The notes beneath the pieces are model-generated. The model saw only the letters and a program-made list of their open reading frames with translations, was not told where the DNA came from and made no database searches. A program made the position numbers and the translations under genes. From Calothrix sp. PCC 7716 (GTDB lineage: Bacteria; Cyanobacteriota; Cyanobacteriia; Cyanobacteriales; Nostocaceae), in contig NZ_AP025018.1 of NCBI RefSeq assembly GCF_019977735.1, positions 2,294,001 through 2,358,000 on the forward strand: DNA of 64,000 bases. The letters run 5' to 3'. Shown here piece after piece: positions 1 through 64,000 of the stretch. The number at the start of each line of letters is the position of its first letter. Within the stretch, counting starts at the first letter, position 1.

Positions 1-86
1 TGAGATAGTGCTTATAGATTATACGGGTTCTATAAATTTCCAATTAATAAGTCAGTGACAGGAATTAATTGAGGTGGCTTCGTAAA

Positions 87-284
87 ATGCCTGTGTAGTT
101 TACTCCTGAATTGAAAGACATTCTTTCAGAAGCTGGTTGTTACTTTGTACGTCAAGGAAAAGGTGACCATGAAGTTTGGTATAGTCCAATTACAAGCCGT
201 CGTTTTGTAGTGGATGGTTCTATTAAATCGCGTCACACAGCAAATAGTGTTTTGAAACAAGCGGGATTACCTAAAGCTTTTTAG
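87..284 (+). pseudogene. HicA/YcfA-like toxin remnant with premature stop
   Basis: After ATG-Pro-Val there is an in-frame TAG at 96-98. The same frame then continues without interruption to 284 and reads as a HicA-type (YcfA-like) mRNA interferase, with the segments CYFVRQGKGDHEVWYSP and KSRHTANSVLKQAGLP. The His in KGDH fits the family's catalytic histidine. Family members are about 60-75 residues, so the rest of the gene is full length. No good alternative start lies after the stop. The antitoxin partner is not identifiable in the 86 bases upstream. A nonsense-mutated toxin is the simplest reading; a sequencing error is possible. Confidence 0.7.
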
Positions 285-371
285 ATAAGATGTTGGGTTC
301 CGCGCTTCGTCCACCCAACCTACAATATTATTTCTTGTGCGGTGGGCATCCGAGCAAACGCCTTTTTAATT

Positions 372-395
372 GAAACAGGCATCCCTGCCTGTTTC
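372..395. terminator. Palindromic dispersed repeat at the ktrA 3' side
   Basis: Ten-base perfect stem GAAACAGGCA / TGCCTGTTTC around TCCC, 31 bases past the end of ktrA. It belongs to the GGCATCC-type dispersed palindrome seen many times in this window. It probably also acts as a 3' hairpin. The stretch 285-371 holds another short repeat of the form TTGGGTTCC...CCAACCTAC. Confidence 0.5.
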
Positions 396-426
396 ACAAG
401 ATGTTCCACAAGAGATTAAAAAATGA

Positions 427-1122
427 TTAAATTGGTAGACGGTTAATGTCTTTGTTGCAACCAATTACAACCATTGCGGAACCCTTTTGCAGTCGCTTGT
501 CGGGTTCTGGGTTAATTAAGAATTTACCGCCGTTACTAACTGCCAGAAGATTTAAGCCGTAGCGGTTACGTAATTGTAATTCGGAGACGGTTTTGCCGTG
601 AAACTCGTCGGGTACAATTACTTCGACAATGCTGTTATCGGGGTCTAGGTCAAATCTTTCAAGAATAGATGGTTTGGTTAAAGTTCTTGCTAATGCACAA
701 CCTGCTTCAAATTCAGGAAATACAACGTGGTCGGCGCCTACACGTGTAAGTAATTTACAATGAACTTCGCTTGAAGCTTTGGCGACGACATGAGGAACGC
801 CACCTTCTTTAACATTTAAAGTTGTAACGATACTTTCTTGAATATAGTTACCTATTGCAACAATTACAGTATCAAATTCAAATATTCCTGCTTCTTTTAG
901 TGCCGCTGGTTCGGTAGAATCAAGTTGTATTGCGTGTCCAACTATTTGTTCTGTCAAAGCATCCGATACGCGCTTCTCGCTAATATCGGTTGCTAACACT
1001 TGATAACCGAATTTATGCAATGTTGCACAGACAGAACGTCCAAAACGACCTAAACCAATGACGGCAAATTGATGGTTATCTTTACGCAAGCTGCGAAAAA
1101 AACCTAATGATGATAAATTCAC
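427..1122 (-). CDS. ktrA: Ktr potassium uptake regulatory subunit KtrA (RCK/TrkA-N)
   Basis: Cytoplasmic gating subunit of a Ktr-type potassium transporter. It binds a nucleotide and controls the KtrB pore. The 231-residue protein has an RCK-N Rossmann domain (about 17-140) with the nucleotide loop GLGRFG at 23-28, and an RCK-C domain (about 145-227). That is the normal length for KtrA. The gene lies 151 bases downstream of ktrB on the same strand, so pore and gate are probably co-expressed. In cyanobacteria Ktr is a major route for potassium uptake during osmotic stress. The third subunit gene known from Synechocystis (ktrE) is not adjacent. Confidence 0.9.
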   Translation of the reverse strand: MNLSSLGFFRSLRKDNHQFAVIGLGRFGRSVCATLHKFGYQVLATDISEKRVSDALTEQIVGHAIQLDSTEPAALKEAGIFEFDTVIVAIGNYIQESIVTTLNVKEGGVPHVVAKASSEVHCKLLTRVGADHVVFPEFEAGCALARTLTKPSILERFDLDPDNSIVEVIVPDEFHGKTVSELQLRNRYGLNLLAVSNGGKFLINPEPDKRLQKGSAMVVIGCNKDINRLPI

Positions 1123-1273
1123 GATTTTTACCTTGATGTATCCTGGCTATTTCTTGATTAGCTATTATTTAGCGGAGGTCACTAGCTGCATAAATTTTTA
1201 AAAATAATTCTTTTATCCATAAATTATTGTAACACTGCAAAGTCAAATTTAAGAGATTTACTTGTCACTTAAA

Positions 1274-2608
1274 TTAGCCAACAAGCAAGTTCTCTTCTGG
1301 ATAACGAACATGACTTTGACGAGGGTCGCCTAATATCGCCGACATTAAGAGTAAAATGCCAACTCTACCAATATACATGGTGAGAATTAATATTAGCTTG
1401 GCGCCTGTTGTAACGGTGCCAGTAATACCAGTAGATAGTCCAACCGTAGCAAAAGCGGAAACGACCTCAAACAAAATTTGAATGAAAGAAACTTCAGGGT
1501 CTGTTAAAGAAATTAAGATTGTTGCAAAAATCACTGTAGCAATTGAGCCAATCAGGACACCTACTGCTTTGAGAATTAAAGGCAATGCGATTCTACGTTC
1601 ATACAACAATACTTCTTCTTTGCCTTGTAAAATGGCTTTTGTACAGCTTGTCAGTACACGCAAAGTTGTAGTTTTCATACCTCCACCAGTACCACCCGGA
1701 CTGGCGCCTATAAACATAAAAGCAATCGTAATAAACAAACCCGCGTTGGTCATTTTACTAATATCTATGGTGTTAAAACCAGCGGTTCTAGGTGTGACAG
1801 ATTGAAACCATGCAAGTAAAAATTTATCCCAAATATTAAACTTTGCAAAAGTATCTGGATTTCTTAATTCCACTATAAAAAAGGCGATTGTACCAATAAT
1901 CAGTAACATTATTGTGGTAGTAGTCGCTACTTTAAAATCAAGTGACAATACTAATTTTGTTTGCCTTTTTTTGATTCTGTCGCGTATCCACATGTATGTT
2001 TCTAAAATGACCTGGTAGCCAATCCCACCAAAGATAATTAAACCAGTAACTGTAAACACCACTAATGGTGATGTTTGATACTGTATCAAACTATCTTTAA
2101 ACAAACTAAATCCAGCATTGTTCCATGCATTCACGCTATGAAATACTGCTAACCAAAGTCCTTGGTTCCATCCAAACTTAGGTACAAAAGCACCCATTAG
2201 TAAAAATATGCCGGTGATTTCAAAAATTAGGGTTGTAGCAATAATCGAACGAATGATTTGGTTACTACCGCTCATTCCTGGTCGGTCTAATGATTGTTGA
2301 ATGGCTATTTTTTGACGCAGGTTAAATTTTTGACCAATTAGCAAAATTAAGAATGTTGTGGTGGTCATATAGCCTAAACCACCAATTTGTGCTAATAGAG
2401 CAATAAAAAACTGACCCCAAAATGAGAAGTGTGTACCTGGGTCTACCACCGATAAACCCGTAACACACACAGCAGAAGTAGCAGTGAACAAAGCTACTAT
2501 TGGGCTGTCCCACGTACCACTACTGGTAGAAAAAGGCATCATCAACAAGACGGCGCCTATCGCGATAACAGCTAAAAAGCCCAGACAAATTGTACGAGAA
2601 ACCGTCAT
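1274..2608 (-). CDS. ktrB: Ktr potassium transporter pore subunit KtrB
   Basis: Integral membrane pore protein of the TrkH/KtrB/HKT superfamily, 444 residues. Four membrane-pore-membrane repeats are visible. Each has its selectivity-filter glycine: TGLS (Gly51), AGFS (Gly166), AGFN (Gly277) and VGLS (Gly390). The glycine-rich SPGGTGGG segment at 303-310 matches the gating loop in the third repeat. All four filter glycines are present, which indicates potassium selectivity as in KtrB. It is upstream of ktrA, and the two would form the KtrAB complex. The 150 bases upstream separate it from the divergent tocopherol genes and must hold both promoters. Confidence 0.9.
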   Translation of the reverse strand: MTVSRTICLGFLAVIAIGAVLLMMPFSTSSGTWDSPIVALFTATSAVCVTGLSVVDPGTHFSFWGQFFIALLAQIGGLGYMTTTTFLILLIGQKFNLRQKIAIQQSLDRPGMSGSNQIIRSIIATTLIFEITGIFLLMGAFVPKFGWNQGLWLAVFHSVNAWNNAGFSLFKDSLIQYQTSPLVVFTVTGLIIFGGIGYQVILETYMWIRDRIKKRQTKLVLSLDFKVATTTTIMLLIIGTIAFFIVELRNPDTFAKFNIWDKFLLAWFQSVTPRTAGFNTIDISKMTNAGLFITIAFMFIGASPGGTGGGMKTTTLRVLTSCTKAILQGKEEVLLYERRIALPLILKAVGVLIGSIATVIFATILISLTDPEVSFIQILFEVVSAFATVGLSTGITGTVTTGAKLILILTMYIGRVGILLLMSAILGDPRQSHVRYPEENLLVG

Positions 2609-2761
2609 ATAAAGGTAAAAAATTAAACAATCCCAAGCCTTCTTGGTAGGGTGTACCGACTTGGGAACGAAAAATACCCTAATTCAAATCAAATCACACA
2701 TGGTAGCCTACTTAAATATGTGTGACTAATCTTTCTGTTTTGTCTTAGCACTGCTTGACTT

Positions 2762-3601
2762 ATGAGCGCAACACTTTATCAACAAATTCAGCAATTCTAC
2801 GATGCTTCCTCTGGTTTATGGGAGGAAATCTGGGGCGAACACATGCACCACGGCTATTACGGCGCCGATGGTACTGAGAAAAAAGAACGCCGTCAAGCAC
2901 AAATTGATTTAATTGAGGAGGTGTTACGATGGGCAAAAATTGAACAAGCTTCTCATATTCTTGATGTTGGTTGTGGCATAGGTGGTAGTTCGCTGTATCT
3001 AGCTGGCAAATACAATGCTAGCGTAACAGGAATTACTTTGAGTCCAGTGCAAGCAACAAGGGCAAAACAACGCGCAGCAGAGTTTGGCTTGTGTTACCGA
3101 GCTAATTTTCAGGTTGCAGATGCGTTAAATATGCCGTTTGCCGATAATTCCTTCGATTTGATTTGGTCATTGGAAAGTGGCGAACATATGCCCGATAAAG
3201 TCAAGTTCCTACAAGAATGCTACCGCGTGTTAAAACCGGGTGGAACGATGATTGTAGTTACATGGTGTCACCGTCCGTTAGATACACCCCTGACTTCAGA
3301 AGAACAAAAGCACTTAGAAGAAATTTATCGCGTTTACTGCCTGCCCTACGTAATTTCTTTACCTCAATACGAAGAAATCGCCCGTGAATTACCTTTGCAG
3401 AACCTTAGTACTGCTGATTGGTCTACTGCTGTGGCGCCTTTTTGGAATGTAGTTATAGACTCTACTTTTAATTTACAAGCACTGTGGGGTTTGCTGCGTT
3501 CGGGTTGGACGACTATTCAAGGCGCCTTATCGTTGGGTTTAATGCAGCGTGGTTACGAAACTGGTTTAATTCGATTTGGTTTATTGTGTGGGAAAAAATA
3601 G
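2762..3601 (+). CDS. Gamma-tocopherol methyltransferase
   Basis: SAM-dependent methyltransferase of 279 residues that would methylate gamma-tocopherol to alpha-tocopherol, the last step of vitamin E synthesis. The SAM-binding motif ILDVGCGIGGS is at 66-76. The N-terminal WGEHMHHGYY and the segments SLESGEHMPDK and TWCHRP match the Synechocystis Slr0089/VTE4 type as I remember it. They fit less well to the MPBQ methyltransferase (Slr0418), which has an N-terminal membrane anchor absent here. The gene is followed after 59 bases by homogentisate phytyltransferase, giving a two-gene tocopherol unit divergent from ktrB-ktrA. Confidence 0.88.
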   Translation: MSATLYQQIQQFYDASSGLWEEIWGEHMHHGYYGADGTEKKERRQAQIDLIEEVLRWAKIEQASHILDVGCGIGGSSLYLAGKYNASVTGITLSPVQATRAKQRAAEFGLCYRANFQVADALNMPFADNSFDLIWSLESGEHMPDKVKFLQECYRVLKPGGTMIVVTWCHRPLDTPLTSEEQKHLEEIYRVYCLPYVISLPQYEEIARELPLQNLSTADWSTAVAPFWNVVIDSTFNLQALWGLLRSGWTTIQGALSLGLMQRGYETGLIRFGLLCGKK

Positions 3602-3660
3602 GGTGGGCAGTGCCCACCGTACAGTCGGTACAGTTGGTAAATATAAAAATTTAAAATTGT

Positions 3661-4581
3661 ATGGGTAGAGTCTTTGGCGTTCAATCTCAGGGTAATTGGT
3701 TTTATTCACTGTGGAAGTTCTCTCGTCCACACACTATTATTGGTACGACTTTAAGTGTAGTTGGGTTGTATCTAGTTGCTGTTGGAATTACAAATTCTAG
3801 TTTTTCTCTTATAACTCCGCTCGGCGCCTGGGTTAGTTGTATTTGTGGGAATATTTATATTGTTGGGTTAAATCAGCTTGAAGATGTTGCTATCGACAAA
3901 ATAAATAAACCGCATTTACCTTTGGCAGCAGGTGAGTTTTCTCAACGCACTGCACAAGTTATTGTCGGAATATGTGCTTTTTTGGCTGCTTCTGTTGCTT
4001 TTTTTCAAGGGCCATATTTATTTTGGATGGTCGTAATTAGTTTGGCTATTGGTACTGCGTATTCTTTACCACCAATTCGTTTAAAGCGCTACCCTTTTTG
4101 GGCTGCTTTATGTATTTTCTCTGTACGCGGCGCCATTGTGAATTTAGGGCTTTATTTACACTATAGCTGGGTATTACAAAATAGCTCAAGCATTCCAGCG
4201 GCAGTTTGGGCATTAACTTTATTTGTACTCGTTTTTACATTCGCTATTGCCATCTTTAAAGATATTCCTGACATGGAAGGCGATTTACAGTACAATATAA
4301 CTACGTTTACAATTCAGCTTGGTAAAGAAGCTGTTTTTAAACTCGCACGCTGGGTTATAACAGTTTGCTACGTGGCAATGATATTAGCTGCTTTATTTAG
4401 ACTCGCTGATGTTAATGCGATTTTACTTGTAATTTCGCATATTATCCTATTAGTCTGGATGTGGCGCCGTAGCAAGCGAGTAGACTTACAAGATAAAACT
4501 TCTATCGCGAGCTTTTACCAGTTTATTTGGAAGTTATTCTTTATCGAATATTTAATTTTTCCTTTCGCGACCTTACTATAA
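3661..4581 (+). CDS. hpt: Homogentisate phytyltransferase (tocopherol synthesis)
   Basis: UbiA-family membrane prenyltransferase, 306 residues, expected to join homogentisate and phytyl diphosphate in the first committed step of tocopherol synthesis. The two Asp-rich diphosphate motifs are clear: NQLEDVAID at 71-79 and KDIPDMEGD at 200-208. About eight or nine hydrophobic segments surround them. Length and motif order match cyanobacterial HPT (Slr1736/VTE2 type). It is probably co-transcribed with the upstream methyltransferase, and a GAAACCTGGTTTC repeat pair begins just after the stop codon. Homogentisate-forming HPPD is not in the window. Confidence 0.88.
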   Translation: MGRVFGVQSQGNWFYSLWKFSRPHTIIGTTLSVVGLYLVAVGITNSSFSLITPLGAWVSCICGNIYIVGLNQLEDVAIDKINKPHLPLAAGEFSQRTAQVIVGICAFLAASVAFFQGPYLFWMVVISLAIGTAYSLPPIRLKRYPFWAALCIFSVRGAIVNLGLYLHYSWVLQNSSSIPAAVWALTLFVLVFTFAIAIFKDIPDMEGDLQYNITTFTIQLGKEAVFKLARWVITVCYVAMILAALFRLADVNAILLVISHIILLVWMWRRSKRVDLQDKTSIASFYQFIWKLFFIEYLIFPFATLL

Positions 4582-4583
4582 AC

Positions 4584-4660
4584 CCAGAAACCTGGTTTCT
4601 CGAACACTGAACACAACAATCTTCAATGAAAACGAAAAGAAACCAGGTTTCTCGAACACT
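4584..4660. repeat. GAAACCTGGTTTC repeat pair
   Basis: Two 23-base copies (4586-4608 and 4638-4660) of AGAAACC(T/A)GGTTTCTCGAACACT, differing by one base. Each carries an internal palindrome. They lie between the convergent ends of hpt and a small membrane protein gene, where they could act as a bidirectional terminator. Confidence 0.7.
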
Positions 4661-4846
4661 TTACAAATCATAAAACCATACAAACGCTCTAAACAAATAA
4701 CCACATGCCACAACCTGCTGAGTAACCCAAACGACAGGAAAATTACTATACTCGTCATACTCTTTAATTTCAGGTTGAAAGCGCCGCCACTCAATTACAA
4801 CCCCAAGCAAATAAGCAGATAAAGCAACCCATAACCAAATTGACAT
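4661..4846 (-). CDS. Small single-span membrane protein, unknown function
   Basis: 61-residue protein with an N-terminal hydrophobic helix (SIWLWVALSAYLLGVVI) followed by a charged WRRF...EIKEYDEYS stretch and a second, weaker hydrophobic C-terminal half. A good ribosome binding site (AAAGGAG) lies about 9 bases before the ATG, which is the main reason to call it real. It ends directly against the repeat pair downstream of hpt and is convergent with hpt. I do not recognise the family. Confidence 0.55.
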   Translation of the reverse strand: MSIWLWVALSAYLLGVVIEWRRFQPEIKEYDEYSNFPVVWVTQQVVACGYLFRAFVWFYDL

Positions 4847-5029
4847 AATTGTCTATCTCCTTTAACAACACTTAATATCTATAAATACTTTTATTTGAAT
4901 ATTCGGCAACTCACCCAAGCACAAGATACACTTATTTCTTTTGATAGTGTTTATTACAATCAACTTATGCAGTTTATGCAGTTGTTGATATACTAAACAG
5001 GCGCCCCACCCATACAATTGGTATAAAAT

Positions 5030-5494
5030 ATGGAAATTCCTACAAGCGGAAGTAATTTAGCTGCAACGCTAATAGTTTTTTTTAGTGTATGCCTTCTTAT
5101 TTATTTTGCGGTTAAAACTTTAATCACCTCAAACCGCTTCCAGAAGGGTGTTACTCTATACCAGCAGAAAGACTACAAAAATGCTGAAGCTGCGTTTCGT
5201 CAGGTAATTGATATAAACTCAACGAACGATGTAGTACATTTGCTTTTAGGCGACTGCTTGATGCAGCAGGATAGAACCGAGGAAGCAATGACAGAATTTA
5301 AAGATGTAATTGAACGCGCTCCCAAAAAGGTAGATGCTTACTTGCGTCTCTCAAATGCTTTGATGCAGCAGGGTAATAAAACTGAAGCTGTTGCAAATCT
5401 AGAAAAAGCACGTGATTTATTTAAAGCACAGCGTCAGCAACAAAAAGCTGAACAAGTTGATAAATTATTAGAGAATATCCAAAGCGCAACATAA
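5030..5494 (+). CDS. Membrane-anchored TPR protein
   Basis: 154 residues: an N-terminal membrane helix (about 10-32) followed by roughly three tetratricopeptide repeats (about 36-145; for example AEAAFRQVIDINS and AMTEFKDVIERAPKK). A cytoplasmic or thylakoid-facing protein-protein interaction scaffold is likely. The partner is unknown. The next gene, 75 bases or so downstream on the same strand, encodes an ATPase/HTH regulator, so the two may be co-transcribed. Similar short TPR proteins are common in cyanobacteria. Confidence 0.75.
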   Translation: MEIPTSGSNLAATLIVFFSVCLLIYFAVKTLITSNRFQKGVTLYQQKDYKNAEAAFRQVIDINSTNDVVHLLLGDCLMQQDRTEEAMTEFKDVIERAPKKVDAYLRLSNALMQQGNKTEAVANLEKARDLFKAQRQQQKAEQVDKLLENIQSAT

Positions 5495-5569
5495 ATCCAA
5501 AATCTCTTAACTAGCGTATCTAGGATAGAGATTCACTATATATTTATCGTGCGTCGCGAGGGTTATACT

Positions 5570-7651
5570 ATGGCATCATCGCTTTTGGGTCGCTTGAACG
5601 CAGAACGAAATCGTCGGTTTGTAGGAAGAGTACAAGAACTAGCACTGTTCCAAAATACTATAGCCTCGACTGAACTACCTATTAATATCTTGTTTATCTA
5701 CGGGCCTGGTGGAGTTGGTAAGACAAGTTTGTGCGCGCAGTTTATGCAGTTGTGCGAACAACTTAATTGTGATTATCTTTCTATTGAAGCGCGTAACTTA
5801 GAGGGGGCGCCGGAATCGTTCTTAGCAGCGTTACGCGGTATTATGGGTTTGCAAGAATCAGAATCACCTTTAGAAGTTTTAAAACTAAGTAATAAACGTA
5901 ACATCATATTTATAGATACTTACGAAAATATAGCAACGCTTGATGAATGGCTGCGCGAGGAATTCCTACCACACTTATCTCTTGATACTTTAATCGTCCT
6001 TGCTGGTCGCACTCCACCTTCCCCTGCTTGGCGCAGTGACCCAGGTTGGCAGGCATTAATTCGCACTTTACCTTTACGTAATTTGAGCTATGAAGAAAGT
6101 TTAAGTTATTTAGCTCGTCGAGATATTCCCAACACTCAGCACCAAATAATTCTCGACTTTACTCATGGTTATCCACTTGCACTGTCGTTGGTAGCAGACG
6201 TATTTACCCAGAAAAAGACAACCTTTCAACCTGATAGTCAACCAGATGTTATAAAAACTTTACTTGAACGCTTTATTCAAGATGTACCATCAACTGCTCA
6301 CAGAATGGCACTCGAAGCTTGTGCGGTAGTACGTTTGACAACTGAAGCTTTATTGAAACAAATGCTTGATTTGTCTGAGGTTAGGGATATTTTTGAGTGG
6401 TTGCGGGAACTTTCGTTTGTAGAATCAGGGCAAAATGGTTTATTTCCCCATGATTTAGCGCGAGAAGTATTAATAGCTGACTTACGCTGGCGCCATCCAG
6501 AATTTTACGCAGAATTACACCAACGCGCGCGTAATTACTACACCATAAAATTAGGTCAAACCCAAGGAGATGAGAAACACCGGGTTCTTTTTGACTACAT
6601 GTTTTTACATCGTGATAATGCTGCAATTCGTCCACGCTTTACTTGGCAAGAACATAGCAGTTTACAAACAGATGTATATAGAGAAAGCGATAAAGCTGGA
6701 ATTTTAGAAATAATCACACAATATGAAGGTAAAGAATCTGCTTCAATTGCAGCACATTGGATATCACGACAACCTGAAAATATTGTAGTATTCCGTGATT
6801 CCAATACCATTCCAGCAGGGTTTGCGATTTTTGTAGAACTGCATAAAGCCACAGCACAAGATATAGAATTAGATACAGGCGCCGTTGCAGCTTGGCAATA
6901 TTTACAATCAGAAGCTCCATTGCGTTCTTCGTCTGAAGGCGCCACTATATTTAGATTTTGGATGGCACGCGATACATATCAAGCAGTCTCACCAACCCAA
7001 AGCCTAATATTTATCAACTTTGTACAATACTTCCAAAAAACACCTGGACTAGCTTATACATTTTTACCATGCGCCGAACCTGAAATGTGGGCGCCGATGC
7101 TAACGTACTTCGATTTAAAAAGATTACCCAAAGCTGACTTTGAAATCAACAAACGAATATACGGCATTTATGGACATGACTGGCGAATAATTCCACCCTC
7201 AGCTTGGCGAGAACTCTTAGCAAAACGCGAAATAGATGCCAAAAGCGAAGCAGAAACAGCTTCTATCGTAACTCCTAGATTATTAGTACTAAGCGAACCC
7301 GATTTTATCGAAGCAGTAAACGACGCATTAAAAAACTTCACTCGTACCAACGCATTACACAACAGCCCACTATTATATTCACACCTAATCGAAAACAAAG
7401 TTAACACCAACGATATCAACGAGCGAATTTCCACTTTACAAACCTTAATCAAACAAACCGCCGAATCCTTACAAGCATCACCGCGCGACGATAAACTCTA
7501 CCGTGCCATACACAGAACATATATAAACCCTGCCCCCACTCAAGAACAAGCCGCCGAACTACTAGACCTACCATTTAGTACATACAGGCGCCATCTCAAA
7601 GCCGGAATGGAAAGAATAGCCCAAATCCTCTGGCAACAAGAAATCAATTAA
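5570..7651 (+). CDS. P-loop (STAND-like) ATPase with GNAT-like region and C-terminal HTH
   Basis: Large cytoplasmic regulator-like protein of 693 residues. Walker A GPGGVGKTS (about residues 45-53), a Walker B strand NIIFIDTYEN (about 111-120) and a following LAGR sensor-like segment give a STAND/AAA-type nucleotide switch. The middle (about 370-570) resembles a GNAT acyltransferase fold by its pattern (IPAGFAIFVEL, then YGHDWR). The last 45 residues form a helix-turn-helix (AAELLDLPFSTYRRHLKAG) like a sigma region-4 or AsnC-type reader. An earlier in-frame GTG at 5549 would add seven residues, but the ATG has the better GAGGG-like ribosome site. Ligand and target genes are unknown. Confidence 0.7.
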   Translation: MASSLLGRLNAERNRRFVGRVQELALFQNTIASTELPINILFIYGPGGVGKTSLCAQFMQLCEQLNCDYLSIEARNLEGAPESFLAALRGIMGLQESESPLEVLKLSNKRNIIFIDTYENIATLDEWLREEFLPHLSLDTLIVLAGRTPPSPAWRSDPGWQALIRTLPLRNLSYEESLSYLARRDIPNTQHQIILDFTHGYPLALSLVADVFTQKKTTFQPDSQPDVIKTLLERFIQDVPSTAHRMALEACAVVRLTTEALLKQMLDLSEVRDIFEWLRELSFVESGQNGLFPHDLAREVLIADLRWRHPEFYAELHQRARNYYTIKLGQTQGDEKHRVLFDYMFLHRDNAAIRPRFTWQEHSSLQTDVYRESDKAGILEIITQYEGKESASIAAHWISRQPENIVVFRDSNTIPAGFAIFVELHKATAQDIELDTGAVAAWQYLQSEAPLRSSSEGATIFRFWMARDTYQAVSPTQSLIFINFVQYFQKTPGLAYTFLPCAEPEMWAPMLTYFDLKRLPKADFEINKRIYGIYGHDWRIIPPSAWRELLAKREIDAKSEAETASIVTPRLLVLSEPDFIEAVNDALKNFTRTNALHNSPLLYSHLIENKVNTNDINERISTLQTLIKQTAESLQASPRDDKLYRAIHRTYINPAPTQEQAAELLDLPFSTYRRHLKAGMERIAQILWQQEIN

Positions 7652-7654
7652 TTC

Positions 7655-7790
7655 TCTTGTGGAACAGGCATCCCTGCCTGTGAATTTTAGTTTTATTTTT
7701 TACCACAGAGACACAGAGAACACAGAGAACAGAGAGAGAAAGAGCCGCACCCAAATTATTTGTAGGTTGGGTGGAGGAACGGAACCCAAC
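7655..7790. repeat. Cluster of three dispersed repeat types
   Basis: The spacer after the ATPase gene holds no convincing gene. It carries a GTGGAACAGGCATCCCTGCCTG palindrome family member (7658-7680, abbreviated here), an ACAGAGACACAGAGAACACAGAG run (about 7698-7720) and a GTAGGTTGGGTGGAGG...AACCCAAC inverted motif (about 7761-7790). All three types recur elsewhere in the window. The remaining bases to about 8000 show nothing recognisable. Confidence 0.6.
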
Positions 7791-8002
7791 ACCATCAACC
7801 AAAATATTCTAAGTGTAAACTCTGTTGATGAGTATAAATTATTGTGCCAACATCATATCAATCACATATTAGCTGCTTTTAATATTAAACTTAAACGCTT
7901 ATCTTCAGGATAGGCACAGATTTTTATACATATATTCTTCAAAGGCGCCAATTAACTGTCGCCACCTATTTGCATAAATATTTATACTCTAGGATACTCA
8001 TA

Positions 8003-9351
8003 ATGTCAGACAACGCATTAGAAACTCTTCGCTTAATTTTTCATGACCAACCAGACCTCTTAAAAATCATTGAGAATGCAGCAACATTAGTAAAAGAAAG
8101 CCAAGCCAAAGATATAATACTTCCAAAAAATATTACTGAACTTAAGGAACTTATCCAAGAATTCCAATTACTAAAGATGAATTAGTCACAGATTATATTG
8201 AAATCAATGAAGTAAGAGTTAAGGAATTAAATGGCTTTAAAAAATGCATCAACTTTTTTACAAATTTATTTATTGGTAATGAAGTATTTGAAGAAAAATT
8301 AATTAATGAAACAGTCAGAAAACCTATAGAGAGGCTGGAAACTCGTTTTCTTGGCTACGAAAAGAAAGTAGTTGATACTATCGAAGTTGTTGTTGGACAA
8401 GTAGAAGATTTTCCGATAGTTGATAGTTTAAGCTTAGTTCAATATGTTGAAAATCACAGCAGCGAGAGAAAAAGCTTCGATGGCAACGATTTTAGTAAAC
8501 AATTTATACCTGATATAATTTTTTATTTAATTGCAGCAGATAAACAGTTTTTACGTGATGACTGTATTTATCTACAGGATTTGTTGAAACAACATAGCCA
8601 AATTATTTATGTATTGAATACATTTAGCAATAAACAAGCCATTGAGAGCCAATCAGCTACATTTGAAAATATTACAGATGTAGTCAGCAAAATTAACAAA
8701 GTTCACATTTCGGCTTTCGGAGAAACAAGTCAAGCTGAAATAGTTAAAATCAACTGTTGGACAGGAGAAGGAATTGCTGAGTTAATGACTTCTGCCAAAC
8801 AAATGTTAGAGTTGGATAAAGCAAAGGTATTTGACGAATTGATTAATTACCAGAATAAAAAGGCACCTGTTGAGTTTTCTAATCAAGTAAAACGAGAAAT
8901 ATTAAAATTTGCAGCACATGTAAATCTGGTAACACATGGTACGTATGGAAAGAGGAAAAAAGTTTATGAAGTTGTTGGGTATCACACAAAAATAGTAACT
9001 CGGCAGGTAATTGATAGATACAAAGAAGAATATTCTCACACCGAGTATTGGGAAGAAGAAACAGGAGAAGTCAAGCTCGTAGGTACTAGTTACTATTATT
9101 TTGGATATAACGCGGTTTCTTTGTTACTTACACTTGCTCATCTTACAGCTTCTGACATCATAGGTGATCAAAACCTGAAAAATATACAAGATTGTTATGA
9201 ATCATTGTATAAAATAATTTCAAGTAAAGTAAACAAGCTACCAAGTTTTCCTACTCAACCACAGGAAAATAATATTTTTAATATTTTGGAATCTGAGCTT
9301 GATAAGCTATTTGAGGGAGCGTTTAAAGTTGGCGCCCATAGAAATAACTAG
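8003..9351 (+). pseudogene. Degenerate GTPase-like gene, frameshifted and lacking a P-loop
   Basis: Two pieces in different frames. The first runs from ATG 8003 to the stop at 8183-8185 (helical, NALETLRLIFHDQPDLL). The second is open from 8146 to 9351 without a proper start. The second piece looks like the back half of a dynamin/IRG-like GTPase: the segment PDIIFYLIAADKQFLRDDC is typical of the switch II to G4 strand, followed by IIYVLNTFSNK where an NKxD motif would be expected. The glycine-rich P-loop that should lie near the junction is missing in all frames. A deletion plus frame change in an ancestral GTPase explains this best. Alternatively the second frame is translated by coupling as a GTP-independent protein. 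Confidence 0.55.
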
Positions 9352-9418
9352 GTTGGGTTGATAAAAGTTTCGCAAAAAAAGCTAGTTGATGTTGGGTTCC
9401 CCCGAAGGGATAGCCAAC

Positions 9419-9771
9419 CTACGGTTTACTATCACTTGTTTCCTCATATGACGCTACAACAGCAATTCTGTAACCAAGCGCATCTAGAAACTCAATTAAA
9501 GTCAAAATCTCCTCACCACCTGTTTGTGCGAGGATTTTATCAAGTTTTTTGTGGTGTTGCTGTGCTGATAAAGAATAGTCACCTAACTGCTTGCGTGCTT
9601 CAACTACTTTTTCTAATGCCGAACGTAAAATATTTGGGTTGTAACCATCTTCATCTAGTTCTAGCATTACCCCTATACAGAAATATAACCTGCTGTTCGT
9701 TCTGGGTTTTTGAGACGAGAAATTAAATAGTCACGGTAACTACTGCTCTTGGGCGCCTTTGCTTCTTTCAT
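9419..9771 (-). pseudogene. HigA-type antitoxin/regulator, frameshifted
   Basis: From ATG at 9769-9771 the frame reads KSSSYRDYLISRLKNPERT, then hits a stop. It resumes in another frame from about 9667 (MLELDEDGYNPNILRSALE ... LIEFLDALGYRIAVV) to 9419. Together the pieces match the layout of the probable addiction-module antidote family (DYLxxxLKDPExAxxYL, then a lambda-type HTH). The break is an apparent 8-base insertion, TAGGGGTA, between GTA and ATG. No toxin gene is found on either side. The downstream 82-residue frame could still be translated on its own from its ATG. Confidence 0.6.
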
Positions 9772-9784
9772 AATCTATACAATA

Positions 9785-9870
9785 CCTCTCTCTGTGTACT
9801 CTGTGTCTCTGTGGTAAAAATAAATACTTAAATAAGATGCAGGCAGGATGCCTGCTCCACAAGAGTTTTT
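9785..9870. repeat. CTCTGTGTCTCTGTGG run and GGATGCC palindrome
   Basis: Contains the reverse form of the CACAGAGACACAGAG repeat (about 9787-9817) and a GCAGGCAGGATGCCTGC palindrome with CTCCACAAGAG flank (about 9838-9867). They occupy the place where a toxin partner of the broken antitoxin would be expected. Confidence 0.6.
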
Positions 9871-9991
9871 GAACAATAGTATTCTTACTTACCTTGCTTT
9901 TTTGGCTTTCCTTAATGAAGATCAAAGCATTTAGCTGTTAATTTTGGCTAAAAATAAGTAAACGTGACAACACCCTTTTGTATTTATTGCT

Positions 9992-11962
9992 ATGTCAGAA
10001 TCAACAATAGAATCAATTCTTCAGGAAAAGCGTTTATTCCAACCCAGTGCGGAGTTTTCGCAAGCTGCACAGATTAAAAGTTTAGAGGAATACCAAAAGC
10101 TTTACGACGCAGCAAAGGCTGACCCTGAGAAGTTTTGGGCATCTTTAGCGGAAAAAGAATTACACTGGTTTCAAAAATGGGATACTGTGCTTGATTGGCA
10201 ACCTCCGTTTGCAAAGTGGTTTGTAAATGGAAAGATTAATATTTCTTACAATTGTCTTGACAGACACTTAACTACCTGGCGCAAAAATAAAGCTGCGATT
10301 ATTTGGGAAGGTGAACCTGGTGACTCGCGAACTCTCACTTATGCACAGCTACATCGCGAGGTTTGTCAGTTTGCCAATGTTCTCAAAAGCTTAGGCGCCA
10401 AAAAAGGTGACAGAATTGGAATTTACATGCCAATGATACCCGAAGCAGCGATTGCAATGCTTGCTTGCGCGCGTATCGGCGCCCCTCATAGTGTTGTTTT
10501 TGGTGGTTTCAGTGCCGAAGCTTTGCGTGATAGGCTTAATGATGCACAAGCGAAGATTGTAATTACTGCCGATGGTGGTTGGCGTAAGGATACAGTTGTT
10601 GCCCTTAAAGAGCAAGTTGATAAAGCTTTAGATAATGGCGCCTGTCCGAGTGTAGAAAATGTACTCGTAGTTAAGCGTACTGCTCAAGAAGTTAATATGG
10701 CACCGAACCGTGACCATTGGTGGCATGAGTTACAGAAAGATGCTTCTGCTGACTGTCCTGCTGAACCGATGGACAGCGAAGATATGCTGTTTGTTTTATA
10801 CACTTCTGGAAGTACAGGAAAACCAAAAGGAGTTGTGCATACCACTGGTGGCTACAATCTTTATACCCATATGACCACCAAATGGATATTTGACTTGCAA
10901 GATACCGATGTATATTGGTGTACTGCTGACGTAGGTTGGATTACTGGACACAGCTATATTGTTTACGGGCCACTTTCTAATGGCGCCACAACGGTAATGT
11001 ATGAAGGGGCGCCACGTGCTTCTAACCCTGGTTGCTTCTGGGATGTAATTGAAAAATATGGCGTAACTATCTTTTACACGGCGCCTACTGCAATTCGCGC
11101 GTTTATTAAAATGGGTGAGCAGCATCCTAACGCGCGCAATATGTCATCGTTAAGATTGTTGGGTACTGTGGGCGAACCAATTAACCCTGAAGCTTGGATG
11201 TGGTATCACAAAGTAATTGGTGGAGAACGCTGCCCAATTGTTGATACTTGGTGGCAAACCGAAACAGGCGGTATTATGATTACACCTTTACCAGGCGCTA
11301 TTTCCACAAAACCTGGTTCCGCTACTCGTCCTTTCCCAGGAATTCTTGCTGATATTGTAGATTTAGATGGTAATTCTGTACCAGAAAACGAAGGTGGTTA
11401 TCTTGCCGTCCGTTATCCCTGGCCTGGTATGATGCGTACAGTATACGGCGACCCCGACCGCTTCCGCCGCACTTACTGGGAACATATTCCTCCTACTGAT
11501 GGGAAATATACATACTTTGCTGGTGATGGCGCCAGACGTGATGAAGACGGTTACTTTTGGGTCATGGGTCGTGTAGATGACGTGTTAAATGTAGCAGGAC
11601 ACCGCCTTGGTACAATGGAAGTTGAATCAGCATTAGTTTCCCATCCTGCTGTAGCAGAAGCCGCTGTTGTTGGTAAACCTGATGAATTAAAAGGCGAAGA
11701 AGTAGTTGCTTTTGTAACTTTAGAAGGAACTCATCAAGGCAGCGAAGCACTAATTAAAGAACTTAAACAACACGTAGTTCAAGAAATTGGCGCCATTGCT
11801 CGTCCAGGAGAAATTCGTTTTACCGACGCTTTACCAAAAACTCGTTCAGGTAAAATTATGCGGCGCCTATTAAGAAATTTAGCTGCAGGTCAAGAAGTTT
11901 CTGGTGATACTTCAACACTCGAAGATAGAAGCGTCCTCGATAAATTGCGTGAAGGCGCCTAG
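9992..11962 (+). CDS. acs: Acetyl-CoA synthetase (AMP-forming)
   Basis: 656-residue ANL-superfamily enzyme that activates acetate to acetyl-CoA through acetyl-AMP in the cytoplasm. The ATP/AMP-binding loop [11 protein letters not shown] (about 270-280) and the acetate-pocket motif [10 protein letters not shown] are present. So is the C-terminal [11 protein letters not shown] with the regulatory/catalytic Lys621. Length and motif order are canonical for Acs. The gene stands alone, with repeat-rich spacers on both sides. It has the densest GGCGCC loading in the window, with ten sites in under 2 kb. Confidence 0.97.
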
Positions 11963-12320
11963 TACGAGCGGGTTTATGGATATTCTAAAACAGAGTGAAA
12001 TATCTGCTTAACCCACCCTTACAAAATGGTCTTGTGGAGCGGGCATCCTTGCCCGCCCTTTACTCTATTAGTTCTTGTCATAACTTAGGGGGTAAATGTT
12101 TCTACCACAGAGACACAGAGATCACAGAGTGAAGAGTAATAAACCACAAAGGCACAAAGGACACAAAGGAAGAGAAAAGAAGAGAAAACTCGCCAAAATT
12201 ATTTCTAGCTTTAATAATTGGTTTGATAACCGTTTATTAGCTAAATTATAATTCATTGGCAAAAGGCACCACCTCATTTAAAGTATCACTACAAAGTTAA
12301 TATTAATAGACGAGGTGATT
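11963..12320. repeat. Gene-free spacer with dispersed repeats
   Basis: Holds a CTTGTGGAGCGGGCATCC...GCCCGCCC palindrome (about 12031-12058), a CCACAGAGACACAGAGATC run (about 12102-12125) and an ACAAAGGCACAAAGGACAC run (about 12147-12170). No reading frame or RNA was recognised. Confidence 0.6.
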
Positions 12321-12551
12321 ATGTCCGCCAACTCTGAGCCTGTTATGTCAGAAAATGTTGCAAGAGCAAGAAAAGCTATTAAAAGAGTTAGAAGCTTGAG
12401 AGAATCTATACTAGCTAAGGGTATAGATGGCATCTACGAGTATGTTGAGGATGTTGACAGAGATTGGCTCGAAAATTGGACAGATGAAGATATATTAATG
12501 ACAGACGAAGCTGCGTTGAATACTATGGTAAAGAACGCGCATCAATATTAA
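12321..12551 (+). CDS. Small hypothetical protein, helical and charged
   Basis: 76-residue protein starting at an ATG with a good GAGG ribosome site six bases upstream. A GTG two codons earlier is less likely. Composition suggests an N-terminal amphipathic helix (VARARKAIKRVRSLRESIL) and an acidic second half with the WLENWTDEDI segment. No family recognised. It is followed after about 90 bases by a hairpin terminator, so it looks like a monocistronic gene. It lies at the start of a 3.6-kb stretch without GGCGCC sites. Confidence 0.6.
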   Translation: MSANSEPVMSENVARARKAIKRVRSLRESILAKGIDGIYEYVEDVDRDWLENWTDEDILMTDEAALNTMVKNAHQY

Positions 12552-12641
12552 ATGTGATAATTGAATACCTTAATTTTCTGACCCAGATTGGAGATAATAA
12601 CGTGACTGTAATATCTGTAAAATAATTAAATAAAGCACAAA

Positions 12642-12662
12642 AAGCAGGATTTTAACCTGCTT
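12642..12662 (+). terminator. Hairpin terminator after the small gene
   Basis: Stem AAGCAGG / CCTGCTT around ATTTTAA, followed by AATTTCGTTTGTTT. It fits a factor-independent terminator for the 12321-12551 gene. Confidence 0.6.
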
Positions 12663-12793
12663 AATTTCGTTTGTTTAAGGCTTGATTTGCAAATCTAGGT
12701 CATTTCCTGCCGCTTGATTGCATAAGTAGGAAGGCGCTAGAAATAGCTTTGATTATGGGTTGTAATAATGACTGCGAGCAAAGGTACTTAGTT

Positions 12794-15700
12794 ATGAGCC
12801 AAGAAAAAAGCAACATTAAAATATGCGAGTTTTTACGCATTGTATCCTTTGCTGGATTTGTCAGTATGCTGTTGCTGCCTGATGTAGGGATAGCTGGACT
12901 CTACGAAGTGACAATCGCGGAGCAACCGCAATCGCAGCAAGCAACCGATGCAGCAGCAAAACGATCTTTTGTAGATTCGTTTTCAGAAAATATAGTTAGG
13001 AAAGTCTCTGCTAGTGCCAACAATACAAGCTTACGATTGCAACTAGTCCAGTCGCCAGCAACAAAACCTGCGCCAAGTCCAATCCAACTACTGATTAATA
13101 AAGCATCTCAACTTTTCAAAGAAGGATATGAACTGTCCAAGCAACCATCAGTAGCAGCACAGCGACAGGCAATTAGTAAATACGAAGAGATACTAAAAAT
13201 TTGGAGATTACCAGAAGTACGTGCCGAAATACCTGAAAAAGCTCGCTCCTATGAAGCTGATATACTTTTCCACATCGGCTATATCTACAGCGTCGAGCTG
13301 ACTGAATACACCAAAGCTGTGGGATATATGGAGCAAGCATTAGCTATCTCGCGGGAATCCAAAGAACCAAAAGCTCGCTCTACGCAAGGTTTAGCCCTCT
13401 TGGGACTTGGCGGAGTTTACCGAGAATTAGGAGAAAAGCAAAAAGCGGTTAATGCTTATACCCAAGCCCAGTCATTGTATCATGCTGAAAATCAACCAAA
13501 AGTAGAGGCTCAAGCACTGTCAGGAATTGCTGGGGTATATGGTAGATTCGGCGAACAGAAAAAAGAGCGCGAGTTCTTAGATAAAGCTTTGGCGATTCAC
13601 AAGGCAAATAAAGATTTACCAGAACAAGCAAGTACACTGACACTCATCGCATTAAACTGCCAAAAATTGGATGAAACAGAGAATGCCCTTAAGTATTACC
13701 TACAAGCATTAGAAATTTATCGCCAAACAAAAGATTTATTTGAACAAGCAAACACACTCATTGCCATAGGCTTTGTCTACAGTACAAGAGGCGCTCGCCT
13801 TTCAGCAGAAAAATATATCCAGCAGGCTTTAGAGTTACAAAAGACAGTCCTAAGACAATTGCAACAGAACGTAGAATATCAAAGAAATCAAATCATTATT
13901 CTCCAGCAAATTGCCACCAGCTACTCTGCGTTGGGCGATACACAGCAGCAAATCGTCTATTTAAAACAAGCAGAAACTATTGCCCATGAGTTAGGTAGAA
14001 CCCAGGATGAAGCACAGGTGATTTCCAATATCGGTGAGGCTTACTATAATCTAGGTGAGACTCAAAAGTCCCTTGAGAATCTTAATCAAGCCCTAAAGCT
14101 GCAACGTGACATTAAAGATTTTCAAGGAGAAGCTAAAACACTAGTAAATATTGCCTCTATTCATACAAAATCAGGAGAATCTCAGCAAGCCCTAAATAAA
14201 CTCAACGAAGCACTGGAGATTTCTAAACAAAAACAAAATTCCGTTCTAGAAGGAGAGATTCTCTATGATATGAGCGGCGTTTATGGAAATTTAGGGGCTT
14301 ATGACTTGAGTATCCAAAAAACCAAAGAAGTTTTGGCAATATATCAGAAAAGCAATCCGGGTTTAGTAGGAACTGCTCACAATTCCATAGGTAGTGCTTA
14401 TTTACAAAGTTGCTTTTATCAAAAAAAACCAGAAGATTGTAGTCAAGGATTGGACTATTTCAAGCAGGCGTTAGACTACGCCCGTAAAAAAGATTCTGTT
14501 TCCATGCAAGCTAGCATCCTTGGAAACATTGCCAAAGCTTATGAGTTATTAAAGGATTATCCGCAAGCAATTACCAATGCCAAACAAGCTTTGGAATTAT
14601 CTCGCAAATATAAGCTTAAGGATATTGAAAAGACTGCCCTCGGTTTATTAAGCGCTGCTTATGAACGCGCTGGAGATCATCAAAACGCACTTGATGTTAG
14701 CAAACAAAGTTTGTCGCTATCACAGCAACTAGGAGATTTAACATCACAAGCCACCGTCTACAAAATTCAAGGTACGATTTACACTTCTATGAAACAGCCG
14801 CAGCAGGCGATAGAGGCTTATCATCAGGAACTAAAGCTAGCAAAGCAAATAGGCGATACATCCAACCAAACCTACCCACTCTATAAAATAGCCATCATTG
14901 AACGCGATCGCGGAAATCTCAACCAAGCCAAAACACAAATAGAAACAGCCATAAAACTCATTGAGAGTATACGCGGCAAAGTTACTAGCCAAGATTTACG
15001 TACTTCCTACTTTGCGACAGTGCAGGACTACTACGAATTTTACATCGATCTGTTGATGCAACTGCACAAACAAAACCCAAGTCAGGGTTACGATGCATTA
15101 GCGTTACATGTCAGCGAACGTTCCCGCGCTAGAGGACTTGTAGAACTATTAGCTGAAGCAGGAGCAAATATTCGCAAGCATGTTGACCACAAACTGCTTG
15201 CTACTGAGCAGCTTTTACTTAATAAAATCGATGCTACTCAAAAACGAATCCAAGAATTACCAGCAAAACCTAACAACGAAACTAGAATCGAAGCACTTAA
15301 GAAAGAAAGCGAAAATCTCCTTACCGAATACCGCGAACTGCAAACCAAAATCCGCACCACCAGTCCAGAATATGCCGCAATTCAGTATCCAGAACCTTTG
15401 GAGCTAAAGCAAATTCAGCAACAACTCGATAAAGACACCGTATTACTGCAATATTCCTTGGGTAAAGACCGTAGCTATGTTTGGGCAGTTACACCCGACT
15501 CTCTCCAAGCTTACGAACTTCCCGCACAAAAACAAATCGAAGACGCTGCCAACAACTTCCGAGATGCCATGCTTTCCGGCGCCACTCCTTTCGGCAAAAA
15601 TAATCCTGATGCAATAAATAAGCCTGCTTCCCAACTTAGTCAAATTATTCTTGCACCCCTCGCTAATAAATTAGAGAAAAAGCGGTTACTAATTGTCGCT

Positions 15701-16588
15701 GATGGAGTTCTGCAAAACATACCCTTCGCAGCACTAGCTGACCCATCCGCTACATCCGTTACAAAATCCGTTGCCTACCAGCCCCTTATAGTTAACCACG
15801 AAATCGTCAATTTACCCTCTGTTACAGCTATAGCTACCCAGCGAAAATTAAACAAACGCCAACTTGCAACCAAAACCCTTGCAGTGATTGCCGACCCTGT
15901 ATTCAGCGCCAACGATGAGCGAGTTACAGGTAAACCAGATTCCCTAGGTAAAGAACTTATCTTAGATTCTAGCTTGCGACGTGCAATGAAAAATCTCAAG
16001 CGTAATGAATTATCGCGTTTACCAGGTACGCGCAAGGAAGCGGAAGCAATTCTCAAACTTGTACCACCGTCTCAAAGTCTACATGTATATGATTTCGATG
16101 CCAACTACAACTTCGCAACCAACCCACAACTAAAACAATATCGCTTTTTACTATTTGCTACCCACGGTATTGTTGATACTACCAACCCTGAATTATCAGG
16201 AATTGCACTTACGCAAATCGATAAACAAGGTAAGGCAGTTGAAAAAGGTTACTTACGCTTAGGTGATATTTTTAACTTAGATTTAGGCGCCGAGTTAGTA
16301 GTTTTGAGTGCGTGCGAAACGGGTTTGGGAAAAAATGTCAAAGGTGAAGGGTTAATGGGGTTGACAAGAGGATTAATGTATGCAGGCTCCAAACGCGCTG
16401 TCGTGTCTTTATGGCAAGTTGATGATGACGGCACATCGCAATTAATGCCGTTATTTTACAAGGCAGTATTAGCTGGTAAATCTCCAACGGTCGCTTTGCG
16501 AGAAGCACAACTACAACTTTGGCAACAAAAAGAATGGCAAAATCCTTACTACTGGGCGCCTTTCACTTTACAAGGTGAGTGGAGATAA
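12794..16588 (+). CDS. Exported TPR-CHAT protein (caspase-like protease fold)
   Basis: Very long protein (1264 residues from the chosen ATG; an upstream in-frame ATG at 12749 is less likely). An N-terminal hydrophobic segment (FAGFVSMLLLPDVGIAG) suggests export or anchoring. About fifteen TPR units follow across residues 80-790. The C-terminal third is a CHAT domain with the caspase-type dyad: His in FATHG (codon 16163-16165) and Cys in SACETG (codon 16313-16315), followed by GLTRGLMYAGS and SLWQVDD. CHAT domains are proteases in CRISPR-linked and other effector systems, but most cyanobacterial TPR-CHAT proteins are uncharacterised. The first 2.8 kb contains no GGCGCC and has the window's only HIP1 octamer (14904-14911). 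Confidence 0.85.
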   Translation: MSQEKSNIKICEFLRIVSFAGFVSMLLLPDVGIAGLYEVTIAEQPQSQQATDAAAKRSFVDSFSENIVRKVSASANNTSLRLQLVQSPATKPAPSPIQLLINKASQLFKEGYELSKQPSVAAQRQAISKYEEILKIWRLPEVRAEIPEKARSYEADILFHIGYIYSVELTEYTKAVGYMEQALAISRESKEPKARSTQGLALLGLGGVYRELGEKQKAVNAYTQAQSLYHAENQPKVEAQALSGIAGVYGRFGEQKKEREFLDKALAIHKANKDLPEQASTLTLIALNCQKLDETENALKYYLQALEIYRQTKDLFEQANTLIAIGFVYSTRGARLSAEKYIQQALELQKTVLRQLQQNVEYQRNQIIILQQIATSYSALGDTQQQIVYLKQAETIAHELGRTQDEAQVISNIGEAYYNLGETQKSLENLNQALKLQRDIKDFQGEAKTLVNIASIHTKSGESQQALNKLNEALEISKQKQNSVLEGEILYDMSGVYGNLGAYDLSIQKTKEVLAIYQKSNPGLVGTAHNSIGSAYLQSCFYQKKPEDCSQGLDYFKQALDYARKKDSVSMQASILGNIAKAYELLKDYPQAITNAKQALELSRKYKLKDIEKTALGLLSAAYERAGDHQNALDVSKQSLSLSQQLGDLTSQATVYKIQGTIYTSMKQPQQAIEAYHQELKLAKQIGDTSNQTYPLYKIAIIERDRGNLNQAKTQIETAIKLIESIRGKVTSQDLRTSYFATVQDYYEFYIDLLMQLHKQNPSQGYDALALHVSERSRARGLVELLAEAGANIRKHVDHKLLATEQLLLNKIDATQKRIQELPAKPNNETRIEALKKESENLLTEYRELQTKIRTTSPEYAAIQYPEPLELKQIQQQLDKDTVLLQYSLGKDRSYVWAVTPDSLQAYELPAQKQIEDAANNFRDAMLSGATPFGKNNPDAINKPASQLSQIILAPLANKLEKKRLLIVADGVLQNIPFAALADPSATSVTKSVAYQPLIVNHEIVNLPSVTAIATQRKLNKRQLATKTLAVIADPVFSANDERVTGKPDSLGKELILDSSLRRAMKNLKRNELSRLPGTRKEAEAILKLVPPSQSLHVYDFDANYNFATNPQLKQYRFLLFATHGIVDTTNPELSGIALTQIDKQGKAVEKGYLRLGDIFNLDLGAELVVLSACETGLGKNVKGEGLMGLTRGLMYAGSKRAVVSLWQVDDDGTSQLMPLFYKAVLAGKSPTVALREAQLQLWQQKEWQNPYYWAPFTLQGEWR

Positions 16589-16602
16589 GTGTCAAGCGCT
16601 AA

Positions 16603-17427
16603 TTAATTCATATACTTCCAAGTTCTACCCCAAGGGGGAATACCAATCTTTTTCCAAAAAGCCTTTGCTAATCTCTCATTAATTTCATCATATAATTTTT
16701 CATTTTCGACATCACGGTCTACATAATTGTATATTCCATCTGTACCAACTTCTAAAGCATACCATTTTCCTTGTTTATCTTTTAATAGGTCAACGGCGCC
16801 GAAACTATGATATAAACCTGTACATATCAAAGCCATCTTGGCTACTTCTTGTGCTTCTCTATCAGGACTTTCATCATATACGTATACTGCACCCTGTGAA
16901 TGGGATACCCAAGGAGATTTAATATTTTTATCTTTGAACCTTCTAGCATTAAAACCAAATATTTCACTATCTATACAATATAATCTATACACTTCAGGTA
17001 TTTCTAATTCGACAAACTCTTGAATAAGAAATGGCTTTGCCCAATTCTTTGGTATTTGGCTTATATTATCAATGAATTTATGGTTGATTCCGCCGCACCC
17101 TATTGGATATTTTAGTATCCACCTTTGAGGGTATTCTGATAAAATTACTTCAATATCTATTTCATTATTAGCAATGAAAGTTTTAGGTCGGTTAACATTA
17201 TAAGCATTAAATCTTTCTGCAATTTTTCTCTTGTCTGATGCTATTTTTATTGATTTTATAGGAATAAAACTATTTATATCATTAGCTTGTTCTTTTCCAA
17301 GGGCTAAGATATAATTCATATCTCCAAAATTATCTTTTACATCTACCCATAATGATTCGGAAAGTATATTAGCTAACTTTTCAAATGCCCATTTACCGCC
17401 TCCCTGATTTACAATTGCGGGTACCAT
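16603..17427 (-). CDS. ATP-grasp family protein
   Basis: 274-residue probable ATP-dependent carboxylate-amine ligase, substrate unknown. The ATP-grasp core is visible: Lys106 in RWILKYPIG followed by the glycine loop GCGG at 110-113, the hinge strand FLIQEFVE at 133-140, and the metal-site acids Asp213 (AVDLL) and Glu226 (YALEVG). The N-terminal part is short and does not look like RimK, D-Ala ligase or a graspetide ligase that I can name. No precursor peptide is seen nearby. It lies 23 bases downstream of a Uma2 gene on the same strand and ends convergent with the TPR-CHAT gene, 14 bases apart. Confidence 0.75.
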   Translation of the reverse strand: MVPAIVNQGGGKWAFEKLANILSESLWVDVKDNFGDMNYILALGKEQANDINSFIPIKSIKIASDKRKIAERFNAYNVNRPKTFIANNEIDIEVILSEYPQRWILKYPIGCGGINHKFIDNISQIPKNWAKPFLIQEFVELEIPEVYRLYCIDSEIFGFNARRFKDKNIKSPWVSHSQGAVYVYDESPDREAQEVAKMALICTGLYHSFGAVDLLKDKQGKWYALEVGTDGIYNYVDRDVENEKLYDEINERLAKAFWKKIGIPPWGRTWKYMN

Positions 17428-17450
17428 GTTTTTATATTACCTATTTTTAT

Positions 17451-18038
17451 TTAAAGTGTCTCGACATCAGTTTTAACCAATGTTACATCTTCATAAATAT
17501 CAGCTATATTGCACCGAAAATTAACACTTGTAAACTCGACTTCTTCACCTTCTGTAAAAGAATATAATTCCCAACGCCCTTTTTCATTACGACGGAAGAT
17601 ATCAATATTCATTGTGTCTTGAGAAACCAGCACATATTCCTGTAAAGAAGACGAACGACGATAATCTTTAAATTTTGTACCTCTATCTTTTGCCTCAGTA
17701 CCATCTGATAATACTTCAATAATTAAGCAATAATGAGATTTAGAGTATTCAGAGTCTTTGTCTCGCGCGTCACAAGTTACCATTACATCTGGGTAGTAGT
17801 AACGACTTCTTTTATACACTTGCGCTTTCATATCGGACATAAATACACGACAACCGCTACCCCGTAGATTTATTCGCAGCATTGTCGCCAGGTTTAAAGC
17901 AATAGTGGTATGTGGGTCACTCGCCCCTGCCATTGCGTAAACTTCTCCATCAATATACTCATGTTTTATCTCGCTAATTTTCTCACCTTCTAGATATTCT
18001 TCGGGAGAAATATACTCTTGGCGCCTGTTTGTAACCAT
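17451..18038 (-). CDS. Uma2 (DUF820) family PD-(D/E)XK protein
   Basis: 195-residue member of the Uma2 family, which is highly expanded in cyanobacteria and has a restriction-endonuclease-like fold. The family's active-site positions are present: Asp in YYPDVMVTCD, Glu in CLIIEVLSDGTEAKDRG, and the downstream Lys/Tyr (KFKDYR). Length is normal. The physiological role of Uma2 proteins is unknown. It is probably co-transcribed with the ATP-grasp gene. Confidence 0.85.
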   Translation of the reverse strand: MVTNRRQEYISPEEYLEGEKISEIKHEYIDGEVYAMAGASDPHTTIALNLATMLRINLRGSGCRVFMSDMKAQVYKRSRYYYPDVMVTCDARDKDSEYSKSHYCLIIEVLSDGTEAKDRGTKFKDYRRSSSLQEYVLVSQDTMNIDIFRRNEKGRWELYSFTEGEEVEFTSVNFRCNIADIYEDVTLVKTDVETL

Positions 18039-18132
18039 GATCCATTATCCAAGCGTGTAAACTTCTAACTTATATTTTAAAGTTATTCTAGCTTTAAGGG
18101 TTATTAGATAGTATGGTGGGCAGTGTCCACCC

Positions 18133-18381
18133 AGCCCTTTCAACGTGAACAATTGTACTAAAAAGATTACCTAAAATACATGTTCAATTAACTTCCCAAT
18201 AATAAGCTTTGCGGGATATCGTTCAAAAAATGAACAATATATACGGCGCCATCTTGACCATTTTTGATATGCTCTCGTGAGTAAATTAGGTGGATGACTA
18301 AAAAGCTTAATTTTTAGGTAACGTAAGAATGGGGGTTTCAGGCACCGATTTAGTAGTACTCTAGTTCGCGTTGAAAGGGCT
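18133..18381. mobile_element. 249-bp inverted-repeat element (MITE-like) inserted in a dispersed repeat
   Basis: The ends are AGCCCTTTCAACG and its perfect reverse complement CGTTGAAAGGGCT. Homology extends inward (GAAC, then TACTA, then TTACCTAAAA on both arms). It is flanked on both sides by the same 14 bases, GGCAGTGTCCACCC (18119-18132 and 18382-18395). Those bases belong to the GGTGGGCAGTG(T/C)CCACC dispersed repeat, as though the element split one copy. No complete transposase is encoded. It fills the 18039-18536 gap, in which no gene is supported. Confidence 0.6.
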
Positions 18382-18536
18382 GGCAGTGTCCACCCTACGT
18401 TTTTATGTGGCAATTGGGTAAGTGTTATTTGGTTTAAGGAATAAGTGGATATGAGTGATAAGTGACACAAGTAAGGCTCATGTAGAACGAGAATAAAACT
18501 ATGATAGGGAAAAACCCGTAAATCTAATTGAGTGTT

Positions 18537-19145
18537 ATGAAGCTCAAGAGCCTTATTATATCAGCACTTGTACCGTTTTACTGTGTGCTACCTAGTATTG
18601 TGACTGTAATGGCGCCCTCACAGGTACTTGCCCAATTCTCAGAACGTGAAAAAGCTGAAAGGACTGAATTAATTCAAAAGGCTAATTCCCTTTTGGGTCA
18701 ACGTGACTTTACTGGCGCCGAAGAAACTCTACGTCAGCTAGTTAAGAAGTTTCCCAAAGATGCTTTCGCCCATTTTCAACTCGGTAATGCGTTGTATTTA
18801 CAGGAGAAGTCAGATTCGGCGCTTGTATCTTTTACTGAAGCAGTTAAACTGAATCCGCGTTATGCCCTTGCTTATAATGGGATTGGTTTAGTTTATGCTA
18901 ACCAAGAACGATGGGATGATGCTTTGGCACAATTCCGTAAGGCGTTGGAAATTAATCCCCAATATGGTGATGCACTTATGTATATGGGACAGGTGCAACT
19001 TCAACTCAATAAACGTGATGAAGCGGTGGCTTTACTTAATAAGGCTTTGAATATATTTAAGTCACAAAATCGTAATGACCGAGTTAACCGTATTGAGGGT
19101 TTGTTGAGGAAAATTAAACAGTCTGATGACCCTAGTGTGTCTTAA
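18537..19145 (+). CDS. Secreted TPR protein
   Basis: 202-residue protein from the ATG chosen here (a TTG three codons earlier is possible). It has a signal peptide (hydrophobic SLIISALVPFYCVL through VLAQF) and then at least four TPR units (about 40-190; for example ALVSFTEAVKLNPRYALAY). A periplasmic or thylakoid-lumen scaffold is likely, with partner unknown. It ends about 50 bases from the convergent STAND gene, with a GGATGCC palindrome between. Confidence 0.8.
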   Translation: MKLKSLIISALVPFYCVLPSIVTVMAPSQVLAQFSEREKAERTELIQKANSLLGQRDFTGAEETLRQLVKKFPKDAFAHFQLGNALYLQEKSDSALVSFTEAVKLNPRYALAYNGIGLVYANQERWDDALAQFRKALEINPQYGDALMYMGQVQLQLNKRDEAVALLNKALNIFKSQNRNDRVNRIEGLLRKIKQSDDPSVS

Positions 19146-19156
19146 TGCACATGTAC

Positions 19157-19183
19157 TGCACAGGCAAGATGCCTGTGCCACAA
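19157..19183. repeat. GGCAAGATGCC dispersed palindrome
   Basis: ACAGGCAAGATGCCTGTGCC, followed by ACAA. It is a member of the family at 372-395 and sits between two convergent genes, where it can serve both as a terminator. Confidence 0.6.
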
Positions 19184-19196
19184 ATTTATTTGTTAG

Positions 19197-21791
19197 CTAG
19201 TTTGCTTGTATTGGTGTTTGTGTGGGTTCGGGTGTGGTTTCGATGGTCGGAAATACTTCGGGTGATTCGATTATTGTGTCCGTATGTTGCTCTGTTTGTG
19301 TTGCTTGTGGTAGTTCGATAGGTTGTTGAGGAGTTTGAATTGGTGTTGGTGCAATGTATGGAGTGTCCATGCGCGGTTGATTATTTATTTGGGGTGTTTG
19401 AGGTGATATTAGTTTTGGTTTTGGGAGTGGTAAAGGTGTTTGAATTATAGGGGAAGGCGCCACTGGAATATCGTATGTCGGTTGAATAGCTGATATTGCC
19501 ATTCCCTTCATTATTATTTGCTGTAATGTTTTGCCGTTACTGTCGGTTAGTTGTAAGCTTGCGCGATGTTCACCAATTTCGATAGGAGCAAATACTATTG
19601 ATATATTACACCTTTGTTTGGGTGGTATTGTGGTTGCACAAGTGCTGTTAGTAATATCAAAATCTCCTTGTTTGCCTGTTGTTTCAATTTCGGCGATTCG
19701 CATTGATACTGAGCTATCGTTGGTAATTGTTACTGTTTCACTTTCACTTTCTGTGTTTACTCGCTGTTTGCCAAAGTTTAAATCACTGGTGTTGACGTTA
19801 AATGTTGATACGTTTGTTAATTCTTTTGGTTGCGATAAGGCGCCATTTGGTGCAGGTGATGTGATTAAATGTGATACGACATACCAAGCTAGTAATCCGG
19901 CAAAAGCTGAACACAATAGCGGTATTAATGCAATAGCCAAAAATTGTAATTTGGTATTAGTTTGAGTGCGATTAATTCTATATTGTGTGATTTCATCTGG
20001 TTCTGGTGAAGAAATTTTTACTAGTTTTAAATTCTGACTAGTAGCTGTAACTGCATCTCCTAAATTCAAAGATTCACGAATTTTTAACGCACTTGTTAAG
20101 TATTTGTGCGCTTCTACACTCGTATCATTCAAGCACAGAGCTATGCTTCCTAGTTGGTGCAGCATCCAAGCTTCGTTCTGTTTGTCGTTTAAGGCAATTG
20201 AAGCTTGCAAACCGTATTGTAATACTTGTTCCCACAATCCCCAACGTTTACTCAAGAATAAGGAAACTTCAGCAGCTTTTACTAAACGCAAAATGTTCGA
20301 GTAGCATTCTGTTTGAGTTGCCCAGGTGAGAATAGGGATTAAAGCATTGGGAGTACCCAAGGTTAAAAATTCAGGATATTTTTCTGCCCAAGTTATGAAA
20401 TTAGAGAGTACACGTTCGTAAAATGAGTTTAAAACTAGCTCTTGCTTTAATGATATTACTAGAGTTTTATTCAGAGAATATCGATTAAACTCTGTATCAA
20501 TTAAATTCCAATTTAGCAAGCTGGCTAATATTTCTGATGTATCGTTAGCTTCGCTTAAAGCTTCGATTTGCACCCTCGATAACCCAATTCCATCAACCGT
20601 TGCTAACGTCGCTAAAATATTTTGATGTTCTGCTGGTAATACTTTCAAAATTTGCTTAATCAATTTTTGACTGCTTTCAGGTGGTTGTAACTTTAATACC
20701 AACTCACTCAATGTACACACATTTTTGTTGATGCAATTTACAGCAAGCTGCATCATATATGGATGTCCTGAAAGCAAATTAGCTAGTGCTTCTACTGCCA
20801 CTAGCTCTTCTGCACTAATTGATTGATGTAATTTTTGCGTGATAAATGCTATGCTATCACGTTTAGACAATCCTAATAATTGTGTAGAAGAACTAGAAGA
20901 TAGCTTTTGACTTGATGATGCTACTATAAAGCGACTATCAGGTAATATTGATTCTAGTTGCTGGATTTCTTCTGACGTTAAGTTTACGTCATCTAAAAAG
21001 ATTAAAAGCTTTTTATTGTGAAGAAATCGGCGAGTTTCTAAGTTCGTTGGTTTAGTTGTTTTAGTTGGTTTATTTGTGTCGCTTTCGTGGAAAAGTTCAA
21101 ATAGATGTTGTAGTAAATCGGCTTGCGAATGATAAGCATTACCAAACCAAACTGCACCATCGGTAAAAATTGAATTTTTGCGGATAAAGTATAATAAATG
21201 TCTCAGTAATGCCGATTTGCCTAATCCTTCTGAACCATAAAATTCGATGGATTGATTTGTATCTAACGATGTTAAGGCGCCTTTTATTTGTGATAATCGT
21301 CCAATTAAATTGGGTAAAGGACGCGGCAGCATTACAAGGCACTGCGAATGATATTCAATCTCTTTTTGTTGGGCTTTGCTAACTATAATACCTTTGGAAG
21401 ATATTTGAACTTTGTGCCTACCTACACTCAGTTGTTTCGCTGGCTGAGGATTTACAGGCGCCTTTGCTGAAGCGTTATTGTTCAAATCTAAACGAAGTGG
21501 ATTAAGTGGAATTTCTTGTTGCCACACAGTCTTGTTTTGACCCCACTGTGCAGCATAAATCTTGGCGCTAGCGAGCGATTTTATGCCTAGCTTGAGTATC
21601 CTTTTACCAATACATTTTACTAGAGCTTGCCTTTCTGGTATTTCTGCTCCCAGACAAGCAACATACAAACAACTGTCTTTTACTCCAACTTTTGCCTTGA
21701 TTCCATTCGGTTCAATCAATTCATTTATCAAAGCTTCAATCGCGTTGACATCCCCTTGCTTGGCAAGTTCCTCTGTATGCTGCTGAGTCAT
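19197..21791 (-). CDS. Membrane-anchored STAND ATPase with ASH-type C-terminal domain
   Basis: 864-residue multidomain protein. Domains in order: an N-terminal module (residues 1-95, AKQGDVNAIEALINELI ... WGQ) of a type common at the front of cyanobacterial multidomain proteins; an NB-ARC/STAND ATPase with P-loop GSEGLGKS (about 186-193) and Walker B LLIFLDDVN (about 262-270); a winged-helix and TPR-like helical region to about 590; one membrane helix (about 615-640); an Ig-like ASH/choice-of-anchor D domain (LNFGKQRVN ... VFAPIEIGEH, about 660-760); and a Pro/Gln/Thr-rich tail. The ASH part is probably extracytoplasmic. Start ATG 21789-21791 is preferred over an upstream TTG. A signal-sensing switch is inferred. 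Confidence 0.75.
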   Translation of the reverse strand: MTQQHTEELAKQGDVNAIEALINELIEPNGIKAKVGVKDSCLYVACLGAEIPERQALVKCIGKRILKLGIKSLASAKIYAAQWGQNKTVWQQEIPLNPLRLDLNNNASAKAPVNPQPAKQLSVGRHKVQISSKGIIVSKAQQKEIEYHSQCLVMLPRPLPNLIGRLSQIKGALTSLDTNQSIEFYGSEGLGKSALLRHLLYFIRKNSIFTDGAVWFGNAYHSQADLLQHLFELFHESDTNKPTKTTKPTNLETRRFLHNKKLLIFLDDVNLTSEEIQQLESILPDSRFIVASSSQKLSSSSSTQLLGLSKRDSIAFITQKLHQSISAEELVAVEALANLLSGHPYMMQLAVNCINKNVCTLSELVLKLQPPESSQKLIKQILKVLPAEHQNILATLATVDGIGLSRVQIEALSEANDTSEILASLLNWNLIDTEFNRYSLNKTLVISLKQELVLNSFYERVLSNFITWAEKYPEFLTLGTPNALIPILTWATQTECYSNILRLVKAAEVSLFLSKRWGLWEQVLQYGLQASIALNDKQNEAWMLHQLGSIALCLNDTSVEAHKYLTSALKIRESLNLGDAVTATSQNLKLVKISSPEPDEITQYRINRTQTNTKLQFLAIALIPLLCSAFAGLLAWYVVSHLITSPAPNGALSQPKELTNVSTFNVNTSDLNFGKQRVNTESESETVTITNDSSVSMRIAEIETTGKQGDFDITNSTCATTIPPKQRCNISIVFAPIEIGEHRASLQLTDSNGKTLQQIIMKGMAISAIQPTYDIPVAPSPIIQTPLPLPKPKLISPQTPQINNQPRMDTPYIAPTPIQTPQQPIELPQATQTEQHTDTIIESPEVFPTIETTPEPTQTPIQAN

Positions 21792-22278
21792 TGGCTTTGC
21801 ACGCTTATAAACTATCAAGTTTCCTCAAGCACCCTAGTAAGTAGCTACTGCTGTGGTTTTGTATTTTATAACAACAGTACATACCTAATGTTGCCTGCAA
21901 GGGACACTTAATAAAGCGGCGCCTATCCTGATTACTTTTTACTACAAATGTAGTATGAGTTTTTTGAAAATTTTTATCAGTGTTTGTACATATTGTATGA
22001 ACAATGAGGCTAATTTTATTTACATACAAATTACTGAGAGATTATTTATGATTGCTTGTCATAGTTAGCCATAAACATATCAACATCTTAAAATGGTAGT
22101 TATTTATGCTACTATTGGTTGGTTATAAGCATCAATTTATTCATTGCGTTGGTATCTAAAGTCATAAAGAAAGGTTTTGCGGCACCCTAAAATTGAGTAG
22201 TTAGTACCAGTTGTACAATAAACTGATTGCTGAATTGATTCAGAGAAAATATAGGGCTTTCGCACGGGGTATATTAAC
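21792..22278. other. 487-bp divergent spacer, no gene seen
   Basis: Lies between the divergent STAND ATPase and lpdA genes, so it should hold promoters for both. It is AT-rich with one GGCGCC site and no persuasive reading frame, RNA or long hairpin. Confidence 0.4.
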
Positions 22279-23706
22279 GTGAGTGACGGATTTGATTACG
22301 ACTTAGTGATTATCGGCGCCGGAGTAGGTGGACATGGTGCGGCACTCCACGCCGTTAGTTGTGGCTTAAAAACAGCAATTATTGAAGCGAATGATATGGG
22401 CGGAACCTGTGTAAACCGTGGTTGTATTCCTTCAAAAGCACTGCTGGCAGCATCTGGAAAAGTACGTGAGTTGCGTAATGCCCACCACCTAAAAACTTTG
22501 GGCATTCAAATTAGCAACGTCCAGTTCTCAAGAGAGGATATTGCTAACCATGCAAATAACCTTGTCTCTAAAATTCAGGGAGACTTGACGAATAGTTTAA
22601 AACGACTTGGAGTTGATATTATCCGAGGCTGGGGTAAACTAGTAGGTAGTCAAAAAGTTAGCGTTAGTACAGAATCTGGAGAAAAAACTTTTACAGCAAA
22701 AGATATTATTCTTTCACCTGGCTCAATTCCTTTTGTGCCTCCTGGTATCGAAGTTGACGGAAAAACAGTTTTTACTAGCGACCAAGGTGTGAAGTTAGAA
22801 ACACTTCCTGATTGGGTAGCAATTATTGGTAGTGGTTACATTGGTTTAGAATTTTCTGATGTATACTCAGCGCTTGGTTGTGAAATCACAATGATAGAAG
22901 CGCTAGACCAGTTAATGCCAGGGTTTGATAGAGATATTGCCAAGCTTGCCGAACGAGTTTTAATTACTCCTCGTGATATTGAAACTCATGTAGGTATATA
23001 TGCTAAACGTGTCATTCCTGGTGTACCCGTGGTAATTGAACTAGCTAATTTCAAAACCAAAGAAGATGTTGATGTTATTGAAGTTGATGCTTGTTTGGTA
23101 GCTACAGGAAGAATTCCCGCAACCCAAAATCTTGGCTTAGAATCGGTAGGCGCCGAGCTTGACCGTCGTAATTATATTCCAGTTAACGACAGTATGGCTG
23201 TTCTTAGCGGTGGTGAAGTTGTACCACATTTGTGGGCAATAGGAGACGCAACAGGCAAAATGATGTTAGCGCACGCAGCTTCAGCCCAAGGTATTATCGC
23301 GGTTGAAAATATTTGCGGTAGAACCAAGCAAATTGATTACGAAAGCATTCCAGCAGCAGCATTTACCCACCCAGAAGTAAGTTATGTTGGTAAAACTGAA
23401 ACTGCCGCACGTGATATGGGTAAAGAACTCGGTTTTGAAGTTGGAGTTGCTAAAAGTTACTACAAAGGCAATTCTAAAGCTTTAGCAGAAGGTGAAGCCG
23501 ACGGGATGGCAAAAGTAATATATCGTAAAGACACAGGCGAAGTTTTAGGTGTACATATATTTGGCTTACACGCATCAGATTTAATTCATGAAGCGTCAGC
23601 AGCTATTGCCAACCGTCAAACTGTCCACACTCTTGCCCACCTAGTACACGCACACCCAACACTCTCAGAAGTGTTAGACGAAGCTTATAAACGAGCGGTC
23701 GCTTAA
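22279..23706 (+). CDS. lpdA: Dihydrolipoamide dehydrogenase (E3)
   Basis: 475-residue FAD flavoprotein that reoxidises the lipoyl group of 2-oxoacid dehydrogenase and glycine cleavage complexes, passing electrons to NAD+. FAD-binding GAGVGGHG is at 13-20. The redox-active pair [13 protein letters not shown] gives Cys44 and Cys49, the NAD-binding loop IGSGYIGLE is mid-protein, and the C-terminal His459-Pro...Glu464 pair (HPTLSE) completes the active site. It starts with GTG. A heptanucleotide array begins within a few bases of the stop codon. Confidence 0.95.
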
Positions 23707-23708
23707 AA

Positions 23709-23899
23709 AGTGCTGAGTGGAAAGTGCTGAGTGCTGAGTATAGTTGAAAGTTAGCACTCCTTACTCAGCACTCAGCACTCAGCACTCAGCACTCAGCACT
23801 CCTTACTCCTTACTCAGCACTCAGCACTCCTTACTCCTTACTCCTTACTCAGCACTCAGCACTCCTTACTCCTTACTCAGCACTCAGCACTCAGCACTC
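23709..23899. repeat. Heptanucleotide tandem array (ACTCAGC / ACTCCTT)
   Basis: About 190 bases made almost entirely of two interchanging 7-mers, ACTCAGC and ACTCCTT, with a shorter left part in the opposite orientation (GTGCTGA) that could fold back on it. It resembles the STRR arrays known from filamentous cyanobacteria. It fills the whole space between lpdA and trpC and ends about 14 bases before the trpC ATG. Confidence 0.9.
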
Positions 23900-23913
23900 A
23901 TCACTCTTTTCTT

Positions 23914-24816
23914 ATGCAAATCCGTCGTATCAACCCTAACCCAACCATTAATGTATCTATCGTGCAGTATCAAACAGCTTTAAGCGATACTGAACCAAGT
24001 AATATTTTAGAGGAAATAGTTTGGCATAAGGAAGCTGAAGTGGAGATGCTTCGCGAAAAAGTGCCGTTGCGTGAGTTGCAAAAACAAGCAATGGCTGCAC
24101 CTCCAACACGTGATTTTGTTGCTGCGCTTCGTGATGGTAAAACAAACCCCGCATTAATTGCCGAAGTTAAAAAAGCTTCTCCTAGCAAAGGTGTAATTCG
24201 AGAAGATTTTGACCCTGTAGAAATAGCACAACAGTATCAACGTGCAGGCGCCTCTTGTCTATCTGTACTTACTGACCAAAAGTTTTTTCAAGGTAGTTTT
24301 GATAATTTAGCTATTATTCGTACTGCCGTAGATTTACCGTTGCTGTGTAAGGAATTTGTAATTTATCCTTACCAAATGTACTTAGCACGTGTCTCTGGCG
24401 CCGATGCAGTTTTATTAATTGCCGCAATTTTAAGCGACCAAGATTTACAGTATTTTGTTAAAATTGCTAATACCCTTAAAATGGCTGCCTTAATTGAAGT
24501 TCACACTTTAGAAGAACTTGACCGTGTACTAGCATTAGATGGAGTTTGTTTAGTTGGAATAAATAATCGGAATTTAGAGGATTTTTGCGTAGATTTACAA
24601 ACTACCTGCAAATTACTCTCCGAAAGAGGTCAACAGTTAAAGGAACGTAACATTTTGGTGGTTAGCGAATCAGGACTTCATACACCCGACGACTTAAATG
24701 TTGTGACATCAGCTGGTGCTGCTGCTGTCCTCATCGGTGAGTCTCTCGTTAAACACCCTCAACCTGAAGCTGCAATTCAAAGTCTCTTTGCCAAATCTTC
24801 ATTACCAACAAAATAG
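23914..24816 (+). CDS. trpC: Indole-3-glycerol-phosphate synthase
   Basis: 300-residue TIM-barrel enzyme of tryptophan synthesis that closes the indole ring of carboxyphenylamino-deoxyribulose phosphate. Conserved segments: [13 protein letters not shown] (catalytic Lys), [22 protein letters not shown] and VVSESGL. The extended N-terminus with [14 protein letters not shown] is usual for cyanobacterial TrpC and supports this start. No Shine-Dalgarno is visible because the leader is the heptanucleotide array. Other trp genes are not adjacent. Confidence 0.95.
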
Positions 24817-24919
24817 GGGCTTTACCCAAAAACTTGTTCTCTGTGTCACAATTCCAAATAGTACCCTATTCGTTCTGCTGACTTAATACCCCATATTTAA
24901 TCGAAGCGAATCAAACTTC

Positions 24920-25168
24920 ATGGATCAAATTCCTCTGCCTTCACCTGTTCATTACGAACTGCTGCTACAACTGCTAGAACGGCAAACAATGTCAGCAGTA
25001 AATCAAAACCCGGCACTGCGGCAGCAGGTTAACCAGCTTATTATTACTCTTCGCAAAGCAGCTGTTCAACAGAAGCACCTAGAAGAAATTTGTCAGTTTT
25101 CTGCGATGGAGATAGACCACCGTTGGTCAATTAATCACGTCAATACAACTTCTTTAGCAGACCGCTGA
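24920..25168 (+). CDS. Small cyanobacterial protein, DUF5340-like
   Basis: 82-residue soluble, helical protein (HYELLLQLLERQTMSAV, LRQQVNQLIITLRKAA). It resembles a short family conserved across cyanobacteria that I recall as DUF5340; the DUF number is from memory. Function unknown. A strong hairpin 33 bases after the stop suggests it ends a transcript, possibly together with trpC 103 bases upstream. Confidence 0.7.
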   Translation: MDQIPLPSPVHYELLLQLLERQTMSAVNQNPALRQQVNQLIITLRKAAVQQKHLEEICQFSAMEIDHRWSINHVNTTSLADR

Positions 25169-25200
25169 TAAGCAAAGATTAAATATCACTACACTTAAAA

Positions 25201-25222
25201 GCGGGTTAAACAGCTAACCCGC
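25201..25222 (+). terminator. Perfect 8-bp hairpin
   Basis: GCGGGTTA / TAACCCGC around AACAGC. There is no strong T-run after it, so terminator function is likely but not certain. Confidence 0.55.
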
Positions 25223-25427
25223 CACTTGTCTATACTATCTACCAAAATTTGCCACTGCCTGAGTTTGTTTGACATAAGCTTTAATCCTCTGAATGCCTAT
25301 AAATTCACTCAGTAATAATTCTTAATACTCACAGCACTTAAATATCTTAAATTTTAGTGGTTTTATTACATTATCAAGATTTGTTATCGATACAACAATA
25401 ATTCTCTATCTACATCTGGTATGGTTT

Positions 25428-25622
25428 TTATGATGACGTTTCTAGCCAATCGTAAATTCGCTCTAACTGGTCTAAAGTAATTAGCCCATATTGCCACAAA
25501 ATCATTGGTAGCGGTCCAGGGTCTTGTTGACTACGACGAAGTGCAACAGCTATTGATGCACTCGAAATTGCCAAATCCTCTTGTAAAAAGTCAATTAGTC
25601 CGGGATATGTCGATGGTGACAT
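25428..25622 (-). CDS. DUF2949 family protein
   Basis: 64-residue cyanobacteria-specific protein. PGLIDFLQEDLAISSASIA followed by LPMILWQYGLITLDQLERI is the hallmark of DUF2949. The chosen ATG has a near-perfect AGGAGGTGA ribosome site seven bases upstream; a longer frame starting at 25658 would run through that site and is rejected. Function unknown. Short helical fold. Confidence 0.85.
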   Translation of the reverse strand: MSPSTYPGLIDFLQEDLAISSASIAVALRRSQQDPGPLPMILWQYGLITLDQLERIYDWLETSS

Positions 25623-26183
25623 TTTTTTCTCACCTCCTTGCGTAGTGTGTATTGTCATATATCAGTGAGTAAATATTAATTGCCTAGTTGCCAGTAATTG
25701 ATCTGTCACTACACAATCGTCTCTACATTTTTCACAAAATAGCTTTGAATCAGCAAACAATAAGTTTTTTGATGTCAAAACTGCTAAAATTTAACCAAAA
25801 ATTTTATAGGCGTTATTTTGATCTATTTTATTAACCTGAGTAAATATACCTAATAAGGTTATTTAACTCGTTAAATTCCGCTGTATCAAAACTTTAATTT
25901 GCTTATATTGCATCATTAAGGTCTTGTAACTCTTGCATCTAAAGGAATATCTTTTGATACTCAAAGTTTAAGATTTTACCTTCAACTTGCGGTGCTGGTT
26001 TTGAATGACAAGCAGTATACCAAATCTTATCGCCAAAATAAACTTTTTTACAACTAAATCATAACTGTATTGAGCAAGTATTTTATGCTATCTTCTCACA
26101 GAAAGGGTTTCAAGCCATCTGGGTTACATATTTATATCAGCATTTCCTCTATGTGTAAAGAAGCATTTTTAACCCAGTATTTT
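25623..26183. other. About 560 bp without a supported gene
   Basis: Very AT-rich spacer without GGCGCC sites, repeats of the known families or a coherent reading frame. It is upstream of DUF2949 and downstream of the convergent-side DUF192 gene. Confidence 0.4.
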
Positions 26184-26732
26184 TTAGCTAGCAGTGGATT
26201 TGCCACTTGTACTGATAGGTTGTATTTTTATACGGTCACCAACTTTGAGTTTTAGTTCAGCTGCTCTACCTGCACGCAGTTCTATTACCTGGTCGATTAA
26301 TTTATTGGGACCATAGGTTGGACAGGGTTCTGCGGTACAAGGAGGAGCGGAGTCTGTAATATACTCAACAACACCTTGATACATGAAAACCATATCTAAT
26401 TTCACTGGTACATTTTTCATCCAAAAGCTAACTGGTTGGGGTGAAGCAAATGCAAACAACATACCTCGGTTATCAGGTAATGCTGGTCGATACATTAACC
26501 CCATTTGTTGTTGCTCTGGTGTTTTCGCAACTTCTAATTCGATTTTGGCGCCACTTGGCAGAACAGCCACAGCCGATATAGGTAATTGCTGCCCTTTGTT
26601 GGTGTTTTGTGTCACTTGAGCATTTGATAACGAAGTTGGCGCCTCTATAGGAGTTTTAGCCGTTGTAGATGCCGAACACCCTATTAGCCAAATACTCAAA
26701 ATAATCGGAGATAAGTGTAACAAACGTAACAT
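26184..26732 (-). CDS. DUF192 lipoprotein
   Basis: 182-residue exported lipoprotein: signal peptide with lipobox LIGC (Cys19), a low-complexity linker, then a DUF192 domain (about 52-170). The domain has the signatures QQMGLMYRPALPDNRGMLF and FWMKNVPVKLDMVFM and the Cys-containing SAPPCTAEPCPTY loop. DUF192 proteins are small beta-barrels of unknown function. The lipobox places this one on the periplasmic face of a membrane. Confidence 0.85.
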   Translation of the reverse strand: MLRLLHLSPIILSIWLIGCSASTTAKTPIEAPTSLSNAQVTQNTNKGQQLPISAVAVLPSGAKIELEVAKTPEQQQMGLMYRPALPDNRGMLFAFASPQPVSFWMKNVPVKLDMVFMYQGVVEYITDSAPPCTAEPCPTYGPNKLIDQVIELRAGRAAELKLKVGDRIKIQPISTSGKSTAS

Positions 26733-26877
26733 GATTGAGTATTCTGAGATTTTAAACCTCGATTCTACATCTTTGTTCGCGTTTATTGGTAACTAAAGTC
26801 TAAATTTTTTATGAGAATTTTAAAACGAGTATCTCTTGGATACTACTTAAGTATTATTGCTTATTAGTCATAATTTT

Positions 26878-27564
26878 TCAAGTATCCCTTAACACGTAAC
26901 CAACACCACGCACAGTTTGAATTAAGCGCTTTTGACCTTCATCCTCAATTTTGAGACGTAAATAGCGGATGTAGACTTCTATAACATTAGACTCACCCAT
27001 AAAATCGTAGCCCCAAACATTTTCAAGAATTTGCTCGCGTGTTAAGACTTCACGGGGATGCTCCATTAAAAACTTCAAAAGTTCAAATTCTTTCATCGTC
27101 AAATCAATATTGCGTCCACTATAAATAGCGCGACGAGTAGCGATGTCAAGCACCAAGTCACCAAAACGTAGCTGTTCAGTAGTATCTACATCTGGTTTTA
27201 AGTACAGACGAATTAAATTTAAAAAATCTTCAGAGCGATAAGGTTTCAAAAAGTAATCATCAGCACCAGCCTCAAGACAAGCAACACGGTCATCAACGGT
27301 ATCACGTGCCATTAGTATCAGCATTGGTGAGCGAGTACCAGAACCACGAATACTTTTACATAGTGAAAGTCCAGATTCACCTGAAAGCATTCGGTCAACA
27401 ACAATTAAAGCTGGTTCACGTTCACGACTATATCGTAACCCGCATCCAGCATCATGTGCGACAACTGGTTCATAACCAGCTTCTTTTAAATCGCACGAAA
27501 GTTGATTTGCCAAGCTTTCATCGCTTTCAATCACTAAAACACAAGGATTGTGAGCAAGCGTCAT
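26878..27564 (-). CDS. nblR: OmpR-family response regulator, NblR-like
   Basis: 228 residues: receiver domain (about 7-120) and winged-helix DNA-binding domain (about 130-226). It retains the acid pocket (Glu13, Asp15), Asp57 in IVVDRML and Lys107 in FLKPY. The conserved Thr/Ser is replaced by Met (LILMARD, Met85). This atypical receiver and the overall sequence resemble NblR, the regulator of phycobilisome degradation. As I recall, NblR was reported to act without phosphorylation in Synechococcus. RpaA/RpaB are less similar. A heptanucleotide array lies immediately upstream of the start. Confidence 0.7.
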   Translation of the reverse strand: MTLAHNPCVLVIESDESLANQLSCDLKEAGYEPVVAHDAGCGLRYSREREPALIVVDRMLSGESGLSLCKSIRGSGTRSPMLILMARDTVDDRVACLEAGADDYFLKPYRSEDFLNLIRLYLKPDVDTTEQLRFGDLVLDIATRRAIYSGRNIDLTMKEFELLKFLMEHPREVLTREQILENVWGYDFMGESNVIEVYIRYLRLKIEDEGQKRLIQTVRGVGYVLRDT

Positions 27565-27576
27565 ATTTTATCAAGT

Positions 27577-27909
27577 TAGGAGTTAGGAGTTAGGAGTTAT
27601 ATTTTGATGTAGAGACGTGTAAACCGGAGGTTTTCCCGTTATCCGTAAACGGAGTTTTCCCGCAGGGTAGGATATCCCGCAGGGTAGGGATTTATCACGT
27701 CTAGGCACCGTCGATGTTGATAAATTAAACAATTGAATCAGTTTTGAGACATACGATTATACGTGGGAGTACGTATAAGTATCCACGATTCCATTCTGTA
27801 TTTTGATAAATTTTATATCTTATTCTAATTTTTGATTAAAAGAGGCAACAAATAAAACTGTTCCTGGGGTTAAAACCCCAGGCTACAACTAAAACCCCAG
27901 GCTACAACT
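27577..27909. repeat. Repeat-filled spacer upstream of nblR
   Basis: Starts with a GTTAGGA heptamer array (27577-27598). Next comes a CCCGCAGGGTAGG direct duplication in a GACGTG...CACGTC-bordered repeat (about 27612-27705), then a palindrome CCTGGGGTTAAAACCCCAGG (27863-27882) with its right arm repeated once more. The last one lies 12 bases past the nadK stop and may terminate nadK. Confidence 0.6.
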
Positions 27910-27920
27910 GGCGCCGTTGC

Positions 27921-28844
27921 TCAAGGTAACTCTACCGAAGTTGGTTTAGCTATGTGGGGTAGTCCCCAACCTAGCTTTTCTCGCAAAATTCGGAAAAACT
28001 CGTGTCTTTGTAGACGAATAAACTTGGCGCCATATTCTGAACGCTCTAAATAAACCCTGTCCTCTGGCAGAACATAAAAACCAGCATTCCCATCAACGAC
28101 CATAACTAAGCGCGGTGTATTTACTGGGTAAATATTTACCGGGTCGGTATTTGGAAAAACTAATGCTCTTGATGCCAGCGAGTGTGGACAAATTGGGACT
28201 AATTGTAGTACAGGTACACCCGGTATAATAACGGGACCACCAGCGCTTAAAGAATATGCTGTAGAACCTGTAGGAGTAGAAACAATTACCCCATCAGCAG
28301 CAATATCTACCGGAGCATGGCGCCCAACAACAATCTCAAAATGACACATCGAAGTTAGGGGTTCTCGATGTAAGACCATTTCATTCAGACAAAGCGCTTC
28401 CCAAACAACATTTTCTTTACGAAAGACTTTGACCGCGAGCATTGTTCGTTCTTCAATATCATAATCACCTGCAAGTACAGTATCTATAGCTTGAGGCAAC
28501 TTATTGAGGTAAGTTTCAGTGAGAAACCCCATATGACCAGTGTTGACGGCTAACAGCGGAATACCGCAAGGAGCAACCTGCCGTGATGCCGCCAATACCG
28601 TTCCATCTCCCCCCAAAACCACCACAAACTTCATTTCAGAGTCAAAACCAGGGGGTATAAGACCGGAAATAGGGGTATGACAAACAGGACTATCGGGAGT
28701 CGCATAGCCCAACATGCCACCTACACCAGTTGCGAGTTGAACCTCCCAACCAGCAGCGGTCAGTTTGTCTTTAACCTCGATAGCAACACGTTCTGCTATC
28801 GGCTTAATGTCGTTGTAAATAATGCCTGCTTTGGGCACACTCAA
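27921..28844 (-). CDS. nadK: NAD kinase
   Basis: 307-residue cytoplasmic enzyme that phosphorylates NAD to NADP. The diagnostic GGDGT is at 78-82, with [10 protein letters not shown] following and the nucleotide-binding segment [20 protein letters not shown] further on. Length matches the larger of the two NadK types typical of cyanobacteria. It is encoded downstream of ycf39 on the same strand with 94 bases between, so an operon is possible. Confidence 0.93.
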
Positions 28845-28938
28845 ATATCCAAACTTTTCACAAGACGCTTTTTATTATGCTAATCGTTGCACATTTTTGA
28901 GCAAAAATTCATCCTAGTCTTAAACAATTGACTATTGA

Positions 28939-29934
28939 CTATTGAGTATTTGCTTTTTTAAATGGTGTTCGTTTTGGTTGCTGTTTTTTATTCTTAGATT
29001 TATTTTTCTCGTAATCAAGCTCTTTAAGCTTCTTCATAATTCGGTTAAAGTATTCTTGGAAATAGCTTTCTAGGGTTGTGGTCTCACTTACGTCAAATCC
29101 GAAGACTTTATAGACTTCATCCATTGAAGCATCAAGAGGCTTACCACTAGCTAGTACTTCTGTAAATGCCAAGCGGTCAGAAACATTCCATCCCCACTGG
29201 AAAAATCGCAAGCTACCGCGTACTGTACGTAAAAGACCTATTGGCATTCGAGTAATACGTGCTGTTTTACCAGAAAGACGTTCACATACACTAATAATTT
29301 CTTCAGCACTCCATGCACGAGTTCCAACTACCGGAAATGCTTTCTTAGAAGTTTCTGGAAGTTGTAGAGCGCGGACTGCGAATTTTGCTATATCTTGTGT
29401 GTCCATATAAGCAACAGGTGATGACGCTCCTGTTACCCAAACGGGTTGACCCTCTAAAATCGGTATTCCATACTGACCGATTAAACCTTGCATAAAGCCA
29501 GCAAGTTGCAGCACCGTATAATTTAAACCAGACTCAGCCAAATATAATTCTGTACATCGCTTAATTTCCATTAACGGTACATCTGGGTACTTATCGGCGT
29601 TTAAAATCGAAAATGTAATAAATCTTTCTACACCAGCTTCTTTTGCTGCTTGAATTAATGCGACTTTGCTATCCCAGTCAATTTGCTTGATGCTTAACGA
29701 GTCAGTTGGACGTGCAGTTGCAGCATCAATTACAGCGGTCACACCTTCTAAGGCACGTTGCACGGTCTCAGGGTAGCATAAATCTCCCCCCACTAACTCG
29801 GCGCCCCATTCTCTAAGGAATGCCGCTCTTTTAGCACTTCTGACTAGACAACGCACTTTATACCCCTCATCGATAGCACGACGAGCCACTTGTCTTCCCA
29901 AGGTGCCAGTGGCACCGACGATTAGTAATGTCAT
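28939..29934 (-). CDS. ycf39: Ycf39/HCF244-type photosystem II assembly factor
   Basis: 331-residue atypical short-chain dehydrogenase. The N-terminal Rossmann loop GATGTLGRQV (7-16) is followed by the NmrA-like core. The segments VRCLVRSAKRAAFLREWGA and VAYMDTQDIAKFAVRALQL match Ycf39. In Synechocystis Ycf39 binds high-light-inducible proteins and helps chlorophyll delivery to D1. The basic C-terminal tail (KNKSKNKKQQPKR) is unusual for the family, and the last residues lie close to short repeats. It is probably the first gene before nadK. Confidence 0.85.
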   Translation of the reverse strand: MTLLIVGATGTLGRQVARRAIDEGYKVRCLVRSAKRAAFLREWGAELVGGDLCYPETVQRALEGVTAVIDAATARPTDSLSIKQIDWDSKVALIQAAKEAGVERFITFSILNADKYPDVPLMEIKRCTELYLAESGLNYTVLQLAGFMQGLIGQYGIPILEGQPVWVTGASSPVAYMDTQDIAKFAVRALQLPETSKKAFPVVGTRAWSAEEIISVCERLSGKTARITRMPIGLLRTVRGSLRFFQWGWNVSDRLAFTEVLASGKPLDASMDEVYKVFGFDVSETTTLESYFQEYFNRIMKKLKELDYEKNKSKNKKQQPKRTPFKKANTQ

Positions 29935-30029
29935 GAGGGTCTTGTTACGAAACTTTAAGCTTTATTAATAGAATCTTATCAGAATGTAAGGGCTTTAACA
30001 TAAAATGGCAACTTTTTTGACCAAGAAGA

Positions 30030-30119
30030 GTGATGAGTGCTGAGTGCTGAGTGATGAGTGATGAGTGCTGAGTTGTTACTCATATCCTACTCAGCACTCA
30101 GCACTTTCTACTCAGCACT
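30030..30119. repeat. Heptanucleotide array between ycf39 and petM
   Basis: GAGTGCT/GAGTGAT heptamers in one orientation, then CTCAGCA heptamers in the other. They can form a foldback. The right end runs directly into the petM stop codon. Confidence 0.85.
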
Positions 30120-30227
30120 CTACTCTTCTTCTGCTCCTTGGATTTTTAGCAGTGCTTGACCAAGACCCCAACCTAAGAAAATCAAACCGAAGGGTAATAT
30201 TGCTGCTGCAAATAATTCGCCGCCCAT
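30120..30227 (-). CDS. petM: Cytochrome b6f complex subunit PetM
   Basis: 35-residue single-span membrane protein ([19 protein letters not shown], then [10 protein letters not shown]). It matches the small subunit VII of the cytochrome b6f complex in length, central helix and the KIQGAEE ending. A GGAG ribosome site lies 9 bases before the ATG. It is shorter than a 60-residue cutoff and easily missed. The stop codon touches the heptanucleotide array that separates it from ycf39 downstream on the same strand. Confidence 0.92.
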
Positions 30228-30447
30228 TTCTTAATACTCCTTTACAAAACTTTTACTTCGATTCTAATTTTATCAGAATCCTCACTATAAGCGTTTGGGA
30301 ACCTGTGATTTGTAGTTGGTGACTAGTACTTGTAGGCACAGGCGCCGAGCTTGCGGCACATTTGGGTGCAAAATTGATGGGAGAAAGTGCTGTTTTCAGG
30401 CGATGTGATTGTAAATCTATATAGAAAAATTTTAAGCTGAACAACTT

Positions 30448-30993
30448 ATGCAGTCGATGAGTAACTTTAGTGTGGCATTTTTTAAAGTATCTGTAGCTAC
30501 TTTTACTGGTGTTTTATTAAGTTCTCCCAATTACTTACATCAACCTGTCCATGCACAAACATTAGCAGTCGTCAAGCCTTCAAATTTGCCTTTAGATTTA
30601 AATATGCTAAAAAACCCTGTAGGTGTCACTACAGCGAATACCTTTAATCAAGATAAATCAACAATTCCTAGTTTGTGGTGGGCAAAAGAAAACTCTGAGA
30701 CTAAACTACTTGATAATTGGATAGCTTACCCTGCAACTACACAAGCTTCTGCGCGCGTTGATTTAATTGTGAATCAGCAAGTTTGGAGTGTTCTTGATTA
30801 TCTTGAACGCTACCAATTTATAAATCGTTTAGGTTATGATGCACGCAGTCACGGTTATAATGTTCGAGTTTTTAATTATCAGCAAGAACTTCTTGGAACT
30901 TACACTTGTAATTTTACAGCAACTCCTACAAATTGTCGAATTAACATGAATAATCAAAACCGTTTTCGGATACGTTCCTCAACACCAGTTTAA
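30448..30993 (+). CDS. Secreted hypothetical protein
   Basis: 181-residue protein with a signal peptide ending near VHAQT (about residue 37). The mature domain contains WWAKENSETKLLDNWIAYP and a C-terminal YNVRVFNYQQELLGTYTC ... TPTNC with two Cys that could pair. I do not recognise a family name. The pattern resembles periplasmic cyanobacterial proteins of unknown role. It is a single gene, divergent from petM. Confidence 0.7.
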   Translation: MQSMSNFSVAFFKVSVATFTGVLLSSPNYLHQPVHAQTLAVVKPSNLPLDLNMLKNPVGVTTANTFNQDKSTIPSLWWAKENSETKLLDNWIAYPATTQASARVDLIVNQQVWSVLDYLERYQFINRLGYDARSHGYNVRVFNYQQELLGTYTCNFTATPTNCRINMNNQNRFRIRSSTPV

Positions 30994-31023
30994 TTAATCA
31001 TTAATTATTAATTAATAATAAAC

Positions 31024-32184
31024 TTAACCTTTTTTCATTGTTTCAAATAAATTAATATACTGCTGTTCTACTTCAACTGGCAGAGGAAGTAGAAATTCAC
31101 TTTTATCGAGGATATTTTGGCTTATTATTAATGAGCTACGCAATTGCTCTGGAATTTCTGATGTTTCTATTTTTATAGGTATTGGTGAGTGACTTCGAGT
31201 ACGTGTTGCTATCTGTCTAGCTATTTTTGGTTGCCATAAGAAATTAATCCATTGTGTTAAAAGTTCTTGCTGGCTTTGGCGCCCACTGGGACTAACCCAT
31301 AAGTCTACTGATTGGGCAGTGCCAGACTGCGGTACAATTACTGCAAGGTCTCGATAGTTAGCAAGGGCTGGTAATATATCTTGTGACCAACCAACTGCGG
31401 CTAATGTGTCACCTATTAATAAAGGTTCTATATATTGAGTCGAACCGTAAAATTTAACTTGTTGGCTTAACTTTTTTAATTCGCTTTCTAATTCGGTGAC
31501 AGATTTTAAATCAGTTTCATTATAAGATTTATTTAATCTTTTTAAAACTAAACCAATAACTTCGCGCGGATGATTCAATAATGAAATTCTGTCGCGTAAT
31601 TCTGGGCGCCATAAGTCCGCCCAGTCTTTCATTGGCGCCCACTTTTTTTCCTCAAATTTATCGCGACGGTAAACAATAACTGTATTTCCCCAACGGTAAG
31701 GGGCGCCCCAAATTTTACCCTGTGGGTCTACAAATCCTTTATCGTTGCGCGTGACTAGTTCTTTATATTGTTTTGGCAAAACTGACCACTGTTGAACTTG
31801 ACTTACATCTATCGGTTGAATTAATTTTTTTTCAATTGCAACTCTCAGCCAATAATCACCTAAACTAATTAAATCAGTCGAAATTTTATTCTCATTACCT
31901 GAATTACCAAGTTGTAGGCGCCGAAACCATCCAAATAAATCATTTTTTGGTTGAGTCGGTTTTTGCCAAGTTTCAAGCTTATTAAATACATCTTTAAATT
32001 GCTCGACTAGCGCAATATTAATATCTGTATTCGATTTTAAAGTCCGACGAAATTCATCAACTACCTGAGCAGGTAGTGAATTTTTTAATAACTCTACAGT
32101 TAATCTAGTCTTATTATCAGAACATCCTATGAGCAACTGCGAGGAAATTGCACCAGTACCAATTAAAAAAGAGCGTCTGTCCAT
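31024..32184 (-). CDS. Extracellular solute-binding lipoprotein (polyamine/iron-type SBP fold)
   Basis: 386-residue periplasmic binding protein-like lipoprotein. The N-terminus has an RRSFL Tat-like start and lipobox LLIGC (Cys21). The body has the class II solute-binding features KIWGAPYRWGNTVIVYRRD and IGDTLAAVGWSQD typical of PotD/AfuA relatives. No ABC permease or ATPase gene is adjacent, so it is either an orphan component or acts with a distant transporter. Substrate unknown; polyamine-like is an inference from fold only. Confidence 0.75.
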   Translation of the reverse strand: MDRRSFLIGTGAISSQLLIGCSDNKTRLTVELLKNSLPAQVVDEFRRTLKSNTDINIALVEQFKDVFNKLETWQKPTQPKNDLFGWFRRLQLGNSGNENKISTDLISLGDYWLRVAIEKKLIQPIDVSQVQQWSVLPKQYKELVTRNDKGFVDPQGKIWGAPYRWGNTVIVYRRDKFEEKKWAPMKDWADLWRPELRDRISLLNHPREVIGLVLKRLNKSYNETDLKSVTELESELKKLSQQVKFYGSTQYIEPLLIGDTLAAVGWSQDILPALANYRDLAVIVPQSGTAQSVDLWVSPSGRQSQQELLTQWINFLWQPKIARQIATRTRSHSPIPIKIETSEIPEQLRSSLIISQNILDKSEFLLPLPVEVEQQYINLFETMKKG

Positions 32185-32215
32185 TAATTTTAAGTTTGAG
32201 ATTTTACATAAATTG

Positions 32216-32256
32216 TAGGGTGGGCACTACTTGTAGGGTGGGCAGTGCCCACCCTA
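32216..32256. repeat. GTAGGGTGGGCA dispersed repeat
   Basis: One and a half copies of the GTAGGGTGGGCAGTGCCCACCC family with a palindromic core. Related copies lie at 3601-3622, 18114-18132 and 18382-18398. It sits between two genes on the minus strand. Confidence 0.7.
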
Positions 32257-32532
32257 CTAACTTTGACGCGCTTGCTTTACCATTGCAATTAATGTGTGGT
32301 GAGCATCCTCAGAATCTTGAAGAACGTGGTCAAAATTTATACGTACAGGTACATTCTCGCCGTTAACTTGAGCGTTAATATCCATTCCTGTAGCATCTAT
32401 TGCTTGCATTTGAGCAGCTTGCGCTTCTTTTAAACCACCAAAAGCTTGAGCATATAGAAGTACAGCGTTGCTATGGTCGTCGTTCATATGTTGGCATATT
32501 CGAGAACTTACTTCTATGGTAATTTCTGACAT
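32257..32532 (-). CDS. DUF2470 family protein
   Basis: 91-residue soluble domain. CQHMNDDHSNAVLLYAQAFGG at 13-33 is the characteristic His-rich helix of DUF2470, as found at the C-terminus of HugZ-like and pyridoxamine-phosphate-oxidase-like haem proteins. The following AIDATGMDINAQV strand agrees. A free-standing DUF2470 is common in cyanobacteria. A link to haem or bilin handling is inferred only. Confidence 0.85.
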   Translation of the reverse strand: MSEITIEVSSRICQHMNDDHSNAVLLYAQAFGGLKEAQAAQMQAIDATGMDINAQVNGENVPVRINFDHVLQDSEDAHHTLIAMVKQARQS

Positions 32533-32567
32533 GGCTAAAACTCCATCGTTGTTTTTTATGGAAACTG

Positions 32568-32634
32568 AGAAACCGGGTTTCTTTAAGATATCTTGTAATA
32601 AAATTACGAATTTGGGTAGAAACCCGGTTTCTTT
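32568..32634. repeat. Inverted AGAAACCGGGTTTCTT pair
   Basis: Copies at about 32568-32583 and 32619-32634, of the same family as 4584-4660. They sit upstream of the DUF2470 gene. The rest of the gap to 32924 shows no gene or further structure. Confidence 0.7.
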
Positions 32635-32924
32635 TGCCTAGCGACATTCAGTGTACTAAATAATACAGAAATCCTAGTGTGCAGGTTTAAATTATACTAG
32701 AGATGTTTAAGCTTTGTGTTTGAGCCATACTAGAAATTACTGAGTATCTCAACTATACTCTTTGAGGTAAGCGATTAGAGTTACGATTGAGTACGGTTGA
32801 AGAGACATGCAGTAATTTTTACTGTTTTTTCCTGAAAATCACTCACAAAGGGTGTAGCCAAGAATATTAGATAGACAAAAAATATTTGTTGATAATTATT
32901 AAAAAGTTAAAAAAGTTAAAACTG

Positions 32925-33686
32925 ATGAGCGCTGAAAGCCACCGTAGAATTGTGATTGGGGATGTTCACGGTCACTATAAGGGACTGATGACGCTAATGG
33001 ATGCTATTTCTCCAACTTCTGATGATTCAATTTATTTTCTTGGTGATTTAATTGACCGTGGTCCTCAAAGTGCTGAGGTCGTGTCTTTTGTGATGGAAAA
33101 TGAGTATCATTGTTTGCTTGGCAACCACGAGCAAATGTTGATTAATATCTTGACACAAGGACGTAATCCAGAGACAGTAGTACAAGCGTGGTTATACAGT
33201 GGAGGTCAAGCCACGGTAGCTTCTTACCAGCAAGGGATTGTGCCTTTTGAGCATGTAGAGTGGTTTTCTAGTTTGCCGACATATATAGATTTAGGGGATG
33301 TTTTGCTTGTTCATGCTGGTGTTGACCCTTCTATGCCTTTAGAAAATCAAACTGGTGAACAGCTATGTTGGATACGTGATGAATTTCACAGTATTCAAAA
33401 GCCCTATTTCTCTGACAAGCTAATTATTATTGGTCATACTATTACTTTTACTATGCCCGGTGTGGCGCCTGGTCAATTGGCTCAGGGTAGAGGCTGGCTT
33501 GATATTGACACAGGGGCGTATCATCCTCGTAGTGGTTGGTTAACTGGCTTAGATATTACCAACGGCATAGCATATCAAGTTAATGTACTCAAGAAAATAA
33601 AGCGTGTTTTACCGATGGAAGAATTAGTTGTGCATGTCAATCCTAACGACATGAGATACACTCATCCGTCAAAGCGCCGAGCTTAA
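32925..33686 (+). CDS. Metallophosphoesterase (PPP-type Ser/Thr phosphatase or ApaH-like)
   Basis: 253-residue calcineurin-like enzyme with all metal-ligand motifs: GDVHGHY near the N-terminus, GDLIDRGPQS, GNHEQM, then VHAGVDP and IGHT. The combination is shared by bacterial PPP protein phosphatases and diadenosine tetraphosphatases; sequence alone does not decide. ATG 32925 is chosen because the motif block starts ten residues later. A longer TTG-started frame from 32886 would add a Lys-rich leader. Confidence 0.85.
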   Translation: MSAESHRRIVIGDVHGHYKGLMTLMDAISPTSDDSIYFLGDLIDRGPQSAEVVSFVMENEYHCLLGNHEQMLINILTQGRNPETVVQAWLYSGGQATVASYQQGIVPFEHVEWFSSLPTYIDLGDVLLVHAGVDPSMPLENQTGEQLCWIRDEFHSIQKPYFSDKLIIIGHTITFTMPGVAPGQLAQGRGWLDIDTGAYHPRSGWLTGLDITNGIAYQVNVLKKIKRVLPMEELVVHVNPNDMRYTHPSKRRA

Positions 33687-33715
33687 TAGTTAGATTTTAA
33701 TTAGATTATTACCAA

Positions 33716-34573
33716 TTATCGTAACGAACGAGTATTAGCTCGATATGTAGCTGTATCTAACCCAGCATTACCATTTGTCGGTTGTGCCCTAATCAGTTTC
33801 TCAAGAGTGCGAACACGGTCTCCAGCACCAGGGTGAGTACTCAAAAAAGCTGGAGTTGAACCTCTTGAGTTTCTTTGGAGTTTTTGCATAAACGAAACCA
33901 TCGCGGACTGAGCATAACCCGCACGACCTAAAGTTCTTAAACCTCTTCTATCAGCATCAAATTCATCTTGACGACTGCGAGGAAGATTAAGGGCAAGATT
34001 TACACCCAAGCCAACAATTTGATTACGGTCTACACCTGCTGCTGTTGCAATACCACTGGCAATGGCTTGTTGCCGCATTTGACTAAGTAGGTGCTTACCA
34101 CCAATATGTCCAATTTCATGCGCGATAACGCTTGCTAACTCAGCTTCGTTATCTGCTGCTTTAATCAAACCTGTATGAACATAAACAAAACCTCCTGTAG
34201 TCGCGAAGGCATTAATACTGTCTTCATCAACTACTTGGAATGTGTATTTCAGATTTGGACGGTCAGTAAACGGAACGAGACGCTGGCCTATGTTTTGAAC
34301 GTAACGATTAATTTCTGAATTACGAGAAAGCCGAATTTCACCACCTAGAATTTGCTGGTTCATTTGTTGACCCAGTTGAAATTCTTGCTGAGATGATATA
34401 TTAGATAGCTGGAATACTTGTACACCGCGAATTAACAGTGGTAGAAAGTCCAGCGCTTGGGATGGTTTCCCCGTACCCAAAAACAGTGACAAAGCGACTG
34501 CTACTGAGATTAGCGGGTATATAAAGCGGCGCCTTATAGAAAAGAAATTACGAGAATTGTATTGCCAATTCAT
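33716..34573 (-). CDS. M48-family zinc metalloprotease, exported
   Basis: 285-residue peptidase with the zinc site HEIGH (in VIAHEIGHIGGKH) and a downstream Glu-Asp pair (QDEFDADRRG) that supplies the third ligand. It resembles the periplasmic BepA/YfgC-type M48C proteases involved in outer-membrane protein quality control. From the ATG at 34571-34573 the N-terminus is a clean signal sequence (FIYPLISVAVALSLFLG); a GAGGT ribosome site precedes it. A 42-residue longer frame exists but is less protein-like. It is convergent with the phosphoesterase. Confidence 0.88.
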   Translation of the reverse strand: MNWQYNSRNFFSIRRRFIYPLISVAVALSLFLGTGKPSQALDFLPLLIRGVQVFQLSNISSQQEFQLGQQMNQQILGGEIRLSRNSEINRYVQNIGQRLVPFTDRPNLKYTFQVVDEDSINAFATTGGFVYVHTGLIKAADNEAELASVIAHEIGHIGGKHLLSQMRQQAIASGIATAAGVDRNQIVGLGVNLALNLPRSRQDEFDADRRGLRTLGRAGYAQSAMVSFMQKLQRNSRGSTPAFLSTHPGAGDRVRTLEKLIRAQPTNGNAGLDTATYRANTRSLR

Positions 34574-34796
34574 CCAAAAATTACCTCGATAACCTTCCGG
34601 GCTTAGATGTGTTTTGATAGAACTTAAGGGTATATGACGGCTTGTTGAGCCAATAAGTTGCATCAAAGACCCTATTACACATACTTTAGCCAACATCATA
34701 CGTATGTTGCTACTACAGATTAAAAGAATATTCGCGCTCGTATCTTAATGACCTTGACGAAATACAGGCTATAGAGTTTAACATTACTCAAAGAAA

Positions 34797-34867
34797 CCCA
34801 GAAACCTGGTTTCTATGTAACATGTCGTTTTTATTACAATATTTCAATCAAGAAACCAGGTTTCTTG
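34797..34867. repeat. GAAACCTGGTTTCT inverted pair
   Basis: Copies at about 34799-34814 and 34850-34866, facing each other with T-rich DNA between. They lie in the divergent spacer between the M48 protease and DUF4330 genes. Confidence 0.7.
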
Positions 34868-34951
34868 TGATACACTTTCGCATGACTTAAAAGAACTGAA
34901 ATATTATTGTTTCGCACGGTTATCGATTACTCGTTCTCAGAGGAAGTTTTT

Positions 34952-35479
34952 ATGGCTATTTTAGATTCTAAAGGCCGCTTGTTCGGCAAATTCAACCTTC
35001 TTGATGTCGGCGCCGTCTTCGTTATCTTATTAGTGGTTATTAGTATATTTTTCTTTCCGGGTACCACAGGTTCGGTTGCCCAGGTCAACAGCAAAACTGT
35101 ACCTATCGAAGTTGACTTGGTTGTGCGAGGGTTAAATGTTCGCGACCCACAGCGCTTAGTTGAGAAAGATTTTCGCAAAGGTGGCAAAACTAAAGTCATT
35201 ATCCGTAACCAACCCTATGGCGAAATTGCAATTAAGTCCGTACAAGAACTACCTCGGACTCTCAGCGTTCCCCAACCTGATGGTTCACTCAAAGAATTAC
35301 CCGACCCAAGAAAAAATAACTTTAGCACCGATATGCTTTTAACCCTAGAGGGTAAAGCTAATTTAACCGATGGCGGACCTGTGCTTGGTAATAGTAAAGT
35401 TAAAATCGGTATGCCTTTTGAATTAGAGGGCTTTAATTACAATTTTAATGCCACTGTTATTGATATTCGTTTACCTTAA
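34952..35479 (+). CDS. DUF4330 family membrane-anchored protein
   Basis: 175 residues. The N-terminal MAILDSKGRLFGKFNLLD, then a membrane helix (VGAVFVILLVVISIFFF) and a large extracytoplasmic beta-rich part, is the DUF4330 layout. The ATG has an AGAGGAAG ribosome site; a longer frame from 34907 is rejected. Role unknown; the family is common in cyanobacteria. The last codons are part of a 28-base direct duplication that continues past the stop. Confidence 0.8.
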   Translation: MAILDSKGRLFGKFNLLDVGAVFVILLVVISIFFFPGTTGSVAQVNSKTVPIEVDLVVRGLNVRDPQRLVEKDFRKGGKTKVIIRNQPYGEIAIKSVQELPRTLSVPQPDGSLKELPDPRKNNFSTDMLLTLEGKANLTDGGPVLGNSKVKIGMPFELEGFNYNFNATVIDIRLP

Positions 35480-35495
35480 TTGTCATTCTAAGCTT

Positions 35496-35582
35496 CGTTT
35501 ACCTTAATTGTCATTCTGAGCGTAGCGAAGAATCTAAGCTTCGTACTTATGCATTAGATGCTTCACTACGTTCAGCATGACA
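35496..35582. repeat. Foldback of GTCATTCTGAGCGTAGCGAAG repeats
   Basis: An inverted pair of the GTCAT(T/G)CTGA(G/A)CGTAG family forms a long imperfect hairpin (about 35507-35582) after a 28-base tandem duplication (35468-35489 repeated at 35496-35517). The rest of the spacer to 35831 is AT-rich with nothing further recognised. A related single copy is at about 52434-52460. Confidence 0.65.
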
Positions 35583-35831
35583 TAAAAAAGACTTTAATGC
35601 GTTTCGGATGACATAAAAAACACTTTACTGTATGACTCATGACATGTTGAAATAGTTTTAAAATATTTTTTTAAATAATAATTAGATAATAATTTATAAA
35701 ATTTGTAGCTTTTAGTATTTTCTCTTTTTAATACTTGCGCTTTTTTATAATGACTATTGGAAATATGCTAATCTTTAAGTATAGACGTATGATAAAGTGT
35801 CACTTTTATTACAAACTACTTAAAGAACCCA

Positions 35832-36254
35832 ATGCTACCATTTGAATTTGTTGTCATTGGTAAACCAGTTTCTTATCAAACAAAAGAACGTAAACGTTTA
35901 CAAACTTGGAAACAGAAGGTTCGTTCGGCATCTGTTGGTCTTTGGGGTAGTCAGGCGCCTTTGGGTGATTATATACAAGTAACAATTACTCACTATTATG
36001 ATGCTCCTTATGGAGATGAGTCAGCGGTTCCAGACAGCGATAATATTGTTAAGCCAGTAAGGGATGCGTTGAATGGTGTTATTTATGTAGATGATTACCA
36101 AATCACAGATTTTGTGAGCAGAAGACGTAATCTTAATGGTTCTTTTCGGGTTCGTGGTTTATCTACTGTTCTTGCTGAAGCATTTTGTCAGGGTCAAGAA
36201 TTTTTGCATATTGTTATTGATTTGGCGCCTGACCCTAAAGATTTAGCTGCTTAA
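35832..36254 (+). CDS. rusA: RusA-family Holliday junction resolvase
   Basis: 140-residue nuclease. The RusA catalytic signature is intact: PDSDNIVKPVRDALNG (Asp68, Asp70, Lys74, Asp78) followed by VDDYQI (Asp87, Asp88). Length is normal for RusA. RusA genes are often of phage origin, but no other phage genes are here and the gene carries two GGCGCC sites like its neighbours, which suggests long residence. The next gene on the strand is a degenerate nuclease-fold protein 88 bases on. Confidence 0.85.
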   Translation: MLPFEFVVIGKPVSYQTKERKRLQTWKQKVRSASVGLWGSQAPLGDYIQVTITHYYDAPYGDESAVPDSDNIVKPVRDALNGVIYVDDYQITDFVSRRRNLNGSFRVRGLSTVLAEAFCQGQEFLHIVIDLAPDPKDLAA

Positions 36255-36342
36255 ACGAAAATTAGGATGTATTAGTTCATACGAAGCTATTTTTTTAGTG
36301 CTGTTACAATACCATATAGCAAGTGAACTTTTTTATACTCGT

Positions 36343-36648
36343 ATGAATACTTCTATCCATCAAAATAATCTTGAACACAAACGAGTGTTAAAACTAGCAC
36401 GCGAATACCGTGAACAAGGTTACTCAGTTTGCGTCTACCCTTCTGCTGATAAATTACCACCTAAATTAGCTGATTGTTCGCTTGATTTGATAGCTAAAAA
36501 TGGTGAGAAAGTAGTTGCTGCTAATGTACGTTCACGTAAAAATTTGAGTCTTAATGGCTCACTTTCTTTGCTTAAGATTAGTGAATGTGTTAAAGAAATT
36601 CCAGGTTGGGAATTTGAACTTGTTGTTACTAATGCTCGTAAGAAATAA
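36343..36648 (+). CDS. AHJR-like restriction-fold protein with altered active site
   Basis: 101 residues. The pattern REYREQGYSVCVYPS ... CSLDLIAKNGEKVVAANVRSR ... GWEFELVVTN fits the archaeal-Holliday-junction-resolvase-like PD-(D/E)XK group found in cyanobacteria. The expected D...ExK triad is changed. The Asp in SLDLIA remains, but the E-x-K strand reads A-N-V-R (AANVRSR), so catalysis is doubtful. It follows rusA on the same strand. ATG 36343 is chosen because homologous-looking sequence starts there. A structural or DNA-binding role is possible. Confidence 0.65.
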   Translation: MNTSIHQNNLEHKRVLKLAREYREQGYSVCVYPSADKLPPKLADCSLDLIAKNGEKVVAANVRSRKNLSLNGSLSLLKISECVKEIPGWEFELVVTNARKK

Positions 36649-36658
36649 AAAAATTAAT

Positions 36659-36687
36659 AAACCTGGTTTCTTCAAAAAACCAGGTTT
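36659..36687. terminator. Bidirectional hairpin of the GAAACCTGGTTTC family
   Basis: AAACCTGG / CCAGGTTT arms around TTTCTTCAAAAAA, between the convergent ends of the AHJR-like gene and bvdR. It is well placed to end both transcripts. Confidence 0.65.
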
Positions 36688-36698
36688 CTCTCAGATAT

Positions 36699-37694
36699 TC
36701 AATCAACAACCATTGTTAAACCTGTTTGTGCTGAACGCAAAGCTGCATCGGCAACTTTCATGGTATATAAACTTTGTTCTGGAGTTACATAAAGTTCGGC
36801 GCCTGTCAAGAGGTGGTCTAATACCATACTTGTATCTTTTGTAAATAATCCCTTACGGTTGATTGTTTCAATAGGTACTTTCCCCTCACGACTTACCATT
36901 TGACCAGTATCTTCATTAAAAATTATCCCCCCGTGTTCACCGTGAATTTCAAATTTACGTTCGTTTTGCCAAAGAGTTTCACCTTTAGCGTAAATAACTT
37001 GTCCTAATAGTCCGCTTTCAAACGAAAGTTGGGCGACACAAAAACAACCTTGAAAATAGTCGTCTTCAATTTGCCAGAAGCGCTGGTGACAATTTACCGT
37101 TAAAACTTTGCCAAATAAATCTGTAAAGCGATGTAGCCTAGATAAGGCGCCCATAAACGGAAATCCAAACGACTCATGGTTATAAGTCCATTTGCGTGGG
37201 GCAGGATGCTGAGGTTTGATAGTGTTATAGCGAACATAGAATAAATGCCCAACTTCTGATATGTGTTGTTTAATGGCTTGATGTAGACCACCCAGAAGTT
37301 CTATATGCTCAACGTGGAGCAGTAAATTTTTGTATGAAGCCAAAGCTATAAGTTCAGTAGCTTCTTCTTCATTGAGTGCTAAAGGGTATTCAACTACAAC
37401 ATGCTTTCCTGACTCCAACGCTGCACGAGCTATTGCGCTATGCTCACTGTTTATCGTCGATACAATTATTAAATCTATACCCGTTGACTCTACCAGTTGC
37501 TGCCATGAATCTGTTGCTTGCGCTTGATAAGACGCTGCAAATGCTTCGGTACGGGCTTTTTCGGCGCCTGCAACTGCTACTAAATTTGCTCTTTCATCTT
37601 GCTGCAATGCTTCTGCCCGTAGCTTTGCCGCATATCCTGTACCAACTAAGCCGACATTTATACGCTTATTTGGATTATATCCTGAATCGTACAT
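36699..37694 (-). CDS. bvdR: Biliverdin reductase (cyanobacterial BvdR)
   Basis: 331-residue Gfo/Idh/MocA-fold oxidoreductase. The Rossmann loop GLVGTGYAAKLRAE, HVEHIELLGGLHQAI and the segment PAPRKWTYNHESFGF followed by ALSRLHRFTDLFG match Synechocystis BvdR (Slr1784) closely as I remember it. It would reduce biliverdin to bilirubin with NADPH. In cyanobacteria the enzyme is linked to normal phycobiliprotein levels. It is a single gene with a hairpin at its 3' end. Confidence 0.85.
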   Translation of the reverse strand: MYDSGYNPNKRINVGLVGTGYAAKLRAEALQQDERANLVAVAGAEKARTEAFAASYQAQATDSWQQLVESTGIDLIIVSTINSEHSAIARAALESGKHVVVEYPLALNEEEATELIALASYKNLLLHVEHIELLGGLHQAIKQHISEVGHLFYVRYNTIKPQHPAPRKWTYNHESFGFPFMGALSRLHRFTDLFGKVLTVNCHQRFWQIEDDYFQGCFCVAQLSFESGLLGQVIYAKGETLWQNERKFEIHGEHGGIIFNEDTGQMVSREGKVPIETINRKGLFTKDTSMVLDHLLTGAELYVTPEQSLYTMKVADAALRSAQTGLTMVVD

Positions 37695-37863
37695 TATTAC
37701 TACACCAATAATGTTGATGAATTTATCACTTGAGTATAAATTTACTTGATGATTTTACTTTGTATCAGTAAATAATATAAACAAAACTTATCGGTCAGAA
37801 GTAACTAAATTTCATTACTAATCGCGTCAAATTTCCGGTTACATAGTGTTGTTTTTCTCGTAG

Positions 37864-38265
<402 letters not shown>

Positions 38266-38304
38266 TAGAAACGCGAATATTAAGTAGAAAAATATAGATA
38301 GCAT

Positions 38305-38331
38305 AAAAGGGAAACATTTTTCCCTTTTTTT
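38305..38331 (+). terminator. Factor-independent terminator of ferredoxin
   Basis: AAAAGGGAAA / TTTCCCTTTT stem followed by a run of T. It lies 40 bases downstream of the ferredoxin stop codon. Confidence 0.85.
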
Positions 38332-38370
38332 GCTTGGTTTTTTATTGGCGCCTTTACATCACACTGTAGG

Positions 38371-40020
38371 CTATTTTTTGATTTTGTCGTTAAGAATTTG
38401 AAGTTGTGTGCCTGGGTAATAAAACTGAAGAATATCAGCACTTGACCTGCCAAGTTTAGCTAAATTTTGCGCTCCAACTTGACTCAACCCCACTCCATGT
38501 CCCATTCCTCCACCAACAAAGGCATATCCCCACAAGTCTGGTTCACCTTTATTGAGTGGCTCTAAATAGAATAGTGTACTTATTGGCGCCGCGAATGCAC
38601 TACGAACTTCGTCTTTAGTCAAGTGAAACGAACCAATATCGGTTTTAATCTCTAATTTCAAAATCCGTCCACTATCACTACGTTCGACAACTTCCATTTC
38701 GCGAACTTCCTTAAGCTTGGCAAATGGACTCTTCTTTACTGCCAAAAATTTCTGCAAAGTTTTAGTTATATCCTCAATGCGCGACTCTCTCCTCCAACGG
38801 AATAAGTCCCAGCCAGTTTCATTGAACCCTTCTTTTTTATTGACAAACGCTTTTAAATTATTCTCCTCACGCAGCGATTGCCTCGTCAAGTTCCATATAT
38901 TGTTCGGCGCATCTAATATGGGTCGCAAGTACGAACGGTCGTCTCCATTCCAAACATCAGAAAATGAAGCTGTTACGCCTCCTGTGCTAGCTGAATACAA
39001 TGCATCTACTAGTTGATTTTTATACGTTACTACCATCCCTTTAGTACTAGCGATAGCTTTGTCTGTACTAGCTGAAACATCTTTTAAACCAAAATAAACT
39101 TGACAGTGTGTATCAGCACACAGTTGATAATTATCGGCTGCAAATCTACGTATATTCCGCAATGCGTATGTTCGAGCAATGATTGCTTGTGCTTCGAGTG
39201 CTGCCATTGGGGCGTTATTACCAATTTCGTAAGGTACTACTCCACGTAAATATGTTTCTAATGGAACGTTATTTACAAGCGTGTAAGTTCCATAAGCATT
39301 TGGTTGTATCTGTAAATTACCAGGGAATAAGCGTGCTTTGTTCGGATTGAGAGTATCCTTTTTTTGTTGATTATTTGCTGCTTTTGCGTCGTGAACGTCG
39401 AGTTTCTTACCTTGGTTTACTAAAACCAGGCTTTTTTGACTATCGATAGCCAGCGAATTGACGTTATAACGTTTGTCTCCCACTGTCCAACTTACAACTG
39501 GCGCCTGTTTAATAACTTCGGTATCAATGAAAGGAGTCTTTCTACCGCTTGCTTGTAGACTTTGTAATAATAACCGTCGCAACAGCGGAGTACTATATAC
39601 TTTGCGAGAAGCCCATACCTGCCAACGGTCTGGCTGGGCTATTTCTACCTGGATACCTAGCTCGCGCCATCTATTGGCATTATCTTCTGCTGTCTCAAAA
39701 GTCCGAAAAACCCCCAAAACAACCCGTTCGTTAATACTAGGTTTTGCTGGTGGCTGCATCGCAATTTCTAATCGCACAGGTTTATCGGTACTAACAGTCT
39801 GTTGACCATTACTCGTCCGAAAACTCAATAACAGCTTATCCCCCTTAGTTGGTTCAAGCTGTAACAAATCTTTTGGACTATCACCAAACCGCTGCACAAT
39901 CCCAATCTTCAAATCAACATCTGTTTTATCACCTTTTGTACTCGCTGATGCACCTGTTAATCCCAACAGGCAAAACACAGTCAGCGTCGTGTAGTACATA
40001 CGCCCGCACATGCTCTTCAT
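38371..40020 (-). CDS. SpoIID/LytB domain protein, exported
   Basis: About 549 residues with a signal peptide (YYTTLTVFCLLGLTGASAS). A middle SPOR-like segment (VVLGVFRTFETAEDNANRW) precedes the SpoIID domain (about 220-545) with ETYLRGVVPYEIG, EAQAIIARTYAL and GMGHGVGLSQVGA. SpoIID is a lytic transglycosylase acting on denuded peptidoglycan in spore formers. In cyanobacteria a role in cell-wall remodelling or septal-junction formation is plausible but unproven. The frame extends 28 codons upstream to 40104; the later ATG gives the better signal peptide. Confidence 0.8.
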   Translation of the reverse strand: MKSMCGRMYYTTLTVFCLLGLTGASASTKGDKTDVDLKIGIVQRFGDSPKDLLQLEPTKGDKLLLSFRTSNGQQTVSTDKPVRLEIAMQPPAKPSINERVVLGVFRTFETAEDNANRWRELGIQVEIAQPDRWQVWASRKVYSTPLLRRLLLQSLQASGRKTPFIDTEVIKQAPVVSWTVGDKRYNVNSLAIDSQKSLVLVNQGKKLDVHDAKAANNQQKKDTLNPNKARLFPGNLQIQPNAYGTYTLVNNVPLETYLRGVVPYEIGNNAPMAALEAQAIIARTYALRNIRRFAADNYQLCADTHCQVYFGLKDVSASTDKAIASTKGMVVTYKNQLVDALYSASTGGVTASFSDVWNGDDRSYLRPILDAPNNIWNLTRQSLREENNLKAFVNKKEGFNETGWDLFRWRRESRIEDITKTLQKFLAVKKSPFAKLKEVREMEVVERSDSGRILKLEIKTDIGSFHLTKDEVRSAFAAPISTLFYLEPLNKGEPDLWGYAFVGGGMGHGVGLSQVGAQNLAKLGRSSADILQFYYPGTQLQILNDKIKK

Positions 40021-40238
40021 AGGAAACCGCTTTTTTTCGCTTTGCCAAAACTCATACGCACCCAATGGATTCATATTGTAATTGTAGTAACTTTGTAACA
40101 TCAAACGTCTAAATTATTACATTACAACTTTCTTCGATTTTTTTCGCCAATTAGTTGCAAAACAAAGTCATAACGAGTATGATTTATTTAAGGACGCATG
40201 AGCAAGAAGAAAAAATTCAGTAAGTTGGTAAAAATATC

Positions 40239-40502
40239 ATGGCAAAAGTCCAAGAGATACCCATAAATCAAATTCGGCGCCCGTTGCCGCGTGTGAACGA
40301 CCAAGAGAAAGTAAAATCCTTAATGGCATCGATAGCTGAAATTGGGCAGCTTGAGCCAATAGACGTGCTAGAAGTTGACGGGGAGTACTATGGTTTTTCA
40401 GGATGTCATCGTTACGAAGCGTGTCAACGTCTAGGAAAAGAGACAATTCTTGCTAGAGTTCGTAAGGCGCCTCGTAGTGTTCTGAAAATGCACATAGCGT
40501 AA
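40239..40502 (+). CDS. srx: Sulfiredoxin
   Basis: 87-residue ParB-fold enzyme that reduces over-oxidised 2-Cys peroxiredoxin with ATP. The catalytic motif FSGCHR is present with Cys56. The N-terminal IPINQIRRPLPR and the basic C-terminus match Srx rather than ParB. It is 43 bases upstream of dps on the same strand, which forms a small oxidative-stress unit. Confidence 0.9.
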   Translation: MAKVQEIPINQIRRPLPRVNDQEKVKSLMASIAEIGQLEPIDVLEVDGEYYGFSGCHRYEACQRLGKETILARVRKAPRSVLKMHIA

Positions 40503-40545
40503 TTTCGTAATTTATTTATAAAATAACAGGGAGATTCAAAAGGGT

Positions 40546-41031
40546 ATGGCTACTCAAGTAAATTCAGTAAATATCGGTATTGATGACACAAAGCGTGCGA
40601 ATATCGCTGAAGGATTATCACGCTTATTGGCAGACACTTACACCTTATATCTTAAGACACATAACTTTCACTGGAATGTAACAGGGCCAATGTTTCAAAC
40701 GCTGCATTTAATGTTTGAGACACAGTATACCGAGTTAGCGCTGGCAGTTGATTTGATTGCCGAACGTATTCGTGCGCTTGGTTTTCCGGCGCCTGGGACT
40801 TATAGTGATTATGCTCGTTTAAGCTCAATTGCCGAAACACCAGGAGTTCCCAAAGCCAAAGAAATGATTCGTTTACTAGTAGAGGGACAAGAAGCAGTAG
40901 TGAGAACAGCACGTTCAATTTTTCCTGCTGTTGAAGAAGTTAACGATGAACCTACTGCTGACTTGCTAACACAACGGATGCAAGTGCATGAAAAAACTGC
41001 TTGGATGTTGCGAAGTTTACTGGAAGAATAG
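40546..41031 (+). CDS. dps: Dps-family ferritin-like protein
   Basis: 161-residue DNA-protecting, iron-oxidising dodecamer subunit. The ferroxidase motif [14 protein letters not shown] (His39, His42) and the second helix [18 protein letters not shown] (Asp69, Glu73) are present. It lacks a long basic N-terminal tail, so peroxide and iron detoxification may matter more than DNA binding. It is encoded right after sulfiredoxin, and a heptanucleotide array starts about seven bases after its stop. Confidence 0.92.
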
Positions 41032-41037
41032 ATCATA

Positions 41038-41175
41038 GTGCTGAGTGCTGAGTGCTGAGTTATGAGTTAAGAGTACTTCTCACTCCTAACTCCTAACTTC
41101 TCACTCCTAACTCCTAACTTCTCACTCCTAACTCCTAACTTATAACTTCTCACTCCTAACTCCTAACTCCTAACT
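41038..41175. repeat. Heptanucleotide array (GTGCTGA and ACTCCTA)
   Basis: Begins with three GTGCTGA units and continues as CTCCTAA units punctuated by CTTCTCA. It spans nearly the whole dps to GrpE-like spacer and ends about eight bases before the next ATG. Confidence 0.9.
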
Positions 41176-41183
41176 TTTATACA

Positions 41184-41840
41184 ATGTCTGACTTTACTCC
41201 GCATCTCCAAGATTTAATCAAACAAGCTGGTATTCCTTCGTTGAAAGCGTTGGGACGTGATACTGGTGTGTCGGAGCGGCAAATTTTGCGGTTACGACGA
41301 GGTGAAGTCAAGGAAATACGAGTTTCTGTTCTGGCAAAACTTTCACAAGCTTTGAAAGTTAGTGTTGATGAGTTGGTTACAGGTTTTTCGGAGTCAAATA
41401 GTGTTGAACCGTCCGTAAGTACAGAGAATAATGAAAATGATTTAGTAAAAAGAATTACAGAATTAGAACGTGAGTATTCATTTTTACAACAGCAGGTTGA
41501 AGAGCAGAAACAAATATTAAAGCAGGAATTTCAGCAAGAAAGCTTACAGGTATTAGAATCTCTACTCGTTCAGTTCCCGACAGCAGCGCGTGCATGTCAA
41601 GAAAATCCGCAATTACCCGCAGTTAATATTTTACCTTTGGTGCAAAAACCACTCGAACGTTTACTGCAACACTGGGGTGTCGAAGCTATTACATCAGTAG
41701 GGGAAGAAGTATCCTATGACCCACAGTTACACCAGTTGCTTGATGGTACAGCACAAACTGGTGAAAAAGTGAAAATTCGCTATGTTGGATACCGTCAAGG
41801 TGAAAAATTGCTAACCCGTGCGAAGGTTAGTCCTGTGTAG
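41184..41840 (+). CDS. HTH plus GrpE-like protein
   Basis: 218 residues. Residues 8-66 form a Cro/C1-type HTH (IPSLKALGRDTGVSERQILRLR ... LAKLSQAL, shown here as segments). A coiled coil (about 85-125) and a GrpE-like C-terminal domain (about 130-215; LVQKPLERLLQHWGVEAI) follow. It is a recurring cyanobacterial architecture sometimes annotated as a GrpE nucleotide exchange factor. The HTH suggests instead a DNA-bound or chaperone-coupled regulator. The leader is the heptanucleotide array, with no obvious Shine-Dalgarno. Confidence 0.75.
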   Translation: MSDFTPHLQDLIKQAGIPSLKALGRDTGVSERQILRLRRGEVKEIRVSVLAKLSQALKVSVDELVTGFSESNSVEPSVSTENNENDLVKRITELEREYSFLQQQVEEQKQILKQEFQQESLQVLESLLVQFPTAARACQENPQLPAVNILPLVQKPLERLLQHWGVEAITSVGEEVSYDPQLHQLLDGTAQTGEKVKIRYVGYRQGEKLLTRAKVSPV

Positions 41841-41847
41841 AAACCTT

Positions 41848-41881
41848 AGAAACCCGGTTTCTTCAAGAAACCGGGTTTCTT
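41848..41881 (+). terminator. Near-perfect 16-bp hairpin of the GAAACCCGG family
   Basis: AGAAACCCGGTTTCTT faces AAGAAACCGGGTTTCT across a very short loop, 8 bases after the GrpE-like gene. Probable terminator. Confidence 0.75.
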
Positions 41882-42328
41882 GGCAAAATGTTAGTTTATC
41901 GAAAAATTTGGGAACAATCTTTACTAGAGGTGAAAATCTCTCATGTATTAACTAGGTAGTTTTTGCTACTACTGTATGCTTTATCCCTTACCAGTCAGGA
42001 TTTAACGACAAGAAAAAGGGCAACACATTTATGGGGTACCTGTAAAATTTACAGCTACTTATTTATGATTGTCCATTAAAAATTAAATACAATTGCGACA
42101 TTAACTGTCGTTCTCCGGATTATCAGGTGCATCTAACCAAAAAGTGTCGTTAAATCCTCGTTGGTAAGCTGGATTACATTTTTGAGCAAATATTCAATTT
42201 TATAAATTTTATAAATATTTATATGAAAATTATGTAAAGAAAGAAGTTGGCAACACTTTTTCAAATGAATTATCATTAATTTACATATCATTGTCAAAAT
42301 CGAGTTAAAAGAAGCAATTTCACTAAAC
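41882..42328. other. Spacer with a possible short gene remnant
   Basis: No complete gene. On the minus strand 42101-42193 is open and reads FAQKCNPAYQRGFND, then TFWLDAPDNPENDS, to a stop. It is protein-like but has no start codon, so it may be the tail of a lost gene. Confidence 0.3.
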
Positions 42329-42658
42329 ATGTTGACTCAAGAAGTAAAAATTTTTCAACCAAGTGGAAGTTTAGATGCCACTAAATCGCAAGCATTTCGC
42401 CAAGAAATCGCTACTATTGTCGAAAACGGCACTAAAGTTGTTTTGGTTGACCTAAAAAATGTTACCTTTATGGATAGCTCTGGTCTTGGCGCCTTAGTTC
42501 TTGCATTTAAGACATTAAGAGCAGCTAACAGTAAATTAGTACTTTGTTCAATTAACGAACAAATTCGGATACTATTTGAATTAACGGGGATGGATAAAGT
42601 ATTCGAGATTTTTGCCAATCAAGAAGAATTTGAAAAATCGATGATGTTAAGAGCTTGA
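42329..42658 (+). CDS. STAS-domain anti-sigma factor antagonist
   Basis: 109-residue single-domain protein. The phospho-site is FMDSSGLGALV, with the candidate serine at residue 50 next to Asp49 as in SpoIIAA/RsbV. Its partner phosphatase-type gene ends back to back on the opposite strand with no base between the stop codons. It would take part in a partner-switching pathway. The anti-sigma kinase (RsbW-like) is not in this window. Confidence 0.9.
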   Translation: MLTQEVKIFQPSGSLDATKSQAFRQEIATIVENGTKVVLVDLKNVTFMDSSGLGALVLAFKTLRAANSKLVLCSINEQIRILFELTGMDKVFEIFANQEEFEKSMMLRA

Positions 42659-43792
42659 TTAGTCGAATCGAGCTTGTAGTATAGATAAATCGTCATCAAA
42701 GGCATCTTTAGCGTTCAAAGTCTTCAAATGTATGATTATCTCGTCGAGTCGAGTGTCAATTGGATGATGTAAATCACCCAGCATTTTGATGAAAGCATCC
42801 AGACCCCATAGTTTTCCATCAGTTTTGGTAATTTCATACGCACCATCACTAAACAGGTATAGCTTACTGGATTCCGCTATGCTGCAAAACCCATCAACAT
42901 ATTTGGCATCCGGAAACATTCCAACTGGCATTCCTGAAGTTCTCAATAACTGGACTTCACAGCTACGGTTGTTACCGGATATTAATACACCTGGTGGATG
43001 ACCTGCGCTCGAATAAATTAACTGGCGCCGTTTTCGGTTATATACGCCATACCAAATAGTAAAATATTTATCGTTTTGATAATTCATCTGAAACGTTTCA
43101 TTTAGCGCTTTGAGTACCTCACTTGGTTGGTAATAATTCAAGTTTTGTAGCGCACGTGAACGTAACAAATTTAACACAGATATTGATGGTAAAGTTGCTT
43201 TAAGCCCGTGTCCAGCAGCATCAAGTAAGTATAATGCTAGATAATCAGGGTCAAGCCAGTAATAATCGAAACAATCGCCACCGAGTTGGCGCGAAGGAAT
43301 AAATCGGTAGCTAATATCTAATGGTTCGAGCATTGGCGGTGGTAATAACGAACAAACATACTCTGCTGCTTCTGTAAGTTCGTTTTCGAGTTTTTGTTTT
43401 TGCTCTCGTAAGTCGCGACTAAGTTGATGCAGTCGTAAACCAGCCCTTACCCTTGCCTGAAGTTCGTTTTGCTCAATTGGTTTAGATAAATAATCGTCGG
43501 CGCCAGCATCAAGTCCTTTAACACGGTCTGCAACCGAATCAAGAGATGTTAGCAAAATAAAAAACGTCGTTGATAGTGCAGTTGAACCTTTAATATGTTG
43601 ACAAACATCTATACCACTCAATCCCGGCATCATCCAATCACAAATAATCAATGCGGGTCGATTAGCATTTGCAATTGCAATTCCCTCGGCGCCATTGCTT
43701 GCTGCTATGACTTCATAACCTTGTCTGACCAACATTCGTTTTAAGAGTATCAGCACCGCAGGGTCATCATCGATTACCAAGATTTGATACAT
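42659..43792 (-). CDS. Response regulator with PP2C (RsbU/SpoIIE-like) phosphatase output
   Basis: 377 residues. Receiver domain 1-120 with acidic pocket Asp8-Asp10, phospho-acceptor Asp52 (LIICDWMMP) and Lys104 (YLSKP). A coiled linker (about 122-145) leads to the PP2C-type phosphatase (about 165-375) with QLGGDCFDYYWLD, DAAGHGLKA and LFSDGAYE metal motifs. It is expected to dephosphorylate a STAS protein, plausibly the convergent neighbour. Start ATG 43790-43792 is chosen because the receiver begins there; a longer frame reaches 43831. Confidence 0.9.
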   Translation of the reverse strand: MYQILVIDDDPAVLILLKRMLVRQGYEVIAASNGAEGIAIANANRPALIICDWMMPGLSGIDVCQHIKGSTALSTTFFILLTSLDSVADRVKGLDAGADDYLSKPIEQNELQARVRAGLRLHQLSRDLREQKQKLENELTEAAEYVCSLLPPPMLEPLDISYRFIPSRQLGGDCFDYYWLDPDYLALYLLDAAGHGLKATLPSISVLNLLRSRALQNLNYYQPSEVLKALNETFQMNYQNDKYFTIWYGVYNRKRRQLIYSSAGHPPGVLISGNNRSCEVQLLRTSGMPVGMFPDAKYVDGFCSIAESSKLYLFSDGAYEITKTDGKLWGLDAFIKMLGDLHHPIDTRLDEIIIHLKTLNAKDAFDDDLSILQARFD

Positions 43793-43844
43793 AAAAGATA
43801 GCCGCGAAAAACTACTATAAATTATCAACAACTAACTGCGAGCT

Positions 43845-44657
43845 TTAAACTGGTGGTGATAAAGGATTCAACCATAACAGAATAATGCTTTTTAGTAGAT
43901 TTAGGTCACGGTATACTTCTTGTTTGAACCATTGTCCTATAGCATCAAGTGGATTAAAGTCACGTCCTGCTTGCCATTTTACATCTTGACCTAAAGGTGT
44001 AAGATGATTTCCAGCAATTATTTGCATCGTCACCATATCGTTAAAGCGTTCTCTTAAAATTTCGCTTAAACCCACTGATTGGTCTATTGTATCGCTCGTA
44101 AATTTGATTAATAGATTACGACGAACATTATAGTATTCACGAACTAAATCGTTAGTCTGTGCTGGTGAAGGAACAAACTCGACGGCAAGCTGTGAATTTG
44201 TAAACGCTGTGTTAAATTGCTCGATAAATGGAACTGCATCACGTGCGGCGTAGTTATTGAAGGAAATAAAAATATTTCCAGCACGCTCAACTTTTGGACG
44301 ACTACCAATAAGTAAATGCAGCTTGCAACCCATACTATGTCCGATACCATATATCGGTAGGTAGCCATTACCTAATATACCTCGTTCTTCGAGACGAATC
44401 ATAGCACGCTCAAAGTTGAGTAGTACTTGCTGTGCGATAGCATCGTGGTCAAAAGTATTGACAAACGGGGTGGCAATTACGATATAACCTTTTTCAGCCA
44501 ACGCTTCTAACAGCAAACGATATGTAACGTGTGGTGCAGTCGCAACGAAGGCGCCACCTAAAAAATGTATGATACCAAGGGGTTTTTGCTTTGTCGCTAA
44601 AACCCAATTACCGGATATTTCTTTCCAAATCATTGACAAAAAACCATGCCTATCCAC
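43845..44657 (-). CDS. DUF1350 family alpha/beta-hydrolase-like protein
   Basis: 270 residues. IIHFLGGAFVATAPHVTYR and YGIGHSMGCKLHLL give the oxyanion and nucleophile-elbow pattern (Ser in GHSMG) of an alpha/beta hydrolase. The overall sequence is the DUF1350 family of cyanobacteria and plastids. The substrate is unknown. It lies 52 bases upstream of the response regulator on the same strand, so co-transcription is possible. Confidence 0.82.
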   Translation of the reverse strand: MDRHGFLSMIWKEISGNWVLATKQKPLGIIHFLGGAFVATAPHVTYRLLLEALAEKGYIVIATPFVNTFDHDAIAQQVLLNFERAMIRLEERGILGNGYLPIYGIGHSMGCKLHLLIGSRPKVERAGNIFISFNNYAARDAVPFIEQFNTAFTNSQLAVEFVPSPAQTNDLVREYYNVRRNLLIKFTSDTIDQSVGLSEILRERFNDMVTMQIIAGNHLTPLGQDVKWQAGRDFNPLDAIGQWFKQEVYRDLNLLKSIILLWLNPLSPPV

Positions 44658-44679
44658 TTCCCATTATGTACCAAATCCA

Positions 44680-44742
44680 AGAAACCTGGTTTCTATTCAA
44701 AATCATTGTTTTGATTACAATATTTCAACAAAGAAACCAGGT
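44680..44742. repeat. AAGAAACCTGGTTTCT inverted pair
   Basis: Copies at about 44680-44695 and 44729-44744 in the same arrangement as 34797-34867, in the spacer between two minus-strand genes. Confidence 0.7.
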
Positions 44743-44748
44743 TTCTAA

Positions 44749-45468
44749 CTAGCTTTGGCTTTGCAAACGTTTCATTTCCAACTGTACATCTAAAGCAATT
44801 TGCAATGCCTCGTTTAACAGTCTTCCATGCTCAGTAGCTTGTTCACTAACTTGAAGTGCGCTCAAAGTTGGTAGATTATTGGCAAATAATTCGCTATTAC
44901 CAATAATAAAATTCTTGTTCTCACGCAAAATTCTTTCTGTTTTTAATGCTCTAATTAAATCTGCGCGTGTGAGCGATAAAGCATCAAGTACTTTGTGTCT
45001 CTCTTTAATACTTACATCGACATTGCCCGCAGCTTCGATTTCATCATTAATATATATAGCTTTAATAACATTATTATACCTGTCAACATCACTCAATAAA
45101 ATCTTTAAAGAAGGAGTAATATTAGCTTGGACAATTTTGTTCCTTTGTTTCCATATAAAATATAAAATATATTGAGAAGCGGCGCCACCAATTCCTAACA
45201 ATAATAACGCTACAAGCCATGATGGGAAAGGCAACCAAGGCATAATTAGACTACCAACGGCGCCTAAAATTAGATAACTAAATACTACTGAGGATATACC
45301 AAGAAAATAGGCAGTAGCAGCTTCTGGACCTCTAGCTCTTTCAAAAAAATTCTTTACAACTTTTTTAAATTGATTAACAACGAGTATAAGCTCTTCATTT
45401 ACTGGTAAATTTGTAAATTGCTGCAATTCTTTTTTACTTATATCTAAACCTTTTAAGTCATTTTCCAC
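44749..45468 (-). CDS. Two-helix membrane protein of unknown function
   Basis: 239 residues beginning with GTG. A soluble N-terminus, two adjacent membrane helices (about 53-75 and 82-105) and a long helical cytoplasmic C-terminal part (about 110-239). No family recognised. The general shape resembles proteins that tether a coiled coil to the membrane. It carries two GGCGCC sites in the membrane segment, so it is not obviously recent. Confidence 0.65.
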   Translation of the reverse strand: MENDLKGLDISKKELQQFTNLPVNEELILVVNQFKKVVKNFFERARGPEAATAYFLGISSVVFSYLILGAVGSLIMPWLPFPSWLVALLLLGIGGAASQYILYFIWKQRNKIVQANITPSLKILLSDVDRYNNVIKAIYINDEIEAAGNVDVSIKERHKVLDALSLTRADLIRALKTERILRENKNFIIGNSELFANNLPTLSALQVSEQATEHGRLLNEALQIALDVQLEMKRLQSQS

Positions 45469-45588
45469 AGCTACTAATTCCTTGTTCCAATAAATAAATA
45501 GATAAATATTTGTATAGTACTATATAACAATCAAGTTTATCAACTTGATTCAAAGATAATATATGTGAATTTTTTTCACAAAAATTAA

Positions 45589-45720
45589 TAAACCGGGTCT
45601 CCAAAATTGAGAAACCCGGTTTCTAGGATTGTAGCCAAAAATTTCAGTAGTCGCCAGAGTTATGTATAAGATTCAACAAAAATCGAAGAAACCAGGAAAC
45701 TTTCACGAAACCCGGTTTTT
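45589..45720. repeat. Four degenerate GAAACCCGG repeats
   Basis: Copies near 45590, 45609, 45687 and 45707, in both orientations and with mismatches (for example GAAACCAGGAAAC). They occupy most of the spacer between two minus-strand genes. Confidence 0.6.
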
Positions 45721-45725
45721 GTTTA

Positions 45726-46166
45726 TTACCTGACTTGTCGTCGCACGTGCAACCTATCCATCCCTTGCTTTATCCAACTGATACAGTCAATTTCAGATGT
45801 GAACACTTTCGGCGCCGCAATATTGTTTAAAGTTTCAGGGGGATAATGGTCATAGAAGTATTTATTGGCTTCTGTGAAAATAATGATGAGATTATGACGA
45901 AAAGTGTAACGATGCTTGAACGCATCTTCTCGACTAGTGAAGTCAGAGTACTTGTCAAGATGTCCTTTAGCAATACCAACGATATTACCAATACTAGCTC
46001 CGTATGACTTAGCAGGATTATCGGCTTTGTGATAACGACTTCGATATCCGATTTCTGCTAAAAGCTTATACGAGTATATATCATTACCATCCACTTGATT
46101 AAAAACAAAAGGAATGATGAGATAACCCTTATACGAGACTGAACTTTCGTACAACAAACGACTCAT
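45726..46166 (-). CDS. Hypothetical soluble protein
   Basis: 146 residues from an ATG with a strong AAGGAGCAGC ribosome site; a longer frame to 46214 is rejected for that reason. The sequence has aromatic-rich stretches (YKGYLIIPFVFNQVDGNDIYSY, partly shown) and a basic C-terminus (DRLHVRRQVR). No family recognised. The gene is monocistronic, with repeats downstream. Confidence 0.6.
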   Translation of the reverse strand: MSRLLYESSVSYKGYLIIPFVFNQVDGNDIYSYKLLAEIGYRSRYHKADNPAKSYGASIGNIVGIAKGHLDKYSDFTSREDAFKHRYTFRHNLIIIFTEANKYFYDHYPPETLNNIAAPKVFTSEIDCISWIKQGMDRLHVRRQVR

Positions 46167-46638
46167 ATGCTGCTCCTTGAATGCACCGATTGACTTGCAT
46201 GACTCAACTTGCAATCTTGATGTGATTAAATATCAATTAGCGATAATTAAAAGTATCATTGATATTTATCTATGCCATAACCAGAGATAATCAACTTGTC
46301 ACCCACCATAGTTTTGGCTATTAATTCTTGATGATTTCAACTTACCATATTCAGTTAACTATATGTATAAGGGGTTAAAAACCTCATTGGCATCATATTA
46401 TAAAGACATGTAACGAATAATTAATGTATTTTTTTCTAATCTTTGTAAAATAAATTACTAGTTATCTTAGACAAATATCGAATTTACATCCGTTACATCC
46501 GTTGTATCCGTTGCCAGAAATCTATCGCAAGGTTATAAAAATTCCTCTGTTGTGGCGATTAAAATAGCGGTCTCAATAATTACATTAACCAAAAAGGTTA
46601 TTAATTATTGACCTCACCGCATCCCCCTGGTTTTATTT
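46167..46638. other. About 470 bp divergent spacer, no gene seen
   Basis: AT-rich region between the hypothetical gene and the antiporter gene. A CATCCGTTACATCCGTTGTATCCGTTG triple run (about 46490-46514, shown partly) is the only local repetition noticed. Confidence 0.4.
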
Positions 46639-47937
46639 ATGATTGATATTTACATCCTTGACCTGCTGGTAATTGGGTTGCTGCTATTAACGGTAACATT
46701 GGGGTCTGGGTGGATTTCGCGCTTACCACTTTCATTTGCTCTTATCTATCTTGTGGTAGGTATTGTTCTTGGGCCTTATGCCTTTGGACTGATTAACCTA
46801 CGCGCAGCAGGAACATTCAACGCTGAAGTGTTAGAACGAATAACCGAATTGGTTGTAATTATTTCTGTTTTTAGCTGCGGTTTGAAGATTGTCCGTCCTT
46901 TAGGACTAAGAACATGGAATATAACCATCAGGTTAATTGCTTTACTGATGCCAATTTCAATTTTTGCAATTGCTTTAGTTGGTAAGTATATTTTGGGAAT
47001 GGACTGGGCAGGAGCTATATTATTGGGAGCAATTTTGGCGCCGACAGACCCTGTACTAGCATCAGAGGTACAGCTAACAGATGTTAAAGATAGAGATGAA
47101 TTACGTTTTGGTTTGACATCAGAAGGTGGTCTAAATGATGCTTTAGCTTTTCCTTTCGTTTATTTTGCAATTCATGCACTCAAAGATAATAATTGGAATA
47201 ATTGGTTAAAAAACTGGGTTTTAGTTGATTTAATATGGGCAATATTGGCAGGTATTGCAATGGGTATCATTGTTGCCAAGGCTGTTGTTTGGGTTGACCG
47301 TAAAATACAGCGTGTGCGTCCTGCCGATAGTTTAATGGAAGATTTTGTGGCGTTCGGGACAATTTTAATAACTTATGCTTTAACAGAAATTGTGAATGGA
47401 TATGGTTTTTTAGCTGTGTTTGTTGCTGGATTAGTAGTTCAACGCAGTTACAGAAATCCTGAAAAACCACTAGCACAGTTAGAATTTATTGAGCGCATCG
47501 AAAAGTTATTGGAAATTGGTACTATATTAGTACTGGGTACTATATTATTAGTACAACCAATGGTAAATTATGCTGTTCAATCATTGATAGTTACAGTATT
47601 ACTATTTTTGGTGATAAGACCTTTAGGTACTTGGGTCAGCACGATTGGTATGCGCTCTCCAGATTCTAATCGTAAAACGGATGGACGCACGCGGTTATTG
47701 TTGGGGTGGTTTGGAATTCGTGGTGTTGGTTCGTTATATTACCTTGCTTATGCTTTTGGCAACGGTCTAAAGGGTGAACTTGGTGAACAAATAGCTTGGA
47801 TAACTTACACTGTGATTGTAATTTCTGTAATCATACATGGTGTAAGCTCTACACCACTAATGAACTGGTACGAACGCGATGTTGCTGTCAAAAAACCCAA
47901 CAAACAAATGCCGGCTACGATAGATGAATTTGAGTAA
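46639..47937 (+). CDS. NhaP-type Na+/H+ antiporter (CPA1 family)
   Basis: 432-residue polytopic membrane protein with about twelve hydrophobic segments. The transport-site motif GAILAPTDPVLASEV and the downstream SEGGLNDALAFPF carry the conserved Asp and the Asn-Asp pair of the CPA1 NhaP type. A short hydrophilic tail (KKPNKQMPATIDEFE) follows. It would exchange sodium or potassium for protons, matching the Ktr potassium system elsewhere in the window. It is followed after 67 bases by a DUF2294 gene. Confidence 0.9.
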   Translation: MIDIYILDLLVIGLLLLTVTLGSGWISRLPLSFALIYLVVGIVLGPYAFGLINLRAAGTFNAEVLERITELVVIISVFSCGLKIVRPLGLRTWNITIRLIALLMPISIFAIALVGKYILGMDWAGAILLGAILAPTDPVLASEVQLTDVKDRDELRFGLTSEGGLNDALAFPFVYFAIHALKDNNWNNWLKNWVLVDLIWAILAGIAMGIIVAKAVVWVDRKIQRVRPADSLMEDFVAFGTILITYALTEIVNGYGFLAVFVAGLVVQRSYRNPEKPLAQLEFIERIEKLLEIGTILVLGTILLVQPMVNYAVQSLIVTVLLFLVIRPLGTWVSTIGMRSPDSNRKTDGRTRLLLGWFGIRGVGSLYYLAYAFGNGLKGELGEQIAWITYTVIVISVIIHGVSSTPLMNWYERDVAVKKPNKQMPATIDEFE

Positions 47938-48004
47938 ATCAAAATAGCATTATAGGGGAAGTACTATTTACTTCTCCTTGAATTAATTCGAGTTCTTACA
48001 AATA

Positions 48005-48442
48005 ATGGAGCTAAATCATATGGCTGCATCGGATATAACGCGCGGACAACTTGAACGAAATCTGTCGCAAAAGTTACAAGCTTTTTACTTTGAAAAAATT
48101 GGGCGCCGTCCTGAGAGAATAACGTGCCAGTTTTTTGACGAAAAACTGGCAATGGTTCTCGAAAGAATCATTACTCCATCTGAGCGTTTGTTATTAGAGA
48201 GTCAACGTCCAGAGTTTGCCTATCAACTCCGGAACCAAATTGATATTGAAATGAAACCTTTGTTACAAGCAATACTCGAAGAAATACTTGGAACTGGGGT
48301 AGATACAATCTTAATAAACAGCGATTTGAAAAAAGATGTCTCTGGCATTATTGCCGTCTTGAGTAATATACCATCGATTCGTGACCCCGAATCTATTCCT
48401 AAAGTTAAGAGAGAGAAGGTAATAACTTCAAACAACGAGTAA
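48005..48442 (+). CDS. DUF2294 family protein
   Basis: 145 residues. LERNLSQKLQAFYFEKIGRRPE and ITPSERLLLESQRPEF, then GTGVDTILINSDLKKD, match the DUF2294 pattern (motif parts shown). A cytoplasmic small alpha/beta protein; function unknown. It follows the antiporter gene and could be co-transcribed. Its 3' end overlaps the convergent receiver gene by 38 bases. An alternative ATG five codons downstream is possible. Confidence 0.8.
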   Translation: MELNHMAASDITRGQLERNLSQKLQAFYFEKIGRRPERITCQFFDEKLAMVLERIITPSERLLLESQRPEFAYQLRNQIDIEMKPLLQAILEEILGTGVDTILINSDLKKDVSGIIAVLSNIPSIRDPESIPKVKREKVITSNNE

Positions 48443-48857
48443 GTACATGCTCTAAAGTTTCAAACTCGAATGGTTTTTCAATATAGGCATTAAAACCAGC
48501 CCTCAAAGTTTGTTCGTAAAATAAATGACTTGGTAAACTAGTTAAAGCAATTATAGGAGTTTCGTTGGCGCCTGCTCTTACACATGTAGCAAAACCAATG
48601 CCATCAACATCAGGAAGCATTAGCTCAGAGACTACTATTGCTGGCTGGTATTGTTTAAAAATCTCCAACGCTTTTAGACTATTTGTGGCTGTCATAACTT
48701 GAAAGCCATAATAACTAATTAGCTTTGAGGTCAATTCTAAATTATCTTCATCGTTATCAATGACCAAAATCAACACTTTAGATCGATTTAAGGTTGATTC
48801 ATAATCACAAGTGCTGTTTGCCACAACATTGTACTCAGTACAGCATTTACCCTGCAT
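48405..48857 (-). CDS. Stand-alone receiver with Glu at the phospho-acceptor position
   Basis: 150-residue single receiver domain with an extended N-terminus. Acid pocket Asp34-Asp36 (VIDNDED), the Thr in IALTS and the Lys in YIEKPF are conserved. The position of the phosphorylated Asp is Glu78 (IVVSELMLPDVDG), so it cannot be phosphorylated in the usual way and may mimic the active state. No output domain is present, so signalling must be by protein contact. It is convergent with, and overlaps, the DUF2294 gene. Confidence 0.85.
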   Translation of the reverse strand: MQGKCCTEYNVVANSTCDYESTLNRSKVLILVIDNDEDNLELTSKLISYYGFQVMTATNSLKALEIFKQYQPAIVVSELMLPDVDGIGFATCVRAGANETPIIALTSLPSHLFYEQTLRAGFNAYIEKPFEFETLEHVLTRCLKLLPSLS

Positions 48858-49404
48858 ATCAGTTAATTAAACATAATAAGTAATTCAAAGGTAAAACTAG
48901 CCTGCTTTACTTGCCGAATAAACTAGTTACTCTCAACAGCAGGCATTACTAACAAATTTAAATTGACTCGAATCACTTATCAGGTTGTTGCCTTTAATAA
49001 TTTACCTTCGCAATTAAGCTATTTGCTGTAAACAAACTGTACTATCAATTATTAAAGTTAGGACTTACACAATTACGCACAAATAGGCTTTGCAACACAA
49101 CAACCAAAAAAGTTTATTATCATCAAATACTCTTATAGCGTGAAATCAGTTGTGATTCTTACAATTTTAGCTTTTCTTAAGCTCTGTGATGAGTAACTTT
49201 ACAATATACATAAACTTTTATGACTAAAATGAGTAAAAATATGATAATGTATATGTGTAGTATTAATATTTTTGGTAAATTACAAAAGATAGGTCAGATT
49301 TAATCTTAATCAAGTCAGTGATTTAGTAATAATTATTTACATAAGTAGAACTTATTGTTTTCATATTATGTTGGCAATGCACAGGCAGGATGCCTGTGCC
49401 ACAA
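48858..49404. other. About 545 bp spacer, AT-rich, one dispersed palindrome
   Basis: No gene recognised. A CACAGGCAGGATGCCTGTGCC palindrome member (about 49379-49400, abbreviated) lies next to the end of the following minus-strand gene. Confidence 0.45.
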
Positions 49405-50496
49405 TTATGGTTGCCAATGATAATCAATATTGATTTTTCGACTGTGCATTGTTTGTTCAAATAAAGATGTTGGTAATGCTTCTTCGACCGGGTAAACACC
49501 AGGTTTGCTATACCCGTCAAGCAATAACTGAGCAATGCTTCCAGTTCCGGCGCCTGCTGCAGTAGCGGTGTTGTTATGTACTAAAGTAGAGCAATAAGTA
49601 GCATTTTTTCCGTCTTTAATACCGCTAACTTCCGAACGCACTGCAACACCGATACCACTAAAGTTATCGGTAACGTCAGTCATCTTGTGGCTAACATTCG
49701 ATAGAAACTCAACGCCAAACTTGCTTTGTATCCAAGACTTAGGGAAAATATTTGCAGCTATCCAAGTTAAGTGGTTATAAAAGTCAGGAACCGAGCCAAA
49801 CTTAGTAATTACATTTTTGATGGTAGGAAAAGCTGTAGGGAGAGTAAAAGTTTCTGGCATATCGAACCAGTACACCCCACTACGACCGTATGGTTTGGGA
49901 AATTCAACAGTTTCACGCTGAGTATAAGGCTTAACAACTTGCCATTGTCCATCAATCCAAGCATCGAAGGGATTTTGCAAACCTAAAAAAGTTGTTCGCA
50001 TCACGGTTATACCGGCACCACCCGAACCAGCAACTAAATAGCTCAAATGAATTGTTTCTGCTGTATCAAATTGTTCTATGTTGTGGCGTACCATACTATT
50101 TGATATGCCAGGAAATATACCAGTATTAACTATAGCGGTAATACCTGATTTTACAGCATCTTTGTGATATTTTAAAGCTTTAATGGTAAAAGAGCGATGG
50201 TCACTAACATCAAGATAATTTACACCATGCTCAATACAGTATTTAAGAACTTTCGCATCGCGGTAGTGAAATGGCCCTGCACAGTGAACAACAACGTCTG
50301 AATTAGATATAGCTGTGCGTAGCTTATCATCTTCGGCTAAATCTAATTGTAAAAATTGCAGGCGCCCATCATTAGGTTTAATTATAGGACTACGACCAGT
50401 AATAGTTACCTCCGCCTCAGTATGGGCGACAATATCCTGAGCAACGCTGCTACCAATCCTTCCTCGTCCACCGAGAATTAAAACCCGCTTCGTCAT
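49405..50496 (-). CDS. Saccharopine dehydrogenase-like NAD(P)-binding protein
   Basis: 363 residues. The N-terminal Rossmann fold VLILGGRGRIGSSVAQDI and VVHCAGPFHYRDAKVLKYC are typical of the saccharopine dehydrogenase/trans-enoyl reductase-like superfamily. The C-terminal half has no strongly hydrophobic helix. The natural substrate is unknown; lysine metabolism is not implied by this family assignment. It is the last gene of a possible minus-strand series with the crtO-type gene 137 bases upstream. Confidence 0.75.
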   Translation of the reverse strand: MTKRVLILGGRGRIGSSVAQDIVAHTEAEVTITGRSPIIKPNDGRLQFLQLDLAEDDKLRTAISNSDVVVHCAGPFHYRDAKVLKYCIEHGVNYLDVSDHRSFTIKALKYHKDAVKSGITAIVNTGIFPGISNSMVRHNIEQFDTAETIHLSYLVAGSGGAGITVMRTTFLGLQNPFDAWIDGQWQVVKPYTQRETVEFPKPYGRSGVYWFDMPETFTLPTAFPTIKNVITKFGSVPDFYNHLTWIAANIFPKSWIQSKFGVEFLSNVSHKMTDVTDNFSGIGVAVRSEVSGIKDGKNATYCSTLVHNNTATAAGAGTGSIAQLLLDGYSKPGVYPVEEALPTSLFEQTMHSRKINIDYHWQP

Positions 50497-50633
50497 AGTT
50501 ATACAATTTAGCTACGCTTTATACATTTGAACAGGTTTTAAAAATATTTTCATCAGTAGTAAGTATGACCTGAGATTATGTACAAAGTAAGAAGTTACCT
50601 TTATGGGCGCCAATAATTGGCTAAGAGTTACCT

Positions 50634-52316
50634 TTAAGCATAGCTTCCAGTTGACTTGATGGAATCTGCTATTTTTTTCAACGTTTGCGTAATAGGTTGA
50701 TGTGTTTGTAAAAACATTTGCGCGCAGTTGCGTCCTGGTAGTCCAGATATGGAGCCACCTGGATGCGTGCCGGCGCCTGTCAAGTACAAATTGTCAATAG
50801 GGGTTTTATAATTTGCAATTTCTGGTAATGGACGGAAACACAGCATTTGTTCAAGTGTCATATCAATATGATAGTAATTTCCTCCGTAAGTACCCAACCT
50901 TTGTGCTAACTCTGCTGGACTTTCAACATGACGCGCAATAATCGAGTGTTTGAGATTAGGCGAATATTCTGCCAGTTTATTTAATACTCTATCAGCGACT
51001 TTATTCTTCAATTCATGCGTCCAACCAGTACCTTGTAACCCGGTACCCTCAGCACCAGCTATTTGATACGGTGCAAAAAACTCAATCCATAAAGTATGCT
51101 TACCTGGTGGCGCCATCGAAGCGTCAAGTGCTGTGGGCATAACTACATACATAGAAGGGTTTTCATCGGGTATTTTCCCTAAAGTAATCTCACTATGCGC
51201 TTGTTCTACATGGTTCATCGAGTCAGCAATCAAAATTGAACCAATCAAATATTCATCCCGATGCTGGTGATGTTCAAAGCGCAAAGGTTCGGATAGCGCA
51301 CAGTCTATCTTCAAAATAGTTTCGTTGTTATTAACAATGCGTCGTTCTAGTCTTTTTCGCAAATTGGCATCTGCACTATCAACGTCACTGCCATCCATTA
51401 ACTGTAAAAATAAACGTTTAGCATCAAGACTTGAAATTACACCTTTCTTGGCACGGTATTCTTTACCGTTACTTACTCGCACACCGACAGCTTTACCGTT
51501 ATCTACTAATACCTTCTCAACTCTTTGGTCAGTAAGAATTAAACCACCATTACTTTTAACACAATTTACTAATGCTTTTGTTAAGGCGCCTGTACCACCA
51601 CGTGGACGTGCCATACCAGGGTTGTGTCGTAATGCCATCATCATTGCTCCGAATGACATGGCTTTTTGTGAAGGTGGTGAACTTAGTTCTGCTGAAAGTC
51701 TTGCTAATGGTGCTTTGACAAATTCCTCGTCAAAATACTCGTTGATATTGTCCATAGGACTGCTCAACAAGGTGCGAAGTAAATCTAGGGTTGTGTCTGG
51801 CCCACCTAAAATAGAGAATAAATCTTGTAGATGTGTCAACCCGTAGCTACCAGCAATATCTACTATTGATTTAGGCGCCGCATTGAAAAATGGTGTTACT
51901 GCTTTAATAAACCGCTGCCAAAATTCAATATATTCAGCATACCCTTGGGCATCACTCTTACTAAAACGGGCAATTTCTGCACATGTTTTTTCTACAGATT
52001 TATGTGCTAAAAAATACTTACCGTCGGGATGCGGGCAAAATACTACAGGGTCACAAGTTAGATATTCTAAACCGTATTTGCGTAATTCTAATTCTTCGAT
52101 TACAGACCCTAAGAAAATAAATAGGTGATTAATAGCACAAGGGTTAAATTTAAAACCAGGCGCCTCTCTTGGTAAAAGTTCTTCGGTTGTGGCGCCTCCC
52201 CCAGGTATAGAGCGCGCTTCAAGCAGTAGGACGCTGTACCCAGCTTTAAGTAGATAGGCGGCGCATACTAATGCATTATGTCCGGCGCCGATTATTACAA
52301 CATCGTATGCTTCCAT
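50634..52316 (-). CDS. crtO: CrtO-type carotenoid ketolase paralogue 1
   Basis: 560-residue FAD oxidoreductase of the phytoene-desaturase-like CrtO family, which introduces the 4-keto group into beta- or gamma-carotene. The FAD loop DVVIIGAGHNALVCAAYLL and the C-terminal YLTGAGTHPGGSISGLPGRN are diagnostic (one residue run shortened). The length matches CrtO (Slr0088). A second, similar gene lies 1.2 kb upstream on the same strand. This copy departs more from the Synechocystis sequence (for example GGGATTEE in place of GGAATTE, and HNALV for HNGLV), so substrate specificity may have shifted. Confidence 0.82.
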   Translation of the reverse strand: MEAYDVVIIGAGHNALVCAAYLLKAGYSVLLLEARSIPGGGATTEELLPREAPGFKFNPCAINHLFIFLGSVIEELELRKYGLEYLTCDPVVFCPHPDGKYFLAHKSVEKTCAEIARFSKSDAQGYAEYIEFWQRFIKAVTPFFNAAPKSIVDIAGSYGLTHLQDLFSILGGPDTTLDLLRTLLSSPMDNINEYFDEEFVKAPLARLSAELSSPPSQKAMSFGAMMMALRHNPGMARPRGGTGALTKALVNCVKSNGGLILTDQRVEKVLVDNGKAVGVRVSNGKEYRAKKGVISSLDAKRLFLQLMDGSDVDSADANLRKRLERRIVNNNETILKIDCALSEPLRFEHHQHRDEYLIGSILIADSMNHVEQAHSEITLGKIPDENPSMYVVMPTALDASMAPPGKHTLWIEFFAPYQIAGAEGTGLQGTGWTHELKNKVADRVLNKLAEYSPNLKHSIIARHVESPAELAQRLGTYGGNYYHIDMTLEQMLCFRPLPEIANYKTPIDNLYLTGAGTHPGGSISGLPGRNCAQMFLQTHQPITQTLKKIADSIKSTGSYA

Positions 52317-52433
52317 CGTTAAATAGTAAATAATAAGGTATATCCACTGATGTTAAGAAGCATGTAGACAATTTTACTCTTTCGCGAGTTATACAAACCG
52401 CCTATTTGACTTATTTTTCGGTTTTCCCCCTCA

Positions 52434-52512
52434 TGTCATGCTGAGGAACGAAGCATCTAGGTACAGGTTGGTTGGAGCGCGGACGGGCAAGGATGCCCAT
52501 CCCACAAGATTG
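52434..52512. repeat. Two dispersed repeat fragments
   Basis: A TCATGCTGAGGAACGAAGCATC copy (about 52434-52459, abbreviated) followed by GACGGGCAAGGATGCCCATCC with CCACAAG (about 52484-52509), members of two window-wide families. Confidence 0.6.
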
Positions 52513-52549
52513 ATATCTTAGATTAAATTTACTAGAGTACAAATATTTT

Positions 52550-52717
52550 TTATTTATTGGGCATGTTTTGTTCTGTGGCAAGAAGACTCATTAATATTTT
52601 GGCTGCTTCAGGCGCCTCAATTGGCATCCAAACTTCATAAATTTTATTAGAGTTGAGTACATAAATAGAGTCTTGAGATTTTTGGAAATTTTGTTGTTGA
52701 TATGAACTTGTGTTCAT
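52550..52717 (-). CDS. Small hypothetical protein
   Basis: 55 residues from the ATG preferred here. The core DSIYVLNSNKIYEVWMPIEA, then AAKILMSLLATEQ, looks like a folded mini-domain. The AAAGGCTTAGAG stretch before this ATG is a weak ribosome site. A 14-residue longer frame begins at 52759. It carries one GGCGCC site. It lies between the two crtO-type genes on the same strand. No function assigned. Confidence 0.5.
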   Translation of the reverse strand: MNTSSYQQQNFQKSQDSIYVLNSNKIYEVWMPIEAPEAAKILMSLLATEQNMPNK

Positions 52718-52824
52718 GACTCTAAGCCTTTGTATAATATTTCTTTCATTGTAAAGCAACTTTTAATAAAATAAAAGTTACTAAATTTCTACAAAATATT
52801 GTGGAATGGGCATCCCTGCCCGTT

Positions 52825-53022
52825 CTAAACCACTAATTCTCGTATTAGTTTCAATCCTTTAACAGTACTATATATATCATCACCACGATAAATTGATAAA
52901 GGGTAAGACCTACCATATTGAGGTGTACCCTGTCTAGTTAATTTTAAAAACTTGGCTTTTTTGGCTTCAATTACAAGCACCCAAAATTGCGGATGAAATA
53001 CTAAAACGTCTATTTTGCCTCG
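52825..53022 (-). pseudogene. HsdR-N-like nuclease remnant with internal deletion
   Basis: Minus-strand frame without a start codon. It reads GKIDVLVFHPQFWVLVIEAKKAKF and then LKLTRQGTPQYGRSYPLSIY to a stop (segments shortened). The first part is the ...D...ExK strand of type I restriction-subunit-like nuclease domains. The second part resembles the end of the same domain, so roughly the central third seems deleted. It directly abuts, in another frame, the truncated nuclease-like gene at 53010. Confidence 0.5.
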
Positions 53023-53456
53023 TTAAATATTTGAGCCGCTAACATTTCTGCAACGCATTGTTCTAAACCCTGTTTTAAGTCGTTGTCTTTGGCTTCAACC
53101 AATGTAATAACTGGCGCCGTGATTAATAATTGGTTTTCTGATGCGCTCAATATAAAATCACACAAGCCATTAAGTCCTCTGCTGTCATCTACATTAAAAT
53201 AATTTCCTGAAAAATAACCTATTTTACCTTGGAAAATTCTTCTAATTTCTAAAAACACTGGAGTTAATATTAATTCAGACCTTGCTTTTTCTGTACTGAT
53301 ATTAGTCGCAAGTTCTAAAGTTTCTTCTAAAGCGTCTTTTAGTTTTTGGGATGGTTGGATGGGAGTAATGTCAGCGAACAGGTCATGACTTTCTTCAAGG
53401 GTTAGATTTAAGTCGTTAATTGCTTTATCGAGGGTTTTAAAGTCACTGTATGGCAC
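53010..53456 (-). pseudogene. Truncated PD-(D/E)XK-like cyanobacterial protein
   Basis: About 148 residues from a GTG. A longer frame to 53519 starts inside a dispersed repeat and is rejected. The body (EKARSELILTPVFLEIRR ... GLNGLCDFILSASENQLLI ... LVEAKDNDLKQGLEQCVAEM, in pieces) follows a cyanobacterial nuclease-fold family, with Asp in CDFIL and Glu/Lys in VEAKD. Relatives continue with a GN-I-TIYGVVTTG strand that is missing here; the frame stops soon after AAQIFNEAK. It is probably a deletion-fused relic, but expression of the truncated protein cannot be excluded. Confidence 0.55.
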
Positions 53457-53540
53457 AATATCTATCTTTATAGTAATTAATATTTTAATTGTATGTGCGG
53501 GCAGGGATGCCCGCTCCACAAGAGGCTAATTCACAAGAGT

Positions 53541-55232
53541 TTAATTTATTTTGAAGACTGAGGAGACTGTGGAAGCTATGGCGTCTCTTGCGTCTTTGAG
53601 TGTTTGGGCTATGGGACGGTGTGTTTGGAGGAATACTCGCGCGCAGTTTCTTCCCGGCATTCCTGATATTGAACCACCTGGGTGTGTACCTGCTCCTGTT
53701 AAAAATAGGTTTTCGATGGGTGTTTTGTAGTTGGCTATTTCTGGTAATGGTCGGAAGAATACCATTTGGTCTAGGGTCATATCTATATGGTAGTAGTTAC
53801 CTTTATAGGCGCCTAATCTTTCTCCTAGTTCTGCGGGACTTTCTACGCGACGCGCGATAATGGAATTTTTGAGGTTGGGTGAGTAATGCGCGAGTTTATC
53901 AACTACTTTGTCGGCAACTTTGTTTTTTAATTCGTCAGTCCAACCTGTACCTCTTAACCCTGTTCCCTCAGCGCCTGCTATTTGATATGGTGCAAAAAAC
54001 TCTATCCATACTGTGTGTTTGCCATCTGGCGCCAAGGATGGGTCACGGAAGCTTGGCATGACTACATACATGGATGGGTCTGCATCGGGAATTTCTCCAA
54101 GTGTACATAAACTATGCGCCCTTTCTACATGCGTCATGGAGTCGGCAATTAATATTGACCCTACTAAATATTCGTCTTTGTGTTCGTGGTTGGGGAAATG
54201 CAAGGGTTGGTCTATCGCTAAGTCAATTTTAAGAATTGTCTCATTGTTATTAACGATGCGACGTTCTAAGCGTTCTCGTAAATTGTTATCAGCAGCATCG
54301 ACATCGCTCTTCTCCATCAACTGTAGAAATACTCGTTTAGCATCAATGTTAGAGATTACACCATATTTGGCGCGGTATTCGTTCCCACCTGCTGCTCTAA
54401 CACCGACGGCTTTACCATCATCTACCAACACTTTTTCTATATGCTGGTCACATATAATTTTGCCGCCTAAGCTTGTGACTAAGTTGACTAAGGCTTGTAC
54501 TAAAGCGCCTGTTCCACCGCGTGGACGTGCCATACCTGGGTCATGACGCATTGCCATCATCATTACACCAATGGCGAGGTTTTTTTGTGAAGGTGGCGCC
54601 CCTAGTTCTGCGGCAAGTCGTGATAATGGTGCTTTGAGAAATTCTTCATCGAACCACTCGTTAAGAATGTCTTCTGCACTAGTTAGCATGGTGCGGACAA
54701 AATCTAAAGTTTTATTCGGGGAACCTACCACCGAGAATAAATCTTTAATTTTGGCAATATCATAGTTACCAAATATATCTATAACTGATTTTGGGGGAGC
54801 GTTGAACATTGGTATCATTGCACCAATGGCGTGCTGCCAGTAATTTGTAAATTCTGCGTACTTTCTCGCATCGCGTTCATTGTAACGTGCGATTTCGGCA
54901 CAAGTTTTTTCAAGTGACTTATGCCCTAAAAAGTATTTTCCGTCTGGATGTGGGCAAAATACTACTGGGTCGCACTCTAAATACTCTAAACCATATTTTT
55001 CGAGTTCTAATTCTTGAACTACTGGTCCGAGATGTATAAACTCGTGGTCTATAGCACATAGATTAAATTTAAACCCAGGCGCCTCTTTAATACATTCCTC
55101 TGTTGTTGCGGCGCCACCTGGTACAGAACGCTTTTCGAGTAAAAGTACACTATAGCCAGCTTTGAGCAAATACGCAGCGCACACCAACCCGTTGTGTCCG
55201 GCACCGATAATCACCACATCATACTCTTGCAT
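53541..55232 (-). CDS. crtO: CrtO-type carotenoid ketolase paralogue 2
   Basis: 563 residues of the same family as the gene at 50634-52316, sharing most of the sequence. FAD loop DVVIIGAGHNGLVCAAYLL, GGAATTEE, the LNEWFDEEFLKAPLSRLAAEL region and YLTGAGTHPGGSISGMPGRN-like ending (FLTGAGTHPGG here) agree closely with Synechocystis CrtO. This is the better candidate for the ketolase making echinenone-type carotenoids. It is the upstream member of the crtO cluster, and its 5' side adjoins a two-hairpin element. Confidence 0.88.
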   Translation of the reverse strand: MQEYDVVIIGAGHNGLVCAAYLLKAGYSVLLLEKRSVPGGAATTEECIKEAPGFKFNLCAIDHEFIHLGPVVQELELEKYGLEYLECDPVVFCPHPDGKYFLGHKSLEKTCAEIARYNERDARKYAEFTNYWQHAIGAMIPMFNAPPKSVIDIFGNYDIAKIKDLFSVVGSPNKTLDFVRTMLTSAEDILNEWFDEEFLKAPLSRLAAELGAPPSQKNLAIGVMMMAMRHDPGMARPRGGTGALVQALVNLVTSLGGKIICDQHIEKVLVDDGKAVGVRAAGGNEYRAKYGVISNIDAKRVFLQLMEKSDVDAADNNLRERLERRIVNNNETILKIDLAIDQPLHFPNHEHKDEYLVGSILIADSMTHVERAHSLCTLGEIPDADPSMYVVMPSFRDPSLAPDGKHTVWIEFFAPYQIAGAEGTGLRGTGWTDELKNKVADKVVDKLAHYSPNLKNSIIARRVESPAELGERLGAYKGNYYHIDMTLDQMVFFRPLPEIANYKTPIENLFLTGAGTHPGGSISGMPGRNCARVFLQTHRPIAQTLKDARDAIASTVSSVFKIN

Positions 55233-55256
55233 GAAAATCTCCTAATATTTTGGAAA

Positions 55257-55402
55257 CCACCAACTTCAGTTGGTGGAGGAAAAACTTCTTCCTCAGAGTG
55301 GCACTCAGTTTGAGTTATTAGCTCCTAAGCTAGACACCGTTTTAACTCGCTTTCAGGAATTGGTTAATTTCCTTATTTCAAGCCCCTAACCGAAGTTAGG
55401 GG
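55257..55402. mobile_element. Two-hairpin mini-element (IS200/IS605 MITE-like)
   Basis: Left hairpin CCACCAACTTCAGTTGGTGG (55257-55276, perfect 9-bp arms). Right hairpin CCCCTAACCGAAGTTAGGGG (55383-55402, perfect 8-bp arms), 106 bases of non-coding DNA apart. Small elements with a subterminal hairpin at each end are typical of non-autonomous IS200/IS605 derivatives. No transposase is present. The remainder of the 55233-55596 gap shows no gene. Confidence 0.5.
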
Positions 55403-55596
55403 TTAGTGACACTCTTGCATAGTTTGTATTTTGGTTGGTAAGGAACAACCTTTTATAATAGTAAAAATTTATTTGTGTGCTTACATCTTTCGCAAGTAAT
55501 ATAAATCTACCCTAGTGGGTAGATTTTATGATATATCTCTTGTAAAGCTTTTTCTTCCTTTGTGTCCTTTATGGTTTAACTTTTAATATTGTATTT

Positions 55597-56154
55597 ATGA
55601 CAGAACTTCAAAAATGGAAGCTATTACAGTCACAAATGGTTCTCAACCATCATTATTGTAAAGTAAGGCGTGATGATATCAAATTACCAAATGAAAAAAT
55701 TATAGATGATTTTTTCGTACATGTCAAACCCGATATTGCATTCTTTTTAGCAATTACACCTAACCAAGAAATTATATTTGTAAGGCAATATAGACACGCA
55801 AGACAAGATTTTTTTATTGAACTTCCTGCGGGAGGCTTTGACGCAGAAAAAGAAGGCGCCGAAGCAGCAGCTTTAAGAGAGTTACAAGAAGAAACAGGCT
55901 ATGTACCACAAAGTATAACTAAAATTGCTACACTTTACAGCTCACCAAGTAAAGATACAAATCAAATACATTTGTTTCTTGGAGAAAACGCCGTTAAAGT
56001 CAGCGAGCAAAATTTAGACATTACAGAAGAAATTGAAGTTTTGTTAATTCCAATAGACCAAGTGTTAGATAAAATTCAAAACGGTGAGATTTGTGTGGTT
56101 AGCAGTATAGCAGCTTTGTTACTGGGGTTAAATTTATTAAAAAGTCAAAAATAA
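55597..56154 (+). CDS. Nudix hydrolase, ADP-ribose pyrophosphatase type
   Basis: 185 residues. The Nudix box is GGFDAEKEGAEAAALRELQEETGY with the REL-QEETG core intact (motif described in part; Gly at about residue 80). The preceding VRQYRHARQDFFIELPAGG is typical of ADP-sugar pyrophosphatases. Expected reaction: ADP-ribose or another ADP-sugar to AMP and sugar phosphate. It is followed after 68 bases by the ABA4-like gene. Confidence 0.88.
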   Translation: MTELQKWKLLQSQMVLNHHYCKVRRDDIKLPNEKIIDDFFVHVKPDIAFFLAITPNQEIIFVRQYRHARQDFFIELPAGGFDAEKEGAEAAALRELQEETGYVPQSITKIATLYSSPSKDTNQIHLFLGENAVKVSEQNLDITEEIEVLLIPIDQVLDKIQNGEICVVSSIAALLLGLNLLKSQK

Positions 56155-56222
56155 GTATTTTATAAATAAATGACAATTTAAATGTAGAAATAACTAAAAC
56201 ATACCCTTACATCTCAACTTCT

Positions 56223-56684
56223 ATGACTATTACTCAAATCTTCAACATTGCTAATGTAATTGTACTACCATTTTGGGCTTTGATGATTTTATTGCCAAAA
56301 TGGAAGATTACTCAAAAAGTTATGGAGTCTTATATTGCGTTTATTCCTTTAGCGCTAACGTATGTGTATCTATTTGTCATTAGCATCACACCGGAAAATG
56401 CACAAGCTCTGTCAAACCCACAGTTAGCGGATATTGCAAGATTTTTTGCTGACGAGACAGCAGCAGCTACAGGTTGGATTCATTTTTTAGTAATGGACTT
56501 ATTTGTGGGTAGGTATATTTATTTGGAAGGGCAAAAAACAGGTGTTTGGACGTTTCACTCATTAGCACTGTGTTTGTTTGCTGGTCCAATGGGTTTGCTC
56601 TCACACATCCTAACTTACTGGGTTAGTACAAAGTTTTTGAATAAAAATAGTACATCAGTTGCAGAACATTCTACTCAAGCTTAA
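56223..56684 (+). CDS. ABA4-like membrane protein (DUF4281)
   Basis: 153 residues with four hydrophobic helices (about 8-25, 38-55, 85-105, 112-135). GWIHFLVMDLFVGRYIYLEG and LALCLFAGPMGLLSHIL are the ABA4/DUF4281 signature. Plant ABA4 is needed for neoxanthin synthesis. Bacterial members are uncharacterised, but proximity to two crtO-type genes makes a carotenoid-related role an attractive inference. It is probably co-transcribed with the Nudix gene. Confidence 0.8.
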   Translation: MTITQIFNIANVIVLPFWALMILLPKWKITQKVMESYIAFIPLALTYVYLFVISITPENAQALSNPQLADIARFFADETAAATGWIHFLVMDLFVGRYIYLEGQKTGVWTFHSLALCLFAGPMGLLSHILTYWVSTKFLNKNSTSVAEHSTQA

Positions 56685-56696
56685 ATCTAAAATTCT

Positions 56697-56758
56697 CTTG
56701 TGGAATGTTATTGAAAAAATAAATTACTGCACAGGCAAGGATGCCTGTTCCACAAGAG
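56697..56758. repeat. Facing pair of GTGGAAC...GGATGCC repeats
   Basis: A half copy (CTTGTGGAATG, about 56697) and a full copy in opposite orientation (CACAGGCAAGGATGCCTGTTCC with CACAAGAG, about 56730-56758, abbreviated) between two convergent genes. Confidence 0.6.
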
Positions 56759-56759
56759 A

Positions 56760-57680
56760 TTATCTTTTCCATTGTTGTAAGATGTAGGAGTAAAACCAAT
56801 CTTTATCAACTTTGTCCATTGCTAGAATCTTTCTTCCTTTTTCAACTACTTTGGTTCTTCCTTGGCTTTTTCCTGTGGCTATAATTTCTGTTTGTAGTTC
56901 TTTTAATTCAAAAGCTTGTGGATTACCTAAATATGAGGTTGCTAATACGTCCCAGGCGTAATAATCTTGAGAAATGACTAAGGCATAACATTGTCCTGCT
57001 AAATCGGATATATTATATTGACGCTGTTTGCCTATTTTTTGGACAAATTCAGGCGTAACTGGAACGTTGTTTGTGATATCTAGCGAACACATTATTATTT
57101 CTATTGAACTTTCCCAGACGCGCGCTACTGCTTTTGGGTCCCAATAAGCATTCCATTCAGCAGAACCATCTTGTCCAGATTCCCAATTTTTTTCTACGTT
57201 ACCTGCTACATTTAAGGCGCCTCCCATCCAAATAAGGCGCCGAATTTTGGTATGAATATCTGGTGCTTTATCTAATGCATATGCGAGGTTAGTTAATGGG
57301 CCTGTTATTAATAATGTGACTGGTTCGGGTGCTTGTTGTAATGCGCGTATCATAAAGTCTTGACCAGGTTCTGTAAGTAACGGGGTTGTGTATGTATCTT
57401 GCTGGTTAAGAATTGGCAGGTTATCGATAACAAACGAGTCACGACGGTATAGGTATGGAAATGGATTTATACCACGGACGGTACTTTCTGCTACGCTGAC
57501 GTGAGAAAAACCCATTAGGTCTAAGATTTTACGTGTTGCGCTGACTGCTGGTTGAATGTAGCAGTCGGCAGGTGTGACGATAATACCGATGGGTTCGACT
57601 TTTTCTATGGTCATTAGGAGCATGACAGCTAGAAAATCATCTACGGCGCCATCGTGGTCTAATAATACTTGTTCTTTCAT
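56760..57680 (-). CDS. Nucleoside hydrolase (inosine-uridine type)
   Basis: 306 residues. The calcium- and ribose-binding motif at the N-terminus is DHDGAVDD (Asp8, Asp10, Asp14, Asp15), and ITGPLTNLAYAL plus the MGGALNVAGNVE loop complete the IUNH signature. It would release base and ribose from nucleosides. The ribokinase gene lies 51 bases upstream on the same strand, which would phosphorylate the ribose product. The leader contains TAAGGAGTTAGGAGTA, so a heptanucleotide repeat supplies the ribosome site. Confidence 0.88.
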   Translation of the reverse strand: MKEQVLLDHDGAVDDFLAVMLLMTIEKVEPIGIIVTPADCYIQPAVSATRKILDLMGFSHVSVAESTVRGINPFPYLYRRDSFVIDNLPILNQQDTYTTPLLTEPGQDFMIRALQQAPEPVTLLITGPLTNLAYALDKAPDIHTKIRRLIWMGGALNVAGNVEKNWESGQDGSAEWNAYWDPKAVARVWESSIEIIMCSLDITNNVPVTPEFVQKIGKQRQYNISDLAGQCYALVISQDYYAWDVLATSYLGNPQAFELKELQTEIIATGKSQGRTKVVEKGRKILAMDKVDKDWFYSYILQQWKR

Positions 57681-57750
57681 TACTCCTAACTCCTTAAAAG
57701 ACGTGACATGTCACGTCTCTACATTTTTAACTCAGCACTCAGCACTTTTA
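57681..57750. repeat. Heptamer units flanking a 20-bp palindrome
   Basis: GGAGTTA units at the nucleoside hydrolase leader, a perfect palindrome AGACGTGACATGTCACGTCT (57699-57718), then GTGCTGA heptamers that encode the end of ribokinase. The palindrome could be an operator or part of a dispersed repeat related to 27612-27705. Confidence 0.65.
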
Positions 57751-58670
57751 ACTCCTCTTTCTTTTAAAAATGCTTCAAACATGTATCTGTCGGGTAATGA
57801 TGGTTGGGCGCCTGGTCTTGTGGCTGCTATTGCTCCTGCTGCGGCGCCCCATGTGACACATTCACGTAAAGGTAATTCTGCTTCTATTGCTGCTGCTAGT
57901 CCACCACTAAATGCGTCTCCCGCTGCTGTTGTATCTACCGCTTGTACAGGGAATGCTGGTATAAAAAAGTTTTCTTCTTTGGTGGCGCAATATACTCCTT
58001 TGGCGCCAAGTTTAATGATGGCGCATTTTACTCCGCGTTGTAATAGTATTTGAGCGGCTTTTGCTGCGGATTCTTCGTTGTCTACCGGAAAACCAACAAG
58101 TTGTCTTGCTTCGACTTCGTTGGGTGTAATTATGTCTACTAATGAATATATTTCTGGCGGTACATCTATTTGTACGGGGGCTGGGTCAAGGATAACTTTG
58201 ACACCAGCATTATGACCTGCTTTGGCGGCAGCAACTACAGCAGTCATTGGGACTTCAAATTGTAGTAGTAATGCTTTTGCACGTGGTAATAAGTTTGTGA
58301 GCCTTTCAACGTCTTCATTATCTAATAGTCCATTGGCGCCTGGAATCACAATAATTTGATTTTCGCCACTGTTATCAACGATAATAACGGCTACACCTGA
58401 ACTAGCATTTGCTTCGATTGATACATTATCGGTTCTTACACCTGCAGCTTGTAAGCTATTTACTAATTCGGCGCCAAAACTATGGGCACCCACTCGTCCA
58501 ACAATATGTGTACTAATTCCTAAACGGGCACTGGCAACTGCTTGGTTAGCACCTTTTCCACCTGGTGCTTTGAAAAATTCTTGTCCCAACAGCGTTTCGC
58601 CGGCGACGGGTAATCTGGGTGCTGTCGCGATTAAATCTATATTAATGCTGCCGAAGACGATAACTGTCAT
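57732..58670 (-). CDS. rbsK: Ribokinase
   Basis: 312-residue PfkB-family sugar kinase. PGGKGANQAVASARLG (about 37-52) and the catalytic DTTAAGDAFSGG anion-hole motif (about 252-263) identify ribokinase; N-terminal IDLIATAPRLP also fits. It would convert ribose to ribose 5-phosphate. The last residues (SAEC and stop) are encoded by a GTGCTGA heptanucleotide repeat, so the C-terminus has been altered by repeat expansion. It is upstream of the nucleoside hydrolase, giving a nucleoside salvage unit. Confidence 0.92.
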   Translation of the reverse strand: MTVIVFGSINIDLIATAPRLPVAGETLLGQEFFKAPGGKGANQAVASARLGISTHIVGRVGAHSFGAELVNSLQAAGVRTDNVSIEANASSGVAVIIVDNSGENQIIVIPGANGLLDNEDVERLTNLLPRAKALLLQFEVPMTAVVAAAKAGHNAGVKVILDPAPVQIDVPPEIYSLVDIITPNEVEARQLVGFPVDNEESAAKAAQILLQRGVKCAIIKLGAKGVYCATKEENFFIPAFPVQAVDTTAAGDAFSGGLAAAIEAELPLRECVTWGAAAGAIAATRPGAQPSLPDRYMFEAFLKERGVKSAEC

Positions 58671-58879
58671 AAAAGTGTGTTTTTCTGATTTTCGCGCTCC
58701 AATGGCACTATACTAACGGACACCTTTAACATCATTCAAAGCCCTTAACACCCTCATCGTTTCTACAAAAATTTATTATTAACGTACAAACACTTAATAA
58801 TTTTGTACTTTTTTTAACTTATATTGAATCAAGGCGCCTGTGTAAAAATGTATGTATAACAATCGAATGGCACTAGGTG

Positions 58880-58915
58880 TTGAATTCATCGTCTATAAGT
58901 ATACGATGAATTCAA
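58880..58915. promoter_or_regulatory. 12-bp perfect inverted repeat
   Basis: TTGAATTCATCG / CGATGAATTCAA with a 12-base spacer that is itself partly palindromic (TATA...TATA). It lies 67 bases before the DUF6263-like gene and about 210 bases upstream of divergent rbsK. It may be an operator or an mRNA hairpin. The 58671-58982 spacer shows nothing else. Confidence 0.4.
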
Positions 58916-58982
58916 ACTAACATGATAATCGTCATCATTTAAGTCAAAATTAAAAGTCAAAAATAATAAATTTGGTTTAACC

Positions 58983-59984
58983 ATGAAAAAAAGCATCGTT
59001 ATTACTGGTATAGCATTTTTCATTGCTGGCACGGGTATGAAACCTTTAATCATAGCCAATGCTAAAACTCCTGCGGTCAAACCAACTATTAACACGCAAC
59101 AAACTAATACACCAGTTAATACACCAAAAATAACCCCTACTGCTAAAGCCAAGGTTGAATTAATGGACGCAGGCGCCGAACCACGTCAAGAATTACGGAT
59201 AAAGCCAGTTGTGGGCACAAGAGAACTCGCTGATATGAAGGTTAATGTTGACATGGTAATTTCTTTTGAGGGTAAACCTTCACCAGCCATTAAAATGCCT
59301 GCAACAATAATGAAAACCGATGTTGTGGTTACAAAAGTTGAACCGAACGGTGATGTGCATTATGAGTTTTCTTATAAAGACGTTGATATTCAAGGTGATA
59401 CATCATTACCACCAGCAGCTATTAGCAAGATGCGTGGTGAAATTAAAAAGCTGACTGGAATGAAAGGTACAGCAGTAGTTGATAGTCGCGGGCAAACCAA
59501 ACAAGCAAATCTGACTGTTCCCCAAGGTATAGACAACAGTCTTAAGCAGCACATCGACCAATTCTCAAATTCGATGCAGCAACTGTCTACACCTTTTCCA
59601 CTAGAAGCTGTAGGTGTTGGCGCCAAATGGCGTGCGACCGAAAGTGTTAATGTTAGTGGAATGACAGTTAATCAAAGCGCATTGTACGAGTTGGTTAGCA
59701 TTAAAGATAATCTTGCGACATTCAACGTTACAATCGAACAGCAAGTACCAGGACAGCAAAAATTAAACTTGCCGCAGGCGCCTGCTGGAGTGACGATGAC
59801 TGTTAAGTCATATGACAGCAAAGGTCAGGGACAAGCGCAAATCAACATGAATAAAGTAATGCCAGTTAGTTCTAAAGTATCAATGACAGCTAATTCGCTG
59901 TGGGGAATGACACCTGCCAATAGTAAGAAAGAAATAACTATGAACCAGCAAATGTCAATCCAAATGACTATTGACTCAAAATAA
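58983..59984 (+). CDS. Exported DUF6263-like protein
   Basis: 333 residues with a signal-type N-terminus (KKSIVITGIAFFIAGTG) and a Thr/Pro/Asn-rich linker (about 28-55). The mature domain consists of repeated beta-strand segments (LADMKVNVDMVISFEG, DVHYEFSYKDVDI, TMTVKSYDSKGQGQAQI). I recall this pattern as DUF6263, but that label is from memory. Role unknown; probably periplasmic. No neighbour suggests a pathway. Confidence 0.65.
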   Translation: MKKSIVITGIAFFIAGTGMKPLIIANAKTPAVKPTINTQQTNTPVNTPKITPTAKAKVELMDAGAEPRQELRIKPVVGTRELADMKVNVDMVISFEGKPSPAIKMPATIMKTDVVVTKVEPNGDVHYEFSYKDVDIQGDTSLPPAAISKMRGEIKKLTGMKGTAVVDSRGQTKQANLTVPQGIDNSLKQHIDQFSNSMQQLSTPFPLEAVGVGAKWRATESVNVSGMTVNQSALYELVSIKDNLATFNVTIEQQVPGQQKLNLPQAPAGVTMTVKSYDSKGQGQAQINMNKVMPVSSKVSMTANSLWGMTPANSKKEITMNQQMSIQMTIDSK

Positions 59985-60106
59985 TTACACCCTTATTTCT
60001 TTAGAGTAGTTGAGCTTGAGTCATGAAATCGATAATATTTACGATTATCAGTCTATAACTTCAATCCAAAACACTAGTCTAAATTATAAGGGGAGGGGTG
60101 TCTTAA

Positions 60107-60484
60107 ATGTCCGACGTAGAAACCGATGAGACTCGTGAGGAACGCATCAAGAACGAAATACTTGTTGATGCTGAAGATAAAGAAGACCGCGCGATGGGGT
60201 GGTATTATTACCTAGACGATTGCCTAAATTTTCCATTTAATGCTAAATGGGCAAAAAAGGGACGTAAAGGAACTGCACCAGAAAAGGATGTCGAAGTTTT
60301 AGCGATGGCAACTGAAGAAGAGTGCTTACGCGATATGCTCGTGGAAGTAGTCGAAGTTGGTGGCAAAGACGAAGACGTTGACATCGCGCGGTTAAATGAT
60401 TTGAAGGTGCTTGATGCTGATGAAGATACTCAGGAAGCGCTAGATGACTGGTACTACTGGGTAGCAAAAGGTTACAAGTTCTAA
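60107..60484 (+). CDS. ccbP: CcbP-type calcium-binding protein
   Basis: 125 residues, strongly acidic. RIKNEILVDAEDKEDRAMGWYYYLDD, then FPFNAKW, and the ADEDTQEALDDWYYWVAKGY ending (described in part) correspond to the cyanobacterial CcbP calcium-binding family. In Anabaena CcbP is a calcium-binding protein whose loss is linked to heterocyst differentiation. It is relatively short of basic residues except a KWAKKGRKG loop. A hairpin follows directly after the stop. Confidence 0.8.
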   Translation: MSDVETDETREERIKNEILVDAEDKEDRAMGWYYYLDDCLNFPFNAKWAKKGRKGTAPEKDVEVLAMATEEECLRDMLVEVVEVGGKDEDVDIARLNDLKVLDADEDTQEALDDWYYWVAKGYKF

Positions 60485-60497
60485 TTTAATAACTTAT

Positions 60498-60530
60498 AGA
60501 AACCGGGTTTCTACCAGAAACCCGGTTTCT
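60498..60530 (+). terminator. GAAACCGGG-family hairpin with T-run
   Basis: AGAAACCGGGTTTCT faces AGAAACCCGGTTTCT across ACC, followed by TTTCTTG. It separates ccbP from the patatin gene. Confidence 0.75.
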
Positions 60531-60570
60531 TTTCTTGCAAAGAGAATTTATGATAAATATTTGTTAATTT

Positions 60571-61746
60571 ATGTCATTTAATATTTTAAGTTTAGATGGG
60601 GGTGGAATTCGCGGAATTGTTGCAGCGAAAATGCTATCTATTATCGAAAAACAAATTGATAAACCGTTAAATGAGTATTTTCAGCTAATTACTGGAACTT
60701 CTACTGGTTCTATATTAGCGGCAGCTATAGCCAGTGGGCGTAGTAGTCAAGAAATTGTTGATTTATATAAACAGCAAAGTTCGATTATTTTTCCTTATAG
60801 AAAGCGTTTTAGTTTTAGACGTTTACCTTTACTTTTTAAACATGGCATATCGGCGCCTAAATATTCAGAAAAAGGGTTAATTCAGGTTTTACAAGGTGTT
60901 TTTGGAAGTACAACGCTTTTTGACATTGCTTCGCCGTTATTATTAGTAATATCTTTTGATACTATTGAGCGTTCGCCTATTTTTTTTAAAAGCTGGCGCC
61001 AAGATAAAGGTTATGGTAACGTTCCATTATGGGAAGTATGTGTTTGTTCAGCATCGGCGCCTACTTATTTTCCCGCACACAAACTTAACAGACGAATTGG
61101 TGGAACCGCGCAAGATGGATATAGTGATGCAATTATATTAGATGATGGCGCCGCTTCAGTCGATAATATTTATAACAACATGCAAATCAGTATTATCGAC
61201 GGTACAGGAATTTCACAAACCCGCACAATTAAAAAATATATTGGCTCAACTCGCACCTGCACAATATACCCAGCTTGGGAAAAAGTCCCCGATAAAACTT
61301 CGATTTACTCAATCAAGTCACAATACTCAGCTATTGATGGAGGAGTTGCGGCAAATAACCCCTCAAGTTGTGCAGTTGCGGAAGCATTAAGACTCGGATA
61401 TTCCATCCAAGACATTCGCGTTCTTTCCATTGGAACTGGAGAACGCACGCGCATAATTCCATTTGAACAAGCACAACATTGGGGTTTAATACAATGGGCA
61501 CAACCATTAATTGGTATACTTTTTGACGGTTCATCTGAAATATACGAGTATATAACTAAGCAAATAGCTCATCAGCGTATACTCAGACTACAATTCAAGC
61601 TCGATAGAGAACTTACAGGAAAACGTCTCAGCGACGATATCGACGACGTAAGTCCAGAAAATATTAGCAACCTGCTTGAAGCAGCCCAAGTTTACATGCA
61701 GCAACCTAATATACAAACATCACTACATAAATTTTTGAGTAATTAG
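60571..61746 (+). CDS. Patatin-like phospholipase with inserted module
   Basis: 391 residues. The oxyanion loop DGGGIRG (9-15), the nucleophile Ser44 in GTSTG (42-46) and the catalytic Asp256 in DGGV are all present, so lipid acyl hydrolase activity is expected. Between residues about 183 and 248 lies an extra stretch (DAIILDDGAASVDNIYNN, IDGTGISQTRTIKKYIG, PDKTSIYSI). It resembles a small beta module I associate with phage tail and other virion proteins. It interrupts the patatin core just before the Asp. No associated CD-NTase or other defence gene is adjacent. Confidence 0.85.
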   Translation: MSFNILSLDGGGIRGIVAAKMLSIIEKQIDKPLNEYFQLITGTSTGSILAAAIASGRSSQEIVDLYKQQSSIIFPYRKRFSFRRLPLLFKHGISAPKYSEKGLIQVLQGVFGSTTLFDIASPLLLVISFDTIERSPIFFKSWRQDKGYGNVPLWEVCVCSASAPTYFPAHKLNRRIGGTAQDGYSDAIILDDGAASVDNIYNNMQISIIDGTGISQTRTIKKYIGSTRTCTIYPAWEKVPDKTSIYSIKSQYSAIDGGVAANNPSSCAVAEALRLGYSIQDIRVLSIGTGERTRIIPFEQAQHWGLIQWAQPLIGILFDGSSEIYEYITKQIAHQRILRLQFKLDRELTGKRLSDDIDDVSPENISNLLEAAQVYMQQPNIQTSLHKFLSN

Positions 61747-61779
61747 CAACTTCCAAATAAAAAAATCTCCAAAATTCTA

Positions 61780-61844
61780 TTGTGGGGTGGGCATCCTTGC
61801 CCGCCCTGACCCACCGGACGGGCGAGGACGCCCATCCCACAAGA
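61780..61844. repeat. Inverted pair of GGCATCC-type palindromes
   Basis: TTGTGGGGTGGGCATCC...GCCCGCC on one side and GGACGGGCGAGGACGCCCATCCCAC on the other (abbreviated), head to head between two convergent genes. Confidence 0.7.
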
Positions 61845-61847
61845 TGG

Positions 61848-63131
61848 TTAATCTAATTTTTGGAAAACTCTTAGCAGTTGTGCGAAAAATTCTTCCATTC
61901 TGTACTCAAAAACAGTTTCCCAAAGTAAAGAGCCGTTGTACCTTATTTCGTAGACACCTGAACTGAACTCCCGGAAATCCGCAATTAATCCTTCGCGTTT
62001 GGCATGATTTAACCTTTTTATAGTGCGAGGTGTAATTTCCATGACTCTCTTCCGTTGTGTTCGAGTCAGAGCATCCCAAGCTGCTTGCTTGCAATCTTCA
62101 TGAGTTTTAAGTGCTTTGCTGATTTCTTCCCATGTACTGGCAGTTTGAAATGTTTGAATCAGTAACTCAACTGTGGTCAGTTGAGGAGTGGAGGAAAGTG
62201 TGATTGGGGAAGTCTCAACCTCTACAGAGGATGTTAAAAATTCATAATCATCGATTGAATGATCTTTTTCCTCTGGTTCAAAACTCCAAGCACCTTGAAC
62301 ATGTTCATCTTCGTCACACTCCTGACTATAGTCCAAAGTTTCCGACTCCATTAAATCAGGTTCTGCGCTTACTTGGTCAGCATCCCAAGATTCATACAAG
62401 TAGTTTACAGGCGCCGTTTCTACTTCATTATTAGGCGCCGAATATTCAGTTACTTCTAGCTCTTGGGTAACGTTATCTGATGTATAACTAACGGATGCTA
62501 AAAATTTGTATTTAGATTCATAACGAACTGCCACCGCATCAGAGATAATTGCTTGTGCAGTTCTACTCTCAGCATTCATCATGAATTCCAGCATGACTCC
62601 TGTGGGTTGGTCATATATGGGGCCAATTTGACAAGCTCGCTTCCCGCCTATCAGTTGCCAAATAGTTGCTGCATCTTCTTCTGTTTCTTCACGAGTAGCT
62701 CGCGGTTTACGACACTGTTTTACGAAACCACGAACTTTGTCCTGAGTAATAGTAGCCAAGGTTTTCATCTGGCTAATAACAGAACTGTATTTCTTTAAGT
62801 TCCCGGCTATTTGGAAGAGTGTATGTATTTCAATAAGTGCTAACTCGTGTGGAAGAAAGATGTTAAAAGCTGCTTCCAACTTGAGGTAACGCTTCTCTTC
62901 CCCCTCCCAACCTAGTTTTTTTAACAATTCTTTATATTCTTTTCTAGCCAACGTTGCTTTTTGCTTTGCTAACCAAAACGCATAATGTAGAACACGCACG
63001 GTTGACGTATATAAGGCGCCGAGAGGGTGCGAACAATCATCAGCATTGGTCATGAAGTCGCTAAACTGTGCTGGAGATAAAACAAGTTCGTCCAGACTGG
63101 TAGTGCCAAATCCCTGGAATTGTGTAATCAT
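61848..63131 (-). CDS. Large protein of unknown family, helix-rich ends and acidic middle
   Basis: 427 residues, soluble. N-terminal half: helical, with LHYAFWLAKQKATLARKEYKE and a Lys/Arg-rich VKQCRKPRATREETEEDAA (pieces). Middle (about 225-315): acidic low-complexity linker. C-terminal part: LIQTFQTASTWEEISKALKT, then RKRVMEITPRTIKRLNHAKRE, resembling a helix-turn-helix, and a final beta/helix unit. A DNA-associated or replication/partition-type role is possible but not shown. The next upstream gene is an HTH regulator, separated by a strong hairpin. Three GGCGCC sites suggest long residence. Confidence 0.7.
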   Translation of the reverse strand: MITQFQGFGTTSLDELVLSPAQFSDFMTNADDCSHPLGALYTSTVRVLHYAFWLAKQKATLARKEYKELLKKLGWEGEEKRYLKLEAAFNIFLPHELALIEIHTLFQIAGNLKKYSSVISQMKTLATITQDKVRGFVKQCRKPRATREETEEDAATIWQLIGGKRACQIGPIYDQPTGVMLEFMMNAESRTAQAIISDAVAVRYESKYKFLASVSYTSDNVTQELEVTEYSAPNNEVETAPVNYLYESWDADQVSAEPDLMESETLDYSQECDEDEHVQGAWSFEPEEKDHSIDDYEFLTSSVEVETSPITLSSTPQLTTVELLIQTFQTASTWEEISKALKTHEDCKQAAWDALTRTQRKRVMEITPRTIKRLNHAKREGLIADFREFSSGVYEIRYNGSLLWETVFEYRMEEFFAQLLRVFQKLD

Positions 63132-63153
63132 AGTATTCTGGAATTAATTCAAG

Positions 63154-63189
63154 GCGGCTGCACAAATCTTGCCGGACGTGTGCAGCCGC
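63154..63189. terminator. Perfect 11-bp GC-rich hairpin
   Basis: GCGGCTGCACA / TGTGCAGCCGC around 14 bases, followed on the plus strand by TTTGCTTTT. It lies between the HTH gene (upstream on minus strand) and the 427-residue gene, and probably ends the HTH transcript or attenuates read-through. Confidence 0.7.
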
Positions 63190-63233
63190 TTTGCTTTTAC
63201 AATATTTATAATACTGCTAAACACAGCTTTTGT

Positions 63234-63566
63234 TTACATATAATTGTTAAATATTTTTGCGGAATTAAAAAAAGCACTCACATCGACATTAAAGACTTTG
63301 CAAAGCACTTGTACTACTTTGAGCGAAACGGTTATATCGTCGCTTTTAAGGCGTTTTGCGAATATATGAGGCTGTTCCAGTTGTTGTATATATTGATATG
63401 CAACCCTGTATCCTAATTGATTGGTCATTTCTGATAATTGTCGGCGAGTCATATTTCCGCGTAAAGCTTGCAGTGTCAATGCTTGTTGCTGCGTCCACGT
63501 CAAACTATAAACATGCTTAATATCTACCATAACGATTTCATTTTTACTGTTGGTACTTGTCATCAT
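63234..63566 (-). CDS. XRE-type helix-turn-helix regulator
   Basis: 110 residues. QALTLQALRGNMTRRQLSEM, a Tyr/Gln-rich recognition region (YRVAYQYIQQLEQPH) and VVQVLCKVFNVDVSAFF form a Cro/C1-type HTH with its fourth and fifth helices. Several Met codons could start the protein (63566, 63563, 63530), and the longer frame to 63671 is not supported by a ribosome site. It may control itself and the gene beyond the terminator. Confidence 0.65.
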   Translation of the reverse strand: MMTSTNSKNEIVMVDIKHVYSLTWTQQQALTLQALRGNMTRRQLSEMTNQLGYRVAYQYIQQLEQPHIFAKRLKSDDITVSLKVVQVLCKVFNVDVSAFFNSAKIFNNYM

Positions 63567-63671
63567 AAAATTTCTATATATTGTTGCCAGCAGTATTAAC
63601 TTAGCATTGAGATGCTCGATATGAAGAAGAAACATGGCACTTACGCTTATACTACCCCGGCGGCTAAGCAA

Positions 63672-64000
63672 AAATTTACTACAATTCGCAGTAATTGAGA
63701 AAGCTATTCGTTTTATGCTCTTATCGCGTAGACGCGCCTAGTAGTAGCACGGTTGTACAGTCAGTAATGTTGGTAGTATTTGAAACTATAATACTACTTG
63801 ATAATCAGGCACCTGCCTTATTTTATTCATACCAACACCGTAGACAAATTTCCCGTGTGCATGAACATGCAGAGTTCACAGTTCTGTTTCGTTTACTGTG
63901 AACTGCTATGCTTATGCTTATTTGTGTACTTTTTCAATCACAATTAAAAATATCAGGCGCCTACGAGCGTGCAACTGTACCCCGCGTAACACCAAGTTGA
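63672..64000. other. Window end without a supported gene
   Basis: 329 bases with a GCGTAGACGCGCC partial palindrome near 63727 and one GGCGCC at 63957. No reading frame with coding character; a gene may begin beyond the window. Confidence 0.35.

Follow-up and report, generated by a model that had tools for sequence, protein, structure and literature searches.

GGCGCC as a likely alternate highly iterated palindrome throughout one genus of heterocystous cyanobacteria

Most cyanobacteria carry HIP1, the octamer GCGATCGC, a GC-rich palindrome that recurs about once per kilobase in genes and spacers and is linked to solitary methyltransferases (Elhai 2015, PMC4390886). Its purpose is unsettled according to that study, which gives the name "alternate HIP" to the GGCGCC of two Calothrix strains, PCC 7103 and D253, the evidence being one full genome and 19,301 bases of Calothrix D253. 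Alternate HIPs are presented there as sporadic and not found in clades, a second methyltransferase copy is proposed as possibly critical, and a G-meC-based ratchet of methylation-linked mismatch repair is offered as the mechanism. The GGCGCC phenomenon is therefore already known. Our analysis adds its spread through a genus, the conservation of its sites and a methyltransferase that lacks a HindVP endonuclease match in all seven genus genomes.

The other closely related systems are the HindV, BsaHI and HgiDI restriction-modification systems, which recognize GRCGYC. According to Neely and Roberts (2008, PMC2413257), GRCGYC methyltransferases carry a TL motif with an upstream Arg at 11 and Gly or Ala at 9, and M.BsaHI methylates the central C of the site. 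In Haemophilus influenzae Rd, GRCGYC was detected below the usual threshold of the study concerned (PMC8565308).

GGCGCC in place of HIP1

We analysed a window of 64,000 bases from Calothrix sp. PCC 7716 (positions 1–64,000; G+C 38.8%). GGCGCC occurs in it 122 times, one per 525 bases, from 733–738 to 63956–63961, with a mean spacing of 522 bases and no strand assigned. Base composition predicts 3.4 copies, a 35.5-fold excess that ranks first among the 64 hexamer palindromes by this measure. Dinucleotide-preserving shuffles give 5.8 copies (s.d. 2.2, maximum 12) and none of 100 reaches the observed count, which bears out the first-pass annotation's estimate of about 120 sites against five expected. 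Under a maximal-order Markov model, whose terms include sub-words of GGCGCC itself, the ratio is 1.7, below that of, for example, CGCGCG (2.4). Spacing is near random (coefficient of variation 0.97), and the widest gap runs from the site at 11954 to the next one at 15578. Within this gap, in a TPR/CHAT gene, is the single HIP1 octamer of the window (14904–14911, no strand assigned; 0.26 expected by shuffling); the annotation, too, had seen the octamer once. GATC is strongly depleted. Other GRCGYC sites in the window number two, a GGCGTC at 53580–53585 and a GACGCC at 61827–61832 (neither assigned a strand), and GACGTC is absent from the 64 kb.

The same pattern extends to the whole genome. Its 12.37 Mb hold 20,380 GGCGCC (1,648 per Mb) versus 7 copies of the reversed hexamer, CCGCGG, and HIP1 is present in 66 copies versus 64 for its reversed control. 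The genome-wide count thus lies far above its control, contrary to the outcome that the annotation had named as refuting, and the annotation's claim of GGCGCC standing in place of HIP1 is upheld. The genus in question is the Calothrix PCC 7103/Dulcicalothrix group, which is heterocystous, and PCC 7103 itself is among the seven of its genomes compared. In a survey of 217 family genomes, all seven carry 7,475–20,380 GGCGCC, and none of the 210 others exceeds 1,053; densities in the other six are about 1,150–1,710 per Mb (genome sizes rounded). HIP1 falls to 31–163 copies in the seven (0.6–4.0 times the reversed control), and at least 535 copies are found in 209 of the 210 others. HIP1 has therefore been nearly lost from the genus, with GGCGCC in its place, although two genomes retain it at 2.8 and 4.0 times the control, which speaks against a complete replacement.

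GGCGCC here is a GC-rich palindrome in extreme genome-wide excess, and its density falls within the range of about 1000–2000 per Mb that marks an alternate HIP. It resembles HIP1 in its spread over genes and spacers and differs in sequence, lacking the GATC core. With the published case of PCC 7103 (Elhai 2015) it shares the hexamer, a similar density, the loss of HIP1, the depletion of GACGTC and methyltransferases of GRCGYC type; it differs in that all seven genus genomes are affected and orthologous sites are conserved. Whether the hexamer had been described as dominant in a lineage was a question the annotation had raised: it had, in PCC 7103 and D253, and its genus-wide spread is shown here. 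In the open-licence PMC literature we found no report of GGCGCC as the HIP of a whole genus. We consider it likely that GGCGCC is the alternate HIP throughout this genus, having replaced HIP1. Such clade-wide persistence contradicts the published view of alternate HIPs as sporadic and removes one published argument, that they are not shared by whole clades.

A second origin outside the genus was sought in the phylum sample. Among genomes with few copies of the reversed control, G420, of the same order, had the most GGCGCC (2,493 versus 38). The candidate was rejected: in 360 kb, at 47.7% G+C, GGCGCC is just 1.9 times as frequent as composition predicts, and HIP1 shows a 31-fold enrichment. G420 has no close homologue of the genus methyltransferase described below (best match 38% over 165 residues).

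A candidate methyltransferase and its relatives

The candidate enzyme, P0001, matches PF00145 with 214 bits and PADLOC MTase_II with an E-value of 1.7e-142, which places it in the m5C methyltransferase family. Its closest copies are found in all seven genus genomes at 82–100% identity. Two of the seven have one match to the methyltransferase alone, unlike the published case, in which a second copy was proposed as possibly critical. In P0001 the motif reads TI, preceded at 11 residues by Arg and at 10 by Ala, for which some orthologues have Gly, in an alignment register that is approximate. By homology with HindVP-linked relatives P0001 belongs to the HindV/BsaHI family of m5C methyltransferases and is probably able to modify GGCGCC. 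No column is fixed differently, at the 90% level, between the seven genus proteins and 22 sequences taken from the 42 homologues outside the genus, and the recognition region of the genus enzyme is no more diverged than the remainder; on the evidence of sequence, a change of specificity was accordingly rejected.

A search with a single query protein, fragments included, found the HindVP endonuclease (PF09519) in none of the seven genus genomes and in 42 of the 217 family genomes. At 29 of 42 homologue loci outside the genus, a HindVP endonuclease or a piece of one lies directly upstream of the methyltransferase; five of these upstream proteins were confirmed in Pfam. The gene beside the orphan methyltransferase in six genomes encodes an mtnW-like RuBisCO-like protein (Pfam in five, blastp in the sixth; NCBIfam and PDB), an identity that rules it out as a hidden endonuclease. 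In genome G062 the intact methyltransferase copy, on a contig of 16.8 kb, has a DnaB-type helicase as its neighbour; pieces close to where contigs C29 and C207 end make it probable that this genome has the usual locus as well, in split form. The link to a solitary methyltransferase proposed in the first-pass annotation thus stands as far as an enzyme without a HindVP match goes, and needs amending in specificity, since the family recognizes degenerate GRCGYC and not GGCGCC alone.

Family genomes with both methyltransferase and endonuclease (n=39) have a median of 5 GGCGCC versus 37.5 in the 152 with neither, presence being counted with fragments included. Moreover, 82 kb around 14 such loci contain no GGCGCC, no GGCGTC/GACGCC and no GACGTC where 7, 13 and 6 are expected, the kind of depletion that restriction at GRCGYC would produce. 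The genus enzyme is of the same family, but the genus lacks a HindVP match and GGCGCC is enriched, not depleted. Indeed, genus sequences combine depletion of GACGTC and GGCGTC/GACGCC with enrichment of GGCGCC, as Elhai's ratchet predicts. In 16 genomes outside the genus with the methyltransferase and without an endonuclease match, the median is 61.5 versus 37.5 (P=0.38, kinship ignored). These show no clear excess, and the methyltransferase alone is therefore insufficient.

Site conservation and rival explanations

Orthologous sites were compared in collinear blast pieces of at least 300 bases around one region, covering 264 kb of the PCC 7716 genome and 26–85 kb aligned per relative; stretches scored as unaligned may sit elsewhere in a relative or past the compared region. 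Conservation of GGCGCC exceeds that of other GC-only hexamers by a factor of 1.4–2.4. The advantage is seen in each of the six genome comparisons and, within these, in every coding phase; outside ORFs, one comparison is equal (2 of 4 GGCGCC versus 8 of 16 other hexamers). Differing site states number 103, of which 28 with multiple substitutions were set aside. Among the remaining 75, of which 57 are unpolarized, 48 are C-to-T changes at the central CpG, which holds the base that M.BsaHI methylates; polarized changes comprise 1 gain versus 17 losses. Two single-taxon gains occur, both in the most distant genome. The central excess could be read as deamination of methylated C, a reading that is suggestive only, because the rate of central transitions inside GGCGCC is merely close to that of background CpG (0 of 112 in one comparison), and GCGC centres outside GGCGCC are likewise transition-rich. 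Compared with background non-CpG G/C, positions 2 and 5 change at least 2.5 times more slowly and positions 1 and 6 change 1.2–6.3 times more slowly.

That the hexamer is a product of codon, dipeptide or codon-pair preference is next to impossible. In the window, 62 sites are read GGC-GCC, 15 and 31 lie in the other two phases and 14 are not wholly within an ORF (mechanically picked ORFs of at least 100 amino acids, not curated genes), so sites do occur in all frames and in spacers as first noted. Across the 264 kb the Gly-Ala phase is again the most frequent, with 223 of 467 sites, but 187 lie in other coding phases and 57 are not wholly within ORFs; these 244 dispose of codon-pair preference as the sole source. 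GGC-GCC encodes 223 of 376 Gly-Ala pairs against 9.2 predicted from codon use, and Ala-Gly is written GCCGGC in just 5 of 390 cases. A more serious contender, albeit an unlikely one, is that GGCGCC is weakly selected as a DNA motif serving, for example, uptake, recombination or chromosome organization, with methylation incidental. The better conservation of sites in every comparison and coding phase and the slow change at their outer positions speak for it, but a repair bias would conserve sites too. Gly-Ala dipeptides are not enriched (376 versus 390 Ala-Gly). Of the 746 positions in the 264 kb that could hold the site through synonymous change, 409 are filled, which looks more like genome-wide pressure than selection of single sites. 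Occupancy has no strong tie to the number of relatives aligned at a position (48–64%) and depends weakly and non-monotonically on the distance to the nearest other site; together with the near-random spacing, this lends a density set point little support.

Two further alternatives invoke other enzymes. Very-short-patch repair enriches Dcm-related sites in E. coli, and a Vsr-type repair of deaminated 5mC, turning GGTGCC into GGCGCC, could act likewise. It is very improbable here, since PF03852 is found in none of the seven genus genomes and in 1 of the 217 family genomes, and GGTGCC/GGCACC is not depleted (85 observed versus 59–72 expected). It is also improbable, if less so, that another genus methyltransferase (m5C, m4C or m6A) is the one that matters and the HindV-family enzyme a bystander. 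Each genus genome has 9–17 PF00145 matches, and a second m5C group (P0002) is present in all seven, but P0002 also occurs in 161 of the 210 other family genomes, which lack a GGCGCC excess. The survey covers m5C enzymes; clustering of 60 of the 89 PF00145 matches (split pieces, short matches and motif-filter failures left out) yielded no further group in all seven, one reaching six.

A possible route to GGCGCC and its bearing on HIPs

We regard it as quite likely that GGCGCC is an alternate HIP linked to an orphan methyltransferase; the "methylation-linked" part is circumstantially supported. A GRCGYC restriction-modification system would have been captured and its endonuclease lost, leaving the methyltransferase orphaned. 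The enzyme would methylate the central C, giving GG-5mC-GCC, and the methylated site would serve as a genome-wide mark in the role held elsewhere by HIP1. Methylation-linked mismatch repair, as in Elhai's G-meC model, would then convert near-sites to GGCGCC and preserve the resulting sites, for the most part where the change is synonymous, up to the point at which roughly half of the possible positions were filled. That this repair ratchet is the driving force is a tentative proposal towards which we are slightly sceptical. The first-pass annotation had spoken of a methylation-based selection system: the methyltransferase, without an endonuclease match in any of the seven genomes, agrees with the methylation part, and for the selection part repair-biased mutation fits equally.

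It is conceivable, if somewhat doubtful, that the orphan enzyme took over the HIP1/CGATCG methylation role in the ancestor of the genus, that the genome was rewritten site by site and that the mark was inherited through a diversification in which alignable DNA has fallen to roughly 80% nucleotide identity. If so, alternate HIPs would be stable heritable replacements and not passing anomalies. Exceptions are the best lever on the purpose of HIP1, and a clade of at least seven genomes with another methylatable palindrome makes it possible to ask directly if methylation is what drives such sites. The system offers a single candidate gene and a single base predicted to be methylated, together with sites in the thousands and relatives that carry HIP1 for comparison as controls.

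Other genomes of the phylum sample, for example G401, combine a high ratio with few sites (283 GGCGCC versus 2 reversed). Culture-collection strains in the clade include Dulcicalothrix desertica PCC 7102 and Calothrix PCC 7103.

Abundance and range of GGCGCC

The window (C1:2294001–2358000; 64,000 bases, 38.8% G+C) contains 122 GGCGCC sites. Base composition alone predicts 3.4 and dinucleotide shuffling 5.8, and all 100 shuffles fell far below the observed number. A maximal-order Markov model, whose expectation is raised by sub-words of the site itself, gives a ratio of 1.7 in the window. The whole genome (12.37 Mb) holds 20,380 copies and just 7 of the reversed hexamer CCGCGG, our control. 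The excess described in the first-pass annotation is thus real and strong, both in the window and genome-wide. As that annotation also had it, the HIP1 octamer occurs once in the window (14904–14911); its 66 copies in the genome are similar to the 64 of its reversed control. In kind, the excess is already published for a member of the genus: GGCGCC in Calothrix PCC 7103 is by far the most over-represented hexamer across 97 cyanobacterial genomes, and it was also reported in 19,301 bases of Calothrix D253 (Elhai 2015, PMC4390886).

We surveyed 217 genomes of the family. GGCGCC reaches 7,475–20,380 copies per genome in all seven of the genus, the other six being Dulcicalothrix desertica PCC 7102, Calothrix PCC 7103, NIES-4105, HK-06 NIES-2101 and the metagenome-assembled Calothrix C42_A2020_038 and FI2-JRJ7. 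The maximum among the remaining 210 is 1,053, in a genome with 1,270 copies of the reversed control. The distribution of HIP1 is the mirror image: 31–163 copies in the genus, 0.6–4.0 times the reversed control (highest in G064, 4.0, and PCC 7103, 2.8). Of the other 210 genomes, 209 have 535 copies or more, the sole exception being G182 (88% complete; HIP1 30, GGCGCC 15). The one candidate pursued as a possible further case from a phylum sample of 386 genomes (43 from this family), G420, was rejected. Another genome of that sample, G401, has 283 GGCGCC against 2 reversed in 1.7 Mb, and its sister genomes of the same genus 160–461 against 7–33, a modest excess as judged by the reversed-control ratio alone.

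Synonymous occupancy, conservation and decay of sites

Codon-pair bias was rejected as the cause of the excess. For the 376 Gly-Ala pairs in 264 kb (the window and the next 200 kb), codon use predicts 9.2 GGC-GCC; 223 are observed, and sites occur in all phases and outside ORFs. With mechanically chosen ORFs of at least 100 aa, window sites divide 62, 15 and 31 by codon phase and 14 are not fully within an ORF, in agreement with the earlier remark that sites lie in all reading frames and spacers. The reverse pairing, GCCGGC, encodes only 5 of 390 Ala-Gly pairs. Since Gly-Ala dipeptides are not in excess over Ala-Gly (376 versus 390), the pressure on GGCGCC acts mostly at the synonymous level. 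The hexamer occupies 409 of 746 synonymously reachable ORF positions in the 264 kb (222/375, 64/150 and 123/221 in phases 0, 1 and 2). Occupancy is 64% where all five relatives align and 52% (226/432) where none of their retrieved stretches does, non-alignment being no proof of absence there, with no steady trend between.

We measured conservation over syntenic alignments, with own-genome sites as reference and other GC-only hexamers as controls. GGCGCC was intact at 156/179 sites in G060 (controls, 119/187), 124/156 in G061 (93/179), 54/56 in G065 (22/51), 55/66 in G062 (41/83), 57/77 in G063 (25/68) and 35/70 in G064 (14/68). Sites are better conserved than controls in every coding phase in all six comparisons, numbers being small for distant pairs; outside ORFs the difference is gone in one comparison (G062, 2/4 versus 8/16). 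Half of the sites are common to a genome whose alignable DNA is about 80% identical, so many are old and maintained. Elhai argued that alternate HIPs are sporadic and not found in clades (PMC4390886). A genus-wide GGCGCC with conserved sites extends the PCC 7103 case and conflicts with that view; the filling of over half of the synonymously reachable positions in the 264 kb is a further addition to it.

Five close genomes yielded 75 single-base differences at 265 site columns. Transitions at positions 3/4 (C-to-T/G-to-A) account for 48 of them, those at 1/6 (G-to-A/C-to-T) for 15 and those at 2/5 (G-to-A/C-to-T) for 2. The 18 polarizable differences comprise 17 losses and one gain. Relative to background non-CpG G/C, change is 1.2–6.3 times slower at positions 1/6 (where the contrast is weakest, in the two distant genomes) and no less than 2.5 times slower at 2/5. 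Transitions at positions 3/4 are near CpG background (0–1.2 times; 0/112 in G065), and transversions there are also below background. The central C is the base methylated by M.BsaHI (Neely and Roberts, PMC2413257), and the decay pattern would fit methylation of this base in GGCGCC. It is no proof, since GCGC centres outside GGCGCC are likewise transition-rich. A 364-kb pool of genus sequence contains 607 GGCGCC (14–24 expected), 85 GGTGCC/GGCACC (59–72), 22 GGCGTC/GACGCC (35–55) and 2 GACGTC (22–31).

A candidate methyltransferase of the HindV family

Clustering of 60 m5C methyltransferase proteins from the seven genomes gave two groups common to all of them. One, P0002, is also found in 161 of the other 210 family genomes and, being so widespread, cannot by itself explain a genus-limited GGCGCC. 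The other, P0001 (own genome C1:10950497–10951501, minus strand), supplies by homology a HindV-family (GRCGYC) candidate in all seven for the methyltransferase of matching specificity envisaged at first pass, and no genus genome has a match to its usual partner, the HindVP endonuclease, compared with 42 of 217 family genomes. The closest P0001 copies in the seven share 82–100% identity; homologues outside the genus, some partial, share 54–73%. A HindVP-type gene or piece lies directly upstream in 29 of 42 loci outside the genus (at least two being duplicates; PF09519 was confirmed in the five endonuclease proteins checked) and in none of six loci of further methyltransferase copies within it. 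In six of the seven genomes an mtnW-like gene adjoins the methyltransferase.

HindVP shows similarity to R.BsaHI, which recognizes GRCGYC (PMC2413257), and GRCGYC methylation is reported in H. influenzae Rd (PMC8565308). The recognition loop of P0001 may be of the kind described for GRCGYC enzymes, given an ambiguous alignment register, and no alignment column is fixed differently between the genus sequences and 22 other homologues. For PCC 7103, the account in Elhai 2015 describes two GRCGYC-type methyltransferases and no recognizable GGCGCC-specific enzyme, and holds that the second copy is perhaps critical (PMC4390886). At E 1e-50, P0001 has one match each in G060 and G064, while the remaining genomes have two or three, some in G062 being pieces; given the single matches, the GGCGCC state seems able to persist without a second copy. 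A further m5C methyltransferase, 22 kb past the window end (C1:2380147–2381211), groups with only one other genus genome.

Among the other 210 family genomes, 39 match both enzymes, 16 the methyltransferase alone, 3 the endonuclease alone and 152 neither, with median GGCGCC counts of 5 (range 0–166), 61.5, 6 and 37.5. The lower counts with both than with neither (P=2e-7, uncorrected for kinship) suggest that HindVP-type restriction systems act on the site; the reversed control is lower too (26 versus 66.5), and the median log2 ratio of GGCGCC to control shifts from −0.48 to −2.21. GRCGYC forms are absent from 82 kb around 14 loci with both genes (26 expected in all), and likewise from 15.7 kb around four loci that lack the endonuclease (5 expected). 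The methyltransferase-only genomes do not clearly differ in GGCGCC from those with neither (P=0.38; log2 ratio +0.57), hence an orphan methyltransferase alone makes no HIP. As HIP1 is in large excess over control in all 16, its loss, suggested by Elhai, may be the missing condition. GGCGCC may accumulate either by Elhai's methylation-linked ratchet, in which G-meC directs mismatch repair and near-sites become HIPs (PMC4390886), or by weak selection.

G076–G079, of one genus, have a methyltransferase match, no endonuclease match, 144–277 GGCGCC against 9–42 reversed, and retain HIP1. G194 has 326 against 9, and with 535 copies in a 10.7-Mb genome its HIP1 is sparse; a close P0001 homologue was not found there. 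These ratios may reflect a depleted control instead of an excess.

Other features of the window

The largest GGCGCC gap (11954–15578, 3.6 kb), mostly within a TPR/CHAT gene (12749–16588), contains the sole HIP1 octamer along with 5 of the 14 GATC in the window, and may have been acquired recently from a cyanobacterium that carries HIP1. GATC (155–226 expected) and GGCC (12 versus 87–91) are depleted, and GAGCTC, GTCGAC, TTCGAA and GTGCAC are absent from the window, with 0–1 in 364 kb of the genus, which suggests several restriction systems, present or past. The commonest octamer is TCAGCACT (20 copies). Short tandem arrays of 7-base units lie at 23756–23906, 30028–30073 and 41075–41176 (ACTCAGC, GAGTGAT and ACTCCTA types), and a dispersed repeat of ~80 bases (about 9785–9868) recurs many times in six genus genomes among the matches listed, with at most 40 candidates scored per genome. 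Two amine-oxidase-like proteins (560 and 563 aa) are encoded near each other on the minus strand (50634–52316 and 53541–55232).
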